Shown here: positions 1-64,000 of the stretch, piece after piece
Position numbering within the stretch: position 1 is the stretch's first letter
How the letters are laid out: each line of letters begins with the position of its first letter
Assembly (NCBI GenBank): GCA_963920765.1
Contig: OY987243.1
Coordinates: 14,818,001-14,882,000, forward strand
Origin: Ulota crispa
Lineage: Eukaryota > Streptophyta > Bryopsida > Orthotrichales > Orthotrichaceae
Direction: 5' to 3'
Length of the DNA: 64,000 nucleotides
Translations under genes and position numbers: made by a program
Notes under the pieces: model-generated
What the model was told of the DNA's origin: nothing
Databases searched by the model: none
The model's input: the letters and a program-made list of their open reading frames with translations, nothing else

Positions 1-251
1 CTTCACAGCACACGTACTAATCCACCAAGATAAACTCTCTTTGGAGACCACTTCGAAATAGGAGAAACATGCTCGTGGTTCTAATATTCCAAACCGTTGA
101 AAGGTAAGACGACCCAGTTCAAGGACACAAAGTAGCTGTTGATCTAATTACAACCTGGCTACAAATAGTCATCCCTCTAAGCTGCATTAGTACCAAACCA
201 AGACAGAGCGAGTGAGTGACAAGAGGCCAAAAGCACGATTCTTTTAAATAC
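1..251. other. intron or downstream part of the MMT gene
   Basis: This lies downstream of the last recognisable MMT exon on the minus strand. The donor GT is at positions 251-250. I could not find the next coding exon of the family here, so the segment is probably intron. The rest of the gene lies beyond the left edge. Confidence 0.5.
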
Positions 252-3200
252 CTGATTTTTCACCAAACCACAGACGATGGTGGCGTGCATGGGCATTGGA
301 TGAGATGCCAGGAATTGCAGAACACCGTTGGTTCCTGGTAAACTAGACAGCTCCAGATACTCCGAAATATCCAAAACCAGACGTGCTCCAATACTGGCCG
401 TTGCATCCAAAAGTAGTTCAAATGCAGTGGATGTCCGCATTTCGTAGTCAGCGAGACTTGTAACTACGAGCTGAGGTTTCAGGTTCTTCAATAATCGTAC
501 CAGTAGGTCGGATCGACGAGGCGCCTCCACCACTGTCACGGTATTGTTGGATTGAGGAATGGAACCTCCATTTGACCCCTAGAGTGTCCAAGGTGTTAGC
601 ACTACTAACATGCCAATGATTTAAAATTAACATAGCCAACAGCAAGCAGTAGGTTTTACCATTCATTTCTAAGAAACATCCAAAATGAGGCTTCATTGCA
701 AATTGACGTTGTGCATGGATTGAAAACCTCAGCAGGCAACGCCGTGAGCCATATCTTAGGCAGCCAACGGGTGAGAGCGGCGTCCACCAGTGCTAATCGA
801 GGCGAATATACACGAAGTACGTTCTCAATTGCTACAGCCCTTGAAGGAAGAACCATAACACTCTGCAAGGCCAGGCAAAAATTAGCCTACAATTCTTCAA
901 AATAGATTGAGTACCTCAAGCTGACATTAACTACTCCAGTGGAAAATAAAAATGGTGCTATGATTGTTCAACACTGCTGCGCATCTTCAATTAACTTACA
1001 GCAGGAGTGAGTGGGATATGGTGGTAAATCCTCATGAAACCCGCAATAAGGTTCCTAAATCGAGAGCTCCCAGCCGGGGATTCATGTGGAAAATAAGAAA
1101 GATCTTCAAGGCCACAAGCAAGATGTGCCAAAAATGGTATTTTTTCTTCCGCAGCTGATTCATCACTGAACGAGAGGTCTAAAGCTCCCCGAGTCTCTTG
1201 AAATCCATTGCCCAAAAACTTCGATATTGTCTTGACCTGTGACATGCAGACCTTTCTCCGGTTACTAACAATGAAGCAAATATAAAGGAACTGTAGAAGT
1301 TAGTCACAATAGCAAATATCATCATGGACTCTTAGCGGACCTTACTGCCAATGTCCAACTTGGCTAGCGGATATCCTCTCAGGAGATAACATCTGTATCG
1401 ACAAGCATCGGGACTCATCAATTTGAAAGTGTGCTCTTTCCTTGAAAATTTCACAAAAACATGTGCGGAAAAGAAGACATGCTTGTCACGACTTGACGTT
1501 GTTGAAACCAACGTTGCATACGGAAACAAAAGCCGAAACCGCCGTAGAACTATTGAGACATGCTAACTCTCTTTGCTGGAAACCTGGACCCGACAGGTAT
1601 CTAATGAGCGAACCTGGTTTGGCATCCTTAGCGTGCATTCATACACCGAAAGCCCATGGGAGATTTCGCCACCTGACTTCAAAAAGGCATATGCTGTTCT
1701 TGCACAAATAGGCTCTTCACTGACACGTCCCATGAAAAACTCAAACCGATGTCGTGTGTTTTTCTCAATTTCGACCAAAGCTAATATGTCAGTGTCTGGA
1801 GCCTGAGAACACAAAACAACAGGGGTTAACTTAAATATGACCACAAATATTCTATGGTCACATGTCCACAAGCATTTGTCCTTACCAATGGCAAGGTTGG
1901 TCTATCTGAATCAGTTTAGTGTTTCCATTCTAATGGTTATGGCAAATATGGCTAGCTAATTCTACTTTCATGTTGTTTAGAAAATTTCAGGTTACAGAGC
2001 TCGGATGTGTAGTTATAGAAGCCGGCTAGCCATATGGAGGAATGATGTAAGAGAAAGCAGGCATAAACCAACCTGGTTCACTCTAGTTTGCCACAATTTG
2101 TTGACATGAAATCCACGTCTGCTGAATACTCGCTCTGTCACAGCTTGACCAGGTCGACCTCCAATATTGAATATGAGCCTCCCAGTGGGTCTGATGATAG
2201 AAATGCCCTCTTCTGCGGCTCTTGCAATCAAACCTAACCCAAATTGATCCTCGACAAAACCCTGCAATCGAGATCTCACATAGCTTAACCAATGATAGAG
2301 CAACTGAGTCACTGCCCTTTGCCTGCTCTTTTACCATTCCCATTAGGATTAGGATTTGCTAGACGCGCTGACATTGTCAAGATGATCTGTTTGCACGACT
2401 GTCTTCTATGAGAGCTAAACATTTGTAAGGGGGTAGAAATACCCATGAAGACAGCAGACCATCACGCTGCACCAACGCAGCTCCTGCGTATCGATTTTTC
2501 CCATGCCAAAAAGAAAGCATACAACATTATCATTTTCACAATAGAAAGAAGGTGGCGTTCACAGTAGTACAAACCTGAAGACCACAGTAGTTGCTGAGAG
2601 AGTGTAGAAACTCTTCACTGGCATTCTCGGTAACGAGCTTGGACATCGCGGTTGGATCAGGATTCAGGATCTACACAATAGATCAGAATCAATCAGGTAC
2701 CGTATCTGACATTTCAATGAACAGAATTGCATAGAAGCGCGGAATTTAAAGCACAAAATTAAGATATTGAACAACTTTTGCTATTTAAAAAGAGCCTCCT
2801 GCAGGATACCCTCAAGTATGACAGAAGTGTAGCACCTGTGGTATACAACCGACGATGAGGTCCATTGTCAACTTCTGCTCTCTGCAGTAGCCGAGCAAGT
2901 CCGAAACATAGAATTCCACTCTATCCAGAAGACTCTTGCCCTCATGGTCCAGAACAGGCAATCCATCATTGTTTAGTGCATTCAAGTATAAGTTGATCCA
3001 GGCCGCCTTGATTGCCCTCGGATTAATATCAAGCCCAATGACCTGAAATCATTCCCACGATCATCCATCTTTGTTTACAACGTTCCCAACCTCCTCAGAC
3101 AGACAAGTCAAACTCAGAGAATCACTAGTTCGGAACCGCAGTGCAGTCCTGGCGGCAATTCAGTAACAAAGATTTCCAAGAATACACGAAAATTACCTTT

Positions 3201-4057
3201 CGCGGCTGCCATCGCTCAGCCATCGCAATTGACACCCATCCATTGCCGCATCCCAGCTCTGTCACATCCCGATTTCTAAACCCTGTGTCTGGATGCCTGC
3301 TGATGCCCTCAAAGAAAGTGAACGACCAATCCTCGGGAACAAAAATGCTCGGTAACTCCAGTAAAGTCAGGCTTTTCCTATTCACGTCGAAACCTAATCA
3401 CGAGACAAAAAGAGGTCAGTTCAGGATACGTAGGGTTGACTGCGTGACTTTAAATTACCTTAATATAAAAGAATTCAAATGGTTTTTCAATATTTGTATA
3501 TATAAGTTCCAGCTTTTTTTAATCGGACCAAAACACAACAAGAAGCAACATTCTCTGATACAATGTATGAAAATTCTTTGCATTAGACCGGTCCTTGATC
3601 TCAAATAAGCATTTTACAGATAAGAATGAGTGTAATACTGCCTGCATTGACACGAGATTACACTAACGCTTCCTCGAGCATAAGATTGAGCAAAAACATA
3701 AGGTCCACATAGATATGATAGCAAGGACAAAAATTAATTGGTCAATTTCATCACACATGAAGAATTACAGCTTCGTAAGTTATACAAGTACTGAAGGCAG
3801 TTCATCGTACCTTCGTAATCACTAAGCGAGAGCTGATGTAATCGAAAATGGTAGACAGCCATGGCGTCTACACCAGGCGCTTCTTTGAGCACATACTTCT
3901 CCACGGCCGCCAGAAGCTTACGTGCATCAGCACGCGTATCCTCATTGTGTAACCTCTCCAGCACTCCCTTGATCACATTGTACGCATTGTCGCCTGAAAC
4001 CTTGCATTGCGCCAGAAACTCCTTCACCTCCGCCTCGCTTATGGTCGTCATCCCCAT
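252..4057 (-). CDS. MMT: methionine S-methyltransferase, 5' nine exons (partial)
   Basis: This enzyme methylates methionine with S-adenosylmethionine to give S-methylmethionine, a cytosolic plant sulfur storage and transport compound. Coding exons on the minus strand are 4057-3811, 3393-3197, 3042-2836, 2670-2575, 2261-2073, 1802-1614, 1236-1000, 862-728 and 578-252. They join in frame to 608 codons, the N-terminal part of a family of about 1,090 residues. Residues 1-83 carry the family-typical start (FLAQCKVSGDNAYNVIKGVL). The SAM-binding motif ELGCGNGW is at about residues 126-133, followed by GLDINPRA and GCIPQILNPDP. Exons 6-9 begin the aminotransferase-like C-terminal half (EIEKNTRHRFEFFMG, PSRAVAIENVLR, VIEAPR-like VVEAPR). 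The ATG at 4057 was chosen; a second in-frame ATG two codons later is equally possible. No internal stop or frameshift was seen, so the gene looks intact as far as it is visible. Exon 8 is ended at 728 because that donor restores the family sequence across the junction. Confidence 0.93.
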
Positions 4058-4257
4058 CGGAACTCTCTCCGGTTCCCTTCCACCACCCTAACCCTTACGC
4101 AATACAAAATTGACAGTCAGTCCTCCTCCTTCCAGTCCTTCAATCTGCACAGCACAACCGACACGCACACAATCAGAGCGCCATATCCAATGCATCACTT
4201 CAAATCAAAACCAGAGCGCCTTCTAAGCCTGCCTTCCCTCAGCATAACACTACATAC

Positions 4258-4838
4258 TCGACCGTTACCTCGGGAATCACAACCGAGAGGCGATGTCATA
4301 AATTGGAGAAACAGAGGATCAAGCTCGCTCGCTGAAAACACACTCGACCTCGCACAAGTGAGAGCGAAATTTTAAAAACCGAATCGGAACGGCGTGGAGA
4401 CAGAGAGCGCAATTAGTGCGCACAATGTTGATGAAGATCGGTCCAGGCGACAACGACACGCGTATCCACGCACGAACTAAAACACATAACACTATACACT
4501 CGATCGTTACCTCAGGAATCGCAACCGAGAGGCAATGGCGTAAATTGGAGAAACAGAGGATCAAGCTCACTCACTGAAAACATACTCGACCTTGCACAAG
4601 TGAGAGCGAATTTACATACCGAAATGGAACGGCGTGGAAAGACAGAGCGCATTTAGTGCGAGGCGATGGCAGAAATTGGAGAAACAGAGGACGATGCTCA
4701 CTCACTGAAAACACACTCGACCTCGCACAAGTGAGAGCGGATTTGAATACCGAATCAGAACGGCGTGGAGAAAGAGCCACAAGGTTGATGGAGATCGGTC
4801 CAGGCGACAACGACACGCGTATCCACGTACGAACTAAA
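4258..4838. repeat. three tandem copies of a segment upstream of MMT
   Basis: A unit of up to 242 bp occurs at 4258-4499, in truncated form at 4500-4659, and again at about 4660-4838. All copies contain AATTGGAGAAACAGAGGA, then ACTCGACCTCGCACAAGTGA and GGAACGGCGTGGA. Copies 1 and 3 also share GATCGGTCCAGGCGACAACG and ACACGCGTATCCACG. The array starts about 200 bp upstream of the MMT start codon, so it probably covers the promoter or 5' leader. Short open frames across it are by-products of the repetition. Confidence 0.8.
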
Positions 4839-5188
4839 AACAGAATGGCGGAGATCATCAATCCGTAACAAAAGCGAGGCGTAATGATGCTGCGTCATGC
4901 GATGAGAATGGGATTCGATCTTCAGGAACAGTTCGATTGATCCATCGGACGGAAAAAGGCTGGCCGAGAGAAGAGAAGAGATCGAGTGAGGCGGCGACGA
5001 CGGTGGTGGTGGCGACGAAGCATGAGTCATGACAGCGGTGACGCCATCGCCAGCGACTCCCTCGGCAACAGGCCGTCAAAATCTTCGCACTCAATTCCCA
5101 CGATCACAGAAATAATCCTGAACTGGTGATGAAGGAATACAAAATTAGGGCTACGTGGCCAGGAAGCCCAAGTGTCATTTTTATGAAT

Positions 5189-5714
5189 TAAGGTAGGAGG
5201 TTCTGAAATGGAGCATATAAGGGCTGAAACTGAATTTGGGAGGTGAAACTCATTGAAATATTTTTCAGTAAAATTTCCTTGAAAGAAAAGAGGAATTGGC
5301 ATCTAACTCAAGTTGTTTCATATTTTTTGGAGTTTTGTGGAATTTGTTATGAGATTTTGAAGTGGAAAAATTGTAGGTCTCTAAAATGGTGCACCTCCTC
5401 AAATGTGTATTAGAGGGTTTCATATATCTCAAAAAACAATGAACAAATGGTCGTGAACGAGTTTTTGTTCACCGGTGAATTTGCTATGATGACCTCCGAG
5501 AGGTTGTCATGGCTTGTTCACGTAGTAACTTGCTCATGTTTTTCACAAATCTTATTCACGTGAACGATTTTGGTGTTGAATTGCATATGTGAAACCCCCT
5601 ATTGTTTGTACATTGTTGAAGGGCTATGAAAAACAACATGTACAAACAAAGTACATTTGAGGAGGTGCATGCACCATTTTAGAGCATTCACTAGTTTAGA
5701 ACCTCCCTACCTTA
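5189..5714. mobile_element. TA-flanked foldback MITE, AGGTAG family
   Basis: The left end reads TA then AGGTAGGAGGTTC; the right end reads GAACCTCCCTACCT then TA. Inside, AAATGGTGCACCTCCTCAAATG is mirrored by CATTTGAGGAGGTGCATGCACCATTT, so the element folds back. The copy at 16970-17285 shares the internal sequence. There is no coding capacity. The TA duplication suggests a Tc1/mariner-type mover; that is inference. Confidence 0.7.
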
Positions 5715-8536
5715 GTGCAAGTGGCTCAAAGTACTCCAAAATGTGCTAACAAGTTTCAAACAAATTTCAAACATCATTGTGGTATTGTCATAAAATTAAT
5801 TTGGCATGAGTTTTGCAAAATTGAGCCACATTGGTGAAAAGGGAGTTGATATATTTACCATCCTTTTTTTACTATTCTACTGTACCTACTATATATGACC
5901 AATATTTACAATAGGAAACATGCACATGAATCTTGATTAAGTCAATGATGAAAAATGTAAAATTACTTTATTTTTTAGTTTTGACATTTAGCTGACATGA
6001 AATATTGCATCATTTTCTTATGCCTCAAAATTCAAGTGGCTCCTTATAAGTTACAAGCTAATATACATTTCAAAAATGTAGATATTAAAATGTACTACTA
6101 ATGATTATGATAGTTTTCATATCATGAAAATGGTTTGATTGTCTATTTAGTTTCAACCTATTCAATTCTCAATGAATGATTGTCTTTTTACCTTAATATT
6201 GTAGATTCTATTTGTATGCCACTTTTTGTTTAATTTTTTATTTGTCAAAGGTAAATTCAAATAAGTCTGCACAAATTTTATTTTGAATGCATGCTAACTA
6301 ATATTTGTCTAGTGAGTGAAAAATAATTGATTGTGTTTCAATATTTTACCCAAGTACGTCCAAAAGTGCCTCATAATATCCCATCAAAGTAGCCTCAATG
6401 GCAACCCTGCAAATGAGGTAGTAAAAGAGTTTAACCAGTTGTTTAATGGACTCTTGTAAGTAGTGAGTTGTATTACAAATGAAGAGATCCAATGCCTTTG
6501 AGTAATTTGGTAAATTGGAAAGGGGGCTAACACAAGAATTGGCACCTATAGTGTAATTTAATACTTGACACAAGCTTGGCTAAACCTAGAGAAATGGAAG
6601 TAAAAAAGTTTGACATGGAATGTGATTGCTTCAAAAATTTGCAAGAAAACGAGGTCACTTGAAATTGATATTTTTTCTTTTTTTTTTTAAAATAGGCTCA
6701 GTTACCATCACAACACTATTGACTACACCTTTCTGCTTCACTTGACATACACAATAACAAGTTGCAAAATACTGCTTAAAAGCTCTACATTGATATGCTC
6801 TACCTAAATGTGTTAATTACTATTTTCATTGGATTTTTTTTTCTTGTCTCTTCCATTTTACTGATACGGTACCCACATGTTGCGGTTATTGAGGCTGCTC
6901 TCAGGTCACGACCGATTGACAAAATTCAAAATACCACCTAGATCATCTCTGCCAAGGAGACTTTTAGATGAACTTCATCTCAGAAGATGATAGTTTAAAT
7001 GTGGATGAACATGTGATAATGGATGAATGTGCGATAATGGATGAATATGCAATAATAGATGAATGTAAATAAAGGATGAATGTGGATGATTTCTTGGTCG
7101 TCGTCACCTTGTTTGGTGAGCTTTTCCAATTGAAACTGTGGTTATGGCAATGGCAATGGCCCTAGACCTCCGCAACAATTGCGCTTTCCGAGTGGAGATG
7201 AGATTCTGCTTTCAAGTACACTCCGAGGATGTTTTCTTTGGAATCGTTATCTGCGCTTGTTGTTCTATCTGGAGATTTCCTTCTTTGGATCGCGGAGGCA
7301 AAGATTGGAAGGAATTGAGCTGAGTCCGCGCGAGCTTGGTATGGTTGGGATATGGAGGCAGATGGAGGAGCTGCAAGAATTTGTAGTGGGACGACCACTG
7401 GCTACTTGCCACCACAATTCAGGTAATTTATTTGTGATTTTTCTGGACTTGATTGATCTTATGGTGAATGAATTTGGAAATTTAAGTCGCTTGACTTTTA
7501 TGTTGAGGTATTTGATATTGTGCTAGAAATGTTTGTTTTGCTGCTTTTGAAACTATTTTAGATTTGTTTAAATAAAAAATTTGATATCAACTCTGGCTAC
7601 AAATACAGCAACAAGCAATTGCCCGGGCCTTCTTAAGTGTTGTAAGAGGAAAACACAATAAAGAAGAACTTGGATTAATCTTAAGATAACTGGCTTGGTT
7701 GATAGAATTTACTTCGAGGAGTTGTGCACTCTCTGTTACGAGGTCTAATGGTGTTAATTGAAACAAATTTTTATTGCCTATGAGACAGTAAATTTGCTTT
7801 CTCAGGAAATTGACTTTCTCATAATGTTCTCCTAGAAGCTTTTTGAAGACCTTTGCAGATTTTGGGATGCCAAGGAGTGCAATTTTGTGCAGGGTTTAGG
7901 ATTTAGGGCTTTGCAACCTTGATGGCCCTTGTATTTTGTGAACGCTCTCTTTCCTTAATGGCATTATTAATTCAAGTTCTTAACTGATAGAGTTTTAATG
8001 GAAATGAATGTAGAGAAATTGATCACTCAATAATATTAACGCTATAAAATCTAGAGTATTTCTTCTTTGTAATTTGACAGCTCTATCAAGTTCTTTATGT
8101 GCAAAACAGTAGAAATCAGAACGTGTCTAATGTTGTAACATATACCCGCATCGATCATATCATCACTTCTTCTGGCCATCTCTCCCTTTCAATTTGTTTT
8201 TGCTCATTACTTAGTTTGAATGACATGAATCAACTTAAAATTATGATTTTCCTCTTTACTAATTTAAAATTATGCATTTGACACAATTTGCACTTTGGAA
8301 ATAACAGGATTGGACAGAATCTCATAGGTGTATGGATGATCCAAATTATTTGACTTACTGAAAGTGGAATTCTTAAAATACTTATTTGTAATTAGATGAT
8401 TGTAATAATGAATTGGAGATTTCTATTAAGGATCTTAGCTCTAAAGACTGGCTAGAATTATCATTAAGTACTACAGTTTTCAAACTTTGTGAATTAAAGA
8501 GTTCGTAACGGGTTCCTCTAGAGCGTAAGGGTTAGC
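5715..8536. other. intergenic, AT-rich; one weak candidate exon
   Basis: No confident gene was found. At 6997-7092 a degenerate tandem run of GATGAATGTG-like words occurs. An ATG at 7341 opens a frame (MVGIWRQMEELQEFVVGRPL) ending at a consensus donor at 7422/7423. This could be a 5' exon of the dihydrouridine synthase pseudogene downstream, but I could not connect it and do not recognise it. Confidence 0.4.
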
Positions 8537-11500
8537 AATCAAAAGATTGACGTGCAAAGCAATGTAGACCCAATGATGGATTGGACGGACAACCATTATC
8601 AAACTCTTGCTTGTCATATATCTAAGCATGCATGGCTGTACACTGAGATGGTAGTTGCCAACACAATCAACTACTAGCAAGACAATCTTGTGAGCTTCTC
8701 TTTCTAGTAGAGTTGATCGTCAAGAGTTCTAGAAGGCTTTGGACTCCCTATTTTTATTAGGATCTTGACTCTATTCTCTGCCAAAGTGCTTTTGTCGCGT
8801 GCTTTTTGTTGAGTAAATGTGGGGCTTGACTCTTTGTATCTGTGTTGTGTGAGCTATTTTCAGAACATTTACTCTTGATCTGTGGCTAAGTGATTTCAGG
8901 ATAAAATACTGAAGTTCTCAGAAGCCCAGCATCCTATAGTGTTGCAGTTAGGCGGTAACAACCCTAAGAGGCTTTTCAAAGCATCTTAGCTTGCAAGTTC
9001 TTACAAATACAATGAAATCAATTTGAAGTAAGCATTTTTATCTCCACATAGTGCTTCTGTTTCTAGTGAACTGTCTGTATTTAGTGTGCAAGTTAATTTA
9101 TGGTAGTTTTTTGAAGTGACTTGAGATCTATTTGAATTGAATCCTTTTGGAGGCTATTGACCTGCTTTTGTTCAAATCAGTTTCCTTACGGTATTGATGT
9201 TACGTTGGTGTTTCAATTTGCAGTTGTGGATGCCCCAGTGATAAAGTCTCTAGCTACTGTTTTGGTGCCTCTCTTATGCTCAAGCCTGAGGTACTATTTG
9301 TACAAATTATGCTATTACATTCACGGAATTTTGCAGAAATAAGATCATAGACTTTCTCTTATTTGATGATGATTTTATATTAATTGCTGTATCGTGTTTC
9401 AACGGTTTAGCGATTTGAAAGTAGATACGTTGGTTTTCTACGGCCTACCCTTGAGAAGTTTTCATGCTGAAGGCGCTTTTTTTTTATCCTTCTTGATATT
9501 CATGAGTTAATCGTTTTCATCTCCCTTCGAATGACTAATTTTTGCTATTCTAACGAAGACTGTTCATCGATTCGAATTTGAATGGAGATGTAATAGAAAG
9601 TCATCAAATTTGAGCATTCAATAACTTCAAGCTGGAAGATTGTGTACTGTGTTGTTGGAATTCTCTTGCTGTTTACGCACATGTATTTGGTATTTTTGCA
9701 GCTTGTTGGTCAATGCGTGACGACCATTGCAGAGGGCTGCCTGGGGACTTCTATTACTGTCAACTGCCAAATAGGGGTTGATAACTTTGACTCTTACGAG
9801 TTTCTCCATAATTATCTGATGCATCTTGTACATGCAGCTAATATATTTGAACTACACTTTTGATTGGTTTCGTTTCAAATATTAGAAGTGGAACGGTAGG
9901 TCCCAATCCACAAGTCAAGAAAGAGTTTTGCCTTGGCGTTTGGAACATTGGACTGCTAAAGATACGGAAATGCTGTGTTTTTGCACAAAGTGCACTTTAG
10001 AACTGAACTACCAACTGCGTGTGTGATGTTGCTTGACTTAGATGAGTTCGTTAGGATAGTATCATCAACTTCACTAGCGGAACACTTCATTATACATGCA
10101 CAAAAAGCCATACTCAAGGGATTGACTCTGGCTGCAAATCAAACTGTCCCCCCTCTCAAGTGAGTGCTCATGGATGGGGCAGATTCCTTGAATTGTTGTT
10201 TTGACCCGTACTCCCTTTTGCATTTGTATCTCGACATTTTATTTTATTTATTTTCCTTTTAATGTAAAAGATATGAATATTTTTACGCCTTGATTTGCGA
10301 CTTTCCAAATCTCAAGTCCACATTAAACGGCGGGGTACTCAGCATTCACCAAATTAACTTTTTGAGCTTCACGGTGCATTGTATTCTAATGGCCTTGAAA
10401 TGCCATTATTTACACTTTTCTTTACATTGAATGGTTTTTGTTCCTCGTAAGTGGCTCTCTATATTTGTGACATTATGGATTTGGTTAGAATCAGGAGTAA
10501 TGATGACTGCAATCAAGTTAATAGTTTGATTGTGCCTACGTGGTTGACCTTGCAATATATGTGTCAGGTCAACAAAGCCTTGCAAAGAGGAGCCTTTAGA
10601 GTTATGCTGGGGTGTGCAGCTTACACTATGTGACCAATACAATCCTCAAGTTCATTTCAGCAAATCTTCTATGCGGGTGCCGCTGAAGCGGCTCATTTAT
10701 TTTTATTTAAAATACGTCATTATCTTTATGTGAATACGCATGCACTGAAAAAAAATTTATGTCTGCGACGCAGTCCTTGGAGTATTCTTGGCAATGTTGG
10801 TAATATTGTCTATGGCGATGCGACACCTAGATTGACTCAGCGTCAGGTTCTATCTTAAGCGCAAGACATTTCCTCAGAAAATTTGAATAAGTAATCAGCT
10901 TAGATTCTAGCTGATTTATGCTTAGAATTGAAGTTGTAGCAAGTGCTTTGTATGACGATTCTAAAGGATTATTGGACTGAGTTTGAAGTTTTCACAGTTA
11001 ATAGTCGATGCAGCTTTTGGAGAAGTATGTGAAATATGCTGATGCTGAGCTTCATAAAGACGGTCACAAAAAACCTAGAGTTAGACAAGTAGCGCAGGTA
11101 TTTTTACTTCTTCATTTTCTGCAGCTTCATCCTGGGAATGCAGACCTTTCATCAACTGTAGATTTTTTGATTTCATGTCCGTGCATGTTGGCAACTGATA
11201 TGGATTGGATTTCCTTTGGTTTGAACAGCCTTTGTTAGGTTTATTCCACTCTGAGAAAGGTGTAGGTTGTTGGAGACGGGCGGTTGAAGAATCTATACGA
11301 GGTTGCTAGGTGGGGCAGACGTCACTTTGTATTAGTGTATTCAAGAGAGGTGTGCATTGGGGATAAGAAAATGATGTGATAAGGGGAACTAGTTAAATAA
11401 TGCAAATTAAAATAGAAGTTTTTGTTGTTTTGTGACTACAAACAATTGCACTTGTTACTTCAAAAGTCATATCCTATTCTTGTTTTCAATTTAATTTTGA

Positions 11501-11838
11501 GATCTTTCAACGATTTAATTTCCCTTATTTGGATTTTTGCATTTTGCTATTTTACTTTGCTGTATCTTCAAGCAATGTACAACACTTATGCATGTGTGTT
11601 TCTGTGGTTTTTCTTTTTACAGACTATCCGTGCCCTTTTAAATGAAACACTTCGTGTGATACCAGATTCTGTACTCAATTCTTTGCCACACCTTGAAGCT
11701 TCCTCTGACTCTTTGCTTGCTGACTTGGGCTCCCTTCCTCTTGCACCTTCTTTTTGTCCTGTTGAGCCTTTCCAAGGTCTTGACCGTAGTGCTAGTCAGT
11801 TCCCAAGGACAGAAGCTCTTGTCAATGGACATGTGTAG
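8537..11838 (+). pseudogene. tRNA-dihydrouridine synthase A-like pseudogene
   Basis: Intact members reduce uridine in tRNA to dihydrouridine with FMN. Exon remnants: about 8537-8689 ([18 protein letters not shown]), 8900-9027 (QHPIVLQLGG), 9224-9290 (CGCPS..., catalytic-type CFGASLM), 9702 to about 9830 (IGVDNFDSY), 10042-10159 (EHFIIHAQKA, PPLK), 10271 to about 10350 (DFPNLK, NGG), 10568-10629 (ALQRGAFRVMLG), 10774-10846 (PWSILGNV), 11005-11097 (LLEKYVKYAD), 11229-11309 (PLLGLFHSE) and 11623-11838 (LNETLRVIPDSVL). The order matches the whole family. In-frame TAGs are at 8675-8677, 8987-8989 and 11307-11309; at least the first two sit where the family has Gln or a similar residue. Family arginines are replaced by Cys or Gln: HYR to HYQ, LAR to LAC, CRIG to CQIG, H-x-RKA to HAQKA, GRA to GCA. 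The donor after the 10271 exon is missing. The N-terminal targeting part was not found. Confidence 0.85.
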
Positions 11839-13003
11839 AGGAGCTCTCTCAATTGTCTGGATCTGAGAATTTTAGTTGTAGAAGAACAATTTTAGCATAG
11901 ATCTTTAGCGTGCAACCTTGGACTTCAGTTTTATCTAGTTTTCATGCTCAACTTGTGGGTGGCCTAAAACTGCTGCTGTTTTATAGCCTCCACTAATACT
12001 CAAGGCATTGGTAGACTTAGTAGTTGTTACATGATTTTTAGAGATCATTCCTTAAAGCGAGTGGCATTGTGGAATTGACTGGTTAGGAAACGTATCTAGG
12101 ATATTGATCTCATTTGATAAGCCTTACTGTGTATGATATGCGCCATGGAAATAAGCAAGAGTCGTTTTACTCTTACCAAGAGCCATTGTACTTGGATACC
12201 TTAGGCTACTCCTTGTGATCTATCACGTTCGTAATTACCATGTACCTTTTTCATTTCGTTTAATCTCTGCTACATGTCATTTGTACGCCATCATGGTTTA
12301 CTGTATGCCTACTACATGTGATCTAGCACATCTTGATCTAACAATATTGGCAAGATGTAGGAAGTGTTGTGGACTGTTGAACCATGATTGCGTTGAAGCC
12401 TTATTGGGAAACGCACCCATTGGGATACTGCCAAACATTGTGCACCCCATGGTGCACCAACCGACACTAGCATGACTTCACCCACAACCTCTTGCCGGTT
12501 GAGGCCTGGTTAGGTAATTATGGTCCTTTTTCCATCGTTTCACCTTCAAAGGTGCGTGTCAATATCACTGTGTTTTATTTTCATTTCTGGTATTCGATTC
12601 CATTTCTTCCAATCTTTTGTTTGATTCTGCAATTTCATTTGGTGGTTTGCTCATCCTTCCGTTTTTCTTTATCCCTCGTGAACCATTTAATGTATACAAA
12701 CATATAATCTATTCTTAATTTCATCGGCTTCAACTCTTCTCGTGAGTAAGCTAGGTCACAATTCAAGAGATTGGTTTCGGTCAATTGACTGTTCAGTGCA
12801 TAAATCAACATAAGCAAGGTAGGAGAACCTTAAACTGACTACGGTTCCTATCATTAGACTAATTGCTTTTTTTTAAAAGATCTAGTTAGGAAACGAAAGG
12901 TGCTTCTATCGCATATTTGCAGGAGGGTTCAAAATACTAGTAAAAGATGATCTAATACTAACACAAGGTCTAGAAGTTAAATGATCTACATCCTCGTAAT
13001 TCA
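11839..13003. other. intergenic, no gene recognised
   Basis: This is the sequence downstream of the dihydrouridine synthase remnant. Short open frames at 12215-12475 and 12492-12707 show no family motif and no conserved-looking context. Confidence 0.4.
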
Positions 13004-13516
13004 TTGTCTAGGAAATTGAGTGTTGGAATTAGGTTCTCCTACATTATGTCAAACAGGAAGCCATGCACCTTTCCCACATGCATGGACCAATGCAAAAAGG
13101 TAGAACCCCGTCCCGGTGGGCCATTTAACCTTAAACTTGCACCGCAATTTTCAAATTGCAAACCATGTAGCAATCTCCCGGATTGGGCCAACCACTCTCA
13201 ACTACGCTATGTCAAAGAATGTGACATCAAAAACTATTGCTAGTGTAGATTGCAGAGGTGGTTGGAGCATCTAGTCAACCATTTACCATGTGAGCCTTTT
13301 GGAGCATTCATAGGTAGGTGTTTTGAAATGGCTGAGCACAAGTTGAATTATAAGCAGTGCCAAGGGGACAAGTTCCCTCATGTCCTTGATAGGTACGTTT
13401 TCCGCTTGGACTTAGGAGCAAAGTTGAACTTAGCTAAGCATGGAGTGAATGTTAGTGCAGACAAAGAATTGCTATTGTTGCAGCTTTTGAGGGAAGAGTG
13501 CAACGAGCTGTATTAG
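13004..13516 (+). pseudogene. unrecognised coding remnant
   Basis: Two adjacent frames read like protein rather than noise. The first, 13004-13240, has spaced cysteines (CTFPTCMDQC, CKPCSNLPDW). The second, 13250-13516, contains EPFGAFIGRC, KLNYKQCQGDKFPHVLDRY and LDLGAKLNLAKHGVNVSADK, ending LLREECNELY before TAG. Charged and hydrophobic residues alternate as in a folded protein and base composition is less AT-rich than the flanks. I do not recognise the family. A start codon and splice context are lacking, so this is probably a truncated gene or retrocopy fragment. Confidence 0.35.
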
Positions 13517-14889
13517 GCAGAGGAAATTATTCCTAATCTTGACCTTCCGCAAAAACATGAATTGCATCATCCTCATAAGTGAATTTGAGGATCCTGATTT
13601 CAAAGTATGGTATTTGAGAGTTTAGGCATTTGGGAGAGTATTGCATTCTTTGAAGTCTATGATGTTTGGCAAACCTTATAAAAGCTTTTGATCTGATTGC
13701 AACTATGTATAGATCACGTCTTAGGTTTTAGCACAATTGTGAATTGTAATCAGAGAGTAATTGATGTAGTTTGGGAAACAAGGGTCTAATTGATAAGAAT
13801 GGATTGTTAGTTAGTTAGCAAGTGTTTATTTGTGTTGGATTGGCTCTTGTTTGTTAACAGCTGAAATGCATATTTTGTTGTCTCTTGTCTTTTAAATGTA
13901 TTTGGGTAAATTCTAGTTACCTTTTGAACACATGATAGATACCATAATCTGGTATGGAATCTATTTGCATTATAAGTTAGTGTTTACGTAAGGAAGGTGC
14001 ATGCATATTAACCATATTCATCTAATGGTACCAGCTTATTATCTTATATTAACATGTTTTGCATCCAGAGTTTAATGACGTGTACTTGAATTTCATCTGG
14101 TTCATCAATTATGAATTGAAATTTGCACTAGGGCATTCATAGTAATTTATATTAGAAGAACTTGAATTTACAAATAATTTCAATGGCAATTTTAGTTGCT
14201 TCTTTGGGTTATGACCAAAGTCCAATTTTTACATGTTTTGTTTTTCCCCCCTATTTTTGAACATATGTAAAAAAAATGTATTAATATAAAGTAATGGTTT
14301 TGTCAACTGGATTTGCCAGCGCTAACTATTTGGGTGAACATGTTTTAGAAATAATTTAAAAAGACTAAGAATTCAGATTACTTGAGGATAGAAAAAAAAA
14401 AAAAAAAAAAAACACTATTGTAATTACAGTGTTGTTGTTTAAAAGTAATAAAATTGTATATGAATATTTTAATTTATTGATGCCAATCAGTCATTATTGC
14501 ATAGAGCCTCACCAAATCAAGCAACCATGCTTAGCCTTGCCTCAACCAAAAAAAGGATTTTTAAATGATCAAATAATAAATTTTGAAGTGAATAATGGAT
14601 ATTTTGCATCTAGTGACAGAGTTTATTCAAGTCACGTATGTCATTTTTTTGAAAACAACTAAAAAGGCAATGCAATTTAGCAATCTTAGTCCTTTTTAGT
14701 AAAACTGAGTTTAACCTACAAATGACTACTTGTAATATTTGAAAAAAACTAAATAATTGAAGCTAAGTGTATATGCTTCTATTGTGCCTATAACAATGAA
14801 TTAATTCAAAACATGTGCATTTGCAATTTGAACTTGCGAGTATAAAGCCTGTTTTGAAGTGTAGAATGATTTAGAATGTTGTTGATTTA
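13517..14889. other. AT-rich intergenic
   Basis: No gene, RNA or repeat unit was recognised. A poly-A run lies at about 14392-14411. Confidence 0.4.
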
Positions 14890-15056
14890 ACTACAAGAAA
14901 AGGTTGTCAATCCAGTCATTTTATGTAGATTCGGACATGTCAATTCAGACATTCTTCTGAATTCAGACATTCTTCCAAATTTAAATATTTTTTTGTTAAT
15001 TTAGATAGGCTTAGTCAATTCAGTCTTGTTAATTTGGACACTATTTCCTTGTAATT
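14890..15056. mobile_element. small CACTA-like element remnant
   Basis: The left end ACTACAAGAAAAGG and the right end TTTCCTTGTAAT match the plant CACTA end (CACTACAAGAAAA) loosely. The interior repeats AATTCAGACATTCTTC. It resembles the better preserved copies at 33611 and 56556. Confidence 0.4.
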
Positions 15057-15231
15057 TATAATCTAATGTTCTTACACTAGTATCCTACTGAAAAGCATTT
15101 TGTTTTAGATTTAAAATTTGTATCACTATGAAAGGAGCATTATTTCATCTTTTATTTTGTATAGAGATTGTATATACACTGCTGCATAACAAAGCATGCA
15201 TGAGTTTTCACTACGTAGTTTTAGATTTCAT

Positions 15232-15384
15232 CACTAGTAAAAAACCAGGTCCTAAATGACTAAGTGACAATGATTGCAATGACTATACAACAACTACAAA
15301 ACGACTGTAAAATGATTGTAAAATGACTATACAGTCATGGTTTAGTCATTGTCACTTAATCATTTAGGACTCGTTTTTTTACCT
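15232..15384. mobile_element. foldback MITE with CACTAGTAAAAAA end
   Basis: The left arm (CACTAGTAAAAAACCAGG then TCCTAAATGACTAAGTGACA) is mirrored at the right (TGTCACTTAATCATTTAGGA then CTCGTTTTTTTACC). The loop holds repeats of AAAATGACTGTA type. It is about 150 bp and non-coding. Confidence 0.6.
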
Positions 15385-15434
15385 ATGCATTCTTAAAAAG
15401 ATCTTAGGGGCTTGCCTCTTTACTAAAAAAAAAA

Positions 15435-15809
15435 AGGGAAAATTACAAATAGGGGCATGAAAATGTAAAATATTATAAATAGGGGCGCAGTTTCAAAATA
15501 ATTACAAATAGGGGCACAATTTCAAAAAAAAATGTGATTTTTTGTAAATTTTTTTAGTTTGGACATTGGTTGATTTAGATACATCACATTAAATGTTAAC
15601 TAACTTCCAAAAAAATTAAAAATTTCCAAAAATTGCCATCCCCTTCACTAAAATTTCTTTATTTAGGCTTGATTTGGAGAGACCTTTAAGTTTTTTAGAA
15701 ATTAACTAACATTTAATGTGATGCGTCTAAATCAACCTATGTGCAGACCAAAAAAAATTACAAAAAAGTATATTTCAAAAATATTTGTGCCCCTATTTTT
15801 AATTTCCCC
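15435..15809. mobile_element. foldback element, TACAAATAGGGGC family
   Basis: The left end GGGAAAATTACAAATAGGGG is followed by two further TA(C/T)AAATAGGGGC words; the right end has CCCCTATTTTTAATTTCCCC. Towards the centre ACATTAAATGTTAACTAACT is mirrored by AGTTAACTAACATTTAATGT-like sequence, so nearly the whole element is one hairpin. A sister copy is at 61341-61790, and the core recurs at 44575-45586. Confidence 0.7.
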
Positions 15810-16969
15810 TCAAAAAAATCATAGGAGGTCCTGTGTCTTTGAGTTCTCTACAAATGTAAAATTCATTCTCTTTACAATATCAACTTCAACTTGACATCAA
15901 AAAATGTTCAAATAATACTAGAAGAAATGTTGACGTTCATCTCCAAAGAAATATGAAATTCACTATTTTTGAGATAGTTCATTAAGATTGATGTAATTTG
16001 ATAATTACAACTACTGTAATGTAGGTAATGTGATTAATATTTTGATTAGTTAGTGATGAAGCTTGATCTTGAAAATGATGTTGCAAACCTCATGTATATT
16101 TTCTAAGTCAAATCAGGTTTTTCTTTCTATCAAATTTCTATCCGTGTTTTCTTAAAAGTCCACCAACTATATTGTAACACTTGTAACTATTGTTCTTGTT
16201 TTTCCTACGAAATCTACATTCTTTTGAGCACATTTGTAATTACAGTTTTTTTTGCAAAATCAATTATCTAATATATTTAATTTAGTTTTTTCAAAATTTT
16301 CTCTTATAATTTTGAAGACAAATAAAAAAACATATTTTCAATGGAAAATTCTCAAAATAACTGAAAATAAACCAAAACAAGAACTTAGTGAAAACCCAAT
16401 GGATTTAATATTGAGTGTATTTATTTATGTGCGTTTCAAATGAAGTTTGCCAAAATGAACTCTTGATGTATAAAACGACCAAGCAATCAATTTCTAATCA
16501 ATGAATTGACTTGAATTTGTTTCATGCAAAATGTGCTTGATTTTTCATCCCACCAAGGTTCATGTAGTCTTTGAGTTGATTTGATTTTTAAAACAACAAT
16601 AAAAAAAATACATGCAAAAAAACATTCCTTTTTAAATATTCTACAACGCAAAGGAGTTTCCCCCGGAAAAATCTGACTTTTACTAATCTAAAAACAAAAT
16701 CCTTCAAAAACCCTTCAGAATAGAAAGGGAAAATAATTTTAAAAAACATTAAAATAAAAGCTGGTTGAGTTACATTTAGAACTTAACGTTCTAAAGTAAA
16801 AAACATGTTTTTAACCAATATTTTAATCAACAACTAAATTAGAAGGAAGATTCAAATTTAAATTTTGAATTTGATCAACTAATATTGCTGAGTCTATCTT
16901 TTTCATATAGCTCATCATTTTTCTAGATTGTAATTCTCTACAAATCTTAAGTTTTTGAAAATTCATCTC
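15810..16969. other. AT-rich intergenic
   Basis: Nothing recognisable. The short frame at 16252-16443 is AT-rich and without motif. Confidence 0.4.
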
Positions 16970-17285
16970 TAAGGTAAGAGGCTCATAGTTTGCTTAGGCT
17001 CTAAAATCGTCCACCTTCTCAAATGTATTTCTCATGTACATACTGTTTTCAATAGGTTTCAAAAATATACAAGCAAAGTACGTCTGAGGAAATGAACCAT
17101 TTTAGAGCCTTATGGCCTTTTCACTTCAAAAATTTATAATTAATTCCACAAAGTTCCAAAAATTATGAAACAACTTGGATTAGATGTCAATTCTTCTTGT
17201 TGTTCAAGAAAAATTTACTGAAAAATAATTATGGAAGTTTCACCTCCCCGCCCTTACGTGGTCGGTTTATGAGCCTCTTACCTTT
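16970..17285. mobile_element. TA-flanked MITE, AGGTAG family
   Basis: The ends are TA-AGGTAAGAGGCTCATA and TATGAGCCTCTTACCT-TTA. The interior repeats the arm sequence of the 5189-5714 element in the opposite orientation (CATTTTAGAGCC, AACAACTTGGATTAGATG, AGTTTCACCTCCC). Confidence 0.65.
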
Positions 17286-17499
17286 ACTCCATAGCTTTCG
17301 GGAATAATATTGAACTTACCTTGAGGCCTACTTCTACACAACGTTTGAAGTCTATCATAGTACTTTGAACTTTCTAGGGGCTTCCCAACAACAGCAACTC
17401 AAGTCTCAAACTTCTAGTTCTAAAAGAACGATGCCGACCAAAAACCCAACAAAGCCGTCGACGAATCAGAGCCAACAGAAACCGAAGCGCTGGCCACCT

Positions 17500-17538
17500 A
17501 TTGGCCGAGCGAACACCACGTCAGCAGATTTGACGTCA
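17500..17538 (+). promoter_or_regulatory. candidate ER-stress (UPRE-like) elements of the bZIP gene
   Basis: CCACGTCA at 17516-17523 is the reverse complement of TGACGTGG, the plant UPRE core. It is preceded by ATTGG (inverted CCAAT) at 17500-17504 and followed by the palindromic CRE TGACGTCA at 17531-17538. The cluster lies about 280-320 bp upstream of the bZIP ATG. Autoregulation by the bZIP factor is an inference; the spacing does not match the strict ERSE consensus. Confidence 0.5.
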
Positions 17539-17818
17539 CAGAGCCACTGTGGCAACCGGCGGCGGGAGGTCATCGTCTCCGCGTGGGGCGTGGGCCTCGT
17601 CGACCTCAAGACCCTCGTGAGCGGGACAACCAAAGCAAACCAAACCAAATCAAAGTTTTCCCGTCCAAATCTCCGCTGCTGTTTTCCAATCTTCTCCAAT
17701 TGTAACAACAATCGAGCTTTCACGCAACCATCGGCTTCTCGTGAACGTCTTTGTCATATGATTTGCAGCACTTGAAGTGGTTCAGTGATGCGTAGGGTTA
17801 AGAAAACTTGTCCCTGTG

Positions 17819-19479
17819 ATGGAATCCCTGGATCATCTCGGCTTTGGTATTGACTTCGACACCTTGTCGCTTCCTCCCCCTCCAGAAGAGCTCGCTGCAT
17901 TGTTTCTTTACGATGACGGGATTGGCAGTGTCGACGACGAGTGGTGGCACGGGATTGAGCTTGTCACTCCCGATGGTAGAGTAGAAGAGCCGGGCTCTGG
18001 TGACGCTCCTGTTGATTTTGTCGGCGATGGTGGCAGTGCTGGTGCTGCGCTCTCCTCTTCGTGTTCCTCGCCCGCGCCTACTTTAACGTCGGAGCACGAT
18101 GCAGTCGCCCTTCCTTCTGAGTCTGGTACCAAGAGGAGCGCTGTTTCTAGCCCTGTTGACGATGAGGACGATCCTAAACGCGTCCGGAGGTGCCTCTCTT
18201 TGCCGTAACTCTCTTTCGTTTTCTTGCTGTGTTTTTTTCGGTTTTTTTTCGTCTTCGTTTGAGAACCGAAAGTTGTTGTGCCTGGTTGGATCGAACTCGA
18301 AATCCGCGTTTGTAGAATGAAAATATGAAAAGGTATTGGTTAGTTTGGCAGTCTTAGTAAGAAGACGTTAGGGCATGCATTGCCGGGCAGTGAATCGGGC
18401 TATGGCGTTTGTGGATAGTGTTGGTGTGCTGTCGGTGCATGCAAGACAATAATATTGAAGCTTTGAAACTCTCGAGTTGTTTTTTGGATGTGCTTTGTAT
18501 GGAAAGAGCTTTTCTTTATGGAAGGTTAGTTTCTGGTTGCTATCATCTCGTGATTTATGTAAGAATATACTAACTCTGTGCCGCATTTTTGTTTATTTTT
18601 ATGTTTGCCAGATTAGAGAAAAACAGGGAAGCTGCTTCTCAATCTCGAGCTCGGAAAAAATCGTATGTGAAGGAGCTCGAAGTGAAGTGCCGCATGTTGG
18701 AGGCGCATGTGGCACAGCTTCAACGAGTCATGACTGTGACTTCGATGGAGAATTCAGCGCTCAAGGATGAGCTTGTCCGTGTGAAGAAACCGAAGGATAG
18801 TGTCAAGTCTGGTGTCGCAGAGCCTGCAGTGCTTGAAAGCAGTAAGTCCCTTGCTTTGACATAAAACTTTCAATGCCTTGCTCAGGGCAGATTCTTTACG
18901 ACACACCTTCTTTGATGCCGTTGTGTGTTTTCAGTACATTATTTCTGAGATTTGTTTGTTGGTGGATAACTTTTGTTTGATCTTCATTACATTTGACTCA
19001 AGATTATTTCTGAGATTTGATTGATGGTGGATAACTATTGTTTAATTTTCGTTACATTTGACTCTTAAGTGCTGGAATTAGCAATTGACATACCTCGGTG
19101 TTTGGTTTCAGACTCCCTGCCGTCGGAGTTCCTGCGCCACAATACATGCCACTACCCTATGGGCCAGCAGGTCACTTCCCCTACCGCTGGCCGATTCCCA
19201 AAGTTTCTTCTCGCCCTGCTGCAGCTACTAATGCTCGCAGCAGTAAGCGGATCAAGCGGTCCTCAAACAAGCCTACCCCAACCCCTTCGTGAAGGCGTGT
19301 CATCTGTTCCCATGGAAATGGAGATGCTCCGTGCCTACCAAGGTGGTCTGGTAGCGGGAAGAACTTCTAGGAATCGGAAGAAGAGTCGCCGCCCGTACGA
19401 CCTGAATTTCAGGTCTAATCGGTCGCCAGGCTTCAAAAAGCGGAAGGTCAAGCGCATCCGGACTTCACGTAGACTTTAG
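17819..19479 (+). CDS. BZIP60: bZIP transcription factor with C-terminal membrane segment, bZIP60-like
   Basis: Exons 17819-18189, 18612-18841 and 19112-19479 join in frame to 322 residues. Residues 1-120 are acidic and Ser/Pro-rich (activation region). The basic region at about 124-142 (EKNREAASQSRARKKSYVKE) has the required N-x7-R (N128, R136), followed by a leucine zipper. After the junction into exon 3 comes a hydrophobic stretch at about 232-247 (FLLALLQLLMLAAVSG), then a 75-residue tail ending very basic. A bZIP followed by one membrane helix and a short tail, total about 300 residues, is the architecture of bZIP60, held in the ER membrane and released when IRE1 cuts its mRNA. Group B factors (bZIP17/28) are much longer. 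The basic tail would be luminal, which is unusual. The helix is short and contains a Gln, so membrane insertion needs testing. Start: the first ATG in frame. Confidence 0.8.
19211..19250 (+). promoter_or_regulatory. candidate IRE1 unconventional splice region in bZIP mRNA
   Basis: Within the membrane-segment coding sequence, CTGCTGC (19216-19222) and GCAGCAG (19237-19243) are perfectly complementary and each contains a C-N-G-N-N-G motif like IRE1 target loops. Loss of about 20 or 23 nt here, as in known plant bZIP60 mRNAs, would drop the membrane segment and shift to a frame reading SSKRIKRSSNKPTPTPS before a TGA at 19290-19292, adding a basic nuclear-localisation-like tail. Exact cuts at CTG/CTG and CAG/CAG would remove 22 nt and hit TAA at once. 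Both outcomes free the bZIP from the membrane. The known twin-hairpin geometry is not clearly met. Confidence 0.35.
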
Positions 19480-20061
19480 ACATTTAGATTAATTTTTGCC
19501 TTGTACATTTAAATTTGAACGTATGAGACGTCGAGAAACTTTGTCATTATAATGACGATATTTTTTTTCATTGGTATTCATTGGATTTATTATGCTTTTT
19601 GCATGTGAAGTCTCGGTTGCAGCCTTTTGTTGTTGAAATTAGGGACTCGTTTGCGCAGGATCCCTTCCCCGTGATTTAAAATCATCTAATCATATGAGCT
19701 GGAAGAAATCATTAACCAAGGAACCTTCTTACTTATATCAAGCTGTTGTTCCTTTTCATTTCTAGATTACATCACAGCTTCTTGCTGGCCACATTTAAAT
19801 GAGTATCTTGCTTCCCCAGCCGTAGGCTCTGTCTTCCTGCCAATTCGATTTCTCGTTCAAATGCCAGAATCAGGTCTGCTAAACTTGATTTACATCTCAA
19901 ACCTGCAACATACTGTCCAACTAGTTTTACGATAATTTCGTTTATCGTGAAACTCTACATTTTGCATAATCAATCCCGCACCCTTGTAGCACGCGCCAAT
20001 GTCCTAAACTAGGTAAGGTTCACTCAATTGTAGTTTGAACATAGGAACATTTAGGTTTGAT

Positions 20062-20181
20062 GAATCATTAGCGTGCCCAAATCCAAGGCAATTGAAACTT
20101 GTTGATTGGTCGATGTAATAGGAATCATTAGCGTGCCCAAATCCAAGGCAATTGAAACTTGTTGATTGGTCGATGTAATAG
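20062..20181. repeat. perfect 60-bp tandem duplication
   Basis: The 60-bp unit beginning GAATCATTAGCGTGCCCAAA and ending GTCGATGTAATAG occurs twice in tandem (20062-20121, 20122-20181) without a visible difference, implying a recent duplication. It lies between the bZIP gene and the cytosine deaminase gene. Confidence 0.9.
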
Positions 20182-20299
20182 GCCCACAATTGAAGCTGGA
20201 CACCTGATACGCACTAAATGTTTGCTTGTACCTGCTTGAGTGCAAGTTGGGGCATCAAAGATTTGAGATGCTCAAAGTATTCTAATTCTACTTTCTACT

Positions 20300-20459
20300 G
20301 ATGCACCCTGGACGCTTGCTTTTGAGAGTGCAAAGGTGCGGAAGCTCAAAGGTTTTCCAGTTCTACCGTGGTCATGGATGCACCCTGGACACTTGCTTTT
20401 GAGAGAGCTCCAGGTTGCGTGCCAAGGTGCGGATGCTCAAAAGGTATTCCAGTTCTAGT
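20300..20459. repeat. diverged tandem duplication upstream of cytosine deaminase
   Basis: GATGCACCCTGGAC followed by CTTGCTTTTGAGAG, AAGGTGCGGA and TTCCAGTTCTA occurs at about 20300 and again at about 20378, with small insertions in the second copy. The pair ends about 130 bp before the cytosine deaminase start codon. Confidence 0.75.
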
Positions 20460-20589
20460 TGAACATCCACATCTCGCACAAACAAGCGGACAGGCTACAC
20501 AAGGTCATTATTCAAGCGCACAACACTCGGTAACTTACTGTCGATTCTTCACGTTTCTCCTCGAATAAGCTACTTTCAACGCGGACCTG

Positions 20590-21051
20590 ATGGCGACGCA
20601 AGGCGAGCCGGACTATGCCGGGATGTTAGAGGTAGCGTTAGCGGAAGCACGACAAGGCTTGGCCGAAGGCGGCATCCCCATCGGAGCCGCCATGTTCGAC
20701 CACGAGGGGAACCTGCTGGGACGCGGTCATAACCGACGCGTGCAGGAGAACGACCCGTCGGTGCATGCGGAGACCGACGCCTTCCGCAAGGCAGGTCGGC
20801 AGCGCAGCTACCGCAACACGGTGATGGTGACGACGCTGGCGCCGTGCTGGTACTGCAGCGGACTGGTGCGCCAGTTCAACATCGGCACTCTGGTCGTGGG
20901 CGAGACCGTCAACTTCCAGGGCGGCGTCCAGTGGTTGCGTGAGCACGGCGTCAAGATGGTCGACATGCACTCCGCGGAATGCATCGACCTCCTCGGGCGG
21001 TTCGTCGCCGCTTCTCCGGAGATCTGGAACGAGGACATCGGCAAAGACTAG
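20590..21051 (+). CDS. FCY1-type cytosine deaminase, intronless
   Basis: The 153-residue protein is a complete single-domain deaminase of the yeast FCY1 and bacterial cytosine deaminase type, which converts cytosine to uracil and ammonia in pyrimidine salvage. It shows GGIPIGAAMFD, the GRGHNRR loop, the zinc and catalytic motif HAETDAF (residues 59-65, His and Glu), the second zinc motif PCWYC (residues 82-86) and the typical ending IWNEDIG. Length equals that of the family (about 150-160). The start is the ATG of MATQGEPDYAGM; upstream sequence in that frame is not protein-like. No intron and no targeting peptide are visible, so it is probably cytosolic. The coding sequence is strikingly GC- and CpG-rich compared with its AT-rich surroundings. 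Vascular model plants rely on cytidine deaminase rather than this enzyme, so acquisition from a bacterium or fungus is plausible (inference). Closely related tRNA or guanine deaminases are less likely given the WNEDIG end and 153-residue size. Confidence 0.9.
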   Translation: MATQGEPDYAGMLEVALAEARQGLAEGGIPIGAAMFDHEGNLLGRGHNRRVQENDPSVHAETDAFRKAGRQRSYRNTVMVTTLAPCWYCSGLVRQFNIGTLVVGETVNFQGGVQWLREHGVKMVDMHSAECIDLLGRFVAASPEIWNEDIGKD

Positions 21052-21352
21052 AGCCTCAAACCCTAATCCATCTCCAGAGGTCCAGAACGAGGGCATCGGT
21101 GGAGAGTAGAGCCTTAAATCCTAATCCATCTGTAGAGATCTGGAACGAGGACATCGGTAGAGATTAGAGCCTCAAACTCTAATCTATTTCTAGAGATCTG
21201 GAATGAGGACACCGGCAAAGACTAGAGCCTTAAACCCTAATCCATTTCTAGGAATCCGGAACGAGGGCATTGGTAGAGAGTAGAGCCTCAAACCCTAATT
21301 CATCTCTAGAGATCCAGAACGAGGGCATCGGTGGAGAGTAGTCTTAAACCCT
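21018..21352 (+). repeat. six-copy minisatellite made from the 3' end of the cytosine deaminase gene
   Basis: A unit of 58-59 bp, GAGATCTGGAACGAGGACAT then CGGCAAAGACTAGAGCCTCA and AACCCTAATCCATCT, starts inside the last codons of the deaminase gene (EIWNEDIGKD plus stop) and continues for about six imperfect copies. The conserved GAACGAGG cores begin near 21027, 21085, 21143, 21202, 21259 and 21318. Each copy retains a TAG triplet from the original stop region. The array lies entirely downstream of the true stop and is probably 3' UTR. Confidence 0.9.
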
Positions 21353-21510
21353 ATCTACTGGTTGTTGATAGCTGATCAAAGTAAAGTTAATCAGAGTTAA
21401 TTTAGAGCATTGTAAATTCTATGTATGATGTATATTGCATTTGGGTTTCCCCATGCTTTTGGCGGAGCAGCATTGGATTCTTCTTCAGTAAGTTATGCGC
21501 AATTCATTTG

Positions 21511-21888
21511 TAAGGTAGCAGCATCCATAAGCGTTGCATCCCCATGCCCGTCACCTGACAGTGGCATGGCTAATTAATAAAAAAACAAATGGTTGTGGGT
21601 GACTAAGTGATGGTTATGTGTGACTAGCATGAGGTTTTGAGTACCCATCTCACTATTTAAGAACCAACAACCCTTGTGATTAGCATCTCTTACACATGGT
21701 TCTTACAATTTCAGTGATTTTGGACTTTGAAAAATCTTTGTGAACAAATACTTGCAGTTGAAACCTTGAAATTGAAGCTAATATTTTTGGCTTCTATTTC
21801 CTACCTTACAGTATTTTTTTCAAAGTTAGTCAATTGCTTTACCTACTCCAAAACCCTTCTTTCCACGCTTATGGGTGCGCCTACCTTA
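21511..21888. mobile_element. TA-flanked MITE, AGGTAGGCGCACC subfamily (copy 1)
   Basis: The element is bounded by TA-AGGTAGCAGCATCCATAAG and CTTATGGGTGCGCCTACCT-TA. The interior matches, in inverse orientation, the copies at 45958-46377 and 49061-49508 (ATCTCTTACACATGGTTCTT, GACTTTGAAAAATCTTTGTG, CTACTCCAAAACCCTT). It is non-coding. Confidence 0.75.
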
Positions 21889-22580
21889 ATTGAAGTCTGT
21901 GACTGGGTCAGATGAGTTGCCTTCAAAAATGTGCTGAAACTTTGGCTTTTTTGTATGCTAATCAAGATTGATTACTGGGTTATGAATTAAACTTCTCTAC
22001 GGTGATTAGCGTCGAGGTGAACACTTAGTACTCTTCTAACTCAGGCTTGAGATCCAATGTTACAGTCACATGGGTCTAGAGCATTAAGTTACATGTGGAA
22101 TTGTCCAACCATGTCTGTGCGTATAACCTTTTGGAATGTTTGTGGAAGTAATATTTATAGCATTAGAAGATAAACGAGTAGGTTTTTGCAATCAAGCAGG
22201 TCAACAAGTTTTGCAAGCAATATTTCTCACCTACCGTAGGTGAATGAAATCGGACAATAGAATCAACTCAAATTATCAAACAATTAACTCAATTGTGATG
22301 AGTACTAGGTTTCCTCAATAAGATTTGCATGATACATTGGTTTTGTATCCTGAATTTGAAGCTTCAGAACCCCCTTGTAAGTATACAGTTTTTTTCTCAC
22401 AATCAGAGTATTGCATAAAGAGGAGTCTTGTGGATATCAAAAATTCTCAACCCTACAAGATAATCATATTTGTGTTTACAGAACATGAACAAAACAGCTC
22501 CATAGCATAAACTGAACATTAACCTAAACATTCCACAAAATTCTACTTGTCACTTTCTGTTGTACCCATTAAAAAAAATC
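21889..22580. other. AT-rich intergenic
   Basis: No gene or repeat was recognised. Confidence 0.4.
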
Positions 22581-22980
22581 CCCTCAAAGAGCCCCCAATA
22601 TTTGACAAAGCAAGCTATTATTTGGGTACTATTCATGCTAGCTTGAGTACGGAAAAAAATGATGCATATGTACTGTTATCTTGTATGAAGGACCTTAGCC
22701 ACATGCATAATCTAAAACAATTCAAAAGATATTGCACTAATAAAATATGTAATTAAACATGCTAGTCAATATCCAAGTACTTTATACAAACATAATAAAA
22801 TAAAATTTGTGGTTCTATTGTACCCACACCTTTGTCCAATTGGGATGGCATAACAATATAACTTTCATGATTGCATTGAACTTAAAGGGTAGGTAGAAAT
22901 AGGGGACAAGTGATTTGTTTGTTGTAATAAGTACATATCTTGAGATCCTTTTTGAGACTTTGGAGGGGGCTCTTTGAGGG
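22581..22980. mobile_element. 400-bp segment with terminal inverted repeats
   Basis: CCCTCAAAGAGCCCCC at the left is mirrored by GGGGGCTCTTTGAGGG at the right. The interior is AT-rich and non-coding. Target duplication was not resolved. Confidence 0.45.
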
Positions 22981-23031
22981 CTCAAAATTTCCTAATGTAA
23001 AGAGGCATGTGGATTTGTACAAGAGCCTTCT

Positions 23032-23172
23032 TAAGGTAGGAGGTCCATAAACCAACCATTTAAGCCTACCTAACTCATTAATGATAATAATAGATATTTG
23101 ATGGGAACATGTTAGTCATTCCTATAAGTGCACCATTTTAGAACCGATTCCATTTTAGAGCCCCCTACCTTA
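23032..23172. mobile_element. short AGGTAG-family MITE
   Basis: The ends are TA-AGGTAGGAGGTCC and AGAGCCCCCTACCT-TA. It is 141 bp including the TA duplications and non-coding. Confidence 0.5.
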
Positions 23173-24356
23173 GGAGATGTACAATTAAATTTTCTTTTTA
23201 CTCCAATCTTTGAGAAAGATCACATGTTAATAGCTAAGGTAACCTTACCCTTACCCAAGCGGCACTCAATTTTGCACCCTAAATTTGGGGTTTTTACAAT
23301 ACACTAATGAACCCAAAGTGAAGCAATGAACAATGCTTGCACAAGCAAATTCAGCCACATGTCAATTGCTAAGCTGCTAGAGAAGTTGGGATTGGACTAT
23401 CAAATGCCATAATAGGAACACATCCAAACAATTTCAAGATTAGTCTAGAGTTGCTTTCAGGACCCTATGAGCTGTAACTTTGCCCTTTAATATTGCCCTT
23501 TAATATAAAATATTCTACAATATTTTTTTCGGTCAATATAAAATATTCTACAATATTTTTTCAAAAATATCGGTCCCATGATAGCGTGTTGAAAGTGTAA
23601 CCCCACAGATTTTTTCCCTGAATTTTCCGAGACCTTGAAGCACCCTAAACCCTTAAACGTTCAGGTATGGGTACGGTTACCTTACTATCGCTTTCTTCCC
23701 AACAATCGTGATTGAGCATTGAAAAAGTCCAAACATTTAGTTATACTTACACAAGTCCTTCCTATGAAATCGAATGATATTTATGTCGTATGCAAGAACA
23801 ATAGTAGGCAGTAGTGTAATAGTAGACTTTCTAGACCCATGCCCTAGTTTCAGTGGTTTGGTTTGAACATTTCTGCAATGAAAATATATTTCTCGTACAC
23901 ATTAGGGCTTGCTTTTAGGCAAATGCTTGCTATCGAGAAATCCTACCCTTGAGAGATCTCTCCAAAAGAATTACTGGTATTCAGACATTAGTACCTTCGC
24001 GACCTCCCCGAGACGAACAGAAACAAAAATGAGACATAATTGCCGAGCTCGGAAGAATCCACGTCGCCTTGTCACCATACGAAGAAAGTAATGATAGAGA
24101 AAGAACCGGCTTTTGATGCTAGAAACACGCTCCCAGTATGCGAAGAACAGAAGATACAAGTCAAATACGAGTGCAATAATCAAAAGTCGTATTGCATGAC
24201 TTGCTTGAGCTTTAAAAACTGCTGGATTCAAGAGACCAGAGTACACCAACCAGGGCTAGTCTGTAAGGGCCAGAGACACAGAAATGCAACTGCATATCAG
24301 CCAAAATTGATTTCGACCCTATCTGGATCCATCTACTCAGTACAAGGAGAACGAAG
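23173..24356. other. intergenic, includes probable eL18 3' UTR
   Basis: The part next to 24357 is probably the 3' UTR of the minus-strand eL18 gene. Overlapping frames around 24040-24360 are not protein-like. At 23487-23568 the phrase AATATAAAATATTCTACAAT is tandemly repeated. Confidence 0.4.
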
Positions 24357-26032
24357 TTAAGCCTTGAAGCCTCTGCTGTTACGACGACCACGAGCCTTCT
24401 CAAACTTCCGGCCCTTGGATCGCACGTAAGGCTTGGTGCTGCTCTGTGGTACACCAGGTGCCCTCCCAAAGTGCTTCACGGCCTCACGAGCGTTCTTGGG
24501 TCCACGCAGAAGCAGCTTCATTGACAAACACATTAGTATTAGCCAGATGGAAATGAAGTGTTAGCCAGATGGAAACGGTTGTGAGTTCGAGTACCCTAAT
24601 TAAGAATGGAAATATTGAAGGCGTAGTTCATTGATTACCACGTAAAAATGATGTGAAAGCACCTCTATAAAAATCACACCCTCACGATATGTGAGGATCT
24701 GAGAAAGAACTTACAGTGTTGGCTCCAGTTGGTGCACGCAAAGCAAGCTGATCAAATGTCAAGCATTCTCCTCCGGCCTTCAAGATACGTGCTCGTGCAG
24801 TTTCAGTGAAGCGCAAAGCGGCAACCTTCATAGCCGGAACCTCATACTGTCTAGTATCATCAGTGACGGTACCAACCAGCACGGCGATCTTGGCCTCCTA
24901 AAGAAAAATACAAGAGAAGACATATGTAAAGTGTAAGTACTGTCCTGGAATCCACTCAATGCCACATCAAACAGATGCAAAGGATACAGTATTATATGAA
25001 GTTCAAACTCTAATTAAAATTCAAAATATAGTGGATAACATGATGCTACAAATTAAGAAGCTGGTACTGCAACTAGGTTACAAGGGATGTGTATATATTA
25101 CCTTTCCAGCCGTGTACTTGACCAGGCGGCTCATAGAAAGAGGAGCCCTGTTTGTTCTGCTCATGAACAAACGTTTCAATATGACTTTGTTGAAGGGAGC
25201 ATCTGTCCTCCGCACCAAAAACCTGTACAGCTGCATATCACCACGCCTCCAATTTGTGAGACCCTAAAACTTACAACAACTGAAACCTGGCGTAACCTAA
25301 ATTCATCCAGCAGTGACCAATGATGACCAGTTCCGAGAAACTCAAATATTCAACTGCATAACGAAATCCTATAATCTGCAAACGAAGGGAAAGTTTATGA
25401 CGGAGAAACACGTATGATATACCCTAGAAACAAACTCGTTCTCAAACCCTCGAAAAAAACTCACAGCAAATAGTCTGCTAAGAAATAGGCCAGAGAGGTT
25501 ACATACTAATGAATCATGCCAATAAAAGGTATACACACTGGTCAGGTGTGGAGAAGAATAATGGGACGATTATGTGCCAACAAGAGCTTGGAGGTTTACC
25601 TTCACGAGTAGCTTAAGGTAAACATTCCCGCTCTTGGGAGCCGTACGTTTCGTCTTCTTGTTGCGGCCACCAGCCTTCAAATCGATACCCTGAATGATAG
25701 ACCACCGAAATTAAATGAAAGCACGACATATCGAGACGCCTATTCCTTCATTAGGGAATATGAAAATTGGTCCAGACCTAAAACGTCGAAAAAAAGGACG
25801 GTAGCGAAGGTTGATGATAAACTTCGCAACCACAACCTAAACTCTTAAGAGAGTGCATTATAATACAGGAAGCGCAGATTTAATGACGACAAACACCAAG
25901 CCACCAGACAGATCCGGAATCACGAATTAATCGGAAAGACCCGGCGCAGTTTTCATGAAAACCTCGGTACACGAAAGCGTAAACGAAAGAATCGACAGAA
26001 AAGATGTAAAAACAGGAGAGGATACACACCAT
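24357..26032 (-). CDS. RPL18: 60S ribosomal protein eL18
   Basis: Exons 26032-26030 (only the ATG), 25689-25600, 25230-25102, 24897-24715 and 24515-24357 join in frame to 187 residues, exactly the plant eL18 length. The protein reads [20 protein letters not shown] at the start, then [62 protein letters not shown] and [16 protein letters not shown] at the end. It is a structural component of the large cytosolic ribosomal subunit. All splice borders are GT..AG and no lesion is seen. Carrying the start codon alone on the first exon, behind a pyrimidine-rich leader, is common for plant ribosomal protein genes and makes translation depend on the first splice. Confidence 0.97.
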
Positions 26033-26138
26033 GGCTGTCGATGGAGCCGAACCCGCTGGGAAGAAGGTTTGGCGATAGCGCTGGGCTACAGAAGAGAGTG
26101 AGCAGAACTGCAGCGTCGAGGTTACCCTACCGAGCTCC

Positions 26139-26201
26139 AAACCCTAAAGGGTTCCTGCGCTGTTCGATCGTTGATCGACGGTGAGCGTGGCTCTAGGGTT
26201 T
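26139..26201 (-). promoter_or_regulatory. telo-box motifs at the eL18 promoter
   Basis: Read on the minus strand, AAACCCTA lies at about 26194-26201 (within AAAACCCTAGAG); its reverse-complement twin is at 26139-26146 on the plus strand. Telo boxes are a hallmark of plant ribosomal protein promoters. They sit 110-170 bp upstream of the ATG, followed by a CT-rich leader. Confidence 0.7.
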
Positions 26202-27168
26202 TGGTAGTCTTCTCTCTAGTGCGAAATTAGCATTCCTCTTCGTTCCGTCGATGCCCTCGTGTTCCCATGAGTTCTCATCCCAGGGTGAAGGCATCGACCA
26301 GGGTTTTTTTTTGAATTTGTCGAGGTAGAGCGACCCGCACCCTAGACCTCACGTAGGTAAGGAAAAATGGCCTATAATTGGAAATAATAAATGAGGTGTG
26401 CTTGTTCATCCAATACATTTGTTTATATAAGTTATTTTTATTCAAAAATTGGTAAATCTGGTGTTTGAGGAAGGAAGGACTTGGCAAATTCATCCACTTT
26501 TTTCCTGAGATTTCTTAGTGTATTGGGAGCCAGTGACAATTTTAGATAAGAATTTGGCAAAAATTCACCAAGAAAACAAACCTTGGCATCGACCCTTGAA
26601 TGATATCTAGTGTCCTTTACATTACACTAAATAAGTTATTGCATTTAGGTTGTTTTAACAAAGGTTGTCATACCTTGGATAGTTATTCCATGAATTATTA
26701 TTTGGAACCGCATGCAACTATTTAGATATTAGGATTGCAGAGGGTTTACAACCATAACACGGCTAGTTTGTATTTCTATATCTTTGTTGTTGTTATCAAT
26801 TCTTTTAAAAATCAATTATTGCAATAATAATTGATAAAAGTTATTGTAAAATCAATAAGCATTTATATGGTGTAAATTGTTAAGAAACTAACCTCATGCA
26901 ACCTAAATGTAATGACTTATATAGATTTTGAATATTGCATTTGGGTTGCCTTGAATATTAGGTTGCCTTACCTTGGAAAGTTAAGTCATGACTCATCACT
27001 TTGCTATTTGGAAGGGCCATGCAACTCTCTTAAAACTTGGATATCACATGGTTTATAACTTGGAAGCTACTATTTTGTTGCTCTAGAGCTTTGTTTTTAT
27101 TGCTAGATCTCTGAAAAATATATATTGGGGTAATTATTAATGAAGATTACTATAGCAGCAATACATAT
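26202..27168. other. AT-rich intergenic
   Basis: No gene was recognised. Repeated phrases such as GGTTGCCTTGAATATT and ATTGCATTTGGGTTG suggest old repeat remnants. Confidence 0.4.
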
Positions 27169-28085
27169 TTAACCCCAAAAGGACTATGGCCTTTATTTTG
27201 TCAAACGACACTCAAAGCTACCATTTCTATTGCAAAGAGTAAAAAAGTTTGAAAATTGGTCTTTTTGCATATCTAACCGCAAGGTCTTGTACTAGACTTG
27301 TAGAAGAATGTGCAAAACAAATTTCAAAAGTTTTGACCGCATAGACTGCAAGATATCTGCATTTAAAGTGTAAAAACAAACTTTTTTGCACCTTGCATGA
27401 TTAGATTATTTGACTTTGAACTAAAAAATTTGCACTACAGAGTTTGGAACTTTATTTTTTTGAGGTGAGAAGTTGAGTTGGGAATCTTTGGAAAAAAATC
27501 AAAACAAAAAATACTTAATTTTCATTCTTAAAAAAAATTAGGTAGAAGGTATGAGATTGAACAAAACCTTAAATTGTTAATAACCCTGCAATGGAATTGA
27601 AACTCAATAATCCCAATGGTAGGATTCTTTGAGCAAGAAATCTTCACCCTTTCCAACAACTGTTTTAAAAAAAATATTAAACTTGCGTTCAAAAGTGAAG
27701 TTTATAAGTTATTTTTTCAAGAAGATGCTTGAATTGCCAAAAAACAAGATTGTCCATAACTTTTTCATACTGACTAGTCCAAATGAAATGAATCAAAGCT
27801 TTTGATGTAGACAAAGGTAAAATCTATGAGGCAAGAAAATTTTAAAAAAAATTCAAGTTTTTGTAAACTTGTTTTTTGCTGCCTAGACTCTCCAAATTTG
27901 TGCTTATTTGGGCATAATTATTGCTCCCTGGCATAGATTGGAACAAAAATTACATTCTCCAAAAGCTAATGTGTTTTTCTATCTTCAAAAAAAGTTCCAA
28001 AAAATCTGAATAAAAATTGAAGCTATAGGTACTTGCCCAAAATCCCATTTGTTCCCTGTAGGGACAATGGTCCTTTAGGGGTTAA
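27169..28085. mobile_element. TTAA-flanked element A (piggyBac-like, non-autonomous)
   Basis: The element is 917 bp including both TTAA tetranucleotides. The left end is TTAA-CCCCAAAAGGACTATGG; the right end CCATTGTCC-type TGGTCCTTTAGGGG-TTAA is its inverse. Near the right end GGTACTTGCCCAAAA mirrors the subterminal sequence of element D. There is no open frame for a transposase. Confidence 0.7.
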
Positions 28086-28404
28086 ATAATGTAAAATGTC
28101 AAGAAATTATTGTCAAGCAACCTAAACTCAATATTTAGTGTAGATAATTGACCTTGCATTTAGCAACAAGTTGATTATTGGTCTTAGGGCAATCCCAATG
28201 CACCTCTTTAAATGACTTACTAAACATATCACTATCTTTTGCTTGGTGCAAAATTAGGAATTGTGACTATTACTACTAGAAGCATATAAAAAACTCTTTG
28301 AGTGACCACAATTATGTTTGGATTGGGAATTTGGGAAATCAACATATAGCTCATCACAAGCAAGTGAAATGACAAAAAATATGTTGAGTCATGCCAAACT
28401 ATGC

Positions 28405-29320
28405 TTAACCCCTAAAGGTCCAAGCCCTTCTTTTTTGTGGAAGTCACTAAATACTCCCACTTCTATGGCAATGAGTAGAAAAGTAGGATTTCTTTTTTTT
28501 ACTAGAAATCCAACCATAGGATCTTGTCCTAGACTATAGGAGGTACTTGTGGGAAAAAAAATCAGCTCATTCTAAATGTAGAGGAGTGAGATGTTGACAT
28601 TTGAAGTGAAAAAACAAGTTTTTTTCCTTATTATCCAAAAATTTCAGAAGCCTTTGCTCGCTCTTATATTAAAAAAATTGTTCTACGCAAAGTTGGGGTT
28701 TATACTCTCCATGAAGATGACTAAGTTAGGTATGTGGGAGAATTTTTAAATGAATTGAAGGTGTGAATCATAGTTTGTAAAATCTTGCAATGCCGTAAGG
28801 TCATGAAATTTGCATATACTCTATGCAAAATTGGAGGATTTATGTAAAATTCAAAAATCTAGATTGCTTTGATCCAAATGGAATAAACCAAAGAATCTTA
28901 GTCTACAACAACTTGGAAAAAAAGAAGTCAAAAAACAAATACACAAATTGCTCAAAAAATTAAAGCACCAAATTTTACAATGAGCAAAACGAATGGAGGT
29001 TTGGGAGTCCCTCAAAATGGGCACCTTCCACTCCACTCTCCTTTGCCCAAGTGTCCACACCTTGTGCTCACAATGGCTTGACCCTCTTTGGAGTTGACAC
29101 CCACTTCCAATTGCTTGAACTACTCCTTCTTGCGTTTCAAAAAAATGATGATAACTTCTTCATCAAATGTTGGAATAAGAAAAAATTAGATGTCTCATAG
29201 GTCTTGGAATCCCCCACTTGCAATAACAATTTTAAAAAATCACACAAACTAGTTTAGCTATAGGTACAAGCCTAAAATCCATGTGTCCCTTGAGGGAACA
29301 ATTGGGCCTTTAGGGGTTAA
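28405..29320. mobile_element. TTAA-flanked element B (piggyBac-like, non-autonomous)
   Basis: It is 916 bp with ends TTAA-CCCCTAAAGGTCCAAGCCC and GGGCCTTTAGGGG-TTAA. The subterminal GCTATAGGTACAAGCC resembles element A (GCTATAGGTACTTGCC). No transposase frame. Probably mobilised in trans, as for any MITE. Confidence 0.7.
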
Positions 29321-30521
29321 GAAAGAAAAGAAAGAAAATCTATGACAATAGCATGGAAAATCTTCAAAGTTTATTGTACCATTGCCATGATTTTTCTCTT
29401 ATACAATTTGGTGTGGCAAATCTTGTTTTTTGTCTTTTTTCTTGCTTTCAATGAGCTTTAAGTTGGTTCTTCATTTTCCAAACCCAAATATTATTGTGGT
29501 TCATAAATAAAAATATGCATTTTCTTTCAAAATAATCATAGTTTTTAATTGTACACTAAACAAAAGATAGTGATATATTTGGTGTTTCATTTAGAGTGGT
29601 GCATTGACAATCCTCTAAGTTCTGCACTGCTCAAAGCAACAAAATACATCCTTTTTCTTCTATATCTTGAGATATTCAAGGGGACAATGCTATTTTGTGA
29701 GCATAAAATGGTGAGCACATGAGTCGAGAGCCAAGATATTGTGAGCAGGAACCAATTTTGAGCTCAAAGTTTAAAAAAACACCTTAAAAAACATTAAGTT
29801 TTTCAAGAGATCAACATTTATATAGCACAATTATAAGGTCATATGTACATGTTTATAAGTGAAACTTAATATTTTGAGAAAGCATCTAGACTCATGGCTC
29901 ACGGGTCCCCACTCACAATTTAGCATTCTCCAAATTTATAAAATCCACTTATAAATATATGGCTTGTACAATGCACGACTTTATTTGCATGTGAGAGAGC
30001 AAAAGTGGAGTGTGTATGTGGTTGGAGTTAGATTGATCAATCAAGTAATTTTAGTGATACAATTTCTATATCAAGTGGCCAACTCCTTATACGTACAAAA
30101 TATGCATAAACTACACCAAGAATTACAAAAAAACAAAAAAAAAATAGTTTTTATTCTTAGCTATTATATGAGGACAAATCTACAAAAAAGGTGCTCTAGC
30201 TTTATCAAGAAAAACTTTGTTTGTTATTTAGAAAGTATTAAATGTTGCTTTATTTTAGCATTTAAAGTAATGAACAGCAAAATGAACAAAATCATCTTCT
30301 TTTGGAATTATGACTTACTATACAAACAAAATAAGGGAATTGACCTATTGTATGACCAATATTTATAATATTAGAATAGGTGTGGATCAAGGGAAAAAAA
30401 GCCACTAACTTGAAAATATAGATTGACATAGAAGTTGCAATTTATTTATTTTTTAACTCCAAATTGCACGCATATTATTAGTTAAAGAGTAATAATTAAT
30501 GCTTTTTTTAATTATATTTTT
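29321..30521. other. AT-rich intergenic
   Basis: The 134-residue open frame at 29964-30368 is Lys/Leu/Phe-rich, has no motif and reflects base composition. Nothing else was recognised. Confidence 0.4.
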
Positions 30522-31443
30522 TTAACCCCTAAAATTCTTTTGTGTTTAGAGGTCCAAAACTGCTTCAAAATACTAGTCCCCAAATTAGGGTCAAAATCTT
30601 CATTGAAACTTACTTTTAAACAAATCCAACCATAGGATCCTTTGGTTGACTTGCACAAATGCATTGTCCCAAAATTTCAAAATGAATATCCCCACCATTT
30701 GCAAGATCAATGTGCCTAAATTTCAAAATGTAGGCTTTTTTAGTCCTTCCAGATGGTGAAGTTTTGTTTTTCAAACTTTTTAGAGAAAAACACGTATGTT
30801 GTATTTCTTGTGCAATTTTTGCAATATGTTGGAAAATGGGTTGAAAGCATATATAAAAAAAATTTACCAAAAAAAAATTTGGATTCATTTTTACAAAAAT
30901 TGTAAAGTGAAAGGTATTGATGAATGAAAGATATAACTAATATGCTAATAACTTTTGGAAGAATTTGAAAATTGTTAATCCCAATGGTGAGAATGCTCTA
31001 ATAAACAATTTGTAACTTTATTTTTCATTTTCATTTGAAAATTTTCAAAACTAAGAGTAAAAGATAATTTTATATGTTTTTTCTACCCTCTTCCTACCTT
31101 CATTGCCTGCAAAATAAAACTCCTTTTAACTCTTACCTCATTGTTTGAAATTGAGTGGTTCAAATTTTTTTGAGTAGATATCAATCTATAAAGTTCCAAA
31201 ACAAAAAATAATAATAATAATAATAATATATTTTTTGCTACCCAGTCTGACACTGGAATTGAAAAAACCTTATAACTTTTGCATTACTTATTAGAATGAC
31301 ATGAAATAAAGCTTCACATGTAGATTATGATGAGTAGCATCCATCCTAAAAAATTTATGAAAATTTCCAAATTATGAAGTCAATAGAGCCTGCCCAAGTT
31401 CTCATTAGGCCCAAAGTGGGCTCCTTGGGCCTTTAGGGGTTAA
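30522..31443. mobile_element. TTAA-flanked element C (piggyBac-like, non-autonomous)
   Basis: It is 922 bp with left end TTAA-CCCCTAAAATTC and right end GGGCCTTTAGGGG-TTAA. Size and right end match elements A, B and D. No transposase frame. Confidence 0.7.
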
Positions 31444-31773
31444 ATTGATACTACAAGCAAGATTGGGGGTTGAAAAACAAAATTAAAGTTACAATTTCAA
31501 TGTCAAGCTATAGTTTCAAATTAGTGATGTTTCTCTTGGATCCACACCTACTTTAATACTAAAAATATTAACAGTGTATAGTAGAGTGTGGTAGAATAGT
31601 CAAAAAGGGGTGGTATATATATCAATTCCCTTAAAATAAAGATACAACACCTAAATAAATTTGAATTTTGTATCCAAAAAATCATGATGTTTTGAATGTT
31701 ATAGAATAATCATTCAAACTAGGTTTTGTTTATCATAACCTCAAGACTTGAAACATCTCTATCAAGAAGGTGT

Positions 31774-32359
<586 letters not shown>

Positions 32360-32366
32360 GTATGTA

Positions 32367-32710
32367 TACTCCCTCCGTCCCAAAATGATCTTCCCGTTAC
32401 ACAAAATGTTAAGGGTTAAGCTTGAAAAGAACCATTTCATGAATAGGTTTGACGTCCTCCTATTGTTCTGAAATTTTGAGTTTCAAATTAGGTTTCAAAG
32501 TGTGGTTTCAAAGTGCTTGAAATTTGAATTCTTGAGGCATTTTTGAAGAGTACCAGTGGCCACTCACTTGATGGCATGGCATTGGCTAGCATGCCCATAC
32601 TTTTGGACTATGTGCAAGTGTTACTAGCTCCCTTCCTCCTACAACAAGAAGATCATTTTGAGACACCTAATAAAAGTCAATAGGAAGATCATTTTGGGAC
32701 AGAGGGAGTA
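32367..32710. mobile_element. Stowaway MITE (Tc1/mariner type)
   Basis: The ends TA-CTCCCTCCGTCCCAAAATGATC and GATCATTTTGGGACAGAGGGAG-TA are the canonical Stowaway terminal repeats with TA target duplication; the body is 340 bp. Near the right end a second AAGATCATTTTG is present. It abuts the CT microsatellite with only a TATG-rich spacer between. Non-coding. Confidence 0.9.
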
Positions 32711-33610
32711 TATATATATACTCTTGATCTTACAATATAACTTGAAATTGTATATGATATTCTTTTGTTGCCTTATCATTGCTTACTAGTTGTATTGCAA
32801 ATCTAACATTGAAACAAAATTAGAGCAATTTCAAATTTTTGTCTAATACCAAATCATGAATAATGTAAAAAAAGTATTTCTAAAGGTTGAATTACTAAAC
32901 TGTGATCGTAACTCAATTGTGACAAAAATAACAATAATAATGGCATCTACACTCGATTGTCAAATTGCATGAGGATTATAGATGTGTCACAATCAAGCAA
33001 ACAAATCATAAAGACTCGCATAAAAAGTTTGTATTAAGCATAGATGTTCTATATGATTTGATCCTCAATTAGTTCTATTATAATGCATTTGATTACAAGG
33101 AATTTATTTAGTCAAAATAATTGTTAAATCTTGATTATTTAAATATATTAAACTAATTCCTAATACATATTGCATAAGATTGCAAAATCAGAACTAACTT
33201 TTGAACAAAAATTTCTAAAGTTTGTTTTTCTTTTTCATTTGAACAGATAACCATTAACTGGCTCCAATATGATTGGAAAGAAAAAATGCAGAAATTCAAC
33301 CATTTTTTGAAAATGAGAAATACTACCCTCAAAGGAAAACAAATGTTAAATGTGAAACTCAATAAAAAAACAATTTTTTTTCTTTTCAAAATCCACTTTT
33401 GTGCAAGACAATTTTCAAGATAAATGTAGTCAGATAAGTGGAAAGCTAGGTGAATAGTGCATGATATGGCTCATGCAAGGAAATGCTGACAACTTTTGTC
33501 AATTTTGACATTTTTTTGTCACTTTGGACAAGTTTAGTCAATTAGGACGTGTCATTTTGGACATTATTTCCTTGTATCAAGATTAAAAGATCAATAAAAA
33601 TAAAAAGCTA
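32711..33610. other. AT-rich intergenic with an eroded CACTA-like remnant
   Basis: At 33480-33576, GACAACTTTTGTC, GACATTTTTTTGTC and TTTCCTTGTAT resemble the inside and end of the small CACTA elements. No gene was recognised. Confidence 0.35.
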
Positions 33611-33722
33611 CCCTCTACATGAAAAACATGGTCAAATTTACAAAAAAGTTAGCAAAGATTGTGACCTAATCAACAGATCTTTGTCAACTTTTTGTAAATT
33701 TGACCATGGTTTTCTTGTAGTG
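33611..33722. mobile_element. small CACTA-ended foldback
   Basis: The right end ACCATGGTTTTCTTGTAGTG is the inverse of the plant CACTACAAGAAAA end. The left arm CATGGTCAAATTTACAAAAA is mirrored by TTTTTGTAAATTTGACCATG. About 110 bp and non-coding. Confidence 0.6.
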
Positions 33723-35927
33723 GCAATCTTGAACAAGAACTCACTTGGATCAAGTTAGGGTGTCCAAAAGGCGTCAAAAGGTGTAGGTAGTCTCTAAATT
33801 GCAATTTGACCAAGTGCTAAAATGATCATTAAAAGTACTTAAACAAAGCCCATATATTATGAGGGCTTAATAGATTTTGTAGAAAAAGGCTCCTAAATGA
33901 ATAAAAGGATGGATGTAGGATGGAAAATATATGTTTTGGAAACTTCTTCAAATAATTATGCCTTTGAATACAAAAAATTTGGCCGTTCAACAAACTTGTA
34001 AAAACCCATTTGAAAATATATGAAAAGAAAATCGATAAGAAAAAAATCACACTGTAAAACTATATTAGATTCTTGTGTAAATGCCACAATGTTGTTTTTG
34101 TATGCGGAAGGATATAAAACGACAAGTGATGAAAAAACAAATAGGTGCTTCTAAAATAATTTTGAGTATTCGCAACAGTCCAAGGAATCCCACACCTGGT
34201 TGAATAAACACAACTTACTTCCATGTTCAAACAAAGCTTGGAATGGTTTTGTTTGTCAAGAAGATAGCCTAAGGTTTTCAAAAATGTAGTAAAATTACAA
34301 ACCAAATTTATCAAAATAGCCATAACTAATGAAGTTAAAAAAAGTATCGTGTTCAAATTTTCTTCAAACAAAACAAGACACCTTATCTTCTTATATATTT
34401 GTTGAATCAAAAGAACATAAGTCATTTTTAAGGTTTGTTCATAAAATTTTGTATGACATAATGTACTATTTTAACCTTTATTAACAATTTTTTTACCTAG
34501 AGTCATTTAAAAAGATTTTCTAAATTTGTAAAAGACGATTCTATTGTTTCTTGTCTTTTAGTATTGAAGAAATGCAAGTTTTGAATGGTACAAACATACA
34601 CGGTACACCTTGGTCGATAGACTCTATTCTAACCAAAAATCATCAGCTTTCCCTGAGTTCCAATTTTGTTATATATGTCATTCCTTAACCACATAGTATC
34701 TTCTTAAATCCATGTAAATATTATAAAATAGCAAAAGATAAGATAAAACAAAATACATGGTAAAACAACCACCTTTTAGAGCATTATGGTAAAAATATGT
34801 TTCAGTTTTATTTGACAATATCCAAACATTTAATTTAAGCTTTACATCAAATTTATTTTATAATAAGATGTGAATTTAAAAGCTCAAAAATGTTTTTGTC
34901 TAATAAAAATCTAAATCACGACTGCTAGGGCAATAAATTTTTTCAATATGGTGTTTGAAGCTGAAAATTTACCTTTTTTTGTGAACTACATAGTTGCAAA
35001 ACTTTTTTATACTATATTGAGCAATTGTAAGAAACACATTATTAATATTTTATATTTCGACTTGTAGAAAATTTCTAAAAGTACCATGATACCTTAATCA
35101 GTGGCAAATGCAAACCCATATAGATTTCTATGATTCAGACATACAATACTCATTTTGTTAAAAATGCACAATGGCATGTCTCTCTTTTTTTACTCAAATT
35201 TAGTATATTAAAGATTGATAAAAGAAAAAAAATTGGTGAAGAAATATAAAAGCATTGTTCAAAGCACTATTGTCATAGCAACTGCTAAATTCAGCATCTT
35301 TAAAAGCATTACAGTTTTTATAATTTGATTCAAGTGATGATCATCCATTTTCCTATTGCACTATATTATACTGACCAGAGTTAATATTATTGCATTATAA
35401 ATGTCACTGTCTATGTGTTTACAAAAAAAACCCTAATTGGAGGTATGAGACAAATTTGGCAAGCCAGTTAGATTTAGGAAAAAAACATAAAACATAAAAT
35501 GCTAACAAAAACCATATGAGGTTTCTTTTACTAGTTTTGTGCTCTGTTTGAAAAAACGTGCAAAAAATAAGGCTTGCATTGACTAAGGTTTGTTATATTT
35601 TGAGTGGTTGTGGATTGTGAATAGGATAAGACATGAAGATAGCATGTACGCCACATAGTGCATTTAGGTTGCCCATCACTATTTTTTATTTTTTTTTTAC
35701 ATTTGATATTGTATAAACATTTATTGATACTATAGTAATTTTCATCAATAATTATTATAATAAATTATTTTTATAACAATAAGGACTTGGCAACAACAAC
35801 GTTGTAGAAGAAAAAATTAGCTTTGTACAAGATGTAAGCCATGTGAAATTCCAATATATAGAGAATCACATGCTCCTCCACGTGATCAAGCAATGAATCA
35901 TGAGATAACTTTTCAGTAAGGCAGCTT
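33723..35927. other. AT-rich intergenic
   Basis: No gene, RNA or clear repeat was recognised. Minus-strand frames at 33829-34050 and 34060-34425 have no motif. Confidence 0.4.
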
Positions 35928-36348
35928 AATTTTTAAGGAGCAACTAGGTGGACACCCCCCAATTGTTACGTGGACACCCCCCATAGCCAAAATTATTAAA
36001 TTTGAAATTATTATTACATTGAAATATGAAATAAAATCAAAGAATACTTTAGAGTACATTTGCATTTATTGGCGCTACAAACATACAACAAATTTGCCTC
36101 ATTTGTGACATTATCAAGAGTCAAACCAATAAATGAAGGGAGTAATTGGTTTAACTCCTAACCGTATCCTAAATGAGGTAAATTTGTTGTGTGTTTGCAA
36201 CAATTGTACATGTAGATGTACTCCACATTATTGCTTTGATTTTATTCCATATGTCAATGTAATAATAATCTCAAATCTAATAGATTTGGCTATGGGGGTG
36301 TCCGCATAGCAATTGGGGGGTGTCCACCTAATCGCTCCCAATTTTTAA
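35928..36348. mobile_element. foldback element with 8-9 bp target duplication (Mutator- or hAT-like MITE)
   Basis: The direct repeat AATTTTTAA flanks the element at 35928-35936 and 36340-36348. The left end GGAGCAACTAGGTGGACACC and the right end (inverse GGAGCGATTAGGTGGACACC) are near-identical, and complementarity continues for about 190 bp per arm. Each terminus carries two TGGACACCCCC-type blocks. A 9-bp duplication suggests Mutator, 8 bp would suggest hAT; the border base is ambiguous. Non-coding. Confidence 0.8.
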
Positions 36349-38000
36349 GGCAACCCAAATGCACTATTCAGTGTAGTAATAGGTCAAAATATTTTTTGAA
36401 CAAAATCACATACATTGGCTTTATATTCCTTTTTACGTAGAACTTTATTTGCTCTAATCCTTTAAAACTGCTAATTACATTGTAGAGTGGCAGAGATTAA
36501 AATATAATGTATAACTATAAACATGGCAATGGATCTATCATAACATGTTTTACACGTTTCTTTGAAATATGAAGGAATTGTGTGAACCTAAGCATAAGCA
36601 TATTTACTGAGTGGGAACCTCTTAGTTTCTATTTCATTATAGCTCGAATTCATATTCTAAGAACTTAAATTTTGGCTTGTTGAAGAGAACAAAGTTTACT
36701 ACACCAAAGTTTTTTGCTATTTTACATGAATGTTTATTTCTATATTATGACAAAAAATAAAACGGTCTGTATTATCCTCAAGTGTGAGTATATTGACTAA
36801 GCATGCACTTCTACCAATACAAACATAAATTGAAATATTTAAATCTATTTGTTCTTCCTAAATTGTAAAAGCGTTGAAAGTGTGATTTCACTTTCAATAT
36901 AATTGTTGAGAGTTGCGATCTTGAGAACAACTCACAATTAACATAATGCTTGAAAACAATTGACATATACATAATTATAATCTTTGGATATGATAATAAT
37001 TTATTAGCGTTGCTGATGCAGACAAGCTAGATCTGTAGTGGTCTTTGAGTGAGAGAAAGCTTTGGAAAACAAAAAAAGGTTTGATATTTAATATTATAAA
37101 TAAGTTTATTGTGAAAACTTAAAAAAAGTATCTAAGACATGCAATTACAATGAGATTTTTTTGAAAGATCTTATATTTTGACAATTTGTGGCAAGTCAAT
37201 TAGATTTAAGATCCTAAAAATATGAAACATTAACAACCATATGTGGAGGGTATTTGATTTTTTGTGTGCGATGTTTGTGACAATGTACAAAGAATGACCT
37301 ACATATTGATTCATGTTTGTTATTTTTCAAGAGATGTAGGTTATAGACATAGTTAGAGCATGTAGATAGCATGTTAACATTAATCTCAAATTGTGCAAGA
37401 TAGTTTCTAAAGAAATGAAAGTGTTTCCAATACTTTTACGCACTTGGAGTATTATTTTCTTTAATCCATGAGAACAACAAGAAAAATATATGTTAGCAAA
37501 TGCTAGTGGTTGAAATATAATGCAAAAGATAGAGCCTTTCAATGTTCATCAAATAAATTTACAAGTTTCATTGAAGTGTGAAGCAAATGTGCAAGTTTAG
37601 ATACAATCTAACTAAGATAAGAAAGACCTTGCATCATTAATCAAGTCCATAGTTTCACTTAACTATGACTTTTGGGAGAAGAAACAAAAAATGCTATTGC
37701 ATACATCATTGGCTTTTACTAGATTTGATGTTGATGAAATAAAAGATGTGATATACTATAGTAGTTGTTTAGAGGCTCATACTATTTTTTGTCTCCATAA
37801 TTTTGTAGTAAAATAACTAAACATATTGGTGGATAAGAACAAGTTATGTGTTTCAAAGTTAGAGACTTAATACCAATGATAAAACAAAATTTATGTTTAC
37901 AAATTCAAGTCTACTAAAATATCCAATTCACAACAATCAAATTCATCAAAACTTGTGAACTTCAACATTCCACTTTGTACATTACTTCAAATGAATATAA
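36349..38000. other. AT-rich intergenic
   Basis: Nothing recognised. Confidence 0.4.
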
Positions 38001-38330
38001 TTAACTTCTAAATAGCAGGGGGGACATTCTTGTCTCCTCAATGACAAAAAATTACCCAATAGTTTCTAATCATTTTTTAGAAGCCATCATGGAGATGCAA
38101 TTCATCATAAAATGCCAAAAATAGCCTCAATGAATGCCCCTGTATTTTTAAATAATCCAATTTGTGAGAAGATTCACAGACATAGCACTAAGTCCCATGC
38201 TGTACTTTTTGGATGAAGTTAACATGCATTGTTGACTTTTGCAACTTTTAAAAATAATACTATTGGATGGGCACTTGCCGCACTATTGTAAAGCACTATA
38301 AAGTTACCATAAAGGGATAGTAATGGGACA
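38001..38330. mobile_element. eroded relative of TTAA element E
   Basis: It begins TTAACTTCTAAATAGC and shares with element E (48462-48842) the blocks TTGTGAGAAGATTC, ACTAAGTCCCA and AACTTTTAAAAATAATA in the same order. The right terminus is not recognisable. Confidence 0.45.
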
Positions 38331-39579
38331 ATCACAATCACGAGTTGGATGTGTAAGGATTAAGGAAGGAAAGAGGCTTTGTATCAAGAGAAACTATCCT
38401 AAAAAAAAATTAAGTTTCTTACTTGAAAAACAAGCATATACTACAAGGGCAAAGTGTCTTGTGTCAAAGCTATCTGTTTGTTTTATGACCAACTTTGTTT
38501 CTTAAGGTAAGAAAAAGTATTTTGTCCAATGGATGTGTGATAAATGTGTGATAAGTATGTGATGGATATATGACAGATGTACGGTCAAAGAGAAGCACTT
38601 CAATACAACAAAATGTAGGTTGTTCATTTCTAAGTGATCAAACACAAAAGACTACTATAAATAATTACAAGTTCATCATCAACAACATACATCATAAGTC
38701 ACAAAGTACAAAAACCTAATTAATCCACTCACTCATAGAAGGAGAGCAATAGTTTAAATAATTTTTTACTAATCTCCAACTCCTTTGCCTACTTACTTGA
38801 GGCTCTCATGCGCTCCACATATTTTAGGCAAGAATACCAACAAACTTAAGAGGGTTGGAAATATACCCAGGCTTCATTTATAAACAAGAGCGGTTTTGCC
38901 AAATCCAAGAAATAAGAAACAAGAAATGAAACCTCTTTTTGTATTTCACCACTATAACATCTAGCAATACCAGAGCAAAAGCACAAGCTACGCACCAACA
39001 TTTCCATTTCCATTCAACACTAGTAACAAACTCCAAGACACAATCAACGCAGGAAATCAAAACATTTGACCTCTCAGAACCTCAAGCCACAGCCTTGGGA
39101 CATCAACCCTTGATTACACAACTTTAGCAACTCTAGGGTAATCATCCCTAACATACCATACAATTCCTTACAAAAGCAGACCTAAGTTCAGCACTGTCAG
39201 CCTTAACTACTTCAAAGCACTCCATTTCCCACAACCCTGTCCATAGACCTCTACAACTCTATAGCACTACACAAGTACATCCATTCCAACAATTAACAAG
39301 CACTCTCAAGGGTGACACACATCGCAAAACAAAGGATGGCTCTTTCTTTATTCCAAGATGAAATATTCACGCGAGACCTTGAAGTCGTCCACAAACCTTG
39401 TAGCTTGATTCTCTTTGGTCCTTACTATGCAGAGCAACTATCAAGCCCCCACAATTTCATTTGTTCTTGAGCCCAGCCGTACACCTTTGTTTCTGGCACT
39501 CCCACTCCAACGACAACTATGTCATGGACAATTGGCTGACATTATCAACATGGACGCCGTTGAGCACTTCATCAACACA
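38331..39579. other. intergenic
   Basis: Short GTGTGATAA-type repeats occur at 38530-38580. The region 38.9-39.4 kb is less AT-rich, but the overlapping frames there show no motif. Confidence 0.35.
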
Positions 39580-39843
39580 TCATGGAGGATCAAGGTTCTC
39601 AACCTCTTTTGAAAGCTTGCTTGCAGACACCTTGCTTGAGATGTCGCCACCTTTGTTCTCAATGACACCATATGTGGTATATGGAATTGTTGTTAAGGCT
39701 GGCCATGTGAGAGTGGAGTCACCCACAAGGCACAAATTGGATGATGACCGCCATGGCGTTGGACTTGGGCTGCCATTCCCAAGAGGGATGGCCACCAATA
39801 TGGTTACTAGAAGCAACAACAACAAGCTCCGCATCTTTGGCAT
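39580..39843 (-). CDS. possible small secreted protein
   Basis: An 87-residue frame begins MPKMRSLLLLLLVTILVAIP (a further ATG lies three codons on, and others upstream). This looks like a signal peptide with a likely cleavage after LGNG, followed by SPSPTPWRSSSNLCLVGD and a hydrophilic end KLSKEVENLDPP. There is one cysteine in the predicted mature part. I do not recognise a peptide family (not RALF or CLE by motif). No promoter or splice evidence was found and an antisense frame overlaps, so this may be chance. Confidence 0.25.
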   Translation of the reverse strand: MPKMRSLLLLLLVTILVAIPLGNGSPSPTPWRSSSNLCLVGDSTLTWPALTTIPYTTYGVIENKGGDISSKVSASKLSKEVENLDPP

Positions 39844-41269
39844 GATGACAATCTGCATCTGCCCTTCCATCATGTAACTCAATCAGCAAAGAACTTACTC
39901 TATAAACTTGGTGCTTGTGTAGTCTATGTATTTTGTGTTCACACAAAATTTCAAGGACAACGCTGCACTACAAAGGTAGAATGAAAAACAACTCTTATGA
40001 AAGCCTCATCACAAAGTGCAACACAAACAAATAATACCAAATTGTACTACTACATAATCCATGAAGGCGGTTAAGAAACAAGAGGCACAAGATATAGTCC
40101 AAAACTACACTAAGAAGGTGCAGCAAAAAAAGAATCATCTTCTCTACTGTGACTCAATAATATGCAAAGAGAAACAATACAAAAAATCCCTCTAGACTCT
40201 CAACAAGGTGTCCACAAAATTCCATCACAAGTGTTGGATAAAATTCCAAACAAATGCAAAAAGTGAGCTCTGATTAAAAAAAAGAAGGCAAATGATCCAA
40301 GTTGCACAAAGGCTTACCCCTTGTGTGCTGCAAACCAAAATAAGTTGGCTGGCTCAAGCAAGGGAAGGGAAGCAACACACAGCTCAAAGAGCAAATGTGG
40401 AATGGAGACTCAAGGGAGGCAAGCATTCAAATAAATAGCCACTGATTTTTCAAACAGCCACACTCCATGTCAAATGCTCTACTTTGACCACCAGATAGGG
40501 TTTGGACAAGTGGCAAAAGCCACGGTAAAATAGACTCACTATGTCAATTCCAATGCTTGTTCTAATTTAAACTCTACATCCTTCTCCAAGGGCACTCCAA
40601 TTTTGTGTATGTCATTGAATTTTTTTATTCAAAAGACCTATGATCAAGGACCTCTTGAAGGAATTTTTGAGGCACAAATTATATTGGGACAATGTGTAGT
40701 TAGCAGTTAGAACTCTTACTTTACTAGTTGAAAGTTTTGGTTGTCAAGGTGAGCCCAATTGATACAATTAATGTCACACCTTTCACCACATAGATGTCCA
40801 ATGTTCTTTTTATTAGCTCTTACTCATACCTACCTTGTCCAAACCTGCATGATAACACACAAAATGTCACACTTTTTGCAAAGTTGAGTCTCATTCTTAC
40901 CCATGAATACATTTTCTATTATGAGGTGGCTAATTTGAAAATATTTTACTTATGGCAACAATGAGTATTAGTTCCACCACATCCAAGAAGTACACTTAGT
41001 ATCACACATTTTATTGCTTAGGAGGTTCATATTAAACTAATTATCATACCTTTAGCAAATGAGAGTCTCAACCTAGATGTGCCCAATTACTATTGGTAGC
41101 CAAGGTATTTTATTTGATACAAACTATCACACCATTTGCTACTGATCATTGTCAATAATTCTCTTTTTGTTTTAAACAACATGCATAGCAATATAATATC
41201 ACACAATTATCCACATCCGTGAGACCATCATCTCAAAGGACGCTCACCAAGGGTCACGACTTTGTTTAT
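39844..41269. other. intergenic, repeat-derived
   Basis: No gene was recognised. Confidence 0.35.
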
Positions 41270-43155
41270 AAACATTTACCTAATATGCCATGAAAAGGTA
41301 TTTTGGCTCATAACCATAATTATTTCCAAATTATAAAACATCATGCCCTTAAATATTTTCTACAATTCTAATTTATATAATGAAGCATGGATTATTACGT
41401 GGTATAAAAAAATTCTATTAACTCAAAAAGTTCCAAATTCCCCATTACAAAGTATTAGGTGTTTGTTCAAAACCAAAAATTTTATATTTAACAAGGAGGG
41501 AAGTGAGAAGAAGAGTGAAGGAAAGGAAGGACAAAAAGTTCACAGTAAGTTCAAGGAGAAGAGAAAGAGAGTGGAAACCAAGGAAAGGTAAGAGTGAAAA
41601 GTCACCTAAAAAGTCATGAGGAATTAAGAGAAACATGGTACAAACAACAAACAAGGTATATTAGTTATTTAACACACAAAAAAATGCAATTAAAGTGCCA
41701 AACACAAGGGTGTAAATTTAAAATACTTTAATCCCTAAATGTGTGTGGCTTCAAATTTACAAGTTATGTGTTTTGCACTTTAAGGTATTTATAGGAATCC
41801 AATTTTGAAAAATCAAGTCCTTCATAAAAACCTTCTTTTTTTGGTATTAGTATTCACTTTGAAACTCCAAAGATGAACAAAGTGCCCTTTATGCTTTCAT
41901 ACATAAACTAAATGGGACAATTAAAAAACTTAACAAAGATCTCATGTTTGTGGAATATTTGATTATGAAAAGAAAAATTTCACAAGACTCTCTTTTTCAA
42001 TTTCACAAGACTCTCACAAGACTCTTCTTTTTAATTCCACAAGACTTTCATTTTTATTTCTACTTGAAAACCTAAATTCTTGGAATGTGTCCTCTTGAAA
42101 ATTAATCATTACATCTCCTAGTTATTTTACTATGTTGTCTAATTAATACCATGCCTAACACTCATTAAAATGTATTCAAAATGTCACTTGTCCCCAAAAG
42201 ATAATGTCATTCTAGAGGATTTACTCAACGTACCTAGCTATATCACAATAGGGTTAGGTGAAGAGCATGAAAATGCTTCCACAAATATCCACCTTGCCAT
42301 CTCTTTTAAGTCACAGCCAAGGGTACTACCAAACTTAACATCTTGACGACAAAAAAGAAAACTACTTGCATGATACCCGCTAAGATGTGCTTCACAACTT
42401 ATAGGAGCCTTCTATCACAAGCAACCCCACAAAGTGGAGAGACTTTTCACAATCCTCATCTCAAGAAAATCTTATCCATATGACATACTCTTGCTAAAAC
42501 CTAAGGACAAAAGCTTTTGAATAAATCAAGCCAATCCTTATCCAAGTAGTTGTACAAAGACGTTTTACAATCCTCTTCTCAAAAAAATCTTATCATATGA
42601 CGTACTATTGTTGAAACCTAAGGACAAAAGCTTTTGGATAACTCAAAATAATCCTTATCCAAGTGGTTGCCTACTATTTCCTAGCTCAATGTATTCTACA
42701 AAAGCTTGACAAACATACAATTTCATAATGTACAAAAATACTTGTATGCATTGTTATTTAAAACTAACCGTTATAGTAGAAGGAGTCAAGCTTCTCTTCA
42801 ACGCATAATAGAATTCAATGTTCTTTGTTAACTCCAACAAGCACTTGATTTATCACATTACTAAACGTTGTAGTTAGAGGAGGTGGCTTTTGATATCACC
42901 ACAACCATTAATGAAATATTAAAGATGGACCAAAATGGTATTCATACCACCTTCTCAAACCTCCACACAAAAATGATAAGAATGAAGTTGAATCTCCTGG
43001 TGCTTTAGGCTTTAAAGAATTCAAATACCAGCACAAAGTAGATTCTCTTTACTTGGCAATTTAAGGTTGTGGAATAGTGGCAATGCCACAACATCTTTAC
43101 CACACACTCTGGGTTGACCTCTGCCATATTGCACTCAACTCCACCACACCTTTAG
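41270..43155 (+). repeat. dispersed repeat, copy R1 (inverted partner at 61-64 kb)
   Basis: Several landmarks recur in reverse order and opposite strand at 61.0-63.9 kb: CATGAAAAGGT near 41290 (63905), CATCATGCCC near 41340 (63850), repeated TTTCACAAGACTC near 41980 (63060), ACGTTTTACAATCCTC near 42565 (62440), ATTCTACAAAAGCTTG near 42690 (62320), and AATGCCACAACATC with TCCACCACACC near 43085-43150 (61040-61110). This indicates one 2-3 kb element present twice. No recognisable protein; type unknown. Confidence 0.6.
42443..42668 (+). repeat. diverged tandem duplication of about 112 bp inside R1
   Basis: TTTTCACAATCCTCATCTCA ... AACCTAAGGACAAAAGCTTT ... AATCCTTATCCAAGTAGTTG is followed by a second copy with TTTTACAATCCTCTTCTCA ... 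AACCTAAGGACAAAAGCTTT ... ATCCTTATCCAAGTGGTTG. Confidence 0.8.
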
Positions 43156-43240
43156 CAAGACCTAAAATTTCTAATAAAAAAACGGTGTACCATAAGAAAA
43201 TACTCTAGCAAGATGATTCCATAGAAAAAGAATATACAAA

Positions 43241-43412
43241 CACTATAAGAAATGTGTGTTTTTTATAATAGATTTTTTTGGATGTTCACTTGTTTTTATG
43301 TTAATAATGACATTAAGTATTACATCAAGATGTTAGTTTTAACAATAATAAAACTATATAGACAAGTAGACGTCCAAAAAAACTTGTTATAAAAAACACA
43401 AGTTTCTTATAC
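43241..43412. mobile_element. small foldback with CACTATAAGAAA end
   Basis: The left arm CACTATAAGAAATGTGTGTT is mirrored by AACACAAGTTTCTTATACTA at the right. Centrally ACTTGTTTTTATGTTAATAA type sequence is also mirrored. It is similar in kind to the CACTA-ended elements. Non-coding. Confidence 0.55.
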
Positions 43413-44574
43413 TATAAGTTGAGAGCAGATTTGCAATAAAATAATTTCCCAAAATTTGCCAAATAATTTTGTAAATTATTCTCCAAAAATGCCTAATATC
43501 AAATAAAACAAAAAACTAATTTGCCCAATATTGTAGGAGTCATTAAGTCTAGCTAATATTGGAAGGTCAAGGCTAATTGAAGGAGGGCTCAATCTAATGC
43601 AAACTTTGTACCAAGGTTTAACTTTGGAAAATCAAAGATTTTTTGAAGAAGGCTTGACTCTACTAAAAAAAATTAATTGTTTGCCATATAATAACAATTT
43701 TTTTGAAAATGCTTAATCTTTAGCTAATTACCAAACTTGATGCCAAATTGAATTTTTCTCAAAAACTAATTAATTTGGCACTCAACTATCGAATCTACTC
43801 CCAACCTACAGTAGTGAAAATCAATATGAACTAAAGCTCCATTTGCACTTGGCGTTTAGGAGGAGCAATCTTAAAAAATAAAACTGGTCACTGTTGCAAC
43901 AAGTTCAAGTCCCACAGAGAACAAAAGTGATTTTGAAGGACTTTTAATTTGAAAGTCAATTAAGATTGTTGCATTCACTTTTGAAGTTTTATGTAAGTTT
44001 GGGCATTAGCAAAATTTTGAACCCTCCACAAGGCCCTTAAAAATTGACACTCTTAACATTTATTGAGCATAGGCTAGGTACATTAGAAGCATGTGAGAAC
44101 TTGTGTGAAGTGTCTCTACCTTGTATGACTTTCCTATTGTACATCACAAAATTATGAATAGAAAATGGCAATGTAGTATTATGTCACAATTTTTTAATAT
44201 TTCTCCTACTATTGTACACAATCATAACTAAATATCACCCTCTCAAGTACTAGGTTGAAGATTTTAATATAGAGAAAAAGGACCATGGTAATATGTACAT
44301 GTAATTGTGACACGCAATGAAAATTGGACATGCCAATGTGAGCCATGATTGTACTCAAAGGCATAGTAGGGTGTAAGGAATTTTTGTTATCCCAAAGTAC
44401 AAATTAAAACAATTAAAGAGACCCCTTGAAAGGGGTTGTTAGGAGCCTTGTGGAGGGCTCATATTTTTGCTAATGGTTCCCCCAAAATGTGCTAACAATG
44501 CAAATTTAACCATGGAGAGGAGAGGTGTTCACACCAAGGAATCGTCTTTTGTAGAACTGACTTGTTCAATCACT
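43413..44574. other. AT-rich intergenic
   Basis: Nothing recognised. Confidence 0.35.
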
Positions 44575-45076
44575 GAGATCATCCTCAATCCACCTGACAT
44601 AAGGCCCGTATACCAATCTTCATCTATCAAATAGTTCATCACACAAAAATTACATGATTTGAAGGGCATGAAAATTCTCATCCTAAAAACGTAATAAACT
44701 TTTGGTTTGGGCATTGCATGATTTAGGTATGATATCACATGTTAGCTAACTTCCAAAAAACTTAAAGGGCTCTTCAAATCTAGCCTAAATAAGGAAATTT
44801 TAGTAAAAAGGTTGGTACAATTGCCGTCCCCTTTACTAAAATTTCCTTATTTAGACTTGATTTGGAGAGGCCTCTAAGTTTTTTGGAAGTTAGCTAACAT
44901 TTGATGTAATGTATCTAAATCATGCAATGCCCAAACCAAAATTTTATTACATTTGTAAGATGAGAATATTCATGCCCTTCAAATCATATAATTTTTGTGT
45001 GATGAACTATTTACTATTAATAAATCAAGATTGGTATAGTGGGCCTTTATGTTGAGTGGATCAAGGATGCCATGAG
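44575..45076. mobile_element. 500-bp foldback hairpin, first of a tandem pair
   Basis: Arms of about 240 bp are complementary throughout: ATACCAATCTTCATCTATCA, CATCACACAAAAATTACATG and GTTAGCTAACTTCCAAAAAA at the left are mirrored at the right in reverse order. The centre carries CTAAATAAGGAAATTTTAGT and its inverse. The core is shared with 15435-15809, 45080-45586 and 61341-61790, while the outer arms differ. Confidence 0.8.
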
Positions 45077-45079
45077 GGC

Positions 45080-45586
45080 ATTTGCAATGCACCCAAAAAT
45101 AGTCCTAGTATATTATGTTTGGTTTTTAATAGACATAAATTTTAATGTAAATTTTTAATGATGTGATGTGAAGGCCATTGAAAATGTTATTGTGAAAACA
45201 TAGTAAACTTTGGGTTGGGACATTCACTAATTTAAATACATCCCATCAAGTGTTAGCTAGCTTCCAAAAAAATTAGAGGTCTTTCCAAATCAAGCCTAAA
45301 AAGGAAGATTTGGCCAATGGGAAGATATTGGGATGTCATTCTATTGTCCTCTTGGCTAATTTTTCCTTTTTCAAACTTGATTTGGAGAGACCTCTAATTT
45401 TTTGGAAGCTAGCTAACATTTGATGGGATGTATCTAAATTAATCAATGTCTCAACCCAAAGTTTACTACATTTTCACAGTAACATTTAAAATGCCTTTCA
45501 TATCATAAAAAAGTTGTGTTAAATTTATTACCCATTAAAAGACCAAACACAATATATGGAGACTATTGCCATATGCATTGCAGATA
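45080..45586. mobile_element. 500-bp foldback hairpin, second of a tandem pair
   Basis: The left arm (CATTTGCAATGCACCC, AACATAGTAAACTTTGGGTT, TTAGCTAGCTTCCAAAAAAA) is mirrored by the right arm (AACCCAAAGTTTACTACATT, CATATGCATTGCAG). The core again carries CAAATCAAGCCTAAAAAGGA and its inverse. It adjoins the preceding hairpin with almost no spacer. Confidence 0.8.
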
Positions 45587-45957
45587 CCTTGAATGGAAAT
45601 ATTTAAACTCTCACATATTTTTGACAAGTGAAAAAACAGTGTTTTTCAATCCTGACCCCACATTGATGTATGTGCAGGTAAAGGGAGCCTTACTTCATAT
45701 ACCAATTCTTTGTAGTTGAGCACTAGAGCATACATTAGTAAAGAACGCCATAAAACTCCTTAACTTTTCCAAAATCTTCATTTTGGCAACTTGTTGTTGT
45801 TACAGAAAAACTGCATGCCCTCCCAGAAATCACGTCTACTTCTCTGGTGCTTTTCATCTACCACCACTAGTTTTAATTCGCCACATAGGACACCAAGTAG
45901 GTTCGGGGTGTAATACCTATAATTGATGTGAACATGCGCAATATAACACGCTGCAAC
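45587..45957. other. AT-rich spacer
   Basis: No gene was recognised between the foldback pair and the MITE at 45958. Confidence 0.35.
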
Positions 45958-46377
45958 TAAGGTAGGCGCACCCACAAGCGTGGAAATAAGGGTTTTGGAG
46001 TAGGTAAAACAATTTACTAACTTTGAAAAAAATACTGTAAGTTAGGAAGTGGAAACTAAAAATATTGGTATCAATTTCAAGTTTTTAACTGCAAACATTT
46101 GTTCACAAAGATTTTTCAAAGTCCAAAATCACTGAAATTGTAAGAACCATGTGTAAGAGATGCTAAAAACAAGGCTTGTTGGTTCTGAAATAGTGAGATG
46201 GGTACTCAAAATGTCATGCCAGTCACCCACAACCATCACTTTGTCACCCATAACTATCACTTTGTCACCCATAACTATCAATAAAGTACCCATAACCATT
46301 TATTTTTGTATTTATATGTTATTGACAAAGTCAGTGACACCCATGGGAATGTGACGCCCATGGGTGCGCCTACCTTA
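45958..46377. mobile_element. TA-flanked MITE, AGGTAGGCGCACC subfamily (copy 2)
   Basis: The ends are TA-AGGTAGGCGCACCCACAAG and CCATGGGTGCGCCTACCT-TA. The interior contains repeated CACTTTGTCACCCATAACTA units at 46220-46300. Full-length relatives are at 21511-21888 (inverse) and 49061-49508. Confidence 0.8.
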
Positions 46378-46658
46378 CCAATTTTTCCAAGCACCTAAGT
46401 ACAAGTGCAAATGGGGCTTAAGCTGTGATCTTAATATCAATCGACAGCAGCCCAAAAAGCAAGGCAACCACAACGCAAGAACACAACCACAACGATGTGC
46501 TTAGGACTGGCACTTTTCAAAATCATGTTTGCCATGCCAAATGATTGCTCACACATCGATTCATCGTCACACTCTAACTGCCTCACACTTTTTCAAACCC
46601 CATAACTCTATTCAAAATCCATACTTTGTTTGAACGCATTGCATTTCGCAGCGTATAT

Positions 46659-46909
46659 CACAATATTCATTAAATTGGGAAAACACAATTCCCAAGTTGT
46701 ACTTCACCTAAAACCAAAAAAGTTACCTAAAATTAGATTTGAAAGTATCAAATTCAGTCTGAGCCACTAAGATTTTTTCCTACGCAAATTCCTTCTCTCA
46801 AGTGAGGGCACATGTACCAAAAAAATGTTGGAGCTTGATTTAAGGTGATCACTTTAAACCTTCAAAAATCCCAAATTTGACCAAAATTACCAATTTAATG
46901 AATATTGTG
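46659..46909. repeat. 251-bp segment bounded by 20-bp perfect inverted repeats
   Basis: CACAATATTCATTAAATTGG at 46659-46678 is exactly mirrored at 46890-46909. The interior is non-coding. It may be a small inverted-repeat element; no target duplication was identified. Confidence 0.6.
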
Positions 46910-47182
46910 TTGTATGCTTTTGCTGGGAACAAGTACCCCAAGTGACAATTTTGGCGCTTCGAATCTCAACTGACAATTTTGGGGCTTGAGAGCTGGACAT
47001 TTTGCCATTCAATTGGATGACTATGGGCAGCGCCTTGCATCCAACAACATCAAGTTTAGTGACACATCATGCTCCATGCCTTGGGTGACTACCACAACCA
47101 GTCCTCTTTTTGACCACTGCTCAACATAATAAAGACTGCTTGAGGTCCTCCAAAGTTTCTTAGATTAACATTGAAACTGGCT

Positions 47183-47585
47183 TAAGGTAGGAGGCTTGAA
47201 AAGCAACCCTGTCAATTAATGAGTCCTTTAGGTGACCCTAGAATGGATATGAGGTGGTTTTTGAATGGATCGTCATTAGTCTTAAAAGAAAAATTGTCTT
47301 TTATTGCAAGAGCCAATCACAAGTCTTGAATTCACCTAATCTCTTTATACACTATAGGGGGACGGTTTATGGGAGATTTAGAATTATAAATAGGTATCTA
47401 CTACAAAAAACTTTGAAAATTTGTCAACAATTCAAAAATGCTTCAAAAAAATATGAAAAAAATAGAATTACATTTAGCATCCATTTCTCTTTGTTTGAAA
47501 ATTACAAAAAGAAGCTTCCGGGCTGGGAAGACCATGAAAAAGCAGATCAGCCCTTAAAGGGTCGCTTTTTGAGGCTCCTACCTTA
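47183..47585. mobile_element. AGGTAG-family MITE
   Basis: The ends TA-AGGTAGGAGGCTTGAAAAG and CTTTTTGAGGCTCCTACCT-TA are mirror images with GCAACCCT/AGGGTCGC continuing inward. About 400 bp. The open frame inside it is not protein-like. Confidence 0.7.
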
Positions 47586-47847
47586 GTACCAAGATCGAGC
47601 ACATTCCCTTCCACCCCTCATTCCTCGATGTCTGAAACCCATTTTTGATGCTAATTTCGAATTCCCAACCCTCGACCCTCACACCCTCTACCTATGATGT
47701 GAAATTGAGCCCAAAATAAGGAAGAGAAAACAAGCTTGACAAAGAAAAAAAAGACTTGCATAACAGATGACGGCAATGCAAACTCAAAGACTTCCTTTGA
47801 ATGCAACATGCAACACAAAATAAAAAACGTACTGAGAAAGAAGCATG

Positions 47848-48073
47848 TTAACTCCTAAAAGTCTGAGCTTGCCGCTATGACTATGAGGTGTTTTTCTTGT
47901 ATTTAAAATAGATTCACACCTTTATTACATTTGAGATTAATAAAGAAATTGGAGAATAGATCAAAGCAATTCTAGTGAGCTACTCAAGACTTCAAATTAA
48001 AACTTCTTATTGGTAACAAATGCCAATTATATGACAGTGTATATACTATGCCTTATGGTCATTTAAGGGTTAA
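47848..48073. mobile_element. TTAA-flanked mini-element I
   Basis: The ends are TTAA-CTCCTAAAAGTC and GGTCATTTAAGGG-TTAA. It is 226 bp and non-coding, a diverged member of the CCCCTAAAGG family. Confidence 0.5.
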
Positions 48074-48084
48074 GAAGGCTGCAG

Positions 48085-48360
48085 GGTGATGTAGTACTAG
48101 AGCAAACGGCTTCATCATTGGAGAGATGCATATGTTTGTCATCTCAAGCAAAAGCTCCATGCCCTTGAAGCACGCGGCTCCCAAGCACACAAACTGGCAC
48201 ACATTAGCAAGAGCATTGTCTTCCTGCCAGGAATAAGAAAGTTGGAGATCCAAAGCTCAGGTTGCTGTATTGGAGTGCTGGAGCTGCCTCGAAGTTGGCC
48301 ACACAGGCAATGGCCAACGCGCACTTGACGGCAATGCAAGCCATAAGCACCATGGCCATG
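48085..48360 (-). pseudogene. decayed MSRA exon-1 copy
   Basis: The minus-strand frame starts MAMVLMACIAVKCALAIACV, resembling the MSRA transit peptide. A second frame reads DNALANVCQFVCLGAACFKG, matching [20 protein letters not shown] of the intact gene at 52-54.7 kb. The catalytic GCFWG is now ACFKG and the halves are in different frames. Sequence after ICISPMMKP no longer matches. No exon 2 or 3 follows. Confidence 0.65.
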
Positions 48361-48461
48361 TGCAAATGATTTGGGTTGCACTGTGAGCTCAAAATTGGGT
48401 GATAGTTGTGGAGGGTGCAAAGCTCACGTAGTTTGGACAACAAGGAGTGCCAGGAGGTAAG

Positions 48462-48842
48462 TTAACCCTTAAAAGCCAAAGAGGACAATTATTGTCCACT
48501 GGCCATTAAAAAAACACTATGCGGGGCAGAAAAAAGCAGTTCTTTGTTTATTTTTTTTTCAAAAGTGATCAAAAACACATGGTCCATTAGAGATTGCATA
48601 AAACTACCTCATTAAATGCACTCATATTTTTAAGTAGCTCAAATTGTGAGAAAATTCAAAGTCATGGTGTTAAGTCCCAAGCTCCCCATATTGTAATTTT
48701 CATGAGGGCACCATGCACTATTAACTTTTACAACTTTTAAAAATAATATTTTAATGAGAGGGCACCATTGTAGATGTCACTGTTCATTATGCAACACTGT
48801 AGTTGGGCAGGCACAATGATCACCCAGGCGTTTAGGGGTTAA
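48462..48842. mobile_element. TTAA-flanked element E
   Basis: It is 381 bp including TTAA duplications, ends TTAA-CCCTTAAAAGCC and GGCGTTTAGGGG-TTAA. Non-coding. A diverged relative lies at 38001-38330. Confidence 0.65.
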
Positions 48843-49060
48843 GATATATTTGACTTTTGTAAGACTCAAAAGCCAAATTTCTACCTTTGCCCAACAAAGC
48901 TTAGACATTCCTTGGAAGGAAGGCAGGTTTCTTGCGCTTGCTTGAAGAATGTTGCTTTTACATTAGTTAGTAAAAGAAATAGATGAATTTCATCATCTGC
49001 ATCCAATTTCCAGTGAAGGCCTCTTGCGTTTTGCTTGTTGTGACAAAAGGGTTAGGATGA

Positions 49061-49508
49061 AGGTAGCAACATCCATAAGTGTCAAACTGAGGATTTTGGA
49101 GTACAAAAATCAATTGATGAACTTTGAAAATAATATTGTCAAGTTAGGAAGAAAAAATCAAAAATATTGGCATCAATTTCAAAGTTCCAATTGTAAGCAT
49201 TGATTCACAAAGATTTTTCGAAGTCCAAAATCACTAAAATTGTATAGTTGTGTGTAAGAGATGCTAAACATAATGCTTAATGGTTCTTAAATAGTGAGAT
49301 GGGACACTCAAAATTATCATTTTAGTCATCTAAAGGCCAAAACCACCACTTTGTTACCCACAATCATCACTCCATCACTCATAACCATCACTCCGTCACC
49401 CACAACCATCACTTTGTCACCCATAACCATTTGATTTTATATTTAACAATCCTTGACAATGTTAAATGACACACATGGGACATGACAGAGGTGGGTATTG
49501 CTACCTTA
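49061..49508. mobile_element. MITE, AGGTAGGCGCACC subfamily (copy 3)
   Basis: It begins AGGTAGCAACATCCATAAG and ends GGTATTGCTACCT-TA. Interior repeats of CACTCCGTCACCCACAACCA type lie at 49350-49430. The left TA is changed to GA. The terminus overlaps the TTAA target of mini-element G. Confidence 0.75.
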
Positions 49509-49584
49509 ACCCCTAAATGCCTGAGGCACTAAATTCTGATGAGTTCTACATTAGAATTTGATGCCTGAAGCATTTAGGGGTTAA
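49506..49584. mobile_element. 79-bp TTAA-flanked palindromic mini-element G
   Basis: The ends are TTAA-CCCCTAAATGCCTGAGGC and GATGCCTGAAGCATTTAGGGG-TTAA. It is essentially two termini of the CCCCTAAAGG family joined back to back. Confidence 0.7.
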
Positions 49585-51456
49585 GCACCCTACCATCCCA
49601 TGCAACAATGGACCAGTGCAAATGGCTAAAAAAATTTGGATTTTCAAATTTACTCCATTAGTCTTAAAACTCTATGGATCTTAGGAAATACTTTGGCTTA
49701 TCAGCCGCAGTCACAATTGTTGAGAATCTCAAATTCCTTTGGGTTTTTTTTTGAGAGGAAATCACCAAAGTACTATTATTGATTATTATTTTTGTTGTTT
49801 TCTAGCGCATGTTCATGCATGGTTTTGGTATTTCCTTGTTGTTTTTTGAACTTTCCAATTTTGATCAAGCATGGAAGTTTGCCCATTAGAATAGGCGAAA
49901 GAATTAGAGCATACTTACAATTTGGAACTTAGGAAGCTTTGATAAAAAAGCATCCATACCTTATAAGGTGGAATAACTTTGTTCTAAATGACTAACCCAC
50001 AAAAATCATAAATGACCAAAATGATTTTTTCAATTGTGTATAATGATTATCAAATGACTTAATCACAATCATTGTGAACATTTACATTTGTTGTGGATTG
50101 ATTGCTAAGCCTACCTAACTCATCAATGACACTCATAGATGTTTCATCTAAAATGTCTCTCGTTTGTAAAACCAAACACAATTAGAGCATGAACGCAATT
50201 AGAGCACACGATCTTAGTCACTTTTCCAATTGTTTTGTACCCTAAACCTCTCTCCTAGCTTATTTATAGCATCCCCATTCCCTAGTGACACACCACCCCC
50301 TCCCTCCTTTGATTTTAAGTGTGATTGAGAGGGAATATCTAAAATGAGGCCAAGTGAGTTTAGAAACCCATTTTCAGCTCCCTGCCCGAGGGTTTTGTAG
50401 TCAGCTTCCCTTGACTATGAGATAACTTTTATTTTACCTTCTTCAAAAATTAAAAATATATATTTGCAAGTACTCTACATGATGTTCTAAGCTTAGACCA
50501 AACGGATTATGTAGTTGAAATTTATTATTATGATAAAATTTTCCATGAAGTTTATTTAGTGTAATGAATGTTTCAACAAAGCAGTTTCCACTTCCAATTT
50601 TTGTAAATTTGCTTTTAAGCATTGGGTGAGCATGAAATTTCTGAAACATATAGCCAACTTCATTCTCCACAAGAAATTTAAAATTGCCCAAAATATTCAT
50701 AAGGTGGAGGATATCATTTGAGTGACCAAAAAATTATTTGGCACCTCGTGCAAGCTCCAAGAAAAGTTTTGACCATACTTTGAATGTTGTAATCTAATAA
50801 ATTAAGCGCATGCTTAATCTGAAATATTGGAAGGGTGTACATAAGTAAGTAACAAAATAGATCTTGCAGTTAAATAACTGAAAAAGTTTCAAAATTTTTG
50901 TCCAGTGATCATTTTCTTGAGAGAGGTCATTTTTGAGCCATTTGAGCATGTAAACACAAAAGAATTTTAGGGTTAAGTATAGTTAAACACAATTTTATGG
51001 GATCAACCATTAGGTAAATCTTTTTTTTGGAAGAAAATTACATCAAAGTCCAAAATCCATATTGTGAACTGCTGTCCAAATTGGCAAACATGAGATTCTC
51101 AATGGTGGGGATTTTACAAATTTACTTGGATTTGATATCAGATTAGTTTTAAAACATTTGATTTATAATTGAGTATAGAATGACCGGTTCGGATTATGTG
51201 ATTACTTGTTCAACTTTCCAAAAATTTAGAGAATGTGTTGAAGGTTTCATATTGGAGTTATGCTAAATTTTCTTAGCAAGACGGTTAGGGGTTAATAACC
51301 CAACGAAGCTTGTTAAGCAACATAAATTGAAGCTTATTCTTCTACCACTCGTACCACCAAGAAGTATATGAAGAGTCAACAACAATAATAGTAACTCTAA
51401 GCAAGGGGCCTCAAAAAGTGCTAGGAAGGGGAAACAAGGACCTGCACAGACTTGGT
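49585..51456. other. AT-rich intergenic
   Basis: No gene was recognised. The minus-strand frame at 50443-50700 has no motif. Confidence 0.4.
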
Positions 51457-51714
51457 TTAACCTTTAAACGGCCGAGCTACTATGATACATACTATGTATG
51501 CTATTGCATAACTGGCATTTGCTACCAACAAAAAGTTTTAATTTGGGACCTTAACTACCTCACTAGAACAACATTGATCTATATTCTAACTTCTTTGTTA
51601 ATCTCAAATATAATAAAGCTGTGGATGCACTCCAAACACAAGAAACTCCAAACACAAGAAAAATACTTTGTATTGTACTGGTCGCAAAGGGCTGCTCGGT
51701 CATTCAAGGGTTAA
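51457..51714. mobile_element. TTAA-flanked mini-element H
   Basis: The ends are TTAA-CCTTTAAACGGCCGAGC and GCTCGGTCATTCAAGGG-TTAA. It is 258 bp and non-coding, a diverged member lying about 240 bp downstream of the MSRA stop codon. Confidence 0.6.
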
Positions 51715-51957
51715 TAGCCAGCATGATGAGGGCATCCTTCCAACGTGTACAGACAGAGACCTCTCACGACCCTGGGCTCGAGTAAAAAGCATTGCTCAGG
51801 TGAAAGACTCGTCCATTCAAACCTACAAGAGAAAATATTTAACAACAAAGAGAATCTTCATGTACACGAAAAGACCGTTTGTGGTCTCAATGTATTCTAC
51901 AAAAGCTTCACCATTGTACAAATTTTCAGCACTCCCAGGCAAAGCAGCATAGTTAGT

Positions 51958-54665
51958 TCAGCCGTAGCACCGGATGGGGTCCTTGCAGCCCTTCTGGGCT
52001 GACTGCTTGAAACCCATTCTGCCACCCCTGGCTAAATACTGCTGGTGGTACGACTCCGCTCTGTAGAACTTCTTTGCCGGAAGCACCTCCGTCACAATCT
52101 TCCTGTTCAACGACTTCTGCCGCTTTTCCAACGATTGCTTAGCTACTCTCTCTTGCTCGGGTGAATACACGTAGATTCCAGATCGGTACTGTGTTCCCAC
52201 GTCACCGCCCTGTGTGCAGTCACACAGTCACACATCCTCAGCGTCTTTGCCAACCACGAATCTTTCCAAAATCACACAAACAGCCTTCCATGCAAAAAAA
52301 TCAAAGGGAAAATTTCATGGATACTCTTGAAGTTTGCCATATTTTCATAAATACCCTGCCCCTGCTTTTTCAGAAATCTCACAAATACCCTTGGACCAAA
52401 ATTTTCAGGCGTTTGTTGTGCATGTCACTTCCTTCTCCCTTTGTGCGCACACTACATTTTTGTTATGTGTGCGCACAAAGGAGGAAGGAAAGTGGCATGC
52501 ACAACAAAACAAACACCTGAAAATTTTGGTCCATGGGTACTTGTGAAATTTCTGAAAAAGCAGGGGTACCTATGAAAATATGGCAAACTTCAGGGGTATC
52601 CATAAAATTTTCCCAACAAAGAAAATGCAAAGCCCCTCATGTACAAATTTGATTTTTTCTTTTTCTTTGTTCTTTTTTTTCCCCGTTGATACAGGGCCTC
52701 CAAAAGAGTTAAGATTATGTCCCTGGCTCATCACAGAGAAGACCAAGAAATGTGGTTTGTGGTTGAAAGTTTCTTGATTATCGCCGCTACCCTGCCCCTT
52801 GGGAATGTCACGACATTATTGAATTGATTATGGTTTTCAACCTATTTCCAACTTTGCTTCCCTAGGGTTCTGTAATTTACATGGGGGTTCACAAGAACAG
52901 GGTTCCAAATCTGCTACCATAATCCTGGCCCGTTGTTGAGATCCCTTTTGAACCAAATTACGGTTTCAAATTTAAGTGGTTACTTGAAGACTGAATTTTC
53001 AAAACCAATACTGTCAAAAATTCTAGTGGGAAGAGGGTCACCACCAAAAACTGGGTTGAATTGTGAAGAATGGATTCTGACATGCGTTCTACTGCTCCCA
53101 CTTAGCCAACTCAAAGCTGCTGCTATAAGCAAACATGAGAACTCAGTCACCCCTCTTGACGTTGCTATAAAATCAAAGAGAAGAATTCCTTATACCTGGC
53201 GATTCAGAGTCGTTGGATCATGGCGGTCCCAGAACAAGTTGAGCAGACTGTCGTAGCTAACTTCGGCCGGATTGTACTGAACCCTCACAACTTCAGAATG
53301 CCCTGACATTCCAAAACCAGAATAAACTTTGTGGCATGAGTACACACTCCAGTCTGGACCCTCTGACATAAGCAAAGGAAAGACATCAAAACCAAGCAAG
53401 CTGTCAATCAGCAGCCACTCACCACAGCAATCCAGCCAATTTTCTCCACAACGCAAGACCACAACCCTTCGAATGGTTTTAGGGTTAACGCACTTTCCAC
53501 AAGTACACCCCAATTGACCAATCTGTACGCAATCACTGTGCTGTAGCTGATCATGAGGGCATGCATTAATGCACTTTTTAGGCATAGGCCTAAGTGACCA
53601 TTTGAGAGCTGACACTAAAATCCCACCTCTCCCACTTGCACGTTGGCACCACATTTAATTGGGCAGCAGCTTGTGCATCATCTGTCATGTTCTTCAATTC
53701 CCAGATGTCTAGCATGACTACTCCTGTTGTTGAGATAATAAGTACTGCTTGGGATCCTCAGAGTTTCTATGTTTTCGAATAATGTAATCAGTTCCATAGC
53801 AAGATCAACCGCATCCTCTTACAACACCCATTCCTGGACGTCTAAAACCCTACTACTGATACTGACTCCTTTCAATTCCCAACCTTCTGTGAACAATGTC
53901 AAAGCAAGCCCAGAACTTGGAAGATGTCGAAAAGGGCAGGTGCGTGCTCAAAGCATTCTCTTCGAAAGGTGACTAAGAAGGTGTTTCTGAAGCCAACAAG
54001 GCCATGGAGTACCAGTTTTGACGTCTAAAACCCTACTCTTAACACTGACTCCTTTCAATTCTCGACCTTTGTGAACAATGACATAGCAAGCCCAGAATTT
54101 GGAAGAGAAAGTGAAATCGAAAAGGGCAGGTGCGAGCTCAAAGCATTCTCTTCGACAAAAAGGCGACTAAAAAGGAGATTTTGAGAAGGTGATTTTGAAG
54201 CTACTAAAGCCATGGAGTACCAGTTTTGCCGGAGCACACGGCTTCATAGGACGGGGGATGCAATTGGCCTTGCGTGTAGCCCACCTCCGTCTTCGTCACG
54301 CCCGGCACACGTTGGTAAGCAAGCTCCACACCCCAAAAGCATCCGGCACCGAAGCATGCGTACTGGCATCCACTAGCAGGGGCATTGTCATCCGGCCCTT
54401 GCGCAATAGCCACCCCAGCTGGGTCATAGATCGGTTGGGCACCGAATCCCAGCATCTTCAGAAACCCGCCCACAGCTAGCACTTGCCAGTACTGCTGTCC
54501 CTGCTTGGCAACCGTCGTCTTGTTTGCGCATTGCTGCAACCGAACTGGAGCTAGGAAGCTGGAGCCCAATGGACGCTTGGGAGTGTTGAAGCTGGAAGAA
54601 GCAGTGGCGATGGCGTGTGGGCATGAAACTGTGGCAAGGGCAGTGCAGAGAGCAGCTTGCGCCAT
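51958..54665 (-). CDS. MSRA: plastid methionine sulfoxide reductase A
   Basis: The enzyme reduces the S-epimer of methionine sulfoxide in proteins, using thioredoxin, to repair oxidative damage. Exons 54665-54221, 53302-53196 and 52209-51958 join in frame to 267 residues. Residues 1-60 are Ala/Ser/Thr-rich with few acidic residues, a chloroplast transit-type leader. The catalytic motif GCFWG has its Cys at residue 109. Next come [75 protein letters not shown] and the C-terminal [10 protein letters not shown] with two late cysteines that can serve as resolving residues. The sequence and length match plant plastid MSRA4-type proteins. The ATG at 54665 is the first in frame. Intron 1 (53303-54220) contains a tandem duplication that includes a copy of the exon 1 donor; intron 2 (52210-53195) contains a 309-bp hairpin. 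The gene appears intact. Confidence 0.95.
52306..52614. mobile_element. 309-bp hairpin element in MSRA intron 2
   Basis: Left arm features GGGAAAATTTCATGGATAC, AAGTTTGCCATATTTTCATA, CTGCTTTTTCAGAAAT and GGACCAAAATTTTCAGG are mirrored in reverse order on the right. The loop is flanked by GTGCGCACAC / TGTGTGCGCAC. Arms are about 145 bp with few mismatches, so the insertion is young. Non-coding. Confidence 0.85.
53837..54228. repeat. tandem duplication in MSRA intron 1 including the splice donor
   Basis: GACGTCTAAAACCCTACT ... TGACTCCTTTCAATTC ... AAAGGGCAGGTGCG ... CATGGAGTACCAGTTTTG occurs at 53837-54019 and again at 54020-54228. The second copy ends on the real exon 1 / intron 1 border (54221/54220); the first carries an identical donor-like site at 54013/54012. 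Confidence 0.85.
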
Positions 54666-54962
54666 TGCAACTTGCTCTGATTGCAAAAGCTCGGGGTGCG
54701 AAATTCGGTGGTTTGATGAGAGTGAGGAAATGATGTGGCTTGCAATTGATGGTGCCTGTGCTGCTGCTGGCGGTGTCTGTGCGCCGCTAAGTTACTAGAA
54801 TTTTAGTGAAGGAGATCGAACTGGAGCTGAGCAGGGATCGCTTTTTTCTTTCGATTTTGGCAGTGCAGAAAGCCATCCTTGCTACAATAAGGAAGCTATT
54901 TTCATCCATGGAAATGGATGCCATTCCAAGGTATAGATGAAAATTAGTTTCTTTGTCAAAAC

Positions 54963-56243
54963 TAAGGTAGAAATACCATAAACCATTAAAATAAGCCACT
55001 TGGCCTGTAAGATATGAGGAATTTCTTGAGAAATTGAGCTCAATATGTGCAAAAACAAGGATAAGGAAGAATGGAAAAAAAAAAACTTCTAGAATGAATA
55101 TTTTATGCAATATAAATGTGGATTCTTCATTTGGACCTATTCTTGTTTCATAGATTTACTTAAAACAATTACCTCTAGAACTTTGTTGTGAAACAAGTGT
55201 GAATTAATCAAATGAGAGAAAATTATATCTTTTTAGAATCTTTTTCAAAGCTAGCTTTTGTTGATTTTAGAACAATCTACTTTGCCATTAACCCCTAAAG
55301 GACCAGACCCCCTTTTTAGAAACATAGCAATTTTGGGCAAGTACTTGTGATATTGGAGCTTTTCATATTTTAGGCTAATATTTTAATAGAATTTGGGGAT
55401 GAGATTTATCTTTCATATGCACCAAATTTCATGACATTTGGAATTATGAGTAAAAGGTTTTGGCCTAATATGTTACTTTTTTTGTTTGTCGGGTAGCCTA
55501 GGCAGATTTTAATTTTAATTTTTTTTTCAAAAACAAAAATTTTAAATTGGTTTAGGAGATTTATGTGAATGTAGGAAGCTTTGAATCATTCTGTTTGGAT
55601 CAACGAGATGAAAGTTATGAAGATTTTTTGTTTGCGGGCAATTGTGGATTCTTTGCTCCAAAATAAACTTTGAAGTCCTTTATTTTACTCAATTTTCAAC
55701 ATTTTGGAAAAAAAACAAAACGAAAGGATGAATATTGTTTATGACAACATTATGACCATGGGGATTGGCATTTTTCATTTCCATGATTATATTCTTAACA
55801 ATTTAAAGTTCTAAATCATTCTCTACTTCTTTTTACTTATTAATTTTTTTCCATATGTTATATAACTCCAAATGATTTGAAACTTTTTTGACATGTACTT
55901 TATTGAGGTGGAACAAGGAATTTAGAGAAGCACCACCCACATGGCCTTTTTTCCTTAGGAATTTCACCTTCTGAAGGGTAGCTGCCCGGTTTTTCACAAG
56001 TCGTTTTTGAATATTCAAACCATTCTAACTTCTAATCCACGCGGTATAAAACTTTGAAATTTTTTCCACATCTTCTATAACCATTCTTTTACAAGATCCT
56101 ATGGTCACACATGCATAAAAATGTATTTGTTTTCAAATTTGATTGATGCTCTAAAACTAGCAGTTTTGAAGAGTTTTTGGTGAAAACTTTGCTTGGTCTT
56201 TTAGGGGTTAAAGGGGGTAACAGTTTATGGTATTACTACCTTA
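54963..56243. mobile_element. AGGTAG-family MITE interrupted by element D
   Basis: The ends TA-AGGTAGAAATACCATAAACC and GGTTTATGG-type AGTTTATGGTATTACTACCT-TA are inverse repeats. Removing the 924-bp TTAA element D at 55288-56211 leaves about 360 bp, the normal size for this family, so D jumped into an existing copy. Confidence 0.65.
55288..56211. mobile_element. TTAA-flanked element D (piggyBac-like, non-autonomous)
   Basis: It is 924 bp with left end TTAA-CCCCTAAAGGACCAGACCCC and right end GGTCTTTTAGGGG-TTAA. The subterminal ATTTTGGGCAAGTACTTGTG mirrors the right flank of element A. Non-coding; nested in the MITE at 54963-56243. Confidence 0.7.
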
Positions 56244-56555
56244 GTCCAAATGAGCAATATCATCTCATATTGTGGAGTAGTCAAGTGATTCATCCATTGC
56301 AAAAGGGATAATACATAATCAAATATCCTCTCAAAAAAACTTTGAACTAATTTTGGAAATTGATATGTGCACACCTGAAGCTTGATATATGCATATTTGG
56401 GATAAATCACTATCAACAAACTGAATTTGGAAAATTTGAATTCAAATTTGGATTGAAAGACCTTCATGTAGTCTAGATCCACATAGGAGGATACAGCTGA
56501 ACAATGCCTAGTGGAAAATCTTAATTAAGGAGAAAATTATTACTTTTATCCTTGT

Positions 56556-56671
56556 CACTACAAGAAAACAGTCTTTGAATTGACGAAACATGTCTAGATT
56601 GACAAAAAAAGTCTAAATTGACACGTCCAAATCTACAAAAATATGACCAAATTGACATTGTTTTCTTGTAA
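56556..56671. mobile_element. small CACTA-ended foldback
   Basis: The left end CACTACAAGAAAACAGTC is the canonical plant CACTA terminus; the right end GACATTGTTTTCTTGTAAT is its inverse with the last bases eroded. The interior repeats AAATTGAC. About 115 bp. Confidence 0.7.
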
Positions 56672-57374
56672 TTATATAAAAAACTAAGCTTTTCTTTAGG
56701 TGTTGTTTAATTGTAGCCTCCTTTATAATTCTAGACTAAATGAAATCAAGGTTTCTAAATCTAATCTAAATTCAATTTTTTAATTCAACTTGATGATGGT
56801 ATATATCTAAAGTTTACCTCAAGTATGCATATATCAAACCCCGGGTGTGCACATATCAACTCCCTTAATTTTTAGCAATGGTGTATACAATTCACTATCA
56901 ACTGATAACTGATCGTAACAAACTACATAGATTGTAATAAATTTGTAATATCTGTTATATGTTATAGTACATTGATCTTTGAGATTGGTGTGAAATATTT
57001 AAGACTAATATCAATTTAATGATAAATCTATAATGAATTCCACGAGATTATTGAGATAAATTATAAACACAAGAAGGACTTGAACAACATGTCTGTTCAC
57101 CTTTAAAAAAAAAAGTACGAAACATGGTTTGCTTACACCAAGCTTTGAGACTCATACGTGGTACAATTCATCACATATTATATCAAGTGCTGGTTTTAAG
57201 ACTTGGTGTAAACATACCATGTTTATAGCAGTGTTTGATTCAAATAATTTCAACAAGCTAAAGCTTGACTAGCTAGGTAGTTGCTGGAAAGTTGGAGCTT
57301 TCGTGTTCATTTTTGAGATACTGGATGTTGGGATTTGTGAAAATGATAAATTTTTGGATTGTTGAAAACCAAAA
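56672..57374. other. AT-rich intergenic
   Basis: CAAGCTTTGAGACTCATACG near 57140 and TTTTAAGACTTGGTGTAAAC near 57200 with CATG(G)TT on each side form a weak inverted pair. No gene was recognised. Confidence 0.35.
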
Positions 57375-57375
57375 G

Positions 57376-57465
<90 letters not shown>
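57375..57465. repeat. (AT)n microsatellite
   Basis: About 90 bp of almost uninterrupted AT repeat. The Ile/Tyr-rich frames crossing it are artefacts. Confidence 0.97.
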
Positions 57466-57468
<3 letters not shown>

Positions 57469-59840
57469 TTATATTTATATTGATAGAATTTTTTTTCCTC
57501 AAATAATTTTGTATAGGCAAGTGTATTTTGAGACAACTTCCTAGATTGATTTATTATGTTAACAAAAGGTTTTTCAAAGACCAAATCAAAAGAAACAAGA
57601 AGTCACAATTTGAATTCTACTTAGAGTAGGAGCACTCATAAGCATCAGTTTAAAGGTTTTGAACATGATTTGTATTAATAAACAATTAGTGAATTATAGG
57701 ATCTTATTAGGAATAGAAAAATAATGAGTCTACACTTTTGAATGTATTATTTGGATACTGTGAGAATAAGTTGTGAACTTTTAAAGAGCAAATTGCTATT
57801 GCACCCATAACCAATATTAAGATTTCATGTTCACAAGTTGTACATCCTTGTAATTACATCTATTCATTTCCACAAATTTTTCAAGATTTCATAGGTGATG
57901 GTTATGGGGACACTTACGCTTATGGGTGTTCCTACCTTAAGTGAAGTCCAATACCACAAGCTCAGCCACATAAAGCGTTGGCTATGCCAAGTGTTTATTT
58001 TTCTTTTTGGGCAAGTATTTTGCCAAAAGCTTATACCATATGGCAAAATTTTTTTTCTTTTTTTTTTTCTTTTTTTTGGTTTTCTAGCCAATGGTAGTGT
58101 GGCATTCTTTGAAAATGGCTTTTAGCTTGTGGGCTTCATCCCTATTTTTTGTTGGAGTTGAAGGCGGCCCGTATGCATGGACTATTGGAGCATCATGGCT
58201 ATTAATAATGAAATGAAGGAGAAGTTGGCACAATCAACTTTTTTGATAGTGCCTTTGGATCCATCTCATCATAAAATGATGACATCAAATCTCAATTTGA
58301 TAATTTTTACAAAAGTCTATGCTGCAATGCAATTTTCATTATTGCAATTGGGCATTTTTTGAATAATTTTCCCCCTTTTTTTATAAGCTTGAAGCTCACT
58401 TCTTCTTTTTTGAGACAATTGGACCTTTTATTGCCCAAAAAAAAAACCTTGCCATATGGTCAATGGTTATAATATCAAAAAATGTACGTGACAAAAGTGG
58501 AAGTATCATGAAATCCCTCTTAGTAAAGACCTGGCTCTCAAATATTTAGATGAAAGTTGCTAATAATAACCAAAATTATGGGTGAACATGCACATTCTAT
58601 CTAATCTTTCTTGACTTCTATGCATTTTAGGGTGAGTTGCTTGATTCACTAGTTTCAAATCTTGAAGAGACTAAAATTTTCATAGAGGTGTTTTAGCAAG
58701 AGAAAATAGTAGTTTTAACACACGAAATTGAAACCAAGAGTTTTGTGCATCTAGCAAGATTAATAAAGTGCAAACATATGCTCTCACACGTGAAAAAACA
58801 AAGGAAATGACAAAATATCAATCTTGAAATCACATTAAGAAATCAATACTTTTATGTCACAAAAAGAGTTGGAGGCAAATACAAATATGGTTGAGAGGTC
58901 TATCCAAGCATTGCAACCCCCTTATTGATTGGTAATCATTACTTTGCCATAAACTTAGCTCCATGATGTATAGTACATTATAGCCAACAACTCCTTACAT
59001 TCAACTAGTAAGGTGTGTTATTTCCAATTGTAGCAAGGGTAGGTGCTTTGAAATGTGTTCTTCTATTCTTTTCAAGGTTGGGACCACTTAAGTCATGCCA
59101 CGTGTCCCAAAGTGAAGTAGGAAGTAATGAGCAAAAAGAAGTTTGATTATTATTGGAATTGCATGAGTCTAAAGGTTGGAAATGGTTTCAAAACATTTTT
59201 TGACTCCCAAAATTCACAATAATTTCAATTTTACAAAAACAATTATAAAAAATTTGAAATCCCAATATTTCTTATCTTCCTACACAAAATAATTATTGCT
59301 TGCTTCAAACTCTTTGTACTTTGTTGCATAATCGCTTTAGTTACCGGATATGGGTGCTTCCACCTTAGTCAAGTTTAGACAATCACTGAATACTCCAAAG
59401 CTTCTTTGGCTTTCCATGCCTAAGGTGAGGTCTGATTTCTATAGTGCCACTCTGAGATCCATATAATCACTGTGCAAGCAAGTAAATCGCAAGAAGGCTT
59501 GAGTGGATAGTGGATGCAGATGATGAGATTCATCCATTGTTTAAGTTACTAATGAATGGAAACATTCCTACCACATTCCTCAAACAAAGCGTAGGAATGC
59601 AAGACACTTGCTTTTCTTTGGAGAAACATCATAGCTTTGTCCTACAATAGGTTGGGCAGATGTCAGAATTTGGTTTTTGAATCTTACAAACGCAATATTT
59701 TACCTCCCTTCACTCCTGATTGGTCCCAACCCTTGTTGCCTAGACGACAAAATTGGTCACAAGCTTTGCACGCCTAACTTACCTCACAGCATCACCCAAT
59801 TTTGAGCCAGCACGGCAACCCAAATTGTTTGCACATAGCC
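57466..59840. other. AT-rich intergenic with solo MITE ends
   Basis: At about 57893-57942 GGTGATGGTTATGGG, ACGCTTATGGGTGTTCCTAC and CTTA form an isolated right end of the AGGTAGGCGCACC MITE. GGATATGGGTGCTTCCACCTTA near 59346-59367 is another. No gene was recognised; the short frames are composition-driven. Confidence 0.4.
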
Positions 59841-60150
59841 ATGGCGCTTATTGCTCGCGCTGTTGTAGTTGAGTGTGCGCAGGTCGTCCAATACCCCAAC
59901 CTTCGACTTCTGGCCTCAAGCTTTTTAGTTTGAAGCAAGAAGACCATGTTTCTGACCTCAAGCTTTCTAGTTCTAGTTCAAGGCAGGAAGACGATGTTCC
60001 TATTGATGTGTGCTTGGGAGCCCGGTGCTCTTGAGGCTTGGAGCTTGTGAACCATGTTGTGCCAAGTGTGACGTGACAAAGACCAAGGTGGGCTATGCAT
60101 ACGGGCATCTGCATCTCTTTAGTGACAAAACCAAGCACCAGTGGTACTCC
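59841..60150 (+). pseudogene. second decayed MSRA exon-1 copy
   Basis: A plus-strand ATG at 59841 opens MALIARAVVVECAQVVQYPN, similar in style to a transit peptide. Near 60012 the frame reads CLGARCS, stop, GLELVNHVVPSVT, matching [21 protein letters not shown], with TGG of the catalytic motif now TGA. After a frame change TKTKVGYAYGHLH matches [13 protein letters not shown]. Exons 2 and 3 are absent. The end GICISLVTKP resembles the 48-kb pseudogene, so the two dead copies probably share an ancestor. Confidence 0.7.
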
Positions 60151-61039
60151 TGCCCTCTGACAATTTATATTTGTGAGCCACATTTTTGCGTTGCATTTGA
60201 AAAGGAGTCTTTGAGCTTGGGCTGCTGTCATTTGTCATGCAATTTTTTTTCTTTGTTAACTTCATTTTTTCTTCTGGATTTTGGGCTGGCTTTGGCTTTT
60301 AAGTTGAAAATGTAGGTCAAGGGTGTCAGGGTCTAGGGTTGGGAGGTTGAAGTCAGCATTGAGAAAGAGTTTGAGATGTGAAGGAATGGGAGATGGAAGG
60401 GAATGTGATCAAGCTAGATATTGGATTAGTCCAAATGTTAAGAGAAGGAACTTCAATGGCTCTCAAGTCGTACTCATTGTGTAGAGCAGTGGTAAAAAGG
60501 ATGATTAGTTGTGGTAGTAAGCTAAGACATGGAACATGATGAGCCTCTAGATGTTTGATGCAAGGAGCTGCCCACATCCAAGTTGAATGGGGAAGAATTC
60601 AGCAATCAAGCCCCGGCAATGTCAATTGAACATACACATTCAAAAGCAAAAGCATCTATTGCAAAATGCAACACATTTAACTAAGCGTAAATTTTAAACA
60701 CAATCATGGAGAATGAGAAAGTGTGAGGTAGTTAGTGTGTGAGAACAATTTGATGCGTGAACAATCATTTGGTATGGCAAGCATGATTCTAAAAAGCACG
60801 CTAGCCCTGACTAAAAGCATTGTTGTGATTGTGTTTTTGCATTGTGGAGGGAATTGGTTAGTTTTATGTTCTTGCATCGTAGAGGAAGTTGGTTACTTTG
60901 CTTTTAGGGCTATTGTTGATGGATATTGTGCTTATAGCTTGGTTCAAATTATTTTTGTGTGTTCCTTTTTTGTGCAAGCGTTCTACATGGAGTGCTCCCT
61001 AATGGTGTAACATTATTTTGATTGGAAATATCAGGGCAT
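60151..61039. other. intergenic
   Basis: No gene was recognised; the frame at 60735-61010 is hydrophobic but shows no family motif. Confidence 0.35.
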
Positions 61040-63915
61040 GTTGAAGGTGTGGTGAGTTTGAGTACACTTTGGCAGGATTCAACTATAAGATTGTGGTGAA
61101 AATACTGTGCCATTGCCAGAGTGCCATAATTCTAGATGGCAAGGTAAAGAGATTGTGCTCTCTAGCGGTACTTGAACCCGCCTCAAGTACTGAAAGGCTA
61201 GATTTTATTTCTTTGCTTTTTTGCTTTTGCTTTTGTGTGTAGAGGGTTGAGAAGGTGATGTGAGGATTGTTTAGATCCAAGTTCAATATGTTGTCAATAG
61301 TTGTGGTGATATAGAAAATGGCTCTCTTCTAACAAAAAAGTAGGGGAGGTTACAAATAGGAGCATGAAAAAGTAAAACGTTACAAATAGGTGCGCAGTTT
61401 CAAAATAATTACAAATAGGGGCACAATTTCAAAAAAAATTGTTAATTTTTGTAAATTTTTGTAAATTTTTGTTTGGTTTTGACATTGGTTAACTTAGACA
61501 AAACACATTAAATGTTAGCTAATTTCTAAAAAACTTAAAGGTCTCTCCAAAGCAAGCCTAAATAAAAAAAGATTTAGTAAAGGGGATGGCAATGTTTGGA
61601 AACTTTTAATTTTTTTGGAAGTTAGCTAACATTTAATGTGATGTACCTAAATCAACCAATGTCCAAACCAAACAAAATTTACAAAATATCACTTTTTTTT
61701 TGAAATCGTGCCCCTATCAGTAATTATTTTGAGATTGCGCCCCTATTTGTAATATTTTACGTTTTCATGCCCCTATTTGTAATTTTCCCTAAAAAATATG
61801 ATAAGGTGGTAATTCAATCTAATCATTTTTGAAGGCTTGAACCCTTGGTTTTTGTTGAGGTTAATGGAGGACATTACATGTTATGAGTTGAAGGAGCGTT
61901 TGAGTTTTGAGAAGCTCACATTGAGGTGAAGATTTTATTATAGGATATGTGCATGCAGAAATGATCTCAAATGATATTGAGAAAGAGAGTGGACAACAAT
62001 TTACTAGCTCTATATGGTGATCTTCATTTTAGCTAGAGCACCATGAATCTAGTGTAGAATGTTGTATGTGGAATTAATGGATGAAATTGGCACTCGGCTT
62101 CTCACATTGTAATAGTCCTAGGTTTTGGGTACTTTTAACAAACTTAGTGTAACATGTGAGGAGTGTTGTGTTGTTTCTTCCAAAGATAGGTGTTGGCATA
62201 GCTATGGAAAAAGTTTAAGATTGATTGGGAAATTCAAAATTGTTGCAATGACCCTTCAATTGGAACGGTTAGTTTCAAATCACAATGCATACATATTCTA
62301 TGAAATTGTACGCTTGCCAAGCTTTTGTAGAATATGTTGAGCCAAGATGTATTAGGCAACCCCCTTGGATGAGGATTACTTTGAGTTGTTTAGCAAGAGT
62401 GTGTCACAAGGATAAGAATTTTTGGAGTTGAGGATTGTAAAATGTCTTTGTACATGCAAGGTGGAAAGAGTGCTCATTATGTGGGAGCACAAGAATCCAT
62501 CCATGTTCATGTTGGGAAATAGCTAGAAGCTTTTGCTTTACAAGATTGCTTGTGGTGCAAGGTTCTTGTTCCTATAAGAGGTGTCAGTCACACATCTTTC
62601 TTTTATGTTGTACAGTACATGATGTGGAGTTTGGAACTATCCTTGGCCGTGATTTATGGGATGAAGAGGAGATATTTGTAGAAGAGATTTGATGTTGTGC
62701 ACCTAACCACCTTGCAACATGGCTAGGTACATTGTGATTTAAAGGATGGAGAGAAAATGATTGTAAAAGAGATTTGGTGCTTTGCACCTAACTGCCTTGC
62801 AACATAGCTATGTACGTTGAGGGAATCTTTTGAAATGACATCATCTTTTGGGTTAATGACCATTTAAACACATTCTAATGGGTGTTTGGCAAGTTGTTAA
62901 TTGGACATCTTAGTAAGAACTTTAGTGAGCATTTTTTTTAGAATTAGGTTTGCAAAAAGATACTTTCCAAGAGTTATGCTTGTCAAATACAAATAACAAT
63001 GAGAGTCTTGTGAAAATAATAACAAGAGTCTTGTGAAACCTCAAGCATGAGTCTTGTGAAATTTCCACTAAGAAATCTTGTGAAATTTCTCTTTTTTTGA
63101 TCAAGTATTCTACAAATATTAGATTTTGGTTAAGTTATTAAATAAAGGCTTTTTTCTACTTGTTCTTATAAGCGGTGTTAGGTGAGTATTAGATGATTAA
63201 TTTTAATTGGCATTCCCACTTGAGCTATTAATTAAGAACCAAACCTAGTTGGTAGGGTTGGTGGTAGTAGATAGCATTGGTTTTAGTATGTAGAAATTGT
63301 AGTAAACTATGACCACATCAATAACTCTTTTTGCTAAAAAATTTAAAGTCCAAAATCAAGGAAAAAACAAAGTTTTGATACTACCCACTATGGTATTATG
63401 TAAAGTTGGTGACAAGGCTGTGTTAATTAATATTGGTGATTTTAACTATGCTTGTAGTGTGAACAACAAGTACCAAAAGCATTATTCATCCTTGCTAAAT
63501 GGAGTTGACAACATCTATAAGCTGTAAGTAATCTTTGTGCACCTAATTTGTTATTATTAACAAAAATCATAACCTTTTACTACAAGCAAGTGGAAACAAG
63601 CCTGAAGCCAATTAAAATTTTATATGAGAATATAAAACACATGTTATTGATTTTTTGAGATAATGTAATGAAAATCTATACAAAACAAATGGTTTTGATT
63701 AAGGATATGCTTTCTAAAAATTGAGTGTCTATAAACACCCTTGTGTGGAAAATACTCCTAAAAGATTCCAAATTTACAATCTTGTGCTTGGCATTTTAAT
63801 TGCATGACTTTGTATAAAAAAATAATTGGAATCATAAAAGATATGTATGGGCATGATGTTCTATAACTTGGAAATAAATATGGTTGTCACCTAAAGCACC
63901 TTTTCATGGAATATT
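61040..63915 (-). repeat. dispersed repeat, copy R2 (inverted partner of R1)
   Basis: It carries the landmarks listed for R1 in inverse order, for example GGTGTGGTGAG near 61045, AAGCTTTTGTAGAATATGTT near 62320, GAGGATTGTAAAATGTCTTT near 62435, repeated GAGTCTTGTGAAA near 63000-63080, GGGCATGATGTTC near 63849 and CACCTTTTCATGGAATATTC near 63898. It is longer than R1 partly because the foldback at 61341-61790 lies inside it. Confidence 0.6.
61341..61790. mobile_element. foldback element, TACAAATAGGGGC family (copy 2)
   Basis: The left end GTTACAAATAGGAGCATGAA is followed by TTACAAATAGGTGCGC and TTACAAATAGGGGCAC. The right end has GCGCCCCTATTTGTAATATT and GCCCCTATTTGTAATTTTCC. The centre shares ACATTAAATGTTAGCTAA and its inverse with the copies at 15435 and 44575-45586. 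It is 450 bp and non-coding. Confidence 0.75.
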
Positions 63916-64000
63916 CAGAGAGATGTTAATGAAGGTGTGACCTTTGGTAAGTACCTTTTGAGATTATAAGTGCAATGAAAAGTGTGGTCTCAAGTGGATT
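63916..64000. other. right edge of window
   Basis: AT-rich sequence continuing past the repeat; nothing recognisable. Confidence 0.3.

Follow-up and report, generated by a model that had tools for sequence, protein, structure and literature searches.

The TTAA-bounded copies in the analysed stretch of the moss Ulota crispa are, with high confidence, miniature non-coding transposons (MITEs) of the piggyBac kind, which depend on a transposase for their movement. This identity is shown by their ends, their TTAA target, the ends they have in common with 5-8 kb elements encoding piggyBac transposase and, in many of them, a palindrome on one side only. The initial annotation had already read the copies as piggyBac-like and non-autonomous, and the TTAA empty sites and the encoding partners with matching ends support that reading. 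The window is the whole stretch of 64,000 nt, and relatives were searched for in the same genome of 274.8 Mb, whose LEAFY sequence indicates a moss host.

Copies in the window

All eight clear copies proposed in the initial annotation were borne out with exact coordinates. Each starts with TTAA followed by a CCCCTAAAGG-like end and finishes with the inverse end before TTAA (8/8), the lengths being 917, 916, 922, 924, 381, 79, 258 and 226 bp (Table 1). Every end of these copies has 0-3 mismatches to TTAACCCCTAAAGG. Allowing up to three mismatches, this pattern occurs 24 times in the window versus 6.1 ± 2.4 times in shuffles, and none of the 100 shuffles reached 24. The eroded copy at 38001 is genuine as well: internally it resembles the 48462 copy and also a 394-bp element found elsewhere. 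The first reading passed over at least one further eroded region, at 50452-51295.

Table 1. Elements and their hosts in the window. T1-T4 are encoding elements and L-numbers are loci outside the window.
Position	Feature	Evidence
27169-28085	917-bp non-autonomous piggyBac-like element, T3-type ends, palindrome end at right	relatives full-length at 79-83%; T3 match at both ends
28185-29619 (flanks 28185-28404, 29321-29619)	older inverted-repeat MITE hosting the 916-bp copy	inverted arms; relatives L042-L044 give empty sites
28405-29320	916-bp non-autonomous element, T3-type ends, inside a MITE	T3 match at both ends; genome search with 7726 first-look candidates, 40 scored, main matches 78-85%
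30352-31613 (flanks 30352-30521, 31444-31613)	high-copy host MITE of the 922-bp copy	empty sites in its other copies; 846 first-look candidates (of which 40 were scored), 14 empty junctions read
30522-31443	922-bp non-autonomous element, other subfamily, left end TTAACCCCTAAAATTC	relatives L008, L015 at 89-90%
38001-38284	eroded element related to the 48462 copy, with left end TTAACTTCTAAATAGC	72% over 152 bp of interior to 48462; 74% over 230 bp to 394-bp element near T2; right end looked for, none found
47848-48073	226-bp element, kin of 51457-51714	79% over 138 bp to 51457 copy; 85% over 195 bp to L022 copy
48462-48842	381-bp element	T1 5' match, one end only
49506-49584	79-bp near-palindromic MITE, T4-type ends	87% over 30 bp to T4 5' end; like 79-bp copies in L011, L016
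50452-51295	eroded element region	76% over 530 bp to L009 element; right end TTAACCCCTAACCG at 51282-51295 (- strand); end-like stretch near 50931-50976
51457-51714	258-bp element, kin of 240-bp class	78% over 258 bp to L011 copy
55288-56211	924-bp non-autonomous element, T3-type ends, without clear palindrome (3/11 pairs)	T3 match at both ends; L012 relative at 89%

The near-equal lengths of four copies (916-924 bp) were confirmed, but not a single family sequence behind them, as alignments show several subfamilies and rule out one sequence common to the four. Similarity between the 27169 and 28405 copies is largely confined to terminal stretches of 134 and 66 bp, the 55288 copy aligns to the other ~920-bp window copies in pieces only, and the 30522 copy belongs to a different subfamily from the others. 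The small copies (79, 226-258 and 381 bp) are likewise separate subfamilies, some of them resembling the T4 and T1 partners.

Twelve open reading frames of at least 150 aa were found in the window, none of them overlapping any copy, and none of the 120 listed genome matches to the transposase profile PF13843 (116 of 528 candidates scored) falls within it. No transposase was thus found in the window, in agreement with the initial annotation. The lack of open reading frames of this length in the window copies, and the ends that most sampled elements have in common with an encoding partner on one or both sides, mark them as MITEs. A tRNA scan of the window gave no hits. The window also contains, within 32357-32720, an element with CTCCCTCCGTCCC ends, which we take to be Stowaway-like.

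Target site and genome-wide abundance

Both features by which the copies had been assigned to piggyBac, the TTAA target and the C-run termini, were seen in the copies as well as in the sampled elements. Of the 74 different CCCCTAAAGG sites seen in these loci, 73 have TTAA before them, and the base preceding TTAA varies. The outer T and the outer A are invariant at all 74 sites, and the inner TA is found at 73. Stowaway-type (Tc1/mariner) MITEs, with TA duplicated in a conserved context, were considered, given that TA is contained in TTAA and that a Stowaway-like element is present in the window; this reading is refuted, and its probability is close to nil, because the outer bases are invariant and the partner transposase is piggyBac.

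The piggyBac assignment agrees with paralogous empty sites, which place the 922-bp copy (30522) in a TTAA of another MITE. The initial annotation had named empty sites at another target as evidence to the contrary, and these sites instead show TTAA as the target. Among the 14 empty relatives of the 30522 host, 6 have TTAA in exact register, 12 altogether have it no more than five alignment columns away, and 2 lack it. Three relatives of the 28405 host were read, L044 having a single TTAA at the site and the other two none there. We ascribe the TTAA-less empty sites (2/14 and 2/3) to mutation. For a copy nested in T3, the empty-site query recovered only itself. No direct repeat outside TTAA was found in the 75 paired elements. 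A longer duplication, or one outside TTAA, was rejected: outer-versus-inner matches were at chance level, and outer flanks compared over 2-10 bases were identical in 3, 2 and 1 of the 75 elements and in none thereafter, where shuffling gave means of 5.2, 1.4, 0.3 and no more than 0.15.

The genome-wide search with the end, as proposed in the initial annotation, returned tens of thousands of ends. The genome contains 15,411 exact copies of the 14-base end (7719 forward and 7692 reverse) against a single occurrence (1 + 0) of the reversed-pattern control, and 46,812 of the looser end (23,451 + 23,361) against 363 (190 + 173). The latter corresponds to about 170 TTAA-C-run ends per Mb, and the MITE load of this moss genome is heavy. 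Elements were sampled from 31 sources, without L001, L003 and L005; the elements of L003 and L005 duplicate those of L002 and L004, and L001 was dropped alongside. Elements of about 920 bp are the commonest class in the sample, with 31 of the 75 paired elements at 900-966 bp, although these lengths do not come from random sampling, because loci outside the window were picked for exact ends or transposase matches, and some of the 75 pairs are probably due to chance (e.g., window 41418-43015, with 12/18 end bases matching).

The ~920-bp subfamilies differ by 10-30%, and some have common segments in inverted order. That so many elements keep this length in spite of such divergence could mean that they are not passive deletion derivatives, length and internal blocks being maintained because they serve some role in themselves, such as a transcript or a constraint of replication or packaging. 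We regard this as unlikely, since common descent keeps the length of a subfamily and a few founders would explain the mode; furthermore, the window copies have no open reading frame of at least 150 aa, and the sample is not random.

Encoding partners and the one-sided palindrome

The profile PF13843 (DDE_Tnp_1_7) was run genome-wide. It gave at least 120 matches with 116 of the 528 candidates scored, the best E-value among those listed being 1.3e-73, and no match in 14 control genomes. The longer, DDE_Tnp_1_7-encoding relatives called for in the initial annotation were found: at all four loci read on both sides, T1-T4, the transposase lies inside TTAA-C-run inverted ends, in elements of 5027, 6010, 8033 and 5746 bp, respectively. 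The initial annotation had also held that a partner of another transposase class would speak against piggyBac, and the partners found carry piggyBac transposase. T1 and T2 have less well-matched end pairs (16/20 bases) than T3 and T4, and no end pair was found in the 5.5 kb of a fifth transposase locus, L033. The T3 and T4 pieces match PF13843 with E-values of 3e-44 and 3e-59. T3 aligns to T. ni piggyBac (6x67, 1.8e-17) and to piggyBat (9c0f, 1.2e-11), over the three catalytic motifs TIDE, LDNFF and GVDVADQ, in which we presume the residues of the DDD triad to have their usual roles. Cysteine patterns of the CxxC...C...C...C type were seen by eye in frames of T2, T3, T4, L045 and L046, in the last two in a different frame from the DDE domain. 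Pfam reported no model for the cysteine-rich domain (CRD) in T3 and T4. A subset of the encoding elements has a conserved protein module upstream, for which comparison with Pfam and PDB gave no identity.

Kolobok and Sola3 also give TTAA duplications, and TTAA alone cannot tell these superfamilies apart, which makes MITEs of another TTAA-targeting superfamily worth weighing. In the accessible text of a paper on Kolobok (PMC6004289), TTAA occurs 23 times. We consider this origin very improbable, as the same kind of ends enclose PF13843 transposase at 4/4 loci read on both sides and T3 matches both ends of 25 of the 71 sampled miniatures, although a second TTAA-targeting transposase may exist elsewhere in the genome. 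The T3 matches extend beyond the 14-bp tip. T4 matches both ends of two more of the 71 non-autonomous elements, 27 resemble a partner in a single orientation or at a single end, and 17 match none, so that 54 of 71 match at one or both ends. In the window, three of the four ~920-bp copies (27169, 28405 and 55288) resemble T3 at both ends; the 30522 copy does so at neither, and one of its ends weakly matches T2. The 79-bp copy has ends matching T4. The direct parent of the ~920-bp copies may be an element other than T3 itself, because their interiors match T3 little beyond the terminal ~220 bp.

Many ~920-bp elements have a palindrome at one end, with half-sites varying by subfamily through compensated changes. 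At least 8 of 11 pairs were found in 15 of 30 copies against 34 of 1500 shuffles, a contrast that is somewhat overstated because the better-scoring end was picked for the copies but not for the shuffles. One copy, the second of L018, has the same end pair as another and was removed from this set, leaving 30 of 31, and was kept in the sets of 71 and 75. Scoring without a fixed centre gave the same picture, with means of 6.7 for the better end, 4.5 for the other end and 4.4 for shuffles. The 55288 copy and some others have no palindrome. The palindrome lies close to the position at which paired C-terminal domains of piggyBac and piggyBat contact DNA; the accessible part of PMC11707139 describes a CRD-bound palindrome, and a piggyBat right end without one.

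Transposase of a T3-like element would be expected to bind the palindrome at one end through paired C-terminal cysteine-rich domains, gather the second end and cut the miniature out at TTAA. The excised miniature would then be pasted into another TTAA, with the four bases duplicated. The ~920-bp class would represent internal-deletion or rebuilt derivatives which kept T3-type ends and spread in bursts of subfamilies, while the other miniatures (79 bp, ~240 bp and ~390 bp) may have been served by other transposase lineages.

Known systems and age of the copies

PiggyBac is known mainly from animals and has seldom been reported in land plants. Its description as rare there, made in the initial annotation, is fair, yet piggyBac has already been listed for land plants (Table 2 in PMC4438587; a table in PMC6890710). 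The main text of a 2022 review of land-plant transposable elements, in its accessible part, counts six superfamilies with inverted repeats and never uses the word piggyBac (PMC9033089), and neither does the accessible main text of a 2025 review of plant MITEs (PMC12595863). The moss elements resemble T. ni piggyBac and Myotis piggyBat (PF13843) in transposase family, catalytic motifs, TTAA duplication and short C-run inverted ends; a putative C-terminal Cys/His-rich end, recognized by eye, and the subterminal palindrome near one tip of many copies may be further likenesses, and the asymmetry of their ends recalls piggyBat. Animal piggyBac elements are about 2.5 kb long, whereas the four encoding elements read in this moss host are 5-8 kb. 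The piggyBac element IFP2 is given as 2472 bp (PMC10803768, in part). The upstream module of a subset of the moss elements is another difference from piggyBac, whose N-terminal regions are described, in the accessible part of PMC11707139, as non-conserved and predicted to be disordered.

Like plant MITEs such as Stowaway and Tourist, the moss miniatures are short non-autonomous inverted-repeat elements in high copy, and they differ from these in target, ends and transposase. The piggyBac MITEs of animals, in coral and Daphnia, are flanked by TTAA and have ends in common with a larger encoding element. The accessible accounts of the coral MITEs (PMC2872659) and of mPok in Daphnia (PMC4912750) describe them as non-coding and tied to piggyBac. 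Unlike these, the moss sample has ~920 bp as its commonest class, and the genome 46,812 ends in 275 Mb. We read the piggyBac MITEs as a known kind, of which the host and the abundance are unusual here. A repeat annotation without a piggyBac class probably files such elements as unknown. The subfamilies with compensated palindromes are natural material for studying how piggyBac transposases choose their ends, a choice that bears on a widely used genome-engineering tool. Tentatively, and at somewhat less than even chance, mosses may hold a large and old piggyBac radiation missed by standard plant annotation, in which transposase lineages and palindromic end sites diverged together and left many natural pairs, and in which a T1/L033-like lineage acquired a further conserved protein module, situated 1.5-2.9 kb upstream of the transposase domain.

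The genome carries many decayed copies of the transposase gene that could have moved the miniatures, and ten of the 120 listed PF13843 matches have no internal stops. Four of these ten lie in L033, L045 and L046, loci that are broken by a gap or spread over more than one frame, and some of the frame splits could be introns. An uninterrupted transposase frame was found in none of the seven loci read, and no intact transposase was found among them. Because of this, and because the closest dispersed copies found differ by about 7%, transposition here seems to be either dormant or extinct. Recent activity of the 28405 copy was rejected, as none of its 40 scored relatives exceeds 85%. In the L018 subfamily, 38 of the other copies scored, complete or almost complete, stand at 92-93%, and one more at 100%; we read this last one as a local duplication because it lies 7 kb away, inverted and with the same 8-base flanks.

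Window copies and their TTAA target

The initial annotation had proposed a family of piggyBac-like elements with eight clear copies and one eroded copy in the window. All eight were confirmed at the positions given: each has inverted C-run ends flanked by TTAA, and they measure 917, 916, 922, 924, 381, 79, 258 and 226 bp. The eroded copy near 38001 proved to be kin to the copy at 48462 through its interior, and at least one extra eroded region, 50452-51295, had been overlooked. The window contains 24 ends when up to three mismatches are allowed; 6.1 would be expected, and none of 100 shuffles reached 24.

The sample for further analysis comprised 321 kb, i.e., the window and loci selected for ends or transposases, in which 75 paired elements were called. 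TTAA stood directly before CCCCTAAAGG in 73 of 74 distinct sites in the sampled loci (TGAA in the remaining one), and the base preceding TTAA varied. No direct repeat outside TTAA was found in the 75 elements. Empty sites were sought in relatives of the older miniature elements (host MITEs) into which copies 28405 and 30522 had inserted. The three relatives of the 28405 host (L042, L043, L044) all lacked the insertion; the equivalent site was TTTAAGAA in L044 and GTAAGAA in both long matching orientations of L043, and L042 had neither element nor TTAA there. The joined flanks of 30522 matched dozens of uninterrupted host copies (846 first-look candidates, 40 scored). Among 14 junctions inspected, TTAA was exactly in register in six and within five alignment columns in 12, with none within that distance in two. 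The TTAA target was thus upheld at this site, where the element entered a single TTAA and one TTAA remained on each side. The corresponding query for a copy nested in T3, one of four transposase-encoding elements T1-T4, returned only itself. In 9 of the 75 elements a flank carried a short piece resembling another element's end, consistent with elements having inserted at the TTAA of pre-existing copies; some of these pieces arise through a shared TTAA, and one is probably due to chance. At L025:6220-8685, elements lay in one another's TTAA, giving stacked ends, with TTAACCCTTAACCCC at both outer ends.

Transposase-encoding partners

A Pfam search with the piggyBac transposase domain PF13843 gave at least 120 matches in the genome (528 candidates, 116 scored; best E 1.3e-73) and none in 14 control genomes. 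Five transposase loci were fetched and four of them extended. In all four the transposase lay between TTAA-bounded inverted ends, so that a longer, piggyBac-encoding relative of the kind anticipated by the initial annotation does exist. End pairs matched at 16 of 20 bases in T1 (5027 bp) and T2 (6010 bp), 17 in T3 (8033 bp, counting the 926-bp element nested in it) and 19 in T4 (5746 bp), those of T1 and T2 being a weaker basis than those of T3 and T4. No end pair was seen in the fifth, unextended locus, L033. Pieces of T3 and T4 were hit by PF13843, and T3 aligned with T. ni piggyBac (6x67, E 1.8e-17) and piggyBat (9c0f, E 1.2e-11), both alignments spanning the three catalytic motifs.

Blast against T1-T4 connected the non-coding miniatures with these partners. 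Over 52-53 bp the 5' end of T3 was 81% identical to the palindrome-bearing ends of 27169 and 28405, the 3' end of T3 resembled the opposite end of 28405 (88% over 33 bp, with an extra block about 200 bp inward), and the 79-bp window copy resembled the ends of T4. Bases 15-60 of both ends were then compared with all eight partner ends, using a threshold from 300 shuffled ends. Among 71 sampled miniatures, 25 matched T3 at both ends, two matched T4 at both ends, 27 had a match to some partner confined to one end or one orientation, and 17 matched none of the eight ends. Copies 27169, 28405 and 55288 matched T3 at both ends, and 30522 exceeded the threshold at one end only, with T2.

An ORF on the reverse strand of L033 (253-987) carries a protein module of about 90 residues, present at 41 places in the genome and lacking matches in Pfam (E<=1) and PDB (E<=5). 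At 26 of the 41, a listed PF13843 match follows 1.5-2.9 kb downstream of the module on the same strand; the control arrangement gave 0 of 41. The module occurs in T1 and was not seen in T2-T4, and represents a 5' exon or else a separate second gene in one lineage of piggyBac.

Table 2 of one paper lists PiggyBac among the superfamilies of all groups, including land plants (PMC4438587), and the C-fern genome table has 1230 PiggyBac fragments (PMC6890710). In its main text, a 2022 review of land-plant transposable elements gives six inverted-repeat superfamilies in plants and does not use the word piggyBac (PMC9033089); that of a 2025 review of plant MITEs contains neither piggyBac nor TTAA (PMC12595863). 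Among the open-licence papers listed for piggyBac in mosses, bryophytes or liverworts, none dealt with a piggyBac family of a moss. One passage of a moss genome paper was dismissed, "piggybacking" having another sense there (PMC10619864).

Architecture, abundance and age

Lengths of 900-966 bp were found in 31 of the 75 paired elements. This class of about 920 bp, to which the four longest window copies belong, comprises several subfamilies with 70-92% identity, some having common segments in inverted order. Many of its elements bear a palindrome at one end, centred 24-25 bp inside TTAA, and its half-sites vary among subfamilies with compensated changes (CTGTCCCC/GGGGACAG, CTATCCCC/GGGGATAG, GTGGCT/AGCCAC). 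At least 8 of 11 pairs were formed in 15 of 30 copies versus 34 of 1500 shuffles, the latter made without the choice of the better end applied to the copies; with the other end taken, the mean score was 4.2. Passages of PMC11707139 describe a subterminal palindrome bound by two C-terminal domains in piggyBac and piggyBat, and a piggyBat right end without one. From the positions stated there we place the centre of the first piggyBat palindrome at about bp 25, close to that in the moss elements. The moss transposases may accordingly use the end palindrome as piggyBac and piggyBat do.

The genome-wide search with the end showed how common it is: in 274.8 Mb the exact 14-base form occurred 7719 times forward and 7692 times in reverse; the backwards pattern occurred once forward and never in reverse. 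The looser pattern TTAACCCYTVANNG gave 23,451 and 23,361 against 190 and 173, which, taking two ends per element, would correspond to some 23,000 elements. Together, the window's eight copies account for 4623 of 64,000 bp (7.2%), and the window holds 13 looser-pattern ends versus 10.9 expected at the genome mean; from this single window, rough extrapolation puts the family near 6% of the genome. With copy 28405 as the lone query, 40 of 7726 first-look candidates were scored.

In the L018 subfamily, 38 other scored copies, full-length or nearly so and dispersed across chromosomes, were 92-93% identical, as expected from one old burst; one further copy at 100% is read as a local inverted duplication. 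Of the 120 listed PF13843 matches, 10 were without internal stops. Among seven transposase loci inspected, T1-T4 all had stops within the domain, and in L033, L045 and L046 the transposase was divided between reading frames or interrupted by a gap, which might in part reflect introns. No sign of current activity was found in the fraction of copies scored. Judged by eye and uncounted, stops inside PF13843 frames were mostly TAG and TGA, less often TAA, the pattern that deamination of methylated CHG and CG sites would produce.

Other features of the window and genome

Other features of the window
Feature	Position	Strand	Remarks
Fungal-type cytosine deaminase, open single frame	20569-21051	+	Best PDB chains cytosine deaminases, ~100 bits
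58-bp tandem repeat, 5.6 copies	21019-21341		Starts within last codons of deaminase ORF
CT microsatellite, 580 bp	31777-32357		
Stowaway-like MITE with CTCCCTCCGTCCC ends	32357-32720		Immediately after CT microsatellite
Long inverted repeats, overlapping cluster	44629-45588		Longest arms 155 bp; complementarity 73-93%
256-bp stretch, short inverted arms	46664-46919		75% to interior of L025 TTAA element
Segments of a peptide methionine sulfoxide reductase (PF01625) in two ORFs	53190-54791	-	

Given where the tandem repeat starts, the tail of the deaminase gene has seemingly been copied several times downstream. The two PF01625 ORFs are probably exons of one gene, whose product is possibly plastid-targeted. 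The 256-bp stretch may represent a small, unrelated element that inserted in the L025 element. LEAFY domains were also found in the genome and suggest that the host is a moss. Two joined LEAFY exons, with the junction set by eye, agreed with PDB 4bhk_A in 158 of 161 aligned residues as counted from the printed alignment (377 bits), and scored 290 bits against 9fwy_A and 274 bits against 2vy1_A; we take 4bhk to be the Physcomitrium LEAFY protein and 2vy1 the Arabidopsis one.
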